From Branchiostoma floridae (taxonomy: Eukaryota > Chordata > Leptocardii > Amphioxiformes > Branchiostomatidae): 64,000 bases of DNA. Shown one piece after another: positions 1-64,000 of the stretch (position 1 is the first letter of the stretch; the number at the start of each line of letters is the position of its first letter). A program made the position numbers and the translations under genes. The notes under the pieces are model-generated. The model worked only from the letters and a program-made list of their open reading frames with translations, did no database searches and was not told where the DNA came from. Location: assembly GCF_000003815.2 (NCBI RefSeq), contig NC_049986.1, positions 17,227,542 through 17,291,541 on the forward strand, in the 5' to 3' direction.

Positions 1-1185
1 GAATCAAGTAAGATTCAATTTGAGGTTGTGCCCGTGAACTGACGAAGACAAATTTGAATTGCCTACGATACAAAGACTTAAATACAGTTAAGCCAACATC
101 ACGCTCGTAACGTTGTCCTTGTACATAAATCTCTATTAAGAACACTGGTGGTCAAATTCTATGCTCTCTTTGATCTTTTGGAAAACAATTTAGAGTGGCA
201 ATAATCAAATCTAATTACAACCCTTGTCCTGAGCATTTCCATGAGAGGACACTCAGCGAGCAACGAGCTCATATCTCTTTCTCACCCCCCCCCCCCCCAC
301 ACACACACACTCTCTCTCTCTCTCTGTCTCTTTCTCATTGATTTCTTCCCGTTTGTGGTTTGAGATCTGTAACAGTAAAGTTTACTTCGCTTCCCTCTCC
401 GACCTCCTTGTCTTCTATCACTTTGTCTGCCCATCTCACTCCCTCTCTGCAAGTGTTACTACTTGCTGGGCAATTGTTCAACTCGCTAAACCTGTATCCA
501 TCTACCTGTGTGCAAATCACATCCCTTCTTACTCCGTACTATATCAGCTTGTTCGCCAGCGTATCATGACACGTAGTCTTTGTGGACTTTCCCTGTTTAT
601 CATTTGATTAGAAACCGTATCTTCATGTCAGCTTTATCACTTTTGATACCTTTGTGTTGTTGGTTTTTTGCAAAATGCGTTTCATTGCTGTGATATCTAA
701 AATGAAAGTTGGTTATTCCTTCTACAGCTAAATTTTGTTTAATTAAATCTTATGTTTTATTTTTCTTATTATGCTTTCTATATCTGTCATATAACAGTTA
801 TATTGTGCTATGTCACCTCTCTACATATTTTGGTTATATATGTTGCCTGACGTTCCCAACGTCTTGGCAAACTAGAGAGAAGCCATTGCATGTATTGTCA
901 ACCCAACCCGTTTAGAAGTGGTCAACACTTGGATTCGAGGGACCTCTTTTTACAATTGTCACATGTATGTCTACTAGCTGTGTCCTTGCTATCAGCCTCC
1001 GGACATGAACTTGCAAATAAGCTTTCTTGTATTATAGCTATATATCACACGCTAGGTCTTTATTGAATTTGATCATGCTACAAAACTGATATTTTCTATC
1101 ATTCATATGCTCACCCTAGTCTAAATCCATCGCATTGTATAACACAAACATATTATGCACACGCACAAGTAATGTATTGCATTTT
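1..1185. other. Intergenic, no gene seen
   Basis: I see no coding exon on either strand. The only structure is a simple-sequence block at about 285-327: a run of 14 C, then CA and CT repeats. The right part lies downstream of the minus-strand Gly-rich gene and probably holds its 3' end. Confidence 0.5.
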
Positions 1186-1190
1186 CAGTT

Positions 1191-1196
1191 TTTATT
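1191..1196 (-). terminator. Candidate polyadenylation signal of Gly-rich gene
   Basis: AATAAA on the minus strand, about 150 nt past the stop codon of the Gly/Arg/Lys-rich gene. It is a hexamer match only, in AT-rich sequence. Confidence 0.4.
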
Positions 1197-1347
1197 TCTA
1201 ATTCTGTTGTAGACCATATGGTGCAAGTAAGATATTCTTGAAACCGCAGGTGTCCTAGTCAGTATCGGTCGTTCTCATCAAATGATGTTTCCTGTTGGTA
1301 CAAAAGTACCTTCTTCGATTTAGCCTCATTCGCCCATGGAACCTGCT

Positions 1348-4300
1348 TTACCACGTCCCCCTGGGACCTCCTTTACCACGCCCCCCCTGGCCCCTGGGAC
1401 CTCCTTTACCACGCCCCCCTTGGCCTCTGGGACCTCCTTTACCACGTCCCCCTTGGCCCCTGGGGCCTCCTTTACCGCGTCCCCCCTGGGCCATGGAACG
1501 TCCTTTACCACGTTCCTCCTGGCCTATGGAACCTTCCTGACCACGTTCCCACTGGCCCACGGAACCTGCTTTTTCACCTCCCCCCTGGCCAATGGAACCT
1601 GTTTTTCCACGTCCACCCTGGGCCATGGAACCTCCTTTACCACGTCCCCCCTGGCCCATGGGGCCGCCTTTACCACGTCCCCCCTGGCCCATGGGGCCTC
1701 CTTTACCACGTCCCCCCTGGGCCATAGTATCTCCTTTACCACGTCCCCCTTGGCCCATGGAACCTGATTGACCATGCCCCCCTTGACCCATGGTGCGCTG
1801 TTTTCCACGCCCCCGTCCTCCTTTATCTTTAGGACCCCCTTGACCTCCTTGGCTCATGGAACCTACCTGGCTACGGTTTTGTCCACCCTTTGGACCTGTC
1901 TGGCCTGGGCCTCCTCTGCCCTTTGATCCCCCTGGACGACGTCCTCTGCCCCTGGAACCGACTTGATCACGGTTGGGACCCCTCTGGCCTGGTTCACCTT
2001 TGCCCTTTGGACCCCCTTGGCCACGTCCTCCTTTGCCCTTGGATCCCCCTTGCCCACGCCCTCCTTTCCCTTTCTGTCCACCTTGGCCACGCCCTCCTTT
2101 ACCCTTCTGTCCCCCTTGGCCCCGCCCTCCTCCACCTCCGTTAAATGGACCATCCTCCTCCTCGGCTTCCTCTGATTCATCTCCTTCTTCGGGTTCCTCC
2201 ATATATTGCTCACCCCCCTTCATACCCCCACCGCCATTTTTGAAACGGCCCTTGCCTCGCCCTCGACCACCTGGTCCACCCCTCTTATTGTAGCCTTCGT
2301 CCTTCTCATTCCCGTAACTTCTCAGTTCTCCATTGTCTCCCGTGAGACCTTCAGGACCATGTCCTCCACGCTTCGTGTTTCCTTTCCCTCGACCGTTCCC
2401 TCTCTGTCGCCTTGCAGCCTTGGCCTTCTCCATACCCTTTCTTCTGCCTGCTCCGCCGCGCCATTCGTCTTCTGGAGATTCGTTTGCCTGGTCTTCATCG
2501 TGGTCGTCTACGTCATCTGATGGTTCTGCGTCATCTTCTTCAAGGTCAGAGATGGCTGAATCTAGACCCAGACTGTTTGGAAAAATGAAAAGGTATTGTT
2601 TTGTTTTCACAGAATCAATTTCAATGAATCGGACTTACAATTCAGTTAGTATTATCAGAAAACAAATGTGTCAGTAAACATTTTTTGAATACTTAAACCG
2701 CCATAACCATTGGTGAAGAAAGTAATTGCAAGAAAAACTAGAGTTCAACGAACCCATCTCTTCGCCAAATAATCATGCCTTTATTTAAGACTTTAAGGTC
2801 TTATTGTTCCTCACAAACACACAAACATTACCAAAACCAGACTGTGACCTGACATATGACCTGGTAGCATCCCTGGTCAATCAGAATTTCATGCTTGTCA
2901 ATTTAGACTTTGTCCCCAGTGTAAGGGCGTCCTCCAGCAAACCATCTGTATAACAGCTGTGTCCATAGATATAGGTCAAAATGAGATATATAGAGCACAG
3001 TTTATTTCTGTTAATAAGTTTTGCTGCAGTACCTTAGGAAGCCGCTAGGGGGCCCACTATCATAATTTATCTTCGTTTTCCTGACCCCTACCCACCTACC
3101 AAATATCATCAGGATTTTTTCAAGGCTTCTCGAGTTATGCATTCCACAAACAAAAGGACGCACAGACTCGGCCTGCTACCGTCCTAACGGAAAATGCTAC
3201 GTCAACTATTTTCAAACACAACCTTCCTTTCCGCAGCCGCTACTTAAATACTAAATATCATGAAAATCCATACACAGCTTCTTGAGTTATATGCTGTTGG
3301 CATGGATTTATGAACTTTCCTCATTAATTATGCAAATAAGCTACTAATTTGCATAATTAGTATTACATTGTATAAGTCATCACTCATTCTATCTACATAC
3401 CGAAAATCCTGATGATCTGTTTACACGTTGTCAAGTTATCCTCGTCCAAAGTTTGAATGGAAATCGGTGCCTGCAGTTCCCAAAAAGCCGCTAGGGGGTC
3501 CAAACTCACAGCACTTACTCTCTGTCTCAAGGGCTATCTACCACTCAAAAATCATGACCACAGCATGTCCAGAACACGAAGTGCCAAAATTAAAAGTTTT
3601 GCTGCAGTACCTTAGGCAGCCACTAGGGTGCCCATTATCGAACTTGACCTTCGTTTTCCTAACCCCAATCCACCTAACAAATATAATCAGGATCCATTCA
3701 AGGGTTCTCGAGTTATCTTGCTTACAGACAAACGCACTTACATACAAATCCCGCTACAGCACCATAGGTAAGAGCCAGGTAAACCATTTTCGCACTTGAC
3801 CTTCCTCTCCAAAACCGCTACACACCTACCAAGTTTCGTGAAAATCGCCCAGCTAGATTTTGACTTATGCTGCCAAAAACAAACCGCAAAAAACATACCA
3901 AGCTCGCTGCAGTACCGTAGGAAAACGCCAGGTAAACCGTTTTCAAACTTGGCATTCCTTTCGACAACTGCTACACACCTACCAAAAATCACAAAGTTCC
4001 ATCCACAATTTCTCGAGTTATATGCTGTTGACCTACATACAGACCCAAGTCAAGCAATCTCATACTCTTCTTGGCGAAGAGAATGAAAGAAAGGAAGATC
4101 TCAATGCATGTTACGTTTGCAAATGAATACAAAAGGCACGAACCTGGATAGCACGTCGCTATCCAGCTCAGACAATGGGGTTTCGAGGAGCTCCCTCAGG
4201 AGCTGATCTGTTGAAGAAAAGAAAAGTATGTGGAATGCTCACTCACACGAATACACTGTTCACAAAACAATGATATAAAGAGGTTTTCTTTTTCAAAATC

Positions 4301-4928
4301 ATTCTTTTTATTGTCAATGAATAACATGAGTAACACATGGCACACATGAGTAACATTAAAACTGAAACCTAAAATCTGAACACGAAAGACTGATCATAAA
4401 ACGTCGTGAGTAACCCTACCATTGTACAGAAAAATAATGGGATTTAACTCGATAGGACAATATGTAGTCTACCTCACTTCCCAATGTGCTTCTGAATCTT
4501 ATTTTGTCGTTGAGCTATAATAGATTCTAATTTTTGAAAATAGGAAACAAATGAAATGAAACCAGATAAATCAACATGTATTCCAATATTCAAATACATA
4601 ACATTTACCTGAAAGAATCATGACATTTGACAGAACTAATATGTATATAAAGAGTTTGATAAGACATTGAGAAGGTAATATACTTTTACCTGAAACAAAA
4701 TAAAACTTTACGCACTGAAATTAACAGAATTACTTATAGCGTTGAGGACACACCTTGTATTTCCTCCTGTTGACCATCGTCATCTTCCACGTTGTCTTCT
4801 ATCGTCAAGAGTTTGCTCTTGGATGGGATGTCCTGCTGGTATGGATGAGGAGCAGATTCTCCCAGAGATACAACTGCACAGAGGAGAAGCCCACAAAGCA
4901 CACCCCGTAGGATGTAGGGACGAACCAT
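1348..4928 (-). CDS. Secreted protein with helical N-terminus and long Gly/Arg/Lys-rich repeat tail
   Basis: Reconstructed exons (minus strand): 4928-4754, 4207-4144, 2572-1348, giving 487 aa; the phases join as 1 then 2. Residues 1-25 form a signal peptide (hydrophobic LCGLLLCAVVSL core). An acidic stretch follows, then a short amphipathic helix (QLLRELLETPLSELDSDVLS) encoded by a 64-nt middle exon, the same size as the equivalent exon of the next gene. The tail starts acidic (DLEEDDAEPSDDVDD), becomes basic, and then runs for over 200 residues as an 11-residue Gly-rich repeat (GGRGKGGPRGQ type). The spacing is not Gly-X-Y, so this is not collagen. The protein is probably exported. The ATG at 4928 is the first in frame. 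A further exon (4526-4473) also fits between exons 1 and 2 but carries a stop, so it may make a 75-aa short form. I do not recognise the family; the three-exon joining is inferred from splice signals. Confidence 0.72.
1350..2160 (-). repeat. 33-bp coding minisatellite (Gly-rich repeat)
   Basis: Tandem 33-bp units read on the minus strand as GRGKGGP(R/M)GQG and variants. Copies toward the 3' end of the gene are nearly identical (homogenised). Those nearer the 5' end of the array are more diverged, with KGKGGRGQGGQ variants. Confidence 0.85.
3030..4060. repeat. Degenerate tandem interspersed repeat
   Basis: Several diverged copies of a roughly 150-bp unit lie here in direct orientation. Each holds a version of CTGCAGTACCTTAGG, then a GCCGCTAGGG or GCCAGGTAAACC block, then a CACCTACCAAA...ATCA block and a CTCGAGTTAT block (near 3030, 3470, 3600, 3750 and 3905). 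It is non-coding and lies inside the large intron of the Gly-rich gene. It is probably a dispersed repeat family. Confidence 0.65.
4307..4312 (-). terminator. Candidate internal polyadenylation signal
   Basis: AATAAA on the minus strand, in the intron after the stop-bearing optional exon (4526-4473) and before the exon at 4207. It would allow a short secreted isoform to end here. Confidence 0.4.
4473..4526 (-). CDS. Optional stop-containing exon of the Gly-rich gene (short isoform)
   Basis: A 54-nt candidate exon: an acceptor (TTAG) precedes 4526 in the phase needed by exon 1, reading ESIIAQRQNKIQKHIGK then TGA at 4476-4474. A GGTAG donor follows immediately at 4473/4472 in phase 1, where a normal coil exon would end. 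Including it gives a 75-aa secreted peptide ending in a basic amphipathic helix; skipping it gives the long protein. It could also be a decayed coil exon. Confidence 0.4.
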
Positions 4929-4994
4929 CACGTATGAGTCAAGTTTCTCTGTAAGTAGTTCAGATCAAGATGAAACCAAATTTGTGATCGCACT

Positions 4995-5002
4995 TTTAAA
5001 TA
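4995..5002 (-). promoter_or_regulatory. TATA-like box of Gly-rich gene
   Basis: TATTTAAA on the minus strand, about 70 bp upstream of the ATG at 4928. It is weaker than the TATATAAA boxes of the neighbouring paralogues. Confidence 0.4.
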
Positions 5003-5009
5003 CTATCCA

Positions 5010-7180
5010 AGGGTATATCATTTGCTTACGTATACCAACAGCTAGAATACGATCTGCAGTTACTGCTTGTGTGGCCCCAACAGGACATTGAGTTAGCCTT
5101 TAAGGTCATGAGAAGTAACTTTCATCTTTGGCGATATGCAAAATAACATTGAACTACGTCATTGGTGTAACTGGATAAAGATATTTGGCATCCATTTTGG
5201 CCTTCGTCTAAGTTCACGTAAATGGAATTAAAAGCTTGTCGTTTGAACTATGTGGGGAGTCCAAGGCCACATGAATTGATGCACTAATTCATATGTTATT
5301 GTATTGTTCTTGTAGAAAAATTGGAAATTTCATCTGACTTTCCCGTGGGATTCCTTTCATGTTTTGTTCACAGTTCTTGCACTGGGAAGAGTGACAGACT
5401 TGTATGACATTTTTTTTATACAGAGCAGTGATGAGAGTAATGACACAAGTAAAAGGAGCGCCATAGCCCGCTCGTGACCTTGGTCGTGAAGGAAAAGATA
5501 CTTAAAAAAACGTGGAAAATCAAAAAGCCGCAACACGTCTTCTGTACAATACAGTCAACAGTTTTCTAACTATAGGATTAGTTATCTAAACACCAATCAT
5601 TGCTATCTTCAGACAGATAAAGCAATCTGACTTTCAAGGTGGCCTTTCCGCAAATGAGGTATGAGGTTTTAGTGACGACGGAATCTTCCATGACTGATGC
5701 CTCAACGTTGCGCCTGTTTTGGACGGGGAGGCTCTTTTTATTATTTCAACAGGTGAAATAACCATCAAACCACCTCAAGACGTAACAATTACGTGCAGGA
5801 TGGGAACAAGCTGCGTACATGTAATACCCCATTCCTCGTCCATACCATCGGCGAGGTGATAGCGCTCTCGCTGCGATGGCACTCCCACCGCGCTCTCAAG
5901 GCGCTCCCATGGCGACCTTGGCAATCCCGATTGGCTCTCGCCGCGATGGGCATATTTGCCAACGCCGTGATAGCGCCGCCCTGGTGGAATGGGGGCCTAA
6001 GACCGGTACCGGACTGGTGAATTTGCTCTACCCATGCAGTGTTGTGTTGCATCATGAACACATCACTATGTTTTACTCATGTTAGGAAACATTGATATAA
6101 AAAATATATATATATAAAATCTATATGTGATTTCAGCTATCACAGTTTCTTCCTCATGGAAGAGTAAAAGTAATCGTTTAAAATTATAAAGACATACAAA
6201 ATTATCAATCGCTGTCTATTTAATCTGCAGCTGACTATTACAATAGCGGTCGTTTTCATCATGATGCATCTTGTGTAGGTAGAAAAGTATGCATCTAATT
6301 AATAAGCGTAAAGATTCCGGCCTTGATTAAATAATATTCATTCGCTTAAGCTTCTTTCAACCGGTGCATGGCCTTTTAGGTGCGCAGTTTTTACCAATGG
6401 TGAAACCTTTTCTGGTGAGCTTCATATTCTTTGAGACCTCAGAGTTGGTTACAGATCATCCACACACGACTGTTCTATAAACCTTATAATCTTACTGATA
6501 ATATTTTGATGTTTTGTATCTGTATGTAGCTTAGTAGTTGTTACCATACTTTGTATACTGTACAATTGTCGAGCGATAAAGTTCATTCATTCATTCATTC
6601 GTTCATTCATATATACATGTAGCGTTTTAACAATCTTATAAAACACAAGCATGCACTTGTACTCGAGATAAAAGATGACAAAGACAATGTGTCATTTTCA
6701 CAGTTTACTTGTGACCCTGGTGTGAATTACACATTTTTTAAAAGATGAAGCATTCACTGCATGGTTCTAAAGAACGTTACGACACTTAGCCTGTAAATTC
6801 AATGTCCATTTTCCGGTCCAAATCAGTCCTCCGATTGCACACAAAATACGAACATAAACACACACACACAGTTCTTTTGATGACTATTAAACGTATTTCC
6901 CTATACGACTAAGGTAGGAAGTTATTGGAAAATGCTGCGTTGAAACGAAGGGAACCTATGGTGTTCAATAGCCGTGTAACTAATGATATCTCGTTTCGGT
7001 ACAATTTGAGTGAAATATCCTTAATGCGGTGCTAGTTGTCATTGCCTGTCAAGATCTTCGGGAACAAGCTGACCAGAACAACATTTGAAGATCTTTCTGC
7101 ACAAAACTAATAATCAATGCGTGAAAATAATATTCCGGGTCCAGAAACCTCAGCTACTTCTCCGATTCTCACTGCCATCC
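5010..7180. other. Intergenic, no gene recognised
   Basis: About 2.2 kb between two minus-strand genes. A GC-rich stretch at about 5790-6050 differs in composition from its AT-rich surroundings and may be a transposon remnant, but I cannot assign it. A (TA)n tract lies near 6100 and a (ATTC)n tract at about 6583-6610. Confidence 0.45.
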
Positions 7181-7183
7181 TCG

Positions 7184-10022
7184 CTAAACTCCTCTTGTTC
7201 CTCCTGCTTCATCCATCCCCCTCCCCTCGGTTTGTTTCCCCCGGAATGGTTGGAATCCCCCTTTTCCCCGATTCTTTCCCTCAGACCTGTTCCTCAACCA
7301 TGCAAATTTGATTCGTTTACGTGAAAGATTGCCTCTCTCGTTTCCTATCGCGCCATCGTCACCGAGCCTCCGTTCATCGCTTTTGTCCGGGATGAAGTCA
7401 ACGTCCTTGCGGGAACCGAGTTTCCTGTTTCCAGAGATCACGGCCCTAGCCCTCCATCCACTACCGACTCTTGTCTGCCTTTCTTGTCCTTTCAAAGCGC
7501 CCTGACGATTGTGCAGTCTGTGGATGTCAACAATACACATTTGATCTGTGCTTACGTGTCAGCGGTAAACATTTTGTTCCTTACTGTACCGAAACGTTGC
7601 CTTTGGTAATAGTTATTCTCCAAGCAGGGTTTGGGTCGCGGAGATAGGAGTGGTTGGGTTTTCTACAGGGGGAGCGAGCCGGCCGAAAAATCCGTAACAC
7701 TGCTATCTCCGCGATCCAACCGCTGGGGAATGAGTATTAGTAATCTTCATGTGAACACAGCAAAAATACAGCGACTTTCGTATTCATAATAATGTCTTGT
7801 TGCAAGTTGATATTAGATTTTATGTGTAACAAAAGATAACATCAGTGGATGATAGCCAAAGACGGAAAACGAGCCAAGCTTTATCGTGAATACATAAAGA
7901 GTACTGCTGCACATGACTTGTGTGTTTACATATAGAATGTAAAGCATATAAACTCTTATTGTGCCAGATTTGTTCGTTACTTTCCCAAGCACTTTATATG
8001 TAGCTGAGAGCTGAAAGGTATACCCACTGCTGATGCAAAACCTTATCTGTCACTGTGTTGAGTATACAGTGGTTTGTAAGCATAACATTAAGCAGTTTAG
8101 GAGCAACAGTGTAAGAATAACATACCTTTCCTTGGGTATCTTCAATGTGGAAAATATCTTTCTGCCTCTTTCCTTCCCTTCCGGACTATCTGTAAACATA
8201 TGAGGAGCATGCAATCTTTAAATCTCTTTCTTAATCCTTAAAATATTTATATATACAATTTGACAACATAGCATGTCCAGGTGGTAATAAAAGTTTACCT
8301 TTCTTCTCTTTTTTCCCCATCAACTTTTCCACGTTGCTGCGTTTCTTTCCGTTCCCTTCCAGCGTCCTCACCTTGCTGACCACGCCAGCCGTCATGTTTT
8401 CTGTTGGAGATAAAAGAAGTGGCTACAACAGTTGCAATATTTGTGACATAACAAAAATCCTGTGCGTCCAACACAATCAAAGACAAATTAACTGCATGCT
8501 CTGTTCTAAATGACGCCAATCCACTTTGTTTACCCGAACGATTGCCTTTCCCGTTTCTGAGCCCCCGTTCACCGCTTTTGTCCGGGATGAGGGTAGTCTT
8601 GCGGGAACCGAATTTTCTGTTTCTAGAGAAGTTGGCCCTGCTCATCATCCACCCTCTCCCTCCTTTTGGCTGGCCTTCTTTTCCATACAAGGTTCCTTTC
8701 CGATGATGTGCTAGTAGTCTGTGGAGATCAACAATGCATATCTGATTTGTGTCAGCACTAAACATTTATGGGTACGGATATGTCAAACCTGGGCCGTTAT
8801 TTTTCCGTATCCTTAAGAGATACGGCCATATTACGGGCGGAGACGAGATACCATTCGTGTCCACCCGTATATGGTTGTATCCTTTGAGGATACGGAAAAA
8901 ACGGCCCCCTGTACCGATACGTTGTATTTTGTAATAGTTATTCTCCAAGCAGTGTTTGGTTCGCAGGAATAGTAGTGGTCGGGAATTTTACCATGGCAGC
9001 GTACCGACCACTACTGTCTCCACGACCAAACCACTGATTGGAGACTAGGTAATAGTTATCTTCATGGAAACACAACAAAAGTACAGCTTTGTTCGTTACT
9101 TTTCCAGCTGAGAGCTGAAAAGTGGAACCACTGCTGAGGCAACACCTGACCAGTCACAATGTTGAGTATATATACAGCGGTTTGTAAGAATAACAAACCT
9201 TTCCTTGGGTCTCTTCAATCTGGAAAATGTCGTTTTTCCTCTTTCTTTCTTTTCCGGGCTATCTGTAAACATAAGAGAAAGCATGTAATTTTTTTTAATC
9301 CCTTTCTTATACTTCAAAATGTTTATATATACAATTTGACAACATGTCTAAGTGGTACTAAAAGTTTTACCTTTCTTCTCTTTCTTCTCTTTCTTCCCCA
9401 TCAACTTGTCCACGTTGCTGCGTTTCTTTTCTTTCCTTTCCAGCTTCGTCACTTTGCTGACTACATCATCCATGCGTTTGCTCAGCCGCGTCATGTTTTC
9501 TGTTGGAGATATAAGAAGTAGCTTTACAACAGGCGGCACAATATCTGTGACATGATTTTTTTAAAGTCTTGTGCGCCTAAATAATCAAAGACAAATCAAA
9601 CTGTACACATAAAGATGTGCCAATAAATTAACATCAGCCTTTCTTAAACTATATTAACTTTGGATGCTGTCTCTGCAGTGTAGAAGAAGGATGTTGATGA
9701 TTTGTCTCGTGATCTCAGCAACAAATATCTCTCAAACTGTCTGAGACCTACCAGTGATTTCATCGAATCGCTCATTGATGAGACTTGTCTGCAGTGTCCG
9801 CAACTTGTCGTCATCTGGCGTTGTCTTTGAGAGCCGTTCTTCCGTCGGGGGCATTGCTGCCTCGTCATCTAGCGTTGTCTTCGAGAGGCGTCCTTCCGTC
9901 GGGGGCATTGCTGCCTCGTCATCTAGCGTTGTCTTCAAGAGGCGTCCTTCCGTCGGGAGTATTGCTGGGTAGCCCGTCTCTACCAACACCAGCAGGACGA
10001 GTAGTATTGGGATGGACCTCAT
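7184..10022 (-). CDS. Secreted coiled-coil protein with duplicated three-exon Lys/Arg/Gly-rich module
   Basis: Seven exons fit on the minus strand: 10022-9752, 9499-9371, 9262-9199, 8718-8534, 8400-8299, 8189-8126, 7517-7184. Phases 1,1,2,1,1,2 all join and give 382 aa. Residues 1-20 are a signal peptide (ILLVLLVLVETGYPA). Residues 23-70 hold three copies of a 17-residue repeat (PTEGRLSKTTLDDEAAM). The family helix KLRTLQTSLINERFDEIT follows, continued by a coil exon (NMTRLSKRMDDVVSKVTKL). Exons 2-4 and 5-7 are paralogous: both coil exons share KKRSNV(D/E)KLMGKKEKK, both 64-nt exons start with DSPE.KERG, and both basic exons share GNRK(F/L)GSRK and IPDKS.ER. Exon 7 reads on to a TAG at 7186-7184. 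The ATG at 10022 is the first in frame. The protein is strongly basic and probably secreted; its function is unknown. Confidence 0.8.
7605..7742. mobile_element. Fold-back element (MITE-like), copy in second cassette
   Basis: An imperfect hairpin whose arms begin CTCCAAGCAGGGTTTGGGTCGCGGAGATAG and are complemented by CTATCTCCGCGATCCAACC. It lies in the intron between exons 6 and 7 and is the counterpart of the hairpin at 8931-9057 in the first cassette. Confidence 0.65.
8769..8921. mobile_element. Fold-back element, about 150 bp
   Basis: A long inverted repeat: GGTACGGATA, GGGCCGTTATTTTTCCGTAT and CCTTAAGAGATACGG pair with GAGGATACGGAAAAAACGGC and CTGTACCGATAC at the other end. It is non-coding and present only in the first of the two duplicated exon cassettes. 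Confidence 0.75.
8931..9057. mobile_element. Fold-back element (MITE-like), copy in first cassette
   Basis: Arms CTCCAAGCAGTGTTTGGTTCG and TAGTAGTGGTCGG pair with CCGACCACTACTG and CGACCAAACCACTGATTGGAG. It sits at the position homologous to the hairpin at 7605-7742. Confidence 0.75.
9823..9975 (-). repeat. 51-bp tandem repeat in coding exon
   Basis: Three 51-bp units inside exon 1 of the duplicated-cassette gene, encoding a 17-residue repeat (PTEGRLSKTTLDDEAAM). The two downstream junctions are nearly identical at DNA level, so the expansion is recent or homogenised. Confidence 0.85.
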
Positions 10023-10112
10023 GGTCACAGTTTTCTGTTCCTCCTTCTCACCGAACAGACTTCTATCGACCAGCTAACCGGTCGTATCTCCCTCCGTGTG
10101 AGCTGTCCAAAG

Positions 10113-10120
10113 TTTATATA
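10113..10120 (-). promoter_or_regulatory. TATA box
   Basis: TATATAAA on the minus strand, about 91 bp upstream of the ATG at 10022. The same arrangement is seen at the 13.4, 17.9 and 26.9 kb genes. Confidence 0.65.
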
Positions 10121-10124
10121 CCGT

Positions 10125-11335
10125 CATATGAACGTGATAAGTTCCAATGACTGTTCGCTGGCCGCGTTAACGACAAGGCCTTATTAAGTTGTGGTGATTA
10201 ATGGATCATGATGACTACTGCATCATCAAGGTAGCACAAATGCACGCTTTGTTCTCAAGAACAATATGGCATAGTTGGCTCCCAAAAAAAGCTAATCTTT
10301 AGCGCCTTATCAGACGACTGCCCAAGCCATCAGCAGTCTACGCAGTTTGGTTCTCACGCTTTCTTATGATATCCTGGTGCTTGGATATTGCTATAGCGAT
10401 ATTAATTTCGGTAAAATGTTGTAGCCTTTCTCTCATAAATTGCTGTATTCAAATTGTAATGATAAATTGCAAAGGAATGTGATTAAAATCCCTTGATCTC
10501 CTTAGATATCATTACATTTACATTTTTGGCATTTCTTAATCATATTTTACATCATGTATTGGCCTCTTGTGTGAGCTGTGAGAACAAAATAATGGCGTCA
10601 CAAACAGCCTGACTCTAGAAATGAATATGCATTCAGAATCAGCAAGACGTTTTTGTTAATATGGCCTAAATGTTTTCTTACGACGGCAGAACTTCTACCT
10701 CGGCAGTGAATTTGTTGGACTACATAGATCAATTATTCTGTACATGCTGTTATTGGGGAACATTTAGCAATGATTTAAGATTTGGCAGAATTTGGGAGAT
10801 CAAAGACTTTAGGTTCCTTGTTATCTCACATCAAAATCGTTCTGGAAGTGATATCTTAAACCAGCTAGTACCTGATTGTCACTTCTGTCGTCCTTATGGG
10901 AATTGTTTACGTGGTGTTTACGGCCTGAAAGTCTAGAATAGCACAGAATGCACTCATCTATCTTTATCAGTTATCTTTCATATGAACATTCGACAAGGGT
11001 TGTTTGCACGTTAACACCGCTTATTACAGGGGCTTCAAGTGGAAATAACAAGAAGTATCATTGACTGATTTAGATTATGATATGAATAAAGATATATACG
11101 CGCGACCAGCCCGAAAGCTAATTGCAAACAAAGTAAAAAAGCGGTACTGTATTTGACTGCACATCGTGAGACCATGGCTTGATTGTACCATAGAAGTATT
11201 TCTCAGTATTCTCTACCAGAGTGCCGACCTTTGAATCAGTTACAGAATACGCAAAAAAACTTCCTGCAAATACTACACTAGACATTGTCATTAAATATTG
11301 CTCGTATCTTTCTTATGCTTTCTCGTTGAATATAT
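10125..11335. other. Intergenic, no gene seen
   Basis: AT-rich sequence between two minus-strand genes. I found no exon with matching splice signals on either strand. Confidence 0.5.
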
Positions 11336-11336
11336 A

Positions 11337-11431
11337 TAGCCTGGTATCCAGTCGTATTATAGCTCCTGAGTCCCTTCTGTCCTCTCCGCGGAAGAGAATC
11401 GGGAGCTATGATACGGCTGGGTACCAGGCTA
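11337..11431. mobile_element. 95-bp palindromic MITE
   Basis: Almost perfectly self-complementary: starts TAGCCTGGTATCCAGTCGTA and ends with the complement ...CCAGGCTA. The loop holds TCCCTTCTGTCC. It has no coding capacity. Confidence 0.8.
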
Positions 11432-11659
11432 CATTTAATAGACTTTAAAATATGTATATTAGCGTAATTTTTAGAGTTGTAGTTGTGTTGAAATAATGAC
11501 AATACGGTAGGATTTATTGAATTGTGTTTTATTTCGTACATGCTCAGGTGAAGCACATGAAGCGTTACAAGGAGGTGATACTGTGATGTGTGATACTTAA
11601 GTCCATTTCACAGTCTAGGTCAACTTCGATTTAACTAGTCGACTTATTATGTTCACATA

Positions 11660-11876
11660 GAGGCACTTACACATACACACACAAAAAACACATGCGCGAG
11701 CACGCACACAAACACACACATACACACACACACGCGCGCGCACACATACTTTCATACATACACCACTACACACACACACACACACACACTTTCATACATA
11801 CACCACTACACACACAAAGACACAAACACACACATACATACGAACACACAGACGCACACACGTACACACACAAAAT
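11660..11876. repeat. CA-rich microsatellite block
   Basis: About 215 bp of (CA)n interrupted by CG, TTTCATACATACACCACTA and similar pieces, the latter duplicated (around 11750 and 11790). Any reading frame in it (His/Thr-rich) is a by-product. Confidence 0.9.
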
Positions 11877-11957
11877 GAAGAAAACGAACGTGATTAGAAT
11901 TTACTGCAGTGATTTTTTTTCTTTTCCTACAGCATAGCCTTCATGTTACCAGACACG

Positions 11958-11963
11958 TTTATT
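11958..11963 (-). terminator. Polyadenylation signal
   Basis: AATAAA on the minus strand, 40-45 nt after the stop codon of the Pro/Gly-rich gene. Confidence 0.6.
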
Positions 11964-12002
11964 CTTGTTTCATTTGGCGGTCAAGATCGATTGACTGACA
12001 GC

Positions 12003-13372
12003 TCATCCACCAAACAAACTAGGGAAAAAACTCGAGAAAAAGTTTAACCCTTTTGTGACAGGGGAACCATCTGACTGCTGTTCATTGTTACCACCCCGCA
12101 TGTCCCCGGCCCCCTGCCTTGGTGGGTACCCAGGACCAGGACGGGAGTTCCTTCCAAAAATGGGGACCTGTGCCAGGGAGTCCCTTCCGCCGTGTGGTGC
12201 ACGTGGTGGTGGCGGCGGTGGTGGATTCTGCCGAGACGATGGTCTGCCACCCATGCTTGTGTTCTGGCCTTTCAAGCCATCTGTAGACGGAAGGAATCTC
12301 ACTGTTAGACGTCGTCATATATTGATTTTCGTGTTTCATTTGTCAATGATATTTATATTTAAAACCTTTTTTTTTCATTTCTGTCTTTCCTCATTGTCCT
12401 AGCAAAACCGACAATACACTCAGACTATTGGCTTGCGCTTTGAACTTGCCTCCAATAGAACATTTGTTATATATTTGATAGCTCACTTTAAAGCTTATTG
12501 ACTGGATTCCTTATTCCTTATTGACTGAAAAATCCTACCTGGAAATTGTTTAAGGATTTTGCAGGTTATCAAGAAGATACTATTTAACAGTCTTACCTTT
12601 TCCTTTCACCTGTTTCTTCAGATCTTCCATCTCCTTCTCCAGGTTTCTCATCTTGTTCTTCATGTTCTCCATTTGGTTTCCTAGCCTGGTCGTGCTGGCT
12701 GTTAAAGGCGACAAAGATATTACTACTATAGTAAACACACAAACAAGCTCCTTATCCAGTAGACCTACTCAGCCCTCAGTCCCTTCACAGCACCATGTAC
12801 ATGGCGAGATTCTAGAAAACTGCAGTTACGGTACATACCAGTCAGAACAAACCCGGTAAATGTGCATCTGTGTTAAATACTTGCACCGCACCCAGACGAA
12901 ATTGAACTGCTCCTTCATACAAGTAAGCTATTAAACCATCTTTTGGAAAGTGATCGACTAGGTATTTGCTGAATAATCCTATACAAATACTGCTTAGAAT
13001 CACCTACAATGGAAAAGATTACAACGATTATTTTTTATGGATTGCCCTTCATTGATTCATGTGTTGAGACGTTGACAATACTGTTGTTTCTTGATCAACC
13101 AATCATATTTGTGACATCCAAGTGACACGCAGTGATGAAGTTAAAACAAAATACTATTTGGCGCGAGTATCATCAGCTGGCCTGTTGTCTACTTCGACAG
13201 GTGGTTATTACATTAATGTTTTGCTGATCTCACCTGAGATTTCTCCGATTCGCTCATCAAGAATCTTCTCGACTTTCTGGAACTGATCATCATCTTTAGT
13301 CATCAGGTCAAAGGGAGCGGCCAGGCAGCCGGTCACAACCAGCAGAAGAAGAAGTGGGACCACCATGGCCAT
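12003..13372 (-). CDS. Secreted coiled-coil protein with Pro/Gly-rich tail and aromatic C-terminus
   Basis: Three exons on the minus strand: 13372-13234, 12698-12597, 12280-12003, joined in phase 1 and 1, giving 172 aa. Residues 1-19 are a signal peptide (VVPLLLLLVVTGCLAA). The family helix follows (QKVEKILDERIGEIS). Exon 2 is a clear heptad coil (LGNQMENMKNKMRNLEKEM). The tail has a poly-Pro run (about residues 100-106), Gly/Pro/Arg-rich sequence, and ends in a hydrophobic cluster FFSSFFPSLFGG. The first ATG (13372) has a second ATG two codons later. The helix is very close to that of the gene at 15585-17838, so the two are sister paralogues. It is likely an oligomeric secreted protein of unknown function. 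Confidence 0.85.
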
Positions 13373-13471
13373 GGCCTCCTGTTGTTGCTGTTTTTCTTAG
13401 GGTGGAAACTTTTCCACAAATACCGGCCGAAAACTTCGTGTGGATCTGCCTCAGCACTTGGTTCCGCAATG

Positions 13472-13514
13472 TTTATATAGCGTGGTAAGGATGTGATACA
13501 GCACTCTGGGTGGT
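13472..13514 (-). promoter_or_regulatory. TATA box plus upstream ACCACCCAGAG element
   Basis: TATATAAA at 13472-13479, about 100 bp upstream of the ATG. ACCACCCAGAGT (13503-13514) lies 24 bp further upstream. The same pair with the same spacing precedes the gene at 17838. Confidence 0.65.
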
Positions 13515-13930
13515 ATTTGACCGTACTCAGGACACATAGTTACTAATCTGTCCCAAAGCCGTACAGTGATTATGGAGTGTTTCGGAGGAAAATTTCGTTC
13601 ATTCGATCAGACAGAATTTTATGATTAAAACTGTAGATCCTTTGAGCACGTTAAGACTAAGTATAACATTGCTGTTACTGTGGTGCTTAAACCCCTGTTT
13701 GAGTCTCGTGGGATTTCAGCCGTAAACGCATTTCCTCGTTGCCATGGAACTTTCAAACAACATCCTTTAAGTTCACGATTGAATTCTTATTTGATTTTGA
13801 ATTCTTTCTATCAAAACAGTCTAAAGACAATCATTCTTTCCATTAAAATCACTGCGTTAAATATCATCTCGCACGATATGATATAGCCAACATATTTTTT
13901 AAAATTTTTTTCGTATCTATACAAATTCTC

Positions 13931-14224
13931 TTTAGACGGGTGCAATGGCCGAGTGGGTAGAGTGTTCGCCTTGCATACGGTAGGTCGTGAGTTCAATCCC
14001 TGGCCGAGTCATACCAAAGACTTTAAAAATGGTACATGCTGCTTTCTCTGCTTAGCACTCAGCATTTGGGAAAGAGTATGGAAGTTGAACACACACCACT
14101 ACCAGTGGACTAGCCCCCTGCTGTAGTGATTGCACAAAATTGTGTGGCCCAGGGCTACTGAAACGGAGGTGGGCGCCTCCCTATGCGCCATCAGGCGCGG
14201 GAAGGAACTAACACCAACTAACTA
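13931..14224 (+). mobile_element. tRNA-derived SINE with 12-bp target site duplication
   Basis: The head resembles a tRNA, with an A-box (TGGCCGAGTGGGTAG) and a B-box (GTGAGTTCAATCCC). A body follows, then a short AACTAACTAAT tail. ATACAAATTCTC occurs at 13919-13930 and again at 14225-14236, a perfect target duplication. A related copy lies in reverse at about 48436-48640. Confidence 0.9.
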
Positions 14225-14236
14225 ATACAAATTCTC

Positions 14237-15320
14237 GATTTTTATTAATACTCTAGCGCGTAACAGTTGATTATAGATGATTCCATCCGTAACCATTGAT
14301 ATGTAGTTTGAAGATGTAGTAGTAATATTGAAGATGTACAAATTGTATGTGAATATGTACAAATTGTATACGGAGAGGATGATATGAAACGTAAGTCAGT
14401 GATCAAAATGACGATAGCGGTCGCTTCAAATGTTGGGGAAATTTTTTGCCTGAATATGTTAGAAATAGTACCTTATAAATATGATAATTAGGTACCAGGA
14501 CGCTTGAAGATAATGTCTCGACGTCTCCCTGGTGATTATCATCATCATGCACTACAACCAGGCCACGGCATTCTCATTCGCATCTAGAGGGTCCCAGTTG
14601 GAGATGTGATGGTCATTAGATTTTATTCCTCTTATCATGTCAAAGTTATCAGGTCACTCCTTTTGATGCGAACAAGTAGTGTATGGTGTAAATGTTTCGG
14701 CAATGTTTGCAAGGCTTCAAAAGACAATGTGAAGATACTGGCTGTTCGGCTGAAGATCTGCCCAAGGCTATAGAGGATAGGGAAGGATGGAGGGAGAGAG
14801 TCATGTCCGGATGATGATGATGATGTACACAAATTTGACAGTGATTATGTTTTTGGCGTTATATTTCTCTACATCTTATTTTCATTTTACCGTTATTTTT
14901 AGGCTTTGTGGGTACGTTGCCTTGCATTTTGAATGAACTCTGAGATGTTATATTCTATTCCATACAAGACGTCGTGTTGGCTGTTCTACGCTGTTCTTGC
15001 CACATGGCTGACTTTGGAATGATATGCTATACTCCACACGATAAGCTTTCAAAACACTTTCATTCAGTTTTATTATCAATGCTAAACCTATCAATTGAAA
15101 TGTTGTACCAAGGCTATTTCGGCAGCAAATATGCATTATTTGTTATTTAGGATTTTAGCAATACTGCAAGACTAAAACTTGTCAGGTTTTGTCCGGGATG
15201 GCTACCGCACTTCTTTTTATCTCAACAATAAACACAACCATCCGAGCTTTCATAGCGGACCTGGAAAGTGTTGTGGAGAGTAAATAAAGACAACGACAAT
15301 TCCATCTCATTATTTGTGCT
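14237..15320. other. Intergenic, no gene seen
   Basis: No exon or repeat structure recognised apart from a short (GAT)n tract near 14811-14823. Confidence 0.5.
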
Positions 15321-15321
15321 T

Positions 15322-15327
15322 TTTATT
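15322..15327 (-). terminator. Polyadenylation signal
   Basis: AATAAA on the minus strand about 260 nt after the stop codon at 15585. The position is plausible for the 3' end of the RGG-rich gene. Confidence 0.45.
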
Positions 15328-15584
15328 TCTGACATGTCTAACATTGATGTGTTTGGAAACAACAAGGAAATCAGACAAATTAGTAGACATTAAATCAAAG
15401 TCCATCATCCAGTCCAGGTCATAGGTGTCGTCCAATAACCAACGGTACACGAAGTGCTAAATTGTGTTTTACATACAACTAAAACAAGAGGTCTCCAAAG
15501 TGCTCAACATTTACTACACCGTACTTTTTTTTCGTTGCCTTTCGACGGAAAAGGACATTATTCGCCACTGGCGGTATATGCTTC

Positions 15585-17838
15585 TTACATGCTCCTAAGG
15601 AAATCCATCAAACTGAACTGTCGCATATCCCGACCACCTTGTTCCCTTCCATCGTCACCACCCCTCTGACGGGACCACCCACCCCGACCACCTCCCCTGG
15701 GACCCCTTTCCTGTCGCGGCGGGCCCCTGCGGTATCCCCACATCGACTGAAAGTCTCGGGGTGGAGGACGGCGTCGTTCCTCGCTGGAGTCACCAGATCC
15801 ATCTTCTTTCTTCTCTTTGCTTTTCTTTTCTTTTGAGCTGTCAGCATCCTCCTCTCCCGAATGTGGTTTGTCTTTGCGCCAGCCGCTCTTTCTTCCCCTC
15901 CCGCCCCGTTCCCGACCGCCCTCTCCTCCTCGGGGTGGCGGATGGCCAAAACCGCCTCGTTCCCGACCGCCGTCTCCTCCTCGGGGTGGCGGATAGCCAA
16001 AACCGCCTCGTTCCCGACCGCCCTGCCCTCCTCGGGGTGGTGGATGGCCATCGTCATCACCCCTGTAAGGTAACGAAGAATACGCTATATGTAACTGCAC
16101 CATACTGTACATCAACCGATGTGCTGACAGATTATTCAGAGAGGTCACCAAGGATTCCCCAAACGTGTTAGACCTTATCGATAAACAGATATTGCACAAC
16201 TCATCTTCCACGAACATGTCGTTTGTTGTAAGATTGAACGACGCTGTGAGGCGTACAGCTTATATCTGATCGTTGATTATCCGGGAAGACGTTAAGAGAG
16301 AATGAGACCTTAAGTTTATTTGCATGCCCGAGGGCTAATTGCAAGTACATGGTCTGAACATAGGAGATATACAAGTGACAATGAACAGTTATAAACGACA
16401 TTCTACTCGAATACTTGTGTTGGCTATTTCTAAACAGCTTGGGTTTGACTTCTTTATTTGGAAGCCAAGGGAGACGAAAAGCTCCCCTTTTTCCACTCTG
16501 TGGGTTCTGCGATTTCAAGAGAAAAGTGGCTTTCTGTTCGTCTGTGAATGTGGGTTTCTGTTCGTCTGTGAATGTGGGGAAGTTGGGATATGTCTTCGTG
16601 GATTCTCTAAACAGAGTGATAAGCCATTGTTTCCATCTACACCTGTCCCCGGGGGATGCCAGCTCTTTTCAGGTCCTCTCTTTTTAGAGATTTACAATCG
16701 TTAAATTTGACAAGACTAGCATATGAGACAAAGTTATGACAATGCCTGTCTAGTTTCTAGGTTTTACTTACCTTTCTTTAGATTTCTTCTTTGGGTGTGG
16801 GGGTCTACCTTTTGGGCGGCCCTTTTCTTCCGAACTATCTAGTATACACAAAGGAGAAAAATATCATTACGAGTATTTGTTTCATTTTACCATGGATTAT
16901 TTTACAGATGCTGTAATGGAAGCAAAATGCCTCTTTAGCTTTGAATGTGTCCAATATTTTCTTTGACTTGTTTTTGTTTGCATACACAAATACGTATACG
17001 TTTGAACAGAAACAGCCATCTACGAGTAAAGATACAATTCTACTCTAACTCTTACCTTCTTCCTCCACGTGTTTCTCAAGGTCTTTTATCTTGTCGGTCA
17101 TGTTTGCCACCTGTTTGTCCAGCCTGTTGACGCTTTCTATTAAACAGAGACATACACAGGTTATGTGTTAATGCCTACATTTCCATTCTCAACTACAAAA
17201 AACACCACGCTGATCGATCAAAGAAAAGGCAAATATGAGTCCATCAAACTAACTAATTTTTTTTAGTTTGGTCTTACGTAACTTACACTAAGTGAGCATA
17301 AACTACAATTATGTAACAACTATACAATCAGACAAACCCTGACAATCAAATATTTGTATCCAATCGTTCGTCTACCATATGACAAGAATGATCACAGCCG
17401 CATATTCAATGTTACCACTAACATACTGCTTAACAGTTCTCCAGTATGAGACTTAAGGTGCACCCTCACTGCACTTGTGTCATGCTTGCGTCACTGCGGG
17501 GTTCGTAAAATACTCAACGAATTTCAGAGATAAAGAATTTTTCTTAACATTTTGTCGTCTTCTAAGTCATACTTTAACGTATTACGCAATATCTAAATTT
17601 TAAAAATATCGGAGAGAATAACAAAACAGTGACGCAGCCTGAACCAAGCTTGACGCAAGTGCAGTGAGAGTGCACCTTTACCTGAGATCTCTCCGATTTT
17701 CTCATCCATGATCGTCTCCAACGTCTGGAGTTTGTCGTCGCCTGCCGTCTGCTCCGGACCGTCCCTGCCTTGAGGAGCGGCGAGGCAGTCCGTGCCGGTA
17801 AGGGCCAGCATGCAGAGCAGGATCGCCACGGACGGCAT
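15585..17838 (-). CDS. Secreted coiled-coil protein with RGG / PPPRGG-rich tail
   Basis: Four exons on the minus strand: 17838-17682, 17136-17056, 16838-16772, 16062-15585, with phases 1,1,2, giving 260 aa. Signal peptide residues 1-21 (VAILLCMLALTGTDCLAA). The family helix DDKLQTLETIMDEKIGEIS is followed by coil SVNRLDKQVANMTDKIKDL. Exon 3 (DSSEEKGRPKGRPPH) matches in size and phase the DSPE exon of the gene at 7184-10022. The tail has three units of about 18 residues (HPPPRGG.GGRERGGFG), a Lys/Glu/Ser-rich middle, further RGG runs, and ends RQFSLMDFLRSM. RGG motifs usually suggest RNA binding in the cytoplasm, but the signal peptide argues for secretion. A GTG-led extension upstream is ignored; 17838 is the first ATG. 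A MITE abuts the exon 1 donor. Confidence 0.85.
17456..17677. mobile_element. Harbinger/Tourist-like MITE next to a splice donor
   Basis: 222 bp with terminal inverted repeats AGGTGCACCCTCACTGCACT and, at the other end, the complement of AGGTGCACTCTCACTGCACT. It is flanked by a 3-bp TTA duplication (17453-17455 and 17678-17680), as in PIF/Harbinger elements. The interior shares TTTTGTCGTCTTCTAAGTCA with the copy at 35409-35645. Confidence 0.85.
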
Positions 17839-17939
17839 GGCCACGGTGTTCTGTTTCTCGTTCTCCGTGACAGGCACTTACCCGAGTTGTTGGTTAGACG
17901 ACTAGGAGAGCAGATCTGCCGAATTGCAGTTTCCCAGTG

Positions 17940-17984
17940 TTTATATATACCGTGATCGGATCCTGATCCAACTCTCTGGGTGGT
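17940..17984 (-). promoter_or_regulatory. TATA box plus upstream ACCACCCAGAG element
   Basis: TATATATAAA at 17940-17949, about 102 bp upstream of the ATG. ACCACCCAGAG (17974-17984) follows 25 bp upstream, mirroring the promoter of the gene at 13372. Confidence 0.65.
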
Positions 17985-17989
17985 GGCAG

Positions 17990-20400
17990 GGCATGATCAA
18001 GACATTAATCCAGTGACTTGCGGAACCATGGCGATTCATTGAGTTAATCTTAAAGGAAGATTTGTGTAAGTCTTAAGTATATTGCTCCAACGGAAATACC
18101 TTTGGGTGTTTATGTAGGCTTTTACCTCATTGGCTGTATTCATATCTCATTTGATCCCCATGGGATTCCAGGATATCGTATTATTTGGTAAAAATGATTA
18201 CGACTACGTTTACGAAATTACCACACACTGAGTAATTTTGTAGAGAGGTTGCCCTTAAATAAAAACAATTGAACTTATTCATTACTGTCAAAGCTGGAGC
18301 TTCGTGGGGTCGTGGAATCTGAACTAAATTTTGTTCTTGGTGTTTTCATCTTGGCTCTTTATATAAGGTATCGAGTTGCGCATTTTGTATGACCCAAAAT
18401 ATGTACGCTGCGACATTGCCTACCTTTTCTTTAAAATGTTTGGGGTTCTCCCGCTATCAGCTGGCCAATATTAGAGAAAGCTACTCCACTGCTTCACTAT
18501 ATCGTGCGATCTCGTGGCCTACTACAGAGTGCATGCTACAAATAATGTGCCCTTGGGAAAGTCACTTATCACGGCTTTCCTAACCCCACCCAAGCCTAAA
18601 AATGGGTACCTAACTTCAGTTGGGGAGGTAAAAGGCGGTGGAAGAAGAGTGTTGAGCTCTAACTTCCCTAGATTGACAAAAAACGAAAACCGCTGTCCTA
18701 TCCTCTCACGGCCTTAAAACGGATGTGGAGACTACTTTTGCCATCAGGAACAGCTGATATATAGTAATGGTAACACTTTACAGAACAGCCATCTTTGCCA
18801 GCAAATGCCAAGTATCTTGAGTGGTTTGGGCCTCTAGCAGTTTAACAACTGCGATCAGGTGTATTTGTCGCAATGGCTGTTTTCATTTGGTGTCGTTCGA
18901 TTGTGACGCTGCTTTTCTGTTGATGCGTACAAGACTGTGTTTTAAATTTGTCAGTGATAAGTATGTTAGCTTCTAAGTAACTTTTTGGTATAAGTTGATG
19001 TGATGTGTTCTGTAAATATTAATGCGATGTAAACACCAAGTCATACACCACAGAAGCCACCACAGCCGACATAAACCATAATTAGGTCACAGAGTATGTT
19101 ACCTACGGTCACTTGTTTGCCCTTGTTTATCATACATTTCTCTCTGTCGTCACGTGCACCGCTGTCGGCTGGTACAGGGTCTCGCGCGGTCGTCATCACT
19201 CATAATCAAATAAACGACTTCATCAAGCTAAGGACATCCTTAATCAAGGAAACAATTACTCCCAAAATTACAAAGTGATTCGCTCACGTCACTGCCTTGG
19301 TTACGCAGAATAGGATTTCAAAACAAACCTTTTGTTGTTCTCATAGATGACGTATGCTTACGTTTTTTAATCTCGCTGGACGTATTACAAGGAAATCAAG
19401 TTACCTTTCCGTGGTCTGTATGGAACAAGCCTGCTCTCTTTGCCTTTGTTATCGACGCTTCGTTCAAGTAATTGATGATGAAAAGCTGTGTATTCTCTCT
19501 TGTTAACTCTAGTTCTCGAGTTTTGACAAAGAGAAATGTGACGATGCCAGTTAAAAGTCCAGGATGTAGTTTACAATTCCAAGCATGATGTTAAGTATGA
19601 CCATGCATGCTTGAGCACTGGCTAGCAGGGAAGCGGTTCTAAATCATGCTATACAGAACAAAGATTGTGAAGGGGTTATTTCTTTTTCAATGATCATGCT
19701 TTCTTCCCTTGTGCTTACAGAAAGTTGACATACATATATATCACAGATACAAATATCTGTGATCATACAATAGTTCTGATTAAACAAACTTAGAGGACAT
19801 AGAACAAAACAGCTAACTAGCCGGATTTCCTGATCACTAGCGTCACAGAAAGGACGAGCCCGTAGTTTCATGCTTCTCAATATTTATTTCACGCTGTGCC
19901 AAACCAAGCTACAAGTTCATGTGCTTCTAAGTTTTGCCATCATGAATTATCAGTGTTGCATTGGTGACATGTTTCAGGAAAGGAACTGCAGTGCCTGTAC
20001 TCAAACAGTGTACAATCGTCAAAAGAACGTGCATAAATTCTGCAAACACCGTGATCAATGCTCACATCAAATTGAAGCAGAACACAGTACAGCATTCTCA
20101 AATTTTGAACAGTCAGATCGCAAACGTACTTCAGATCGCAAACTTTGCGGTACAACACCGATGGAAAGTGGTGGACAGTATTAGGTGATAGTAAGGAAAA
20201 TATTGTTTCCAATATAACAATTCTGGCGAGTATATATTTTTCTGAAAGAAAATGTTCTGTTCAGGATCGGATACCCTAGTAGTTTGCGTTTTCAAACATT
20301 AATTTCAGGTCACCTACATTGTACATACCGCTTCTGCTTAATCCTTTGCGTTTTGTGGAGAGATTTTTTTTCTGCGCTGTTTGTTGTTGTGGTCCTTCCG
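17990..20400. other. Intergenic with a SINE-like remnant
   Basis: About 2.4 kb without a recognised gene. Roughly 18500-18720 (GTGCCCTTGGGAAAGTCACT, GGGTACCTAACTTCAGTTGG) resembles the body of the tRNA-derived element at 50455-50640. An AATAAA (minus strand, 19883-19888) is a possible distal poly(A) signal for the next gene. Confidence 0.4.
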
Positions 20401-20417
20401 TTACCTACTTCCATTGT

Positions 20418-22178
20418 TTACTTTCCGCGTCCACGCCCAAAGGAGCTCCCGAACATGTCTTCAAGACGTCCGCGTACTCCTCCCCTTTCCTCTTCGTGGT
20501 TCTCCATCTCCTCTTCTATTCCCGCAATAACGCCTTGGAACCGTTCGGGGCGACCATGTCCTCCTCCCCTTTCCTCTTCGGCGTTCTCCATCTCCCCATG
20601 TATTTCCCGAAAAATTTCTCGGAACCGATCGGGACGACCTTGCACGTGTCCTCCTCCCCTTTCTTCTTCATCGTTCCCCAACTCCTCTTCTGTTTCCTCA
20701 AACCTAGGGTCTCGGGACCAATCGGGACGACCGTGTCCTCCTCCCCTTTCTTCGTCTTCTTCTTCTTCCTCCTCCTCCTCATCTTCTTCCTCCTCATCTT
20801 CTTGTTCCTCCTCATCTTCTTCCTCCTCATGTTCTTCGTCCTCATCTTCTTGTTCCTCCTCATCTTCTTCCTCCTCATGTTCTTCGTCCTCATCTTCTTC
20901 TTCCTCCTCATCTTCTTCCTCCTCATCTTCCTCTTCTTCCTCCTCATCTTCTTCTTCCTCCTCATCTTCTTCTTCCTCCTCATCTTCTTCCTCCTCATCT
21001 TCTTCCTCCTCATCTTCTTCTTCCTCCTCATCTTCTTCCTCCTCATCTTCTTCTTCTTCTCCCTCCTCACCTCCTTCTCTTTCTGCCCCTTCTTCTTCCT
21101 CCACTTCTTCCCCAAACCCCACTTCTCCCTCAAACACTTCATCTTCATCCGATTCCGCCCCTTCCACTTCATCATTGCTGCAAAAACAGTAGGTGTAGGC
21201 ATTTGGCACTATGTTCTCTCATAGAATATTTTAAGTGTGCATCAAGCTTTCATTCAAAATGTTTCTGGGTCATGATTACATCTTTTTTTTTTAAATAAAA
21301 AACAGGAACTGTATTTACCCGTGTCGCCTGTTCTCGCGTTCTTCACGCCACGCCTCCTGAAGAGTTTCCAGATTGTTGGCCATATTGAAGATCAACTCTC
21401 GCATTTCACGCACCTCGTCTTCGCTTGTAGCATCTTTCGACAGAAAGAAAATATTCAAAACTTTCTATCAAAATAGGAGTCACATACGCACATGGAAAGT
21501 ATGTTAATGCTTAATTGTTCCCGAGAAAATAGACTAAATAACAAAATTGGCTGTTTGAGATTACGCCTGCTTGTTAGGCTGGAAGATTTAAGATACAGAA
21601 AGTAGAAGCACAACCTTTGGCAATCTGCTCTTAGCACAAAGCAACAAAGTCAGTCCTTGCATCCTTGCATGATTTTTAAAAAAATACACCCATGGCAAAG
21701 TGGCTCAAAGAAATGGAAACTCGTAGAAAATGACCTACCTTGATTTGCTACCCTTTTCAGCGTCTTCCCCATTTGTCCCGTGATTCGTTTCTGGTTGTCC
21801 ACGTTGCGTTCCAAGCTGGCAAGACGATCTGTGAAAAATAGGTCCCGTGATGAACGCTCTGCTAGTACTTCGCACATAAAAGCTACATTCTATAAGGTAT
21901 ATTGCGCAATACTTTTGCGAGAAACCGTTGCAGTTTAGGCATCAACTTAGTCAAACAATACAACGACATGAAATTGTACCACAAAAACAAGGACAGGCTT
22001 TACCCTTGAGCTCTTGAATCTCTTCGTGGTCTTGAGTTGCTTCAGGATTCTCCAGCTCCTTAGTCTTCAGCTCCTTAATCTTGGAACGGAAGCGGTCGGT
22101 GGAAAAGCCATTCGCCTCCATCGTGGCCATGAGGAACGTTACCACAAGGGTAACAATTAGCGCCTTGTTGACAATCAT
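20418..22178 (-). CDS. Secreted coiled-coil protein with poly-glutamate tail
   Basis: Four exons on the minus strand: 22178-22004, 21828-21739, 21433-21319, 21177-20418, with phases 1,1,2, giving 379 aa. Signal peptide residues 1-23 (ALIVTLVVTFLMATMEANG). Residues 24-58 are charged helix (IKELKTKELENPE). Coil exons follow (LASLERNVDNQKRITGQM, then DEVREMRELIFNMANNLETL). The terminal exon encodes a tail with about 100 residues of Glu with a few Asp, then a module repeated about four times (EEERGGGHGRP.RF and a variable stretch), ending LEDMFGSSFGRGRGK. Net charge is very negative, opposite to the neighbouring Arg/Gly tails. The closest paralogue is the gene at 24306-26762. It may bind cations or basic partners outside the cell; that is inference. 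Confidence 0.86.
20755..21065. repeat. GAG/GAA/GAT minisatellite, homopurine-homopyrimidine tract
   Basis: About 310 bp, almost pure pyrimidine on the plus strand with a 15-bp period (CCTCCTCATCTTCTT). It encodes the poly-Glu/Asp tail on the minus strand. The strand asymmetry is favourable for triplex formation and slippage. Confidence 0.9.
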
Positions 22179-22330
22179 TGTCGATGGATGCAGCACTTTG
22201 GTGGAAACTACTGAAACCTCCCACTATTCTTGCTGCTGCACTTTTCCAATCGCCTATTCCTTTACTCTGTGTTGCTGCTCTTTGACAGCTCGGGTTGACT
22301 GAATGCGTCGTTCCGGGGTATCTGCGCGTA

Positions 22331-22336
22331 TTTATA
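22331..22336 (-). promoter_or_regulatory. Candidate TATA box
   Basis: TATAAA on the minus strand, about 153 bp upstream of the ATG at 22178. Confidence 0.45.
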
Positions 22337-22339
22337 GTA

Positions 22340-24265
22340 CCTGCGTTCTTTTGAATTTGAACTCTGAAAATTAGTTTACATACCAGAACAAAGCAACAAT
22401 GATAATATTACTTCTTGAGAGGCCTTGGCATTCTTTCATGTAAGATCATGGACGAAATTCGAAGTGTTCTTTTTTGTCAAACCTCCATCCGCTTTGTCAA
22501 AATCAACATCGGGTGGCCGGCAGTAGTTTATTTGACCAAAAGTCGTGTCAAAAAAATTCACATCGACCGCCATGCATGGCAACTATTGCTTCCCGGCTCA
22601 GATCGCCCTCCGAGTTCTCTGACATGGGACAGGCAGCTGTTTTTAACATGTGGTTGGTAAAGTGTAGAGGGGCCTGAGGGGGTGTAAGGGACTTATCTCC
22701 TACGCTCCCTATCTGTTGCTGAATGTCCTTACAAAATATACTTTTCTACGTAAATACCATCGTGGAAACCCTTACCACGACTAAGCACCTTTGACTTTGT
22801 AACTATCTATGAATAAAAACCAGAAGGCATGTTGTTATGACAGATGTGAAGCGGTGCACGTGCTTCATGAACGGCTAGAGATGTTTTGAGGCATTGACGT
22901 AGTCAACACTTTACCATCAGAGTCAACAATTAACCATTTCTATGGTCCTGATTACTTCGTCTCAACTTTCTTTGTAATCTTGTTACTTCTTTTTGTGTTG
23001 GTCGTTTTCAACTGAGCAAACACTCTGCAAACACCTTTGTAACAACCTTATTTCGTTAGGAAAGGCACGTGCAAAATGTTCCCCTGCAGCGGGGCGAAGA
23101 GCATCCAGGTGGCCTTAAGTAACCGCGTGGTGGTCTTGTAGAAACCCTAGTAATCTCCTTGGTTGCACAATTGGTAAAGATGTCTACTACATCCGTTTTT
23201 CTCACTCGACTCAGATGGAAATGAGCGCCTAGATTCGCGGTATGGATGGTACGTGTTTGAGGAAGTGGAAACACATGTTAAACACGTTAAGAAGCTAGCC
23301 CTCAACATTTAAAGAAAATTGTATGTCTCCTTTACAGTCCATTGAGACCTACCTTTTATTCATTGTATAAAACTAGAGTGTTACCAGCCTACCAGCGCAA
23401 ACTGCGAAACAAACACAAAAATCTTTATCATGTCTGTCATGTGTGCTTATCTATTTAAAGGAAACCTAATTCTAAGGGCAACAACGAATTTCGTTCGTTT
23501 GTTCCATAACATAAAAGTACGTATTTTTCCTGGGTAGAACAATGGCACACTCTGCCCTTGTATGCCACAGCTGCAGGGTACAAAAACAACGTAAGGGAAA
23601 AGCTTATTAGCCGCGTGGGGCATGTTCGGCTAATGAAAAAGATAGCACACTGGTCTCAAGCTTGTTAGTCATTTATTTCAAGCAGTGCCAACAAAATCAC
23701 AAATTTACTATTTCATATGTTACCATCAGTGAGTGATGGCGCGTTTTAGAAAAGAAAAGAAAGCAAAGTTGTGTACACATTTCAACAAACAGGCACCTAC
23801 GCATATCAAAACACCGTACTTAAAGCTTACAAACCAAATCCAAACCAAACACAGATTTCTCACCAATGACAATATAGTTTCTGACAAGTCTAGCCATGTT
23901 ATTGGGGAATGCTTATAATTCTAGGTCACCAGTAACATATTGTTTCATAGTAGGATTTTTTTCAGAAAAATGTCACAGGTTTTATTACCTTAATGTTTCC
24001 CAATCAATTTCACATTACTTAAACATTTTACAAGTTACAAGAGAATGAAGTGAAATCCCATTTTTATCACAATCTCAAGATCTTTACCCTAATTTTCATA
24101 ACTGTACAAACAGTAATTAGTTTCTTCCCAATTGTCTCGCGTTGATGTCTCCCTAGCAAAAAAAATCTCCACAAATGGTAGGCATCCTAAGCTGAAAATC
24201 TGCATTTTTAAACTGTTTTCTCTAATCTACGTTGCTTTGTTGGTACCATGCTGTTTTCGTTCAAC
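22340..24265. other. Intergenic, no gene seen
   Basis: About 1.9 kb of AT-rich sequence between paralogous minus-strand genes. No exon, RNA gene or clear mobile element recognised. Confidence 0.5.
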
Positions 24266-24272
24266 TCACCCC

Positions 24273-24288
24273 TTTATTCATCTTTATT
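24273..24288 (-). terminator. Paired polyadenylation signals
   Basis: Two AATAAA hexamers on the minus strand (24283-24288 and 24273-24278), about 20-35 nt after the stop at 24306. This is very close to the stop, implying a short 3' UTR. Confidence 0.55.
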
Positions 24289-24305
24289 CACTGTCTACTG
24301 AGCCA

Positions 24306-26762
24306 TCAGCCGGGGAAGTTAAAACCACCAGGCATAGACCGCCCCATTTGGATGGATGGCTCCAGTGGTGCGATTGCCTCCTCTTCCTCTTCCTGTGGCT
24401 CCTCTTCCTCCTCCGTGTATACGGGCTGCCACTGGGGTGGAGCTAGACCCATTCCACGAAAGCGATCGAGCATCTCACTGAAACCACTCGGAATGATCCC
24501 ACCCACCTCTTCGCTATCATCACCACCGTCACTGGCGCCCGCTGGGCCAGGGTTGGGGCCAAACACTGGGCCACGGAGGGGAGGAAGGATCTCGGGCCCA
24601 TCAGGGTTGGGAACATGCTGTGGGCCAGGGATGGGAAGGATCTGTGGCTCAGGGTTGGGAGGATGCTCTGAGTCATAGATGGGAGGAAAAACCTGGGGCA
24701 TGATGTTGGGAAGATCGCCCCCATGTCCGAAGTTAGGGGGGAATATGGGTAGACGCCCATTCTGGAATGAAACACCTGTGTTGTCGCCGTCATCACCCTC
24801 GTTGAAATCGCCCGGTGGACTCGGTGGACCGGGGTTGGGTCCAGGAATTCCGACGTTAGGGAACAGGGGGAGACGCCCATCACCTGTGTTACCGCCGTCC
24901 CCATCCTCGGTGAGATCACCCTCTTGACTTTGGTCGCTACCTTCACTGGTGCCTCCGGCCCCTTGCTCCTGGTCGTCTTCTTCACCTCCGGGAAACAATC
25001 CCGGCATGGGGCGCGGGATGACAGGTCCCTCCGGCTGCTCTTCATTGTCATTCGATTGGCCGCCGGCGTTGGCATTGCTGAACATAGAATAATTTCACAT
25101 CACCCAAACAGTGTGTACAAAGTGATCTGTAGTGTTGTTTGTTTGTTGTATTTCCTGATTACATTTATATCCAATATGGAATACATAGAATCTTAGATTG
25201 AATAAAATAGAATGAAGAAAACAATCTCACCTGCTTTCTTCACCACCTTGCCGTGAGCGCCACTCATCCAAGTTGTCTACCCTGTGAATCATTGTCTCCA
25301 ACCTCTCACGCATTTGGCGCACATCGTCTGGATCGAGTCGGTCTTTGGAGAAGATGTAAAAGACAAAGCGATACATAAAACGACAAAACTCAAAAAGACA
25401 GAAATCGGTTACGTATATCAGAAAGAAGTTAGTAAGTAGAGTAAGACTGCAAGAAATGTAGGTTGATAGAGGATGCCTACTTGTTGACTTTCTCCATCAT
25501 AAAGATATACTTTCGTGCTACAAATTACAGAACAAATATTGCACAATTTGCAGTGCTCCTTCGTACCAACGGGAATATGCTCAAATCTTATCTGTTGGTC
25601 CATGAATGATTTGTGATGATGGCAAGCACGAATAATCCGGCGTTTGATAATACACCGCACAAAAGTTCACCCAAAGATTACGACATCACGCTAGCTAATA
25701 GAAATGGGTAGAGAAAATTTCCTACCACGAGAGATCTCCGTTTCCTTCATCTTGAGTCCGATCTGCCCCATGGTCCGGGACATGCTGCCTACGGTGCGCT
25801 CCAAGCTTCCAACTCGTGCTGTGTAAATGAATACATAACGATAAACCGTTTTTATGTTTTCCACATCGGCATAGTTATGCAGTAAAAAGTTAGGCGTCTC
25901 TGAAATCAGTCTTGACAGTAGCACTATAACACACTGTACCGTTCTGAAGTAGGTATACATAGCATTCAAGACATGTATATATCTGTATCTGTATCTATAT
26001 ACGCGGCGCTGCATCTATCTGTAAGCGTTCTCTAAAACTATACAGGGAAGATGCACCTATTGTGTTTGGTGATGACAAATTCCACTCTACGATGGTTCTG
26101 GGAAAGTACACATTTTTGAACACATCAATCCTAGATTGGTCACTTTGGAAAGCATGACTGTTGTAGTAGACTGTTGTTGACCCATGTAGTATGAGGATTG
26201 TCATAGTAAAGGTGTTATACTTAAACAGAAATGGTAATCACTCAATAGGTCATTGTTATACGAAATGGACATGTCTAAAAAGAAAAGGGAATACTGTGAT
26301 AATGACTTCCAGTGATCCATGGGTTTTGCAATGCTACGGACTGTAATGCTACTGGTGTCTGGGAACTGCATCTGTATAGCCCGACCCGTCATACCTAACC
26401 ATCGCACATCTGACCGCAGCGTTGTATAAAGCTATCTAGTGAGACCATCCCCAAAATCAAACAAACGCATGCCACCTATACACCATCTGATATCAATTTT
26501 GTGGGTGCTAACTCGGGCTGATACAAACAGAAAGAGCCTTACCCTTCAATTCTTCCATCTCTCGGTAATTTTGACCATTGATGGGCAGATCCTTTGTAAT
26601 TGCAGTCGCCGATTTCTGCTGAGTGGGCCGATCCTTCGTAACCGTAGATTTCTGCGGAGTGTTTTTAGACTTGGGGTTGCGAATTCGAAAGCCCTCGGTG
26701 CCCGACGTCGCCAATAGGACCATCACCACAACTGTAAAAACCCACGTCTTGCCGAACATCAT
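24306..26762 (-). CDS. Secreted coiled-coil protein with acidic Pro/Gly-rich tail
   Basis: Four exons on the minus strand: 26762-26543, 25818-25726, 25342-25231, 25077-24306, with phases 1,1,2, giving 398 aa. Signal peptide residues 1-24 (WVFTVVVMVLLATSGTEG). A Lys/Thr-rich segment precedes the helix YREMEELK. Coil exons follow (VGSLERTVGSMSRTMGQI, then DDVRQMRERLETMIHRVDNL), both aligning with the gene at 20418-22178 (shared SLER, D.VR.MRE.). The tail is rich in Pro, Gly, Asp and Glu, with repeated blocks such as GDGRLPLFPNVGIPGPNPGP and NGRLPIFPPNFG, then PNPEPQILPIPGPQ-type repeats, a Glu-rich run, and a final SMPGGFNFPG. ATG 26762 is followed directly by a second ATG. It is likely secreted and oligomeric; function unknown. 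Confidence 0.87.
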
Positions 26763-26908
26763 GATTGATCTTAGACAGTGACAACCAAAAAACGCTGTTC
26801 TAAGCTGTTCTTCCGAAGTCGTTTTTCAGCTCTCGCTCTCTCCCTTGGTTGATGAAGCTTACCACACCACAGTCAAACCCTTTCTAGTCTGGGTATGGTC
26901 CAGAGGTC

Positions 26909-26916
26909 TTTATATA
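26909..26916 (-). promoter_or_regulatory. TATA box
   Basis: TATATAAA on the minus strand, about 148 bp upstream of the ATG at 26762. Confidence 0.6.
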
Positions 26917-26919
26917 CTT

Positions 26920-27756
26920 TTGCTTTGCTTTGTTGACTGGTCTTTGTTTATTTGTTGACAGTCTTCAAAAACAAAACCCGGAGACATTTGATACCGTTTT
27001 CATCACTTTTTAGGTCATGAATGAATAGGATCTAAGGGTGTCCGTATTAGAGAGGATGTAGAGCAGAACGTGGACATCAGCAAGAACTGTTAGAGGGGTA
27101 ACTTAGTTATCGCCCTTATTATTGTGGAATCGTGTGTCGAACTGCAGGGGTTTGGGCCCAGAACCCAGTGGTCCTGGCCTGGTATCAATTGATAAGCCAC
27201 CGACCTCGTGCCTTTGGTCAAAGCACTTTTAGATTACATAAACTTTGAATTCCTCGTAAAGATAGCAATCAGTTTCCGTTAGGACTGTCCCTGTGATAGG
27301 ACGTTAGATGGAGGTCCCGTGTTTGAGGAGAGCCACACCTCAAGCACGTTAAAGAACCCATCAAACTTATTCAAAAACTAACTAGGGGTCCTTACGGGTG
27401 TCAGCGGTCAGAGGCTACAGTCCCTAGAAGGGGCACCTTGGGGCAGTTACTCTCATCTTGAGGTCACTAGAGTTCGCGCCGTATAACGGCCACACCGGCC
27501 ACTGCTGATTAGCCCGATCTATTCTAAACTCCTCGCCATACAGTCCCGGGTTGCTAGGAGATGTTAGTCAGTCTATCCAATGATAATATTGACAAAACAA
27601 CAATACGATTTTCCCTGCCACTTTCAATGAAAGTACCATATAAGAGGAGAGAGGTGGTTAAAAACTGCCCGTACCTTTTTGCCATTATATATATATTTGT
27701 CTTTATTGCTGATTCTTTTTTTCTTCAGTCAACTGTCTTTAAAATTGTGTCACTTT
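26920..27756. other. Intergenic with SINE-like fragment
   Basis: No gene seen. 27170-27400 resembles tRNA-derived repeat bodies (ACCTCGTGCCTTTGGTCAAA; CTCAAGCACGTTAAAGAACC) but the head is not clear. Confidence 0.35.
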
Positions 27757-28087
27757 AGCTAAGGGCAACCCGCCGTACTTGCAAATACGTGCTGTCTACG
27801 TGCCAAAACGTGGGCAATCTTTTGGGATCCGTAAGTGGTAAGTACCGCCTCCGTACGAACTCGTAGGGAATCTGATGGATTTTGGAGCACGCAGACACGC
27901 CGTAGAACTTTACGTGCAGGCAAAACTTTGTGTGCCATCGGGCTGCAGATTCGCCTCCCGTACGTGCCAGTACGGGCGACGCGCCTGCCTTGTACAGCCT
28001 GAACGTTTTCAGAAATACGTGGCGGCATGGCCTCCACAAAAAAAAAGTACGGACAAAGTGCACGTACGGCGCGTTGTGCCCTTAGCT
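27757..28087. mobile_element. Non-autonomous DNA element with inverted termini
   Basis: The left end AGCTAAGGGCAACCCGCCGT is complemented at the right by ACGGCGCGTTGTGCCCTTAGCT. The interior is GC-rich with repeated TACGTG and CGTAC words and partly self-complementary. No transposase is encoded. Confidence 0.75.
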
Positions 28088-28324
28088 TTTGTGGAGACTT
28101 AACTGGTGTTTTCGCCTTTCTTTGATTTCAAAAGGATCATTTGCTCTCTAGCTTGTGCAAGGTAAATGTAAAGTATAGATGCATGAGGGAACATTTAAAG
28201 ATCTCAAACGCAATAACGATGCTAACAGAAATCCGCAATGCAGGTTTTCATTTATTGAAAGAAGTCAGCATGACAAAATGATAAAATCAAATGCTTATAT
28301 TTACTCTAATTACTCTACCTCGTT

Positions 28325-28558
28325 TGTTCGACTAGACGGCGATCGCGCTGCCCTGACTCACTGTGACCTAAACAACATATGTGTATCCTTTGCTCTCACA
28401 CTGGGAATATCATACAAATGTGCGTGCGTGTGTGACAGAGGAGACAACAAAACACACAAAGTGTAAAAATATTCCTTCTTTTCTATACAATTCGTTGAGC
28501 CCTGTGTCAAAGTTTAGGTCGCAGAGAGAGCGCAGCGAGAGCGCCGTCCTAGTGGAAA
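28325..28558. mobile_element. Fold-back element
   Basis: Imperfect inverted arms: GACTAGACGGCGATCGCGCT ... GTGACCTAAAC on the left against GTTTAGGTCGCAG ... GCGCCGTCCTAGT on the right. A related end (CCACTAGGGCGGCAACCTCG) occurs at about 48297-48330. Confidence 0.55.
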
Positions 28559-28870
28559 GGGGGTATAATGAATGTTTTTGTGTAACAAGCACCATGACTG
28601 ATTTCGTTGATGAGTCATAAAAAACGATCAGAACCCTCATGTCCACGTCCACTATTGGCAGAGACATTCCAGAACTTTTGTGAGCCAATCGCATAGTAGG
28701 ATCATGACTTTTTTTCAAGGGTAGACTTTCCAACTCATATACATACTTGGGCACAAATGATAGAGTATCAACATTGAAGAAATGCTTGATGACATTCACG
28801 TTTCCGAAATCATTGTGCCGACCGTTTTAACCTTGTACCAAGGGTGCAACACTTGGGTGCTTGCACTTCA

Positions 28871-31800
28871 TCACTTCCCATCTGCTGTAGTCCTTTCGCA
28901 GATGAAGCTGAGTCTATAAGAGCAGTGTGCATCGGCCACCAGATCCTTCCGCCCAGGATCATTCTTGTTGCCAAACACTGTGGATAAAGAAATAAAATAA
29001 ACATTGCACATCAGTACGGCTACAGAAACCTTGTTTTTCCTTAAAGAACATATTAACATCTCCTGGTCGTACATCATTGCACTACACACGTGATATTTTG
29101 TGGGTAGGTTTGGGCCCCTGGCGCCTTTTTCTGAACTGCAGAGGCAAATTAATTTGTTTCAGAATTTGAAAGAGGATAACTCCAAAAAAGGATAACGGGT
29201 AATCATAATTTTTTATCGAACGCTTAAGTGCTGGACGAACCCATAACATGTGGAAGAACTACATTGGAACTGCCTACCGATGTGTGAGCACTTGTAATTG
29301 TTGTGGTCGTTCGGTTCGTTTTGAGCCCAGGGCACGGCATCCACAACAGGAGTTCCATCCGGATACAGCCAGACCCTGTCATCCGTGAACTTGGCGCCAA
29401 ACCTGAAAATACCATATAAACGGATGGAGGTTAGTAAGAGTGGTCTTTACACACTACCAATTGCTTGCTTTTAACTAGCAAATGTTTCAAATGAATGAAT
29501 GAATGTTACCGAAACATTAGTAACATAAAACACTTGGTGGTACAGTGAACTTAATCGTCTAGTGACTTACCGACGTGATGAATGCAGTAACGGATCTTAT
29601 GTTACTCCTCAGTTGTTGTTGTTTTGCTTTTGATTTATTTTCTTTGAATAGCTGTCTTCAATTGCTGCTATTTGCAAAATAAAACCTCCAGAATTTCGAT
29701 AGCACAGGTACGTCATGTGTATGATGTAACTAGCAATTATAGACAGCCATATCCAAATCAATGGAATGATATGAACAAATTCAAATCCAACATGGCAGAC
29801 AATGCTACCATCATAGTCAAGTAACTTCAAACACCCGATACTGGGGTGTCATTTCATACGCTTTTCGACTGGAAGAAATCCGACTTACCAGAACTGGTCG
29901 TCTCGGGATACTTGGTTCTTCATGCGAACAACAAAGCTGAAAGTGGAGTAAAGAACGTATGTTCATGGCTCAATGTCATTGACAGCCTATCGGTGAGTGT
30001 GTTGCATACTTAGGAAACTTGAGCTGACGTCAAACGCGTATTCTAGCGAATGATATTCTGTTCCTGTCACCCCCGATGCATTAAGCATATATTGTACAAC
30101 TTGCAATTAGCCTACGAGCATGAATTTGCAAATAAATAAATAAATATAAAGTATCTTCATTGCTATGTTGGGCATTTTGCATCATAGAGCATTATTCTAA
30201 AGTCGTTGACAGTAGAAACAAAATGAATCATTACACTGAGATCTTACTCATATAAGTATGCGCTTTTTGCCATTACAAGATGGCCTCCATCCGCCTGGCA
30301 AGTTTGCTCCGCCTGTTCGCGATTCAGACGGGCCTCGTGGACTTTGAAACAGTGCTGCATCAGGCATTCTGAACAAACAACATACCAGCAAACTGCATGT
30401 AATCGTGTGCACGTATCAATGTCTTACCAGTACCAGGAAGTCCAATATGACTAAAATGCCTTTACACACAAAGAAAAGAAAAGCTGATACTAAACAGAAT
30501 AAACACAATACCGTTCAGAAAAATAAGCATCTTCCTTTCATTAATTCATTGGTTATGGCACATTTCAATTCATAGTGTATTCATTTTGAATAACCCTTCT
30601 TCTTTGCACTAATACTTCAATGATGCATCCATTTCGCAAAAGAGAGCTCTCGGTACCCACAAAGTATTCGTAAACACCCCCCCCCCCCCCCCCAAAAAAA
30701 TACCTTCATTATTGCCGTTGGACGCCGGAACTGGCTGAGGTTGCATTGGTCCTTGTCTGGGCGGGGATGTTGTTTGAACTTTGGGCTTGCTCTGTCCTGC
30801 CACTAGAGCTTTGATGGTGTCGGTCATGTTATGGATGGCGTTGCTGTTTTGCTTCATCATGGCCGCCAAGTGGTCATATTTTGCTGTGTGACAGTGTACG
30901 GAAGAATTAATAATATGAAATTGAATTGAATTGCAGGTTCTGCATAAAGACACATTGCACATGAGTGTCAGAAACACTCGAAAACATTTTTATTACATTA
31001 TTACTACAGAGCTTTACCCACATATCATCGCTATCGACCAATCAAACATATATAGTTAACATTGTCGTCTATTAAAACTACAAAGACCTCTACAGATATC
31101 CTGTAATTGTAAAAAAAACGTCTAAACGTTCCAGTATATATCCGTTTGTATGTCTTTCAGGTATGATGAAAGCCTATACTTCCTTGTATTACAGTCGTCA
31201 TAAAATATGTAGATAATGCAATACAAGCCAGTCACTACATAATAAAAGAAAGCAACTGGGCAAAACCTTTAAGTTAAAGATTCAGATGTTTCAGATATCG
31301 TCCTTACTATCTTTCATCAGTGACTGAAACATGACGAGTGCTGTCTGAAACGCGTGACTCTTGAAGAGTTTATCCATATGCTTGGTTTATTTTTCATCAC
31401 GAATCTGGCACCTGGATGCCTGACGTTCATTGACGTGCAATTTAAACACGTGCGACTCTTGAAGAGTTTATCCAGATGCTTGTGTTATTTTCTATCATTA
31501 TTGTGGTACTTGGATGACTGGCGTTCATTGACGTGCAAGTTGAACAGGTCGGAAACAAAAACATGCAAAGCACAAGCTTAAGTGTCATAAACGGCGATTT
31601 GTTTATTGAGGCTTACCTTCGTCAAACACAGAAGCGACGGACTTAGTCAGAGTGTCTTTGAGCTTTGTCATGCTGCTCTTCAGATCCTCCACTGTTTGGT
31701 ACTGCTTTGAGAACTTCTCCTCAATGCGTTTTACCTTGCCTGTTGGGGACACAAAGTAAGTGAAGATTCTAAAATTTGAGAGAGGAAATTTGACAATTGC

Positions 31801-32340
31801 AACACACTAACTTTGTTCTAAAATGGTAGCTCGGCCTTGGTCCTGAGTATAGTTTCAGTTTGTTTTGATGAACACAAATTGGTTATCAAAAAGAAACAGG
31901 TGCGTGTCATCTCCCTCAAGCACATCTACTTTTGCCCATAAGCGTATTGAAAAATGGATATCCTCATTTGTAGTATTCCTGTATGTAATGTCTTCTAATA
32001 ACGTAAACCCACCAAATGACCGTTACGAGTCCGTTTCTGGGAACATCTTTAGCGTAAAAAAATGACGTAATGGTAAAGACGGGCTAAGAAACGAACGGAA
32101 GGGGTGTTCGCTCAAAATCCGGCGCACATGTCGCAAAAAGCCGAGTGTTATTTACAAAGCTGATCTAACGCTACAACGTTTCAGTAGAGAGTGAATGGCG
32201 TATAATATATACAAACACAAACCTTCCAGCAATATGAAGGACCTATCGGGTTCCATCTTGGCAGGCGCAGGGGCCATCATGGCTTCCCTCGTCACAACCA
32301 ACACGACAAACACCAGACCAGCTGTCTTTGTTGCCCACAT
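28871..32340 (-). CDS. Secreted C-type lectin with N-terminal coiled coil
   Basis: Seven exons on the minus strand: 32340-32223, 31739-31617, 30883-30704, 30368-30248, 29936-29889, 29402-29278, 28977-28871. Phases 1,1,1,2,2,1 all join and give 273 aa. Residues 1-21 are a signal peptide. Residues 40-105 form coiled coil (VKRIEEKFSKQYQTVEDL), then a Pro/Gln linker to about 140. The C-type lectin domain spans about 142-269. Cys164 and Cys265 form the outer pair and Cys235 and Cys257 the inner pair; two extra Cys (142, 147) sit at the start. ADGGHL, QFWFGA (the WIGL position) and FICER are present. The long loop has EPN (226-228), typical of calcium-dependent mannose-type binding, but the usual WND before the third Cys is replaced (LVADAHC), so calcium binding is uncertain. 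One N-glycosylation site (NMT, residue 99). It resembles a collectin without the collagen stalk; a role in carbohydrate recognition or innate defence is inferred. Confidence 0.93.
30677..30693. repeat. Homopolymer run of 17 C
   Basis: On the transcribed strand this is a G17 run lying 10 nt inside the intron after the exon 3 donor of the lectin gene. It is a likely hot spot for length change. Confidence 0.95.
31351..31550. repeat. Two-copy tandem duplication, about 100 bp each
   Basis: GACTCTTGAAGAGTTTATCC ... GTTCATTGACGTGCAA occurs twice in direct succession, inside the intron between lectin exons 2 and 3. The copies differ at several positions. Confidence 0.8.
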
Positions 32341-32459
32341 GGCTTACAACTTCGTGTGGACTTCGTGTCACTTCGCTTCATCTATTTTACCAGAAGCGTA
32401 CACCAAGCTTGGGTTGACCTATTTGGCCTGGCCTTGAACACTGAATTAAAACCAGTAAC

Positions 32460-33625
32460 GCAATACTTCCAGCTCATTCTGATGTGGATTAATGGTTAAC
32501 ATTGTAAGGCTCGAGACCTACCTGTTACTTATCACTGCTGATGCCGGAGAGCACAGGATGAAGAATTCACACGAAACTTTACACTTCTTTTGGGTTCTTT
32601 TGCTCATATGAAGATGATACGTTTGTGATTCTGAGGTCATATCAGCTGCTGCAATGCTTCAACTGAAATTTACCAAGCTGCATTATGCAAAGCTAACCAT
32701 CCTCCTGGTTTCTTCTGACAATAGACAATAGACAATAGACCATAACCCATGCGGTTGGTCTACTTTAGAATGTGTTGAATGTCACTCCAGCTTGGCAGGT
32801 CAACTAATTAAAAGAATGCGAGTCCTAATTAAATTGCCCCACGTGAAATTAACCCCTAATCTAATTTTGCGGCAATCTTTTGAATCTTACCGAGTTGTCA
32901 TGGAAGAGAGTCATAGTCAGAAATTGCAGTGACACTTAATCCCCTCCGTGGTGATCTTTCAACTCAATCAACAAAACAAGACAACGGCAGAGCACAAACT
33001 GACCACACGTCTAAGGGTGCTTTAAGTCAAGACCACACAAAGTTTTCAACCCAAGTGCCCTGACATTCCATGGATGATACTAATGGCATACAGGAGTTGT
33101 CTTATGACAGCAAAATGTTTACAGCAAGACAGCATTGGGAAATTTACCAGACATGTATGTATGTACAGTTACTATATAAAGTTTGAAAGCAAGTTCGAAG
33201 ATCGAATATTTGAGCTGGAGGTCCCCTAATGATTTGAGAGCGGTTTAACAACCAACGGTGGAAAACTTACAGCTGTCAGAGTTGAACCACACCCTCTATA
33301 TATAGATTTAAAAAGTGGTAAATTCAAGATTTCATTGACGAAGAGACGAGTCGCAAGGTCAATGATGGCACCCACAAACTGTGACGATCGACAAAGTCAT
33401 AATGATTTGTTGTAATTCACCAACAAAATGTGCCCCAACCCCCTCCTTCCCGTCTGGCAGAGTATTAAGGAATTAGACTGCAGAAACGAGTAGGTATAAA
33501 TGACAGATCAACCGAAGATCGAACCGTAGCAAGGGACACATTTTTCCATCTTACTGTTTCAAATCTAGGTACTGACCATGCAGTTCCGCGGAATATCTTT
33601 AAGCTGTAAAGGTTTTTTTTTCAAT
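32460..33625. other. Intergenic, no gene seen
   Basis: Contains only a short (GACAATA)n tract near 32717-32740. No exon recognised. Confidence 0.45.
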
Positions 33626-33627
33626 CC

Positions 33628-33711
33628 ATGACTTCTTGGTGTCATATACTTCTCGGGGTCATTGACTTCTCGGGGTCATTGACTTCTCGGGGTCATTGAC
33701 TTCTTGTTGTC
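33628..33711. repeat. 17-bp tandem repeat
   Basis: ATTGACTTCTCGGGGTC repeated about four times with diverged outer units. Confidence 0.9.
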
Positions 33712-35405
33712 GCGTTCTAAGGATGCGCATTCAATATCGAATGAAAGAAATGACTTGTAACACTTTAATCACCATATCTGATGCACTATGACGTCAACGA
33801 CAGTTCGAAAGCCATCAACGCCTCCAACGTCTTCAAATGATGCTGTTACGACGAGTGGCTACTTTCATCGCACAGTTTGAATGTCGTGGATTCTAGAGCA
33901 GGATGTGACACACGGGCACTTTAAGGCCTGTGACAATTTTGGTCGAACATGAAATTCGAACCACTGCGTCACCTTAGGTAACCCCGCCGGGCCGGAGCGT
34001 TTTTAGAACGGTCCAATGTCAGTATCTAATGTTACATTGCGAAAACAGGAACTTACGATGTATGGGTTACACTAACTACTTTTTAAGACATATTAATATT
34101 GAGTGTTAAAGATATTGATCTAGTATTTATCAAATATCGACATAACTAGAAGCGGTTAACAAAAGGGCACCCCCGCGAGAGCTGCAAGTGGTACAGTCCG
34201 AACATGGGTTCCGACCTCCCGGGGTGTGGAGTGGCGGGAAAATAGCGAGGCGCTCATACTTCAAGTAAACAGCAAAATAATGCTATAAATCGATATTTCT
34301 AGCCCAAAATAATAGTATGGCAGTTGACTGATGCCTTATAAGGCTAACTGCTTGCGAAATTTCGCATTGATACAACAGCGATTTAACAGATACAGACATA
34401 AAACATTCATATTTTACCATCGGTTTATGTTACGTACAGTCAAACATGTCTTACTTGGGCGCAGTTCTTGTAGGGTAAGTAGTGTTTCGTCGGCCCCTGC
34501 CCACATCAGGGCACCAGTTTTATTACGAGTTTTGGGCAGATTTAGGTTCATTAAGCCTTAGACCTTCAGAAATCAAGTGGGTCTTCTTGCAATATCTTTG
34601 ATTTCCGTGGCTGTATAGATATTTGTACGAAAAATACCAAAAAATTGTCGAAAAATTCTGTTTTTGCCCCAAAATTGAGCCTTACCTAGGTATAGCGGCA
34701 AGATCCCCAGGCATATTAGATATCACAGAGATATAATCTATTACTCCAGAAAATATGACTCAGTTAGACAATCATTCCATAGTGGGCACAGACCCATTTT
34801 AATAGCATCCCTATTTTTTACCAAAAAATGGTTTTTTAAACCCAAAATATTGAGGATCCACAATTTTCTTGTCATCATATTTTGAATATGGGTGAATTAC
34901 GTTAACTGGCCAAAAATTGTTGAAAACAGATGGTTACATCAAAAGTTATGGCCATATAACTGCTCGACTGAGAATCTACAGGTGTCACAGGCCTTAAACT
35001 GCCTGTGCAGAACATTTCGTCGACAAGGATCTAAGACAGGTTTTCAGTAACAAGATGTCTGAGTATTGTACCATATATGTACGAATGTCTCAAATTGTTC
35101 GAAAGTTGTGGTGAGGCCTTTACTCAGCCACTACCCTATGTTGGGCCATTTCAAATTTTGTGATCGGTTGGTAGCACGCGCAATTTTGTAGGGGTAAAAC
35201 GTAGAGTCAGCTGATTGAGCCCCTCCCCTCCAAACCACATACAAGACCACGACGTTACCTTTACACCACAGAAAAATGCGCTGTCTCATCACAATAAAAG
35301 TAGCAATCAACTGTGTAATTACAACCAGAAATGAGTGACGTGACACCAAATGACTTGTTTACTAAGTTAAACTTTCTTTCATCAAGGATGCCCATGTAGC
35401 ACAGT
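33712..35405. other. Intergenic, no gene seen
   Basis: AT-rich unique-looking sequence. No exon, RNA gene or repeat assigned. Confidence 0.45.
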
Positions 35406-35408
35406 ATG

Positions 35409-35645
35409 GGTGGTATCTCACTGCACTTGCGTCACGCTCGCGTCATTTCGAGGTTCGAAAGATACAGAGGTAATTCAAAGATAAAGAACTAATTTTCTTA
35501 CTTTTTGTCGTCTTCTAAGTCATACTTATACGCATGACGCAATATCCAATTTTTTTTAAAAAATCGGATAAAATAACAAAACAACGACGCAGTGAACGAA
35601 CCCCGCAGGGACGTAAGCTTGACACAAGTGCAGTGAGATACCACA
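35409..35645. mobile_element. MITE of the 17.5-kb family
   Basis: Terminal inverted repeats GTGGTATCTCACTGCACTTG and its complement. The interior shares the TTTTGTCGTCTTCTAAGTCA block and the CGTCATT/CGAGGTTCG region with the copies at 17456 and 56418. Confidence 0.8.
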
Positions 35646-35649
35646 TTAA

Positions 35650-38030
35650 CAACGCCCATGCAGGGCCCCCAATTGCGTTGCTGGTATTCATGTTTACACT
35701 ACTTTAGTTATCAACAAATGCACTCGGACAGAATTCCCTGAGATCACAAATACATGAACATCCTGACTCCCAAGCTGTTTTTATGTAGTCTTGTCGTTTT
35801 TTGAATGGCGACGGCGTAGATAAACAGCGTTGTTTGACTAAAGAATAGCGAACAGGTGCAATAAGTATACATTAACGTTATATATTTTGTACAAATCGAT
35901 ATAATTGTACAAATAATGGACACAGTTGTTTCAGATCATCTTTTGGTAACTCTCAGTAGACAAACAGGTGGCCATTTCAAAATCTCCGTACTTCTGATGT
36001 GTCGATTAAGCCGTCCCTTTTGGATTACGCGTCCAACTTCCAAGAACTTGGGAATCGTATTTTTCTGGGGCACCGATAATAAACGCTGGTTCATAAGTAT
36101 AGAAGTGACAGACAATTAAATCAAGCAGGCATCCCCACCGCACCAATTCTTTCCCATGTCGCCATGGTGGCGGTCTGTATTTCTGCCACTTACCCATGGT
36201 TAAGCCACGCCACCTATCATCATGTATGGAAATGCAACCATCACGAGATTTAATGCACATGTCCAAGATTCGTGTGTTCTTTGTCAATTTGTGCCACAAT
36301 ATATTGACAGTTCATTGACTGCTACACATCGGCTTCCAACGGCATAATGTCTATAATTAGCTGCGTTATTAACAGAATTGACATTGCTATGCTACGCTTT
36401 TCATCTAACGGTCGCTATGTGGCGCTAGAAGTAAATTATGTCCCCGGACAAACCGGTCAAAATGACAGTTATTGCCAGTAAATAAATGGGATTTTCATGA
36501 TTTTTTTCCACCGAATTTTGCCAACAACCTGTCCGTTTAATAATATGGCTTATTTTTCCATTCAAATACAGTTTAATGTTTCTTTTAATATTTCATAACG
36601 TAACCCCGTTTTGAAAACAATTTATGTTGATTTGACACGAAATCCATTAGGATAGCCATAGCCCTTACATGCGATACGATGCACTGTATATGATGAAAGG
36701 CAAGAAAATAATGTGACCTTAGATTACTCTTATAGTTCAAATATTTTCTAAAATGAACTCGCACCAGACCTTCACAAATAAGTCTTATTACCTATATACA
36801 ATCGTGGCTTTTTTGTTTGTTTGTTGCTGTTTTTTTGTTTGTTAACGTTGTTGTTTTTTGTGAAGAGAAGACAGACAAGCAACTTATTAAACAACTTAAG
36901 AAACATTGTGCGTAATATTTTGGAACATCGATCAGAACGGGTTTGAGGCAAAAAAAAACTCCTAATACTGTTTCATGAATTCAAACATTAAGGGTGTAAT
37001 CATTTACATTTCAAAGGGATCAGGACACATTTAGAATACCTCATCAATACGGAATGCAATAACAAAATAGTACACAGCACTTTCGTTTCAAGGACCAACT
37101 TATTATGACAAAAGCCCGTGAAAACATAAACAGTAAAGAGCTTAACAATGAAACGTTTGACCATCACTCAAAATACATGGGAAGACAAAGTCACCAACGC
37201 TCTGTCCATTTTGTAGGTGACATTGCAACACATTCGTGAGAACGGCTTATGTGTATAGATGAGTTTAGCGTCAGGAAACTGAGGGTAACTGTCAGACGGT
37301 TTCTGATTTACAACAGGCATAGCCGCGCCGCCATTATGCCAGAGACAGAGATTTACACGCTCCCCCGGATAGAATGGCTCAGGAGGCACCCCCATTTCAC
37401 CGTTGACTGGTTTGTCCCCTTCAGGCGGAGGCGCAACTCTTCACTCTAACGTGGCTTTGCATCCGCCATTTTGTTGTTAGGCAAGTGTTGCGTTGAAATG
37501 AAGGAACGCCCCCTTGTTATCACCCTCTCTTTTCATCAGTCTAGCAACATAAAGACCTGTTTGGAAAAATCTATGTTTTAAGTCATGTTGGAGATTTACA
37601 TATTGATGAACTGGCTGAGATTTCTTACGAAATAATCTCGCAGTTCAAGATTACTCTTTTGCCACATGTCGTGAGCATGAAAGGCGTCAACACTGCTTCG
37701 TGTCTTAGGAGTCCCCATGGACCAATTATCCCACCTGTAATCCTTAACTGCATTTAGCTCATTTAGGCCGAGACCATGCGGGAACAATCAGACTGACTTG
37801 GTGATTAGCTCCCGTGACAATTACAACCCACGTTTGCGGCTACATGTGGAATCATTCAGATTGCCGAGCCGAAATCTGATGAAGTGATAGTCAGGTGCTA
37901 ATCAAAAATTTCACAAGGCATTTGGGAGGTTAAATTTATCTTTGACCTATTTGTAAACAAACCCGCTGATAAAGGAAGAGCCTACAGGGCCATATCTTTT
38001 ATGTATGTTAGGCATCTCCAGTTCCAGCCC
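35650..38030. other. Intergenic upstream of GABBR1
   Basis: No gene recognised on either strand. It may hold distal promoter or 5' UTR exons of GABBR1, including possible exons for an N-terminally longer isoform, but I see none. Confidence 0.4.
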
Positions 38031-38045
38031 GATGTGACGACATCG

Positions 38046-38053
38046 TGACGTCA
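38046..38053 (+). promoter_or_regulatory. CRE palindrome upstream of GABBR1
   Basis: Perfect TGACGTCA, about 213 bp before the start codon, in a locally GC-richer stretch (38030-38130). It is the consensus CREB/ATF site. Mammalian GABBR1 promoters are known to respond to CREB/ATF4, so the site may be functional. Confidence 0.55.
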
Positions 38054-38265
38054 CCAGTTCTGGGGGAGTGCACATGAAACCTGCAGAAACTACGGGCGCT
38101 CCGCGGCGATCGGTATTCACAGGACTTTACACCGCCGTCATGAGAAGTAGATTGTTTATCGGGCCTACAGCTAGTGATATAAGACTGTTTTACTTTACGT
38201 TTCTTTAGTTCCAGCAAATTGTTGCTTTCAGATAGCTTATTTTTTTAATATAGCTGACCACCAAG

Positions 38266-41200
38266 ATGGTGTCGCTGTCCATGGTGCTGATCTGGTTAGC
38301 GTTCGTGAGAGGACTGTTGCCGGGGGCCAGCGCAGGCAAGCCCGAGAAGACACAGCTGTACATCGGCGGCATCTTCCCCATGACGGGCGGGGGGTGGTCC
38401 GGCGGGCAGGCCTGCCTCCCCGCGGCGCTCATGGCCCTACAGGACGTCAACTACCGGGAGGATATACTCCCAGGGTACCACCTCAACATGATTCACAACG
38501 ACAGTGAGGTGAGCGGGTCCTGATTTCCATACACCATTCCTCACCATTGCCATGTTGTCGATTCACGGGTGGATGGAATGAGGTCACTGGTAGATTTTAC
38601 GGCGTAGCTTAACTTATCGATCGCAAAGTTACCAAGTACAGTATTTCCAAATTTTTAGATTTTTCTAATTTTTGTTTGTAAACCAGGTCTTTTGATAGGG
38701 AATGGTTACTACCTTATCCAATGTTTACATTTTCTCTAACCATTTTCATTTCACTAGAAGAATTGTGACCACGAAAATCATTGCCGTAGATAAAGTTTAA
38801 TCCAGGATTGTGTTGCAGTGCGAATTATAGCCCCGTAAATGTTATGAATTAGGCGTGTGTCATAAGCAGACATGATGATGGAGCGGAGACATGGACACAG
38901 TTCCGTTTTCCCGGACGGCGTAGTGATGCACAGGTGAAACATCACCTGTTCCAGTCATGAAATATTAAACACATCGCCAACGGTGCGTAATGCGAGTCGG
39001 CCTCGGGACTTGAAAACAACATGATCGAGCACAGAATCATAAACTGACAATTCGCATCCAGACACCATATTTTATCAATTTTTAGCCAGAAAGGACGACT
39101 TTTTACTCATGTCAAACTTGAATGTGCAAGTCTTGCTTCAGGTACAGGTAGATGGTCCGCCATAGTTTGGCCCTTTTTGACATGGAAGACGTTTTCACTT
39201 ATACGTGAGGTTGATGCATACATTGATCAAGAAAAGTGTATATCTGAGTTAATCTTATTAACTGTAGGTTGCTATCTTCGGCAGCGTGAGGTAGTTGGAA
39301 TGTATAGAGACATGGGTAGTGATGTCACTCATATTCTCATACACATTCATTGCGCGAGACCCTCGTATAAGCACTGTAGCAGAAACCTGCAAAGCTGACA
39401 TCAAATTTTCCCTTGCCAGAACGATTTAAGCATGGCAGCATTGGATTAATGGGCGCATTTTCAGTCACGAAATCGCGTAAGAGGTAACATGGAAAGGCCA
39501 TTGTCCTGTGATACCGTGTTCGATTGCAATTTTAACGGCAAAACGCCCAATCATCTCCAAAGGGCATTGCGTGAGGGGGAATGACCTTGTGCACGCCTTC
39601 AGAGCGGGAAACATGAATGGCTGTAAGTGGCGTGATTCTTATCTAAAAACTCTGCTCGGTGGATTTTCAAGGACTACCCATACATCTACTTCACTCCAGT
39701 AGGCAGTCTAAACGTTTGTAGAGACTGAACGAATAGTCTGATAACATAGAGGACGCGAAGGTTGATCTTTCAAAGCCTTGGGTTATCATCACCTCCAGTG
39801 ATTTATCACGTGCCTTACTGGAGTCTTATTACTGTAATACCACTTCGGCAGTCTACCCACTGGAATTATCTAACTCAGGATTATTTCAGGAATGATATAT
39901 TGCGATAGTATGAATGAAGGATGACGTTTAAAACAATCGTCCTTTTCTTCATAAAACAGTCCTATATCAAGGATTCTATCAGTGTCATTCACACTTAGTA
40001 TATACTTATATGGTGCTTTTCAGAGCAAACTCGTGGCTGGATATAAAGCATGCTTAAGTCTGGTCAATAACGTCATTTGAGTGGGAAGATATATTCTGGC
40101 ACAGAAGCATGAATGGAAAATTAGCTTATTGGTGTGTAGCACACTATTGAGAACGAATGTAAAAAGACCATGCATTTCCTTTGATACGGTGTTCGATTGC
40201 AGCAGCAAAATATCCAGTCATCAATATAAGAGTCAGCAGTTTCCTTAAATATTTTGTTGAATAACTAATATCTGGGTCTGGGAAGTTGGGTGCTATGATT
40301 TATACTTGTATAGAGTGCAAGGGACATTGTACCACCATAGACATTTCACAACCATAGATAGACGGCGGCTTGATTTAGCCCCAGATCATGCTAACACACC
40401 GTTGTGTTGAATCTTTCCCGTTCGTATTCCTAGCTAAGCTGCCTGCAAACCAGGAACTAATATAAGCTTAGAATTGTACACTTTCGACACTGGTGTGGTT
40501 TTGACATGCATACCGTCCCTCCCATCCCCCTTCTACGCAAAGCAGATCTGACAAGGTTTGATGGATAGGCTAACAAATCCTAGTAAGATGAAGGGTTTAT
40601 TGAATGTTTCTAGCTTTTGGTGAGGTAAGCAGTTATTTCGATCGTGCGCCGTCTCCTGCCGAAGCCTTCATGTGCTGACAACCACTATAGAAATCGTAAT
40701 CGAGAGTCACAGCTGCGATTTTACAACATGTGCCAACCCCACACTGCTCATTATGTTCAATAACATAGTCGAGTCTTGAATGTGTCTGCGTTACAGGTAA
40801 CGTTTTGTCACTCATACAAGACGATAAATATTTTACGGTTTGAAGACAAATCTGACTTGAACTTTGAAAAATGGAAGAGTTATCATAACGACGGTAGCTT
40901 GTTTCTTATAAATTACCAAAATGATGATAGTTTACAGTTGTTGATAACCCACGTTATTTGCCATACATTGCACCTGATACGACTGTTGTGCAGTGAACCC
41001 TGACTTTGCTAGACTATTATGCAAGACCGAGACCCATCCAACCATGTGCTCTGACTTATCACCATTAATTAGATGTACTTCAAATCTTAACAGTTGCGAT
41101 GCCTTAACATGAGCCATCTGAAATCATCAATCATTAATCAATGATAATTCCATAATCAGCAAAATGGGATAAATATGTTTTGACTATATACGCATAACAT

Positions 41201-44200
41201 GTATGCTGAGAGTTCATTTTAAAACTTAATTAAATCAAGAAGGCTTCATATTCAAATGATTGATGGATTCCAGAGTCAGCAAAATGGCATGAATATGTTT
41301 TTGGCTATATACCCATACGATGTATGCTGCGCGTTCATTAGAAAACTTCATCAAATCAAGAAGTTAGTCTTGTCGAAAACATGTGATGACGTGTTCACAG
41401 CTCACTATGATCACCACACTACAGGAATAATGTAAAGGAGGCGGTTGATACTCTCNNNNNNNNNNNNNNNNNNNNNNNNNNNNNNNNNNNNNNNNNNNNN
41501 NNNNNNNNNNNNNNNNNNNNNNNNNNNNNNNNNNNNNNNNNNNNNNNNNNNNNNNATTGTATCTTACTATGTAAAAACCTAACCTCTGCCGGCACTGGGT
41601 TAGGTTTTGACACAGCAAGATACAATACAAAATAGAAAGCCCGATAAAAACGACTAAAAAAGAACGTTAAAAAAACGGCCGGAGCCTAACCTCTGCTTGG
41701 AGAGTAGGCGGTTAATTCCTTAAAGATGCAACATGCACACATATAGGTGCTCTTGTTAAAGGATACACCACTTCTCTCAGCTGTTTGGCAGTGGCAGCGT
41801 TATTTCAAAGGCACCTCATGATCATATGTTACCACCAGCGGTTATCGTGTGCTTTTGAAGTTGGGTTAGGCTTAGGTCCCAATTGTGAAAAGTGGCCCTG
41901 CCAGGCAGTTCACATTTTGTATTTGGCACTTTCAGACATGACCCCTACATGGCCTCATGGAACACCGGGATATCTTTGTGCCCGGCCGGGTTCAGGGTTG
42001 AATTAAAGTCGGACTTAAAATAAACCCGGGACCCGGTAACATATAGACTCCGTGACCTACCCGTGAAGAACACTGAGGGTACCCCGGTATCCGACAGACC
42101 ACCGGAAATGTGTGGCTTCGGAGCCCGACCGGGGCTACATCCATGACGGGCACTGGTGCAATTGCTATCAAAACCAAACAAGGTGTAGGCACAACAATGT
42201 AGGCACACTTTCAATTAAGTTGTTTCCTAACTATGGTCATTACATCAGCGCATTGATTGATTTATTGATTGAAGGAATCTCCCCACCCTTTTGCCATGCA
42301 AAGCTAGCGAAGCATCGATTCAGTAAATCTAGGTCATGGCCAGAGGGATTAACATGAATCAACTGAAGAAATGGTTGCAAAACGCCACTGAAACGTGATG
42401 TTCTCCATCTTGAAGTGTTTAGTTGCACATAGGTCAGCACGTTCCCTTGCCAATAGCAGTGTATATGTCCCTTCCGAAACACACAACCATTCACCTCAAT
42501 AAGTCACTCTGGTGAGCTTCCCGGTGACATGATTGAAGTAACAGGTCCCATTTTCAAAACACTTTGCTATGTTCCTCGGGGGATTTTGCTGTAGCAGGAA
42601 TTATCACATTTCCGATACTTTTTGACACCACAGCAATATTTAATGTGTCACAATCTTGTGTGCTATATTATGATAACCAATGATGCGACGTTATTTGATG
42701 TGACGCTTGCATATTGACGAGTGTTATGTGGTATCTTTTACCAGTCTGCAAAAGCGAAATTCCAAAATGGCTCCATGTATGCATTTCATTGCATTTCAGA
42801 ATCGTTTGAAACATTCATGTGGTGCAGATGAGAATGAGGTACGCATTTTAGTGATTGAACATCTAGGCGCATTGTTTCCGCCTGATCCGTGAGCTTCCGC
42901 CCGATGAATAAGATTAATCCTCTGTGATAAGCGCCTGGGTCCCGTGGCAGCCGGCAGATTTGGTTTACTAGCTACATTTCCGCAGAAATAGACCATTTGC
43001 GTTACAGCCGCGGGGTTACAAATCACAGCGTAGTCGGCTAGACCTCAGTTAAGTTCGACCCTATGTACTGTTCCAAATTGAATCCTCTATTCACAAAATA
43101 GTTAACTGGAAGAGGTAATGGAAATTCACGCAGTCCATTTGGCAGGAGTCCAAGTCTGCATTTAGAGACAAATGCTGCGGAACTACCGCAGATAAAAACG
43201 CCTCGCTGTGCTGTCTATCTGTTTGTGGCAGCTGCAGTTGGCATACTGTTAGGGTATCTATCCATATCGACCGCCTGTCTCACTCACCATTTCCAGAATT
43301 ATAACTTAGCAGCCGGAACACCATCGCACGTAGGAACACGATCATTCTCACACGGATTGGCCTAAGCCTGGCAATGATCACAGATCATCTCACTCTGACA
43401 GAAACAGCTTTGTCTGGACATATGCCCCATCGCTTGCACTTCGCCTTCTCTTACATGTTGCCTATACATGGGCTTATGATATTTCTAAAATTCTAACTAC
43501 GTCTTGACTTAACCTATATTTCGTTCTACATGTTGGCCTTAGATTCTCCGAAAATCAATTCAAGAATATTGCAACTTATTTGATGACTAGTGCTAAAATA
43601 GATAAAAAAAGATGTACGGAGACTATTATATCGCTTTAGCAACTATTCATGCTATTACGACTACTGTATCAGGTACTGCCTTAGGATAGTCCGATTCTCA
43701 ATGTTCTAGTAACGTTTGTCTGACCCATGGTAATGCTATTTTGTACACTGATATCTAATCAGGCCAGCCAGTACTAAAGATGATAGAGCCAGAAGCATGG
43801 GCTGTGAATTAATGGCGGATGAGCAGGACACGGGACAGCAGGATCAGAGAGATGCAGCTAAGTACGTCTAGGATTGACGGCACAGTCGTATGAAGACTGA
43901 CCTTTAAGCTGAAGATTATTTAGCTTACAAAGTCTCTCTTTGCTCTGACCTGTTCCCGTGCCCTTTTACTTAAAGAAATCCGATTCCATCAATTTTCCTT
44001 CCCACTTGTTTCCACCGTGTACGGAGTGTTTGTTTCTAGTGTATCTGTCTTGCGTGTCCGCAGCGTAGTTATTTGAACTCACTGTCAAAATTGTGACAGA
44101 AAGCGAGTGTGACGAAGGTGGCGTCACCGCAGATGCGTCTAGAAGTGACAGGACATATCAAACATGACATATCATTGAGTTGATGGAAGAGGTATTGCTT

Positions 44201-47200
44201 TTGTCCCGTGTTTTTATTATATATTTTTCATAAGGTTGTCACATTCACCGTATACGGTGGAAGTGATCAATTGTCAAATGTAATATTGATAAAAACCTGA
44301 TCATTTTTATAGTTATGAACTGCAATAAAAGATATGCAAGAAATTGAGAGCATTTTACGCAGACGTGAGATATTAGAACTTTTGTTGGTAACTGCTGCAT
44401 TCGAACTTTTGCTCCGGTCCGGTGGAGTCACGTTTCTTGTACCGTGCTCAGTTTATTTTCGGGGCTTCCTGTGCGCCTCAGGGCTTAGATAGGCTTCTCG
44501 TATATTACTGTAAGTGAACGTTAATCGCTAGAAGATCAGCTGACATACCCTCTGGGTGCACATAGCATTCTGTAGGGATCTGCTGCGAAACGCTTGATCT
44601 GCAGTTCCGGACTGCTTGATACATCCACGCCACTGGCAATAAACATTCCACATCCACTCTTCCCTCTGGCTTCTCCTGGTGAAACACTTATTAAAGCGTC
44701 TTACGATTAAAGTGTCAAATGTAATATCGTTCAACACCAACTCTCTGCACTTTTGCCTGTGGACATGAAATAAGCGACTTTGGACGTGTGTTATGAATCC
44801 TAGCCTATGATTAAGACCGTAGTTTTGTAGATTACATCTGAACATCTGTGTCCCAGGACTCCCCAAAGGTTCCTCCTATATTACTTCAGCTGCACCATGC
44901 AATGTTGCCACTCGGGGCAATCGCCTCGGTCCGTAAGTCGTAAACGGTAATGAAGCAACCTTTGACATATAGACTATATAAGATTACATCGTTTCACCTT
45001 GTAGCGTCCAAAGATGGTGGGCTTCATGGCACATTTCCAAATGTCGTGTGCTTCACCTGAGAGGGGTTTGTTAAACAATCAAACAAAAGTATAATCTGTT
45101 CTGAGCGTGAAAAAATCTCTAGTGACATTCTGTTCATCCAGAAACTACGCGGCAACGCAACTGGGTTGCTGTCCCTCCGTCGGTGTCTTGTCGTGCCCCA
45201 CCCACCATTAAACAACCTTTCCCTCCTGTTCGGATAGGGTCATCACATCGCGCTGTACCCAATAAATACCTCCTCCATATTATTTATTACCCTACCACTA
45301 ATGGGGCGACCTCTGGTAAGTTACGTGACCTCTGTGGTTACATCGTCAATTGTAAATCTGATAATGAGGTTCTTTTGACACAGGAGAGTCATTGTTGTTA
45401 TCGCAGCCGATTAACTAGATCATTTTTCCCTCTTCCGGGAGTCTGTTTACGACTTTTAAAAAGATGGCTGATAAAAGTCCGCATGGCAACAATTTTCTGT
45501 AGTAGTGTCCATCGATTTTTCTTGGTCAATAGAAAATTAGCCCTCAGATACTCGTGAGAAAAGGACCTATGCGTTTCCTGACATTGCAACTTTTCTTTGT
45601 TTTCTTAAATCATAACTGCCTTCAGTTGTTATGCTTTTTAAAATGAGTGTTTGCTGTGTCATAAACTAGAACCCTTTTCAGCATCCTTAACAATCAAAAC
45701 GACCACATGATATCGATTCATATATATCCATTGTTGTTTTCAATCAGTGTATCTACCATGCATGTAGCAAATCAAAATATGATAAAATGAGAGTTGAAAT
45801 AACTACGTGATATAGCTGAGTGATGAATGACATCAGACCTCACAACCAAACATCCTGTAATCAGCCAGTGCAGCCACCCAGTCTCAGGATAAAATATGTA
45901 ACCACAAAACAGGACAATGTAGGAGAGACATCTTTGGCCTTCCCTTAATGTAGGCAACCAGGGCATTTATAGCCTTCATCTGGTTTAATGGCCAAAAGTT
46001 CTGCACTGGGATTAGGTTCCGAAAGCGCAGAGAACCCCATTAACGGATAAGGTCTTCTGAGCCGCATGCGTTCTGGTGAATGGACTGTCTTATTCATTGA
46101 AGCAGATCCGTCCAATGGTTTTCCTCTAGTAGCCTGAGACACATAGGTAATGATAGAAACATTCGCGTGATCGCAGAAAGCTGGCGTTGTGATCAATTAA
46201 ACATGAACCTAATGGGAAAAAGCCTGAATTCATGGGCATGGGTATTTTCAAGTCAGAAGTGTGTTGATAAATATTCATCGTAAAATCCTCGTCCTCACAT
46301 TTGCTACTGAGGTGCTGCTCACTTTGAGGACATGCAATGTTTACTTCTTATGATCCAAATATGCTTTCTAGTCATCATTTGAATGGCTGTTTTACGAGTT
46401 ATGCTGTAAGTTAGTTTTAAGTATTGGGTGTAAGACATTTTCCAAGTCTTCTATACTCAAGATTTTGCCTTCCCTGTGTCTGTCACCGACAGTGTTGCGG
46501 AGGTGTCCCTTGAGGTTTGGGGGACGATTACTCTTCTCTCCGGAGTGTATCAATGATGGGTCTGAACACCGCAGAGGGCTTGACCCTACATACTTTCCTC
46601 TTCTCAACACTCGCGAGGCTTACCGTACGCTGACATTTTCATGGGCTTTCTTCGTAAGTCCACATTATCGTGGCGCAAAAAAAAGGGTGAAGTGTGTTTT
46701 TGCCTGGAAGTTCGCAATTCTATGAGAGTAACGCGTTTTTATATCATTCGAGAACATGTTGGTATTATCTTACCATCTGAAAAATAAATCTAGTTGTCAT
46801 CTAGCTGGCTAGATCGTTAGTGAAAGCTCATAATCACCAAAGAACCCGGGAATATTGAAGAATTCACCCATACTAATAGATGTACCATACATAAACGGAG
46901 ACTTAAGACAGCAGGTACCTATTATATAGCTGAACTCACGGGACGTCTCATCACAGTAAATAGGAGTGTAATACAGCGCGTGGGCGTCTGTAATGTAGTC
47001 TGCGTCTGATAACGGAGTCTCTCGCTGTTTAATTGACTCCACTGACTGGTTTTGTTTCACGGCACCTTTGTATCTCAGGCATGTCGGGAACGACGTTGGT
47101 AATGACAGTAATAATCTCTACATTTATAAAGCATTGCACTCTTTAAGGTTTTGCACACTTGTTTGATCTATGCTGTGTAATGCATATTGTGTAATGTGCC

Positions 47201-50200
47201 ATCGTTGTATACCATGGTGACTAGCATCCTTCGTCTTTTGTGTGTTTGTTTGTTTGTTTGTTTTGTTGCCTTTTGTGTTCATTGGACCTATTTTGTGTGT
47301 ATCANNNNNNNNNNNNNNNNNNNNNNNNNNNNNNNNNNNNNNNNNNNNNNNNNNNNNNNNNNNNNNNNNNNNNNNNNNNNNNNNNNNNNNNNNNNNNNNN
47401 NNNNAGGAATGTTCTAGAAAACCTAGATGACAAGTCAACAGTTCCACCTTTCTTGGCTGGTGGCTACCACCAACAACACGTGTCATTGGTACACCATTCG
47501 AGGCAAAGCTCAATGGCTAATTTCTTTTAAAAGACATGATACACACAGCCTATATTAAGCATGTACTAGTATGTCATTCTTTTCTGTTTGCTTTTGAGAT
47601 ATTATATGTATAATCAAAATGCACAGGTTTTTTATAGATGGATTAGGGGATTTTCTGAATGTATTCGTCTACAAATGATGTAAAGAAGTCCACCTGTGTT
47701 ACAACATAACAATATGTCAAAACATACGCAACACGAAATGTTGATGCTACAGGTGTTATTGCCACTATGGTGTTTCATGACTGCCTCCTGGCCCTTTCAT
47801 TTTAACTCTAGTGGATAGAATCGGCCAAATTCAATACCACCAGTGCAATCACTACCGCCCAAAGAGCGGCGTCGACCTCGGTCTGTCTATACAGCTTACA
47901 CTGGCCTTGACTAGAAGAGTCTTATCTCATTTACAGAAAAACCTGCTCGTATATATTCAGCTCTAAAGTGAAGTTTGAAGTTATTCCCCTTGGCAAGTAT
48001 TAAAAGAAATGGTATACGCAGCCGGGTGTGAACCAGATTGTGTGATATAGTGGCAGAAGGAGGAAGTTTCGCTTATCTTTTTTACTGAAAATAAAGCCGA
48101 CAACCGTAAGAGCATATCGACCCGCACACCCGCGGTTGCGCACTTAAGAAGAAAACTTAACCGTAAGTTGAAGTATTCATTTCACTGATCTGTACACTGA
48201 ACATCTTGACAGCTGGCCATGTTGAGAGTTTCATAACATACCCACTGTATAAGCAAATTGAGCGCGCATTAAAGTTACTGCAGTCACACTTCATTCCACT
48301 AGGGCGGCAACCTCGCTGCGACCGAGTGATTTGACAGAACACTCGACAAATTTCATAGATTAAAAAGTTAAAGTTGCCTGTATACCTGTAACAGATGCTT
48401 AGGGTCGGCACTCATCTCCATTTCTACATTGCTGAAGCCACTATGTACAGCAGGGGGCTAGTCTGCTGGTAGTGATGTGTGTTTAACTCTTCCACTACTC
48501 TTCCACATTAGTTCTGAGAGCTAAGCAGAGAAAGCAGTGTGTATCATTTATAAAGTTCTTTGGTATGACTCGGCCGGGGATCGAACTCACGACATGCATG
48601 TACCGAATGCAAGGCGAACACTCTATCCACCCGGCCATGATTAAAACGTATCTTTTTTGTTTGGGGGTCATACTCCCAGATTTTGCATGATATTCCAATT
48701 ATGAAGTCATGGCTTAGATCAAATTTAGGTCTCAGCGCGATCGCCGTCATGAGAAACACATAATACGTTGTATGAGATTGATTAGCCACGTAACAGGTGG
48801 CCACTCTGGAACATACCACGCCTGGAGATGTTTTCATCACTCCGAAATCACCATGGTCACATCTTAGCCTTGCTTGCTTCACATGATGTATAGTATACAT
48901 CTATCCATGGTAACGTTAAATGGAGATTACAGAAGCCTCCCAGTGAAAAGCGTCCACCTACGCATTCGGAGGGAAATTACATTCCCTAATAAAGCACACC
49001 GAATGGACTGTGTGTGCTTCTGCGTCATGGATGAATCTGTTCTAGTGCAGCTAAATGAAGATGATCTTCCCACAGTAGTAGATATGGGAGTCATCTGAGG
49101 TCTTAGGATCCCTGTTTCCGCAGATATCGGGAAAAACTGTATCTAGATCGTGACTTAGAAGCATCAATCTAGTATGTAGGCACTTATAATTAACAACGCC
49201 CCTATCTCCACCAGTCTATTCTCATCAGAAGCCCCGGCGCTGACGGATGAACCACTCCAACTGCAGAAATAGCAGCGTGTTTATTTGTATTTCTCGATAA
49301 GAATTAGAATAATTACTGCGTGATTCCTACTCAATGAGCGGCCAGCTAAACCACATATAACAAAGTTCTGAGTTTTAGCCTTTCTATTGTTGGTAACACA
49401 ACATAAGAGAGATAGAGTGAACGTATTTGACTGACGTTGAGTGCATTTTTTAGCCGTTAAGAGATTCCTGCTGTTGTGACTGATTAGACATCGTGGTAAT
49501 TGGTCCATTCTGGCGGTTTTCCTGCTTTCAGCGCCCAGCGGGGCTTTTAATCCACAAGAGGGATGGCACTCTCCTCTGGTCTGTACTCCGAGCTAGTGAC
49601 TAATCACCCACTACTGGAGCCTAAAACATCCCCGCGGCACCGAATCATTAGGACTTCCTCTGTTTCCTGGTCCTCCCTGGATGCAGGTTGTACGCAGGAA
49701 GTTGTTACAAGGCTCTCAGAGGACGTTTCTTCTGTGGAATGTTTTAAATGGTGCTCCGATGCGAAGGTCCCCGACGGTGATTTCTGTGTGTACCATACTC
49801 TGCGTGTGCAGACATTTGTTCAACCTTCCTACCCTCTTAGATTCTATAATGTAGGCAACTTTTCTGGACGAACTTTTTAATTGGATGCTCGTATACGTTT
49901 GCGGGTTCCCAGAGGATGTCATCCATAGCATTAACATGGCCTAAGGTAGAGAGGCAGCAGCAACAGAGTAAGGGCAAGTCACTATATAATCTCTAAAACT
50001 ATGCTTCACTGCGGGTCTGATATTCGGACCCACTATTGCTCTTACCCTAAACTGTTACTGCGAACACAGATCAGGGCAGAACAAAATAATATATTAATAA
50101 AAAGATATAGAGATAGTGGAACTGGTAATATGCTGTTTCATCCTCCCATCAGTGCACCGACCCTGCTATCTCATATTGCAGGCAGCGTGATGTATGACAC

Positions 50201-53200
50201 AACATTTGGATCTTCAGTGGCCTGGAGCGCCGTCTTCAGCTAATGACGCACACGACGTGCAGTCTGCTTATTAGTGTCATCGTTAAAACAGCTTGATATT
50301 TGATTTGTCTTGCGTTCATCAATTTCAAAGCTCTCCTCATCCACAGAAAATATATCAAAGAATGTGCAGACTTTACAAATTCTTCCAGTGGTAGTGTAAG
50401 CCTATTCTCATACCATACTGCACACTCTTGAATTAGATAGATAAGCATTATGGAACTGTGAGATTCGAGTGAGATCCATGGTTCGAATCCTGCTATGGCA
50501 CCGATCTCGTGCCCTTGGGAAGGGCACTTTAAATGACTTTCCTCACTTCACTCAGGTTAAAATGAGTACATAGCTTCGGTTAGGGCCGTCTCTCGGATAA
50601 GAAGGTATTTGGGGAAGGTATTGTGCCACACTATATGCGCGTAAAAGAGAACCCACCACACCTTTTGAAAAAGAATAAGCTTATGGCCCGGTGTGCGATG
50701 GAGCAAATCCTTCTGTCTGGAGTTGGTGATTCACTTCAAATCACCCCGATGGAGGCCTGGCGAACCTCCGTATCGTATCAGCCACACGGTGATTTACATC
50801 ATTTGCCTGGACGGGAGACCTGCAGCTGGCTCAATGTATAATTGTTGCGCAATAAAGTTTTTATGAAATTGCTAGATCAGACAAAAAATTGTCAGTAACC
50901 AAATAATGTATGAACTCTTGTTACTTATGCTTTACAGTCTAATTTATGCAAATTAGTCAAGAAAATCGAGAAAATTCCACCACACATTTTCTATACTGAC
51001 CAGCCGTTGACTACGGTTTTATTTCCAGTTTAATTATTCTATTCCTCACGTGCGCGTGTTTCAGCAACCATTTCGCCTAGTAATCACCACTTTATGGGAC
51101 CGACCTTAAATCTAATGTACACAGAAATTCACGTTACCCATTCACTTCGCTTGATTGCTACTCAGCACCAGCCAACGGCTTCATCTGATATACGATGTCA
51201 TCAGGATTCTACGTGACGTTAACGTTACTATTTTCAGGGTTGCGTAACATATCTTGGTCCTTGAAACTGATAGCGACTCGTTAATCTCGGTTTCATCTGC
51301 GGTTTGATCCTTCTGCTCTAATCCTGGGCGGTAAGCTCAGCACCACTAGTTGAAAAGAGGGGCTAATCCAAAACTAATTAAATCTTCCGAATCGATGTGG
51401 TTGGTTCATGTTTTGCCACCCGCGAACGGTTGTAATGGTGTAGTACGACACGATCGTCAAAACCACGAAGGCGTTTCTGAAGATCCAGTAGTGCTCTAAG
51501 TGCATACTACTAATCCGATGGGCGGCAACCTCAACACCACTGGTCGAGAAGAGGGGCTAATCAAAAACTAATTGACTTACCGAATCGATGTGGTTGTCTC
51601 ATGTTTTGCCACGAACTGTTGTGTAATATGATCGTCAGAACCACGAAGGCGTTTCTAAAGATCTAGTAGTGCTCTAGGTGCATACTAGTAATCCAATGGG
51701 CGGCAACCTCAACACCACTGGTCAAGAAGAGGAGCTAATCAAAAACTAATTGATTCCCCAAATCTATGTTTTGCCACGAACTGTTGTGTAATATGATCGT
51801 CAGAACTACGAAGGCCCTTCTGAAGAGCTCTTAGTGCTCTACGTGCGTCTTTGTGATGAATACAAAGGTTTATTCACCACTTCAGGTCTGTCACATCAAC
51901 ATAGAACTGATTTTTCCTTTTTCGCATCATGCTGTGATTTTATTTATTGACGGTGAATGCAGTGACTGGCAAGAACATATGTTAGAATCCACTACTCTGC
52001 TAAGCTACCTTTCCTCTCGATATATATGCATCCTGGCTTGATGGTGATTTTCGGCCCTCGGGCATTGGATCTTGGAAGGGAAAGTAAACCTCCATGGCTG
52101 TGCAGTCTTACAGCAACGGAAAGAAAAATGCCAATACCTCCATGGGTGTGCAGTCTTACAACTGAAAGGACAATATCAATTCCTCCATGGATGTGCAGTC
52201 TTACAACGGAAAGAAAAATGCCAATTCCTCCATGGCTGTGCAGTCTTACAACGGAAAGAAAAGTGCCAATTCCTCCATGGGTGTGCATTCTTACAACGGA
52301 AAGAAAAATGCCAATTCCTCCATGGCTGTGCAGTCTTACAACAACGGAAAGAAAAATGCCAATACCTCCATGGCTGTGCAGTCTTACAACAACGGAAAGA
52401 AAAATTCCAATTCCTCCATGGATGTGCAGTCTTACAACGGAAAGAAAAGTGCCAATTCCTCCATGGGTGTGCATTCTTACAACGGAAAGAAAAATGCCAA
52501 TTCCTCCATGGCTGTGCAGTCTTACAACGGAAAGAAAAATGCCCATTCCTCCATGGACGTGCAGTCCAACAGGTGGAAGACGCCTGCTACATACATGATT
52601 TATGTTTTACCATCATTTTCAGATGAAAAACCTACCTAGGTTTGCACAAGTCCATATTTTGTAGCTCTAACATATCGTAGAGTTGTTCACCATATCAAGG
52701 TAAAGTAAGAAAAGTTGCTGTGCAATTTACCGCACCATGTCAGCATTGCATGTATCGCTCATATCATATCAGTCTTCGCATATTCATATCAAATCCATCT
52801 TCTATCACCCACCCTTGACACACCCAGTGAAACACATATCACGACGTCTCTTCCCTCGCAGCAGGTTTCCATTCCTAGAAACCTTCCAAACATCCCAGCA
52901 GTTCGATAAACCGGAGGCCCGCGAAACAGGTGCCACTTCGCGATACAGTTGTGTTCCATTAGTGAACCTTGCCGCAGTAACTGCCCATTACTCACGGAAC
53001 CAAACCGATGTGTTTCATTTATCTAGCGTAGACATGCGCCAGATTTGGACTGGGACAAGCTGAAAGAGAAAAGCTGAGAGACGGCTGTACTTTTGTCTTG
53101 CTATGTACTTTTCTGGACACAGATTACGGACAGACAATATGCAAGAACTGAGCAGACACGGCAAAATGACTTTCCATTTGTATGGAATACATCCGTGGCA

Positions 53201-56200
53201 CAAAATTTCGAAACGTTTCATTACTATTAGGTAACATCAATTTATAGAGTTATGATGATCTTTTCTATCTCTGCCATCAAGTACACATTCAAATTTTGAG
53301 CACGAACGCAACATTCCAGTTTACATGTGATATGAGATATAAATATGTTTTGTCTGTTGGCCCTGCGACATTTTGGAGTCATACGAAAAGCCAGCGAGTT
53401 GCTACCTGCCATATATCTATTTGAATAGTGACCCTTTCATAGGCTTAGTCTAATCCAAATAAGGCTGTGATATCCATTACAAGGCAGTGATATTGCCTGA
53501 CGCCACTGGAAGCTCAGCATTCCTTATCTTGTCTTAGTAGGAGCTATTTTGGGCCTGTCAGAGGGAGATGAGAACAGGTCAAGAGCAATCCTGCCTCATC
53601 CTGATCAAATTTGGGTAGTAACAAGTAGTGTGCTGTACGGAATAGACAGTAGTAGATGTCTGGTACGTACTGGGGGAACGAAGACGACCTTCAGACTTGG
53701 TGGAATGACGAATGGGGTATTGGGAAAACATATGCTAACGTTTCACATGAGTGCACATAAAATTATCATTTGTTGACAGAAATAAGACATGAACAGGAAC
53801 AATACTGACGAGATAAACAGATAACAGACTGCTGACATTGCAAACTCTTTGCACCACCAACTGTAAGTATAATATCGACGGCGATCCTATACCAACATCT
53901 TTATGTCTGTTTATTCTGATGTGTAAATATATAGCTATTCAAACTGTTTGTCCCTCCTATTTGAAAACTACCATCCGTTGACGGTAGTTTGCGATTAATC
54001 ATTTGTATGTATCTGTCTCATGCCTGGCTGGCAATCCATCGTGGCATCCTTATCCTTGACACTCTTTCTACCCCCCAAGACGATTTTACATGAAATCATG
54101 AAGGATCGATAGCTTTAAAGGCGCTTAGGGGGAACTTTGGAGAAGTGGTGAGGGGAATCTTGTTGTTGTGGCACCAAAGGGTCAGCTTTCACTCTGGTTT
54201 TCAGATCTTGCCGTGTGCACTGAGTGACCCTCAAAGCGTGATCCACAAGATTTTCCAGAAAAGTACCTAGTACTTTGTTGTTATCATTTCTCATTACTTC
54301 CCCCCAGTGACTTGAACGTCCTTCATTTTAGCTAACCGACATCTGTGATGGATTGCTTATGTACGCCGGCAAAACTTAGAGCGACTCCATCTACTCTGCG
54401 GATCGGAGAGAGCCAGCCAGTGACTGTGAAGGATTACATAGCCTTTCTGTGACACGCATGGATAGTTACTTTAGATGCCCAAAGCTTCTGGTGTTGAAAG
54501 CCTTACAAAGTCGTCTCAGCAGGATTTTGAAAGATGATTTTTTTTTTATATCAAAAGTTTTTCTTCTACTGTTTATTTCCCAAACTCTCCCGGTCTTTCC
54601 CTTTCTTTCAGAATATTGGGAATTCCTCCTTTCTCTCTTTTTCATTTTCTCTCTATTTCAAAGAAGACTTTTGGCAATCATTGATTGAACAATGTCCTAC
54701 AAATGATTATAGTCGTGTAGTAGTAGTAGAGTTAGACATCGACCAACACAACGCCACTCCCGACAGTGGGGTTATAGCAAGGCGTTATTTTGTACCAGAC
54801 GTGCAATTTTGCTGTAGCTATCTGTCTATAGCTATGTATATTGCTAAAATGGGCATTTGCTTATGCCGAAAGTGCATATATTGATTTTAATTTATAGTGT
54901 AAGATGTTGATCATATAACGATTTACATCCTTTATTGTTTTCTTGCTATGTCATAATTTCATCGGTAGCATGATCAGTTTGGAAGAATCGTAGTATGCCT
55001 TAAAATAAAGAAATTATTTGTTCCCTTTTCTTTGCCTCAACAAATCTAGCTAGCTTTGAACACCCAGAGCTATGTACTGATTGGACCTGAGTCGAGTTTA
55101 GAGTGCGTTTCCAATGGTATAATGTTTGGTTCCCTACGGAGTTGAACGCAAAACATGAAGATTTTCATTCGCAATATTCCTATCCACAAGACCACTTTGC
55201 CACCTTAGAGCAACTTGCCAAATTCATTCCAAACAACACCATGTTCCAATCAACGATCATGTTGGTTACCTGGGAAGCAATGTTTTTTTTTCTTTTCTTC
55301 TAAGCTTCTAGCTATCTTCCAGTGGTTTTACAAATTACATGTACCTAACCCAGTAGAATACGAAAATACTTTCAAGCAGTTACCTGTATTTTACGTTTCT
55401 TATAATAATGATCGTTCAAGCGACATGATCCATTTAATGAGTAGTTAGAGGCAAACGTTTTCGTTACTGCACAATCTTCTAACTCCGTTGGTCATCGATT
55501 CACAACGTAATGGCAGCACTGGGAGGTGCCACTTGATAAATTTCTACCCTGATACCACTTATTGCGAACGTACTTTACTGTACTCTATGTGAGAACGATT
55601 TTATGTCCCTCCTGTCGTGAAGAAACTTGTTTTCCTCTCTCACCAACCTTTCATTATAAAAGCGTCTACTCACAGCCCAGTTTATGACTGCGATGAAAGA
55701 CTTAATGCACCTATGGGAAAAGTAGGGATTGACATATGGGCTAACTGTGGGTCAGCTGCAGGGAATTATTGGGCAGGGCTGCGTTTTTCGTGATTTGTGA
55801 GACTGCTGATGCTCGCTTCATGAACCTCCTGCGTCACTGCCTTCCGTTTATAGGTACTCAGCGGTTCGAAGCAGTTACACTGGGGGTCACGGAGTCGTTT
55901 TGTTCTCCTAAGGGGAGGTCTAGATTTATTTGTTATATCAATGGGCTACATTTGGAATTTATGGTTTGACACAAGCTATTACATAATGTACTTGCTTTAA
56001 ACGTTCAATTGTCACCCCCCCCCCCCCAAGAGGAAACGATTCAACACATCTATATAATATACTACATACACATGTATAATGTAGTATAATGTATGCCATG
56101 TCAAGCTACTAAGTACATTTACATTGCTATATTCCTTTTTATTTTTCTATCATTTTTATTGGTTGCTCGGCAGGCTGTTCATACTTCAGAAACATCAGTG

Positions 56201-59200
56201 GTTCCCCAAAGTTTATAAACAGTAAAATTTAGCAACTCATATATGTTTATGTTATTGCAGTGCAATCCAGGAATCGGCACGAACGTGATGTACCGCCTGA
56301 TCTACCACCCACCTCCCAAACTCATGTTACTGACCGGCTGCAGCAGCGTGTCCACACACATCGCCGAGGCAGCCTACATGTGGAACCTCATGGTGGTGAG
56401 TACCCCCCGCTCTTAAAGTTGTATCTCACTGCACCTGGATCACCGGTGTGGCATTGCGAGGTTCGAAAGATTACTCAACTTCAGAGATTTAAAGAAAAAC
56501 GAATTTTCTTACGTTTTGTGTATTTTGTTGTCTTCTTATTCATACTTTTACGTATTACGCAATATCTTAATTGATAATAGGTGTTGATGCACTTGAAGAT
56601 GTGGAAGCCGTGAGCAACATTCGACTCATTGAAGATGTATATCTTCTAATGTCCATGTATCGTCAGTTTTGTTAACTACATAACCCTAGCCAATATCTAA
56701 CCCTAACCCTGTATCCGCTCGGATGCTCCCCAACCCCATACAGTTACAGCAAACTTTACTCAGTGCTCCGGTCGCAGGTGCATGTGATGGTAACTCTAAT
56801 ATTATCATCGATTAAACGGTCGTCACCCGCAGTTGAAGCAAAACTAAGCCATCCAACTTCCACGCTGCCGTTTTTCGAAAGGCTTATAATGTTGATTTGT
56901 CGTCACATTGGCCACTTTATCACCGCCCGTTCTATCGCCCGAAACACTATTAGTATGGACGGCAGCAAAATTCCTAAATGAGAATAATAAATAATTTGTT
57001 GGAGGGGTGCAGAGCTTGATCCTAAGAAGTAATTGGTTCTAACAGCTAAAGAGCTACTAGCTTTCCTACATAACTATACATGAAGTAAACAGATTAAATG
57101 TACTGTAAAATGACCAAGGATTTACCTTCTCGATACTCTTTGAAAGGCCGCAATGTAGATCTATAACTCTTAGAACCAAGTGATTATAAAGGCGCCATTT
57201 TCGTTAAAAGTGAAACCAGGACCTTAATGATATCTTGCCTGGTGGTCGAAAGATCATTTCGCACATACGTAATGATCATTAATATGATCACTTCTCGACG
57301 GTGATGTTTTTTGGGGGCCAACATTAGCGTGTTTAGTATTGGTTGTCTTGTTATCGTGCCAGTCACACAACATCTGACCTCGACCTTTATGATTCTCCCC
57401 TTCCAAGCTCGCGTATGGATCCAGCTCACCGGCCCTCTCAGATCGAAAGCGGTTCCGGACATTCTTCCGGACCCATCCGTCCGCCGTGCTCCACAACCAG
57501 GCCCGGATCCGGATGTTTCAGTACTACCAGTGGAGCAAGATCTCCATCATACAGGAGACACAGGAGGTCTTCACGTCGGTGGGTCTCATTCGTCTGTTTG
57601 TAGTCACATGACTATGACGCGATTTAGCACCTGCCGTGTTGGTCGGTTGCATTATCGGGAGGTGTTTCTACGGATATGTGATAAATGACACAGATATCAT
57701 ATAAACCTTGATTGTGTATATTTACGTGATGTGTGAAGAAGAAAAAATCAAGCTTCTCAAGGATGGAGAAAGCTATTGGTCTTCTGGTATGCAACAACGG
57801 TCAAATAGTTATACTAAGGGATAGATTTCATTTCAATTTTATTTATTTAGCCAGGTATACACTCTCAGATGAGATCAGAGTAGTCACCACAGCTATTGGA
57901 ATTAAAACATCCTTTAAAACATCCACCCGTATTGGAGGGTGAACGGTGTATGCACAGTTTTTACTTATATATTGGGTAATAATGACCTAGACATGACTGA
58001 TTTGCATCTGCATACTTAGAGATTGTTAGAGGAGAAATGTTTCATTTTTAATTGCTGCCCTCGTCATCTCAGGTCTATTCGATACACCAAGCCACGAACT
58101 GATCCGAAGGTGTATAGAACAGTTTTTTTAGTTCGAATTGCTCCGCGGTCCTTAGCAACACCTTTCTTAAGAAACACTTGTCGCGTGACAGGTGGATGAA
58201 CTTCCATCCGAGTTTTACAGCTGCTTTAGACCTGATTCGCAGCCCTTTCATAAAGATGCGATGTATGAGCCAGAGAAGGATACCATGTAATATCGACATG
58301 ATCCATTTTTGCGGGGTTTTCATGACTATCAAATCTAGTTTCATGATCACATCCATAGCACGGTGAAAATAGCAAATTTCGGTGCCTTACTGAGCAAATT
58401 TTTCATCGAACTTTGATTTCGGGGCATTTGCTTTTCGCTCTCGATTCCGTCTTCAATGACTAGTGAGCTGGCTTTGTATAGCGTTCTGTCTGTGCTCTAG
58501 CGGTGCACTGTTCCATCAATGACATATCTAAAACCGCTTGTGTGAAGATATGAGGCTCCACTCCTCTCTGTAGTTCAAGATTCATCGTATCAATTTTCCA
58601 GCCAATTTAGCTCTGCGCCTTCAATTGCTTGTTTCAATTTCTTGCCTCAGTGACTCATACCGAGGAGTAACCTTTATCAACTGCCATCAGTACCAATAAA
58701 AGAAACATTGAACATTTGATTCCTAAGGGATCTAAGATGAAAAAAGTTGGGGTTTTTTTCATTGTGTTGAAATTCATAAGGTTAGCCTCAGTATCATCAA
58801 TGGGATTTTTTTTCTTTGTTCATAGCTGCAAATGTTTTATTACCTCCTGGCAATAATTTCTCCATGCTTACTGATTACTCTTTTATAAGATGGAGTAAGA
58901 AAAACATTCAATAAAGCATACTGAGATATATTTTTGTGGTCACACAATTGTACAGGAATAGATGAACATGTGAATATTTTCAATTATATTGCCAGTGCAG
59001 CTGTGAACGGATGCTTATAACCTTTCCCATTGATTCTCAGCTTCCTGTGTGATCGTATGCAGATTGCAAAATCACGTATTTGCCGACTACAAATAAGTTT
59101 TCCCCACTACAGAGCTGGTAACAATCAGCATCGTTTATCAAAATACAGCTCTAGCCCACAGCATCATAACGCCAGTCAATTTCAACACGTTACTGGCGCT

Positions 59201-62200
59201 CGCTAATAGCTTTGGGCTCTGAGCAACGGATTTTTCCACATCAGCGGATTGTTCCTTTCCGGTTGTGATATGAAATCAACTGAATACAATTCATAATTAT
59301 GTCTCCACCGCCGGCCGAGTTGATGTTTTTCAAACGTCTGATCTTTTCAAACGTCTCCACCGACGCGTATAGAAGTCGGAGCCAGTCACATCATGGGGTG
59401 TTATTTATCAACAGCTGAAGTGTAGCCGCTGGCAAGCCGAGTATGCAAACGGCTTCAGGAGGATCCGTTATTAATCATTTTACTGGTAAACCCCAAAATT
59501 TAACTTGTGGTGCAAACATCTGCACCTCTAAATCTCTAATTTAAAAGCTATGAGTAACTGCGATGAATCTTCCTCCTTTAGATAGAACATTCCCGACAAA
59601 ACTGGTTTAAGCTATCTTTAAGTAATTTATTCCGTCTGAAACTATTTTATTCTAACGTTATCTGGTCAGAAAACAGGCATCAAAACCCACTTCACATGCA
59701 ATGCGATGAGATCAAGACCAGGTGACAGCCGACAGAACCATGCAACCCCAAGGGGTGTTGGAGACAGAAGATTAATTCTCCTGAAAATAGCTTTGAGCCG
59801 TGTAATGTATCATGATGCCTACCTCGTCTGACGGTGACAGTTGGTGACTGCTTTATATTCAGTCGTTGCATTTGCAATTACTGTATTACAACGACACAAA
59901 ACGTCATGCAGTCAAACAACTACCATACGTGCGTCTATAGATCGCTTACTAATAGTCTAACAACATTCTTCAAATTCCCTCTACATGTAGACATGTTGTG
60001 AGTGATAAATCACTGTCACTCATCTTACATTTTAAGGTACAAACATCCGAAGCAATCATACTGTGCAGTTGTGCTTAGAATATTAGACACGCCGGTGGCT
60101 AAAACATCATTGCTCACAAAGAATGTGATGAAGACTGAACGAAAACGGATGGTCCGTGATGCGTCGGTGTGGGATTCCATCCATTCGTGTTTCAAGAGAT
60201 TTTAAAATCCATATCTCATGCTCTGTTTGGAAGCCAATGGGATTGCTGGCGTTTATTAATTACGTTTTATGATGAAACTTTCATTTCAATGTTAGTTGTT
60301 ATATGAACGTTATGAACAAACCATTCAAGACACATCGTACGTTGCATGGATACTGTTATGCTGATGTTTGCAATTGAACAATACTATGAAAATAGATTTG
60401 TAGCATCCAATCAGCTGCACCAGACGTTCTTTATTTATTGCCATGTCAACTTATGATTCATCTTTTTATCCAGACCATAGAGGATCTGGAGAAAAGAGCT
60501 AAAGAGGCCAACATCACCATAGCTACCAGGCAGAGTTTCCTTTCAGATCCGACCAATGCCGTTCGTAGCCTCAAGGTACGTCATTCTGCCTATTGGTTAG
60601 GCCGTCAATCACGTACAAGCAGGGGGTTCAGCTAGCCGGGAGCTTCAGTCCTTACTTCTTGGGATTGTTATTTAGAGCGTTCTTTCGTACCCAATACAGT
60701 AAATCAGTTTACAGTTACAGCTCATAAAACTCTGATTCTTGAAAAAGACAATAAAGTCGAAACCGGTAGAATACCGTCGTCTCTGAGCTGTCATTTTCCC
60801 AAGCTACGAATGAGCTCGTAAAACTCTTGTAATGGTTAGAAGGGACCACCCAGCCTTTGTGGGAAAGCATGTGTTTGCAAGGTGTTGCTGGCAGATTCTG
60901 CTACTGTTCAAACTTGTGTGATTAAAAGTCTCACGTGTAGTGCACAATTGAACACGTATCATACCCGCTTCACTATAAGTCCCACAAGAGGCCCACTTGA
61001 ATTCAGTTGTAATTATACTTATAGAGGTAGTTTTGAGACGGCTAGAAGTGTTTCATAAATCTTCACTGGTAGTGAATGTTTCCCAAACACGTGGTACTCA
61101 TGGCACGGATCGTTTGTCTTGCAGCGCCAGGATGCCAGGATCATCGTCGGTGTTTTCTACGAGGACATGGCGCTCAAAGTTTTCTGTCAGGTGAGCCGAA
61201 GGACAGACATTCTGAAACATTCTGAAACTTCTTATTACGATGCTTTTCTTTGTCTATAAAGAACCACCTCGCTTTTTGTTTCAGTACTGTCACATTATTC
61301 GCTTGTTATTCTCTATAAAGGGCACAAGAGCGGTAAATATCTTTTTAGATGAAAACAGCTTTATGATAACTGCTATCTTAGTGTCTGCCCACACTATTGC
61401 CAGTAAAGCGTTATCTACGGTCTATTTCGATTCATGCGTAATGGTACGCCATTCACAATCCACAAGGGGTGAGATGTTCTGAATGCTGCGTGTGAGCCTT
61501 TTACATTTCGACCATTAAAATGTCACCGATCATCAGAGGATGTTCGTGTTCGACCTGACTTCCCGAGATAAGACGAGAACTTATGGCTTTATGTCCGTCT
61601 TGGGATCCATTTTCCAACAAATGGTACCGGAAAGGATCCATTTCTGCAGACTAGCCCTTTGGACAAGATAACGTTTATAGCGACCTACATATAGTTCCAT
61701 TTGCTCTATGATATCTCAGAGCACTATAGCTAGTGAAGGCAACAATCCAGAGTCAGAGGTTCAAACCTATCAGTGTCACTCCTGTCACGCCTTTTTATTC
61801 AAAAATAAGGCCATGTTGATTTGATTATATGGATGACATCCGCGCGCGCATTAATTTTCGGCCGTTTCCAAAAATGGAAAAAAAAACGTTTTCAACCATA
61901 CTGCAAATCATACAAAGCAGCTTTAAAATAAGCAAATATATGCCGTGGATTGCAAAAACAAATATCGGTCAAAAGATATTCCAAGGTCAAGGAAGATGTG
62001 AAAGAACAAAAATTGTTGTTCGGTATGCTGTATTCTGTGTGTTCAGTTATCTGTTCAACCTTCCACTTAGATTTCATGATGAAGGCAACTTTTTCTATCA
62101 AACGTTTTTTATCCGCACACTCGCATCAGTTTTGGGGGTTCCCAAAGGATGTCATCCATCAAATCAACATCGCCTAAAGAGTCTTTGGGTTGATGGATGC

Positions 62201-63878
62201 TGTATTGATCCACTGTCCAAGTCAAGTTTAATGATGCTAAATAGAAAACTAAAGTTTTATCTCTAAAGTTTTAAGTCGTACCTAATAGCACGAACAAATA
62301 AGCTTCTGAATTAATGACTTGTCTTAATGAGATGTAAATATACCCAAAGGATTTTACGTGTAATTAAAATCATAACAACTTTAATTGCAAGTGAAATGTA
62401 ATAGGCTACAAATATACTCTAACGCATCACGTTGCGATGATTAGGCGTACAATTATCAATGTGTGCAAACAGATAAGTACTTTGAATGTGTGGAGTGAAA
62501 ATAATCTTGATAGAGCTGGTATACATCAAACCTGCTAATTTAGACTTCTAGTGTTGCTCTTCCTTTCTCCTAGAGAATTTTCTCCCTTTATTGTTTCTGC
62601 AATTTTAAGTGTATGGGACATTTTATTGTCAAACATACCAAACACATGTCTCAAACATGAATGTGTTTGTGTTCTAACTCTCTCAATAGTCTGATTTTTG
62701 CATAAATCATGTTGTAGTGAGTTTTACAGTTATAGCTTACAGGCCTTTTAGTGTTGTACTCTCGGGTGCGCCACTAATGGTACATAGTCTCAAAGCTCAC
62801 AGTTTTTCTTGAAGTTGACGAAGTGTTTGGCTTGATACCCCATTTCCGCTATTTTGACTTGCTAGAGATATTCCTTCCTTTCCTTCAATGATCCTCAGGT
62901 GTACAAAGAGAAGATAGAGATATTTCTTTACTTCAATGATCCCCAGGTGTACAAAGAGAAGATATAGATATTCCTTACCTTAAATGCTCCCCATGTTTAC
63001 AATGACAATGACAATGACAATGACAATTTTACAAAGAGATGTAGATATTTCTTGCCTTCAATGTACAAAGAGAGGGACCACAGGAAGAATAGCTGACAAC
63101 ATCAAGTCAAGTGGAGATATAGATATTCCTTGCCTTGAATGCTCCCCAGGTGTACAAAGAGAAGATGTACGGGAATCGGCACGTGTGGTTTATCATCGGC
63201 TGGTACCCTGACAACTGGTACCAGAAGGTGGAGGAGAACGATGTGAACTGTACTGTGGACCAGATGAGAGAGGCACTGCAGGGCCACTTCACTACTGAGA
63301 TGACAATGAGATCCCTGGACGACACCCCCAGCTTTTCTGGACTGGTCAGAAGTTTTCTTTAATCCAATGCGGTCAATTTTCGTCTTTATCTAAGACACTG
63401 TTATCTTTTGCTCGTACGTTTTATCCCCATCAGAGCCATTGTTTGATGTCCTGATTTTCAAATGTCTTCACAAGGCAACAAGTTATACCATATGTCAATG
63501 TGTTGGACATATGGTAATAACTTATTCCTATTTGATGTCGTTACAAGTACTGTACCACGTTGTTGTATTTTTTTTTCGTTCTGTTACATTACTACAATTG
63601 CTAGATCGGCATCAAGTTCAGGTTTTAAACAGTTCGATGTGATTTATTTTTCTTTCTCGCCTGTATATTATCAATACCATTCAGAACGTGTCACAATTCG
63701 ATGAGGAATTGTTGATCAAACTGAACAACAGCGACCCAAACGACACGCCAGGCTACCCGGAGGCTCCCCTGGCGTACGACGCAGTGTGGGCCCTGGCGCT
63801 GGCTTTGAACCAGACTATCACCAGGCTTACAGAGAAAGGAGTCAACGTGGGGCTGGACAAATTCACATATGATAATAG
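38266..63878 (+). CDS. GABBR1: GABA-B receptor subunit 1 (5' part, seven exons)
   Basis: Exons on the plus strand: 38266-38508, 56261-56395, 57408-57578, 60474-60575, 61125-61190, 63150-63344, 63685-63878. The first six are multiples of three (phase 0); the seventh ends in phase 2 at a GT donor and the gene continues past the window. The 368 codons give a signal peptide (about 1-24), then the venus-flytrap domain that binds GABA in this class C G-protein-coupled receptor, which acts as a heterodimer with subunit 2. Motifs match vertebrate GABBR1: [56 protein letters not shown] and [19 protein letters not shown]. These include the Ser, His, Tyr and Glu positions that contact ligand in the vertebrate protein. 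The signal peptide leads directly into the domain, so no sushi repeats are present in this form. The start has a good context (CCAAGATGG). Intron 1 is 17.75 kb. Confidence 0.97.
38509..41455. other. GABBR1 intron 1, left part
   Basis: No nested gene recognised. A diverged repeat (TGATACCGTGTTCGATTGCA near 39512; TGATACGGTGTTCGATTGCA near 40181) occurs twice, so it is probably dispersed. The region 41145-41365 holds a two-copy tandem duplication of about 125 bp (GTCAGCAAAATGG ... TCAAATCAAGAAG). Confidence 0.5.
41456..41555. other. Assembly gap (100 N)
   Basis: Exactly 100 N, a conventional placeholder for a gap of unknown size. Confidence 0.99.
41556..47304. other. GABBR1 intron 1, middle
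   Basis: No exon with family similarity found on either strand. A GC-rich patch at about 41960-42130 with inverted CCGGG-type words may be a transposon fragment. Confidence 0.4.
47305..47404. other. Assembly gap (100 N)
   Basis: Exactly 100 N, placeholder gap. It is preceded by a (TTTG)n tract, which may be why assembly broke here. Confidence 0.99.
48436..48640 (-). mobile_element. Reverse copy of the tRNA-derived SINE
   Basis: On the minus strand it reads ATGGCCGGGTGGATAGAGTG, GTCGTGAGTTCGATCCCCGG and CGAGTCATACCAAAGA, then GCTTTCTCTGCTTAGC, matching the element at 13931-14224. The 3' part after CCCCCTGCTGTA is missing. Confidence 0.8.
49814..49945. repeat. Dispersed repeat fragment
   Basis: TTCAACCTTCC ... 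TTAGATT ... GGCAACTTTT and GGGTTCCCAGAGGATGTCATCC match, with divergence, 62055-62160 in intron 5 of the same gene. Confidence 0.5.
50455..50640 (+). mobile_element. tRNA-derived SINE-like element, second family
   Basis: Has a B-box-like GGTTCGAATCC followed by CTCGTGCCCTTGGGAAGGGC and AAAATGAGTACATAGCTTCG. A related body occurs at about 18500-18720. Confidence 0.55.
51327..51850. repeat. Tandem repeat, three copies of about 150-193 bp
   Basis: Three direct copies start near 51327, 51520 and 51699. Each has GGGCGG(T/C)AA, GCTAATC.AAAACTAATT, GTTTTGCCAC, ATCGTCA.AAC.ACGAAGGC and AGTGCTCTA blocks. Lies in GABBR1 intron 1; non-coding. Confidence 0.85.
52090..52575. repeat. 45/48-bp minisatellite open in several frames
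   Basis: About eleven units of CGGAAAGAAAAATGCCAATT plus CCTCCATGGCTGTGCAGTCT plus TACAA, some with an extra CAA. Unit lengths stay multiples of three, so several frames on both strands remain open. It lies inside GABBR1 intron 1. I found no splice or start evidence that any frame is used. Confidence 0.9.
55990..56260. other. End of GABBR1 intron 1
   Basis: A run of about 14 C near 56016 and AT-rich sequence lead into the acceptor TTATTGCAG before exon 2. Confidence 0.6.
56418..56570. mobile_element. Truncated MITE of the 17.5-kb family
   Basis: Starts GTATCTCACTGCAC, includes GCGAGGTTCGAAAG, TTTTGTTGTCTTCTTATTCA and TACGTATTACGCAATATCTT, then stops without the right inverted repeat. It begins only 23 bp after the exon 2 donor of GABBR1. 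Confidence 0.65.
61805..62180. mobile_element. Putative fold-back element in GABBR1 intron 5
   Basis: The left end ATGTTGATTTGATTATATGGATGACATCC is roughly complemented at the right by GGATGTCATCCATCAAATCAACAT (62148-62171). The interior is AT-rich. The right part also occurs at 49814-49945. Confidence 0.55.
62864..63112 (+). repeat. Tandem decoy copies of the exon 6 acceptor
   Basis: Four diverged units precede the true acceptor. The first two keep CAG followed by GTGTACAAAGAGAAGAT (exon boundary positions 62898 and 62947). The third is split by (TGACAA)n and the fourth is shortened. The true exon starts at 63150. Confidence 0.85.
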
Positions 63879-64000
63879 GTAAGAACAGTTTGTATCTTTA
63901 TTAGTTGTAACGTTTTAGTGACTTGATCTAAACTGACCTAAAAAAAGGTTATAGTCATTTTGAAGTTATTAAGGTTATCAAAAATATAACGTAAACATAT

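Follow-up and report, generated by a model that had tools for sequence, protein, structure and literature searches.

A lancelet locus of seven consecutive predicted genes, including two groups of putative secreted coiled-coil proteins with low-complexity tails

Introduction

Clusters of secreted low-complexity proteins underlie shells, teeth, glues, and mucus, and have independent origins. Vertebrate SCPP genes carry phase-0 introns and derive from SPARC-like genes, and collectins and tetranectin are examples of C-type lectins with a coiled neck. In sea urchin spicules, disordered secreted proteins have been described as forming hydrogels (PMC6771980; PMC4336488), and in sandcastle worm glue, oppositely charged proteins are described as forming coacervates (PMC11277488).

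Here we analyze a 64,000-nt stretch of the Branchiostoma floridae genome (contig NC_049986.1, hereafter “the window”; positions are counted from its first nucleotide) that contains seven consecutive gene models, A to G. In open-licence literature, no described lancelet family with this layout was found among the matches listed.

Results

Seven minus-strand gene models share a phase-1 signal exon

All seven models could be built on the minus strand with good splice sites between positions 1348 and 32340, as proposed in a first-pass annotation of the same DNA. The signal exon ends in phase 1 in 7/7 models (signal peptides judged by eye), again as claimed. The 1-1 coil exon, described there as common to all seven, is present as the second exon in six genes and missing in A. 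Two further claims agree with the models: a phase 1-2 third exon starting with Asp and followed by a phase-2 terminal exon in five of the six low-complexity-tail genes (A, B, D, E, and F), and a direct transition to a phase-1 terminal exon in the gene at 12003 (C). None of the introns is in phase 0.

We evaluated 24 donors (two of them in duplicated exons of B) and 24 acceptors: 20 donors match ≥7 of 9 consensus positions, compared with 3.9% of all minus-strand GT, and the acceptors have a mean of 8.25 pyrimidines in 11 positions (background 4.95). GC content is 0.51–0.59 in coding and 0.40 in noncoding sequence. Lancelet gene models have been described as error-prone (PMC4967905), and parts of the array could be decayed or some joins wrong, above all in A and at the 3′ end of B: the other four donors, located in E, F, and G, score only 5 or 6 of 9, B has two possible tails, of which the one at 7424 has an acceptor with only 5/11 pyrimidines, and no AATAAA lies ≤700 nt from either B stop. 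However, B, D, E, and F agree in phase order, and splice scores and coding GC far exceed background, and we regard such a prediction artefact as very unlikely.

Gene B (7184..10022, minus strand) has exons 10022..9752, 9499..9371, and 9262..9199, and a terminal exon at 7424..7184 or 8616..8295, ambiguous because exon 2, exon 3, and tail are duplicated inside the gene. Second copies of exon 2 (8400..8299) and exon 3 (8189..8126) occupy 8126..8400 on the same strand, within an internal duplication of ~1.1–1.2 kb; the two exon 3 copies differ by 3 synonymous and 7 nonsynonymous changes, too few to judge. Gene C (12003..13372, minus strand; exons 13372..13234, 12698..12597, and 12280..12003, phases 0-1, 1-1, and 1-stop) passes from its coil exon to the terminal exon with no 1-2 exon, and gene D (15585..17838, minus strand; exons 17838..17682, 17136..17056, 16838..16772, and 16062..15585) ends in an Arg/Gly/Pro tail that carries 17-aa repeats. 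B, C, and D have in common their signal exon and coil as well as an alignable promoter and leader. Between B and D, the third exons showed no likeness (p 0.18).

Gene E (20418..22178, minus strand; exons 22178..22004, 21828..21739, 21433..21319, and 21177..20418), with a Glu-rich tail, and gene F (24306..26762, minus strand; exons 26762..26543, 25818..25726, 25342..25231, and 25077..24306), with an acidic Pro/Gly tail, have the signal exon, the coil, and a second coil exon in common.

Gene A (1348..4928, minus strand; exons 4928..4754, 4207..4144, and 2572..1348) is a 487-aa model in which the signal exon is joined directly to a 64-nt 1-2 exon, followed by a Gly/Arg/Lys tail of 11-aa repeats. 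It has no coil exon, gave no heptad signal on testing, and its exon 1 shows no likeness to exon 1 of the other members. A candidate decayed coil exon at 4526..4478 (16 residues) was rejected: entered in phase 1, it would be left in phase 2 and so misfit the next exon, its match to the B-C-D exon-1 profile is at chance level (E 13), and it is absent from the matches listed for the B-C-D coil profile. The short exon of A resembles the third exon of F at p 0.004–0.006, as one of 15 pairs, and we note this as a lead only. One TRF repeat entry, of period 25, touches the end of the A reading frame.

Coils of B to F carry a heptad signal and an [RK]hxxhE motif

Seven coil segments from B to F were tested for heptad periodicity, and each gave a signal (p ≤ 0.008). 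The motif R-hxxhE, i.e., Arg(g)-h(a)-x-x-h(d)-Glu(e), has been linked with parallel trimers (PMC3653964); its relaxed form, [RK]hxxhE, is found in register in 5/5 coils of B to F, with the strict Arg form in E and F and Lys at g in B, C, D, and G, this Lys/Arg form also appearing in 8–30% of heptad-kept shuffles of a single coil. Searched against PDB, the B-C-D profile had its best matches, all weak, to GCN4 constructs (first six, E 0.0066–0.019), and several further matches were named coiled-coil trimers; these matches are generic: the search listed 119 sequences at E up to 10, and the best 60 of the 119 include lamin, keratin, and haemagglutinin. The short helix of B to F probably holds copies together.

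Kinship is confined to two groups

Kinship was evaluated for the 15 pairs among B to G, taking exon 2 together with the 28 residues that end exon 1, against both plain and heptad-kept shuffles. Four pairs were clear, with heptad-kept z of 11.2 for C-D, 7.0 for B-D, 4.2 for B-C, and 8.3 for E-F, and the same two groupings were recovered in profile scans of 2837 window peptides. The other 11 pairs gave heptad-kept p > 0.05, four of them (B-G, D-F, E-G, and F-G) reaching plain-shuffle p of 0.019–0.044, and a profile-against-profile comparison of B-C-D with E-F returned a probability of 3.6% (E 0.012). The neck of G showed no clear kinship to B to F in either heptad-kept shuffles or profile comparisons. 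These comparisons argue for two sequence groups, B-C-D and E-F, with no clear mutual kinship among the groups, A, and G, and a single family of all seven was rejected on the 11 unsupported pairs and on exon 1 of A. The N-terminal alignment that the first-pass annotation had extended to all members, and the profile similarity beyond composition whose absence it had named as refuting, stand within B, C, and D and within E and F, and find no clear support across the remaining pairs and A. Likewise, its conserved secretion and oligomerisation cassette is supported, beyond composition and heptads, in B, C, and D and separately in E and F, but not for the coil-less A or for G.

Searches of the 513-Mb genome found no further members, with limited sensitivity. 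In an HMM scan that extended 100 kb beyond either end of the window (264 kb in total, including 4984 N; 11764 peptides), the best non-member had E 0.24. Genome-wide single-protein queries (D exon 1, F exon 3, E exons 1-3, C exons 1-2, and F exons 1-3) returned themselves, and only C and D recovered each other (E 0.008); since the E query missed F, relatives that distant would be missed. Seven more matches were seen at E 0.64–9.4. A degenerate pattern for the end of B-C-D exon 1 hit 5 places, namely C, D, and three with unrelated-looking frames, vs 2 for a backward control.

Tails differ by group in charge and may be shaped by repeat turnover

The tails are low-complexity, and most of their tandem repeats preserve the reading frame (units of 33, 51, 84, and 24 nt). 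Some noncoding arrays likewise have periods divisible by three. Tail net charge is +31 in A, +9 (or +8) in B, +5 in C (92 aa), +15 in D, −130 in E, and −39 in F, so that across the five genes B to F charge sign tracks group: positive in B, C (weakly), and D, negative in E and F. Among the 15 tail pairs, no convincing likeness beyond composition was found; the best, C-D, showed a weak residual likeness (p 0.017) that is not significant after correction. The exchangeable, rapidly replaced effector tails envisaged at first are not supported, given the mostly in-frame repeats, a charge that follows group, the weak likeness between C and D, the closest pair of genes, and no effector marks found. 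In-place repeat turnover could account for the tail differences without module exchange, and exchange would also be compatible with them.

A TATAWAW box is present 60–170 nt upstream of the ATG in 5/7 genes, vs a 7.1% background. These minus-strand boxes start 98 nt before the ATG in B (10113..10120), 107 nt in C (13472..13479), 111 nt in D (17942..17949), 158 nt in E (22330..22336), and 154 nt in F (26909..26916); none was found within the tested stretch of G.

The locus could also consist of ordinary local duplicates plus two unrelated neighbors, with tails that are neutral low-complexity sequence and have no common function. Clear homology only in groups of three and two genes fits this reading, as does the want of convincing tail likeness, but tails whose reading frames run uninterrupted over 80 to 408 codons, with repeats mostly in frame, and the TATA boxes in five of seven genes, speak against it, and we consider it rather unlikely.

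Gene G encodes a C-type lectin

Gene G (28871..32340, minus strand) has seven exons, including neck exons 31739..31617 and 30883..30704, followed by a C-type lectin domain. It matches Pfam Lectin_C at E 1.7e-12 (48.4 bits vs a curated cut-off of 22.6), and its best PDB match is macrophage mannose receptor 1 (E 4.1e-13); these matches place G among the C-type lectins, with a neck of its own. Querying the genome with G gave at least 142 matches, mostly to the lectin part (141 of 688 candidates scored; G’s own exons included). A lone copy of its second neck exon (189 nt, 85%) lies on contig C12, around which (8 kb, 643 N) no other G part was found and queries with C, D, E, and F gave only weak matches (E ≥ 0.88). 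Lectin_C is absent in A to F among the families listed (best 25 for C and E; first 179 and 154 aa only for A and E), and other than Lectin_C in G, no Pfam family exceeded its cut-off in the scanned parts, which cover little of the A and E tails. Sub-cut-off Pfam matches (PI3K_P85_iSH2, Tektin, and others) were set aside as generic coil matches.

In an alternative reading, the products are secreted immune binders, the coil multimerising a microbe-binding electrostatic tail much as a lectin neck multimerises its lectin domain, and the cluster derives from a G-like C-type lectin minus its lectin exons. G heads the array, is oriented like the other genes, and has a signal exon ending in phase 1 and a 1-1 neck exon, its neck carries an in-register KVKRIE (Lys at g; heptad signal marginal, p 0.05), the plain-shuffle values for B-G, E-G, and F-G point the same way, and basic Arg/Gly tails could bind bacteria. 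However, this scenario must contend with a G neck lacking clear kinship to B to F, with a tested upstream stretch of G lacking TATAWAW, and with acidic E and F tails that misfit, and it appears to us unlikely.

Discussion

At the N-terminus, products of B to F would each have a hydrophobic, signal-like stretch, followed by a short coil of heptad repeats and then by a long tail of low complexity. On this basis, our tentative reading, which we hold at less than an even chance, is that the locus is a local tandem array encoding secreted polyelectrolytes that oligomerise and have disordered tails, probably contributing to an extracellular gel, mucus, or coat. Both groups would have been born by local duplication, after which the tails would have diverged through mostly in-frame repeat turnover with charge sign kept. 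The coil may form a parallel trimer, in which case each molecule would display three tails; basic Gly/Arg tails (B, C, and D, plus the A tail) and their acidic counterparts in E and F could attract each other and calcium, and the products may co-assemble after secretion. TATA promoters would be in keeping with genes that are strongly expressed and restricted by cell type, in a gland or secretory epithelium, and the neighboring lectin G may be a bystander or a sugar-binding component. In a bolder version, which we think improbable, a single ancestral cassette would have split into opposite-charge arms, giving coil-trimerised polycations (B, C, D, and possibly A) and polyanions (E and F) that coacervate outside the cell; one locus would then serve as a chromosomal “kit” for building a secreted, self-complementary protein gel.

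Alternatively, the products could build the matrix of some hard or stiff tissue, like the proteins of the sea urchin spicule or the vertebrate SCPP cluster, with acidic tails binding calcium and basic tails binding the acidic ones; we think this improbable too. Lancelets are not known to have a mineralised skeleton, which speaks against such a matrix. The tandem array, signal exons, low-complexity repeats, and poly-Glu tail would suit it, and mineralisation proteins have been described as commonly disordered, secreted, repeat-bearing, and encoded by duplicated genes (PMC4336488), but the same features probably occur in many non-mineral secretions.

If expressed, a gel- or coat-forming cluster would provide a small worked case in a basal chordate of a conserved oligomerising part joined to repeat-changed tails that keep their charge, with opposite charges in two adjoining groups, directly testable with purified proteins.

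Among known systems, collectin- and tetranectin-type lectins share with G a signal exon, 1-1 neck exons, and a Lectin_C domain, whereas B to F differ in having no lectin domain in the scanned parts and no clear neck kinship to G. Introns of the SCPP genes are in phase 0, whereas those here are in phases 1 and 2 and accompany a coil. The SCPP cluster is otherwise comparable, its described features including tandem duplicates, weak likeness, exon-intron comparison, and intraexonic duplication (PMC13367325). Cement proteins of the sandcastle worm are also secreted and oppositely charged, and coacervate, but they are phosphate and DOPA based, with no coil named in the passages considered here (PMC11277488). 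Sea urchin SM30 and SM50 are likewise described as secreted hydrogel formers from duplicated genes, combining disordered repeats with a folded part. In SM30/SM50 this folded part is a C-type lectin-like domain carried by the same polypeptide as the disordered repeat; no such combination was found at this locus (A and E scanned in part), where a short coil takes the place of the folded part and a separate gene encodes the lectin.

Gene models and exon structure

Linking exons through splice sites with the reading frame carried across, we modeled seven consecutive minus-strand genes, A to G (window 1348–32340), as encoding predicted secreted proteins. All seven models start with a signal exon ending in phase 1, as the first-pass annotation had stated; the signal peptides were called by eye, and since phase 1 is common at the signal exons of secreted proteins, this feature argues only weakly for kinship. 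A 1-1 second exon, likewise described as universal, is present in six genes and absent from A, where the signal exon leads to a 1-2 exon. Specifically, exon phases are 0-1, 1-2, 2-stop in A; 0-1, 1-1, 1-2, and a terminal exon of phase 2, for which there are two candidates, in B; 0-1, 1-1, 1-stop in C; 0-1, 1-1, 1-2, 2-stop in D, E, and F; and 0-1, 1-1, 1-1, 1-2, 2-2, 2-1, 1-stop in G, a C-type lectin with a neck.

Overall, phases, splice scores, and coding GC indicate that the exon structure proposed earlier was mostly right. Donors matched ≥7 of 9 consensus positions in 20 of 24 cases (background 3.9%), acceptors averaged 8.25 pyrimidines out of 11 over 24 sites (background 4.95), and GC was 0.51–0.59 in coding vs 0.40 in noncoding sequence. 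Genes A, C, D, and F have AATAAA ≤300 nt past the stop (background 21% for 300 nt), E and G have it at 530 and 615 nt (42% for 700 nt), and neither candidate end of B has it in the 700 nt beyond. PMC4967905 warns that novel architectures in lancelets may stem from wrong gene models. Within the first intron of A, a 49-nt stretch (4478–4526, minus strand) reading ESIIAQRQNKIQKHIG has both an acceptor and a donor; it could be a relic coil exon, with an end phase that does not fit.

Two groups of related N-termini

Local pairwise alignments covering the final 28 residues of exon 1 together with the coil exon (exon 2) were compared with 1000 shuffles, both plain and heptad-kept. Similarity was clear for C-D, B-D, B-C, and E-F (heptad-kept z of 11.2, 7.0, 4.2, and 8.3), while the remaining 11 of 15 pairs among B–G gave heptad-kept p > 0.05, four of them (B-G, D-F, E-G, and F-G) reaching p = 0.019–0.044 when the shuffles were plain. 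Profiles built from single sequences and from groups, run against 2837 window peptides, returned the same two groups, BCD and EF, the top non-member for the BCD exon-1 profile being exon 1 of E (E = 0.43). Profile-to-profile comparison gave probabilities of 3.6% for BCD-EF (E = 0.012), 10.3% for BCD-G, and 0.2% for EF-G. The N-termini, said to align across the cluster, thus align clearly within BCD and within EF, and not clearly between the groups or with G; from these shuffle and profile results, common descent of all cluster genes is neither shown nor excluded.

The exon following the coil exon (in A, following the signal exon) begins with Asp in all six genes A–F. Among the window's 204 acceptor-like sites that have a pyrimidine tract, 28 are followed by A[CT], and the resulting chance of 6/6, ~7e-6, applies to a feature picked only after having been noticed; it hints at common descent of that exon. 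Pairwise alignment of exon 3 (15 pairs) did not show cross-group kinship, with B-D at p = 0.18 and, apart from E-F, a sole exception of interest in A-F (p = 0.004–0.006).

Upstream, B, C, D, E, and F each have TATAWAW at 60–170 nt from the ATG; the motif is absent from that interval in A and G, A carrying TATTTAA at −74. With a background of 7.1%, at random positions and at 1413 minus-strand ATGs alike, we calculate a chance of ~3e-5 for ≥5 of 7 genes. These TATA boxes are alignable, together with the leader, across B, C, and D.

Predicted coils and charged tails

Heptad contrast against composition shuffles supports predicted coils in B–F (exon 1 end plus exon 2, p ≤ 0.0005), extending into exon 3 of E (p = 0.008) and F (p = 0.003), with p = 0.05 for G and 0.92 for A. 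In the best register, the g-a-d-e positions carry [RK]hxxhE in B (KVTKLE), C (KMRNLE), D (KIKDLE), E (RLASLE), and F (RVGSLE), and likewise in G (KVKRIE). Each B–F coil reaches this motif in 8–30% of heptad-kept shuffles; the product, 1e-4, is too favorable because these genes are related. PDB sequences matched the BCD profile weakly and in a generic way, GCN4 constructs coming first at E = 0.0066. Given this motif rate and these matches, trimer formation is a lead.

The tails, low-complexity 3′ parts with a predicted net charge, carry +31 over 408 aa in A, +9 over 80 (or +8 over 107) in B, +5 over 92 in C, +15 over 181 including exon 3 in D, −130 over 253 in E, and −39 over 257 in F. Across the 15 tail pairs, none showed convincing likeness beyond composition (best C-D, p = 0.017, and C-E, p = 0.030). 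Tandem repeats within the reading frames have periods in multiples of three: 33 nt in A, 54 nt in B exon 1, 51 nt in D, 24 nt in F, and 84, 48, 33, 18, and 15 nt in E. Against this pattern, a period-25 row (1333–1386) extends across the point where A's frame ends; the noncoding arrays of this region have periods of 4, 40, and 98 in some cases and 15, 21, and 24 in others.

Tails had been proposed to be exchangeable, rapidly replaced modules. Inside B, a direct duplication (7364–9599; ~1.1–1.2 kb, ~72–74% identity in three blocks) takes in exons 2 and 3 as well as the tail start, yielding two exon 2–exon 3 copies and two possible tails; its gaps in exon 2 (18 and 9 nt) and at the start of the tail (3 and 18 nt) are multiples of three. 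This is a module duplication within one gene, the nearest counterpart to the claimed modules, and does not demonstrate a swap of one tail for another.

Genomic extent and surroundings

An HMM scan of the window plus 100 kb either side added no members (best non-member E = 0.24). Five whole-genome queries (D exon 1, F exon 3, C exons 1–2, and exons 1–3 of E and F) against the 513-Mb assembly (431 contigs), in which the window occupies C8:17227542-17291541, returned genes of the window itself along with seven weak matches (E = 0.64–9.4); because query E missed F, distant paralogues may have escaped. A whole-genome pattern search gave 5 places vs 2 for a backward control, the real ones being C and D. 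Gene G is one of a large set of lectins, with at least 142 matches (141 of 688 candidates scored), most of which cover the query's lectin domain. A lone copy of its second neck exon lies in C12:14018001-14026000 at ~1963–2151 (189 nt, 85% DNA identity, 69% protein identity across 55 residues), an 8-kb stretch that also holds a reading frame resembling a zinc-finger protein.

Between C and D, a dispersed repeat (14000–14210), SINE-like by reading, recurs at 94–97% identity in at least 39 other genomic places (40 of 3349 candidates scored). On the plus strand, 38254–64000 contains exons resembling a GABA-B-receptor-type ligand-binding region, read from the frame and extending past the window end; within this gene region sits a tandem array (51992–52606) of ~15–16 residues, with several reading frames of both strands lacking stops. 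This receptor-like gene and the presence of introns point to an animal genome.

Possible function and comparison with known systems

Judging from sequence, the products would be secreted, and their coils and oppositely charged tails could support trimers and charge-driven co-assembly; that they form a gel or coat is a tentative reading, which we hold somewhat less probable than its opposite. Pfam returned no family past cut-off in the parts of coils and tails scanned, A and E being covered for their first 179 and 154 aa, and no family of such layout was found described in the open-licence literature as judged by titles and abstract starts. The closest working parallels are sea urchin spicule matrix proteins (PMC4336488, PMC6771980), the vertebrate SCPP cluster (PMC13367325), and sandcastle worm glue (PMC11277488). 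Membership among the spicule matrix proteins fails, as their lectin domain within the same protein is missing from the scanned parts of A–F. Membership among SCPPs fails as well: phase-0 introns, a defining SCPP trait, are missing from the cluster models. Tandem clusters of secreted low-complexity proteins are already known, and this one would be a local variant of them.
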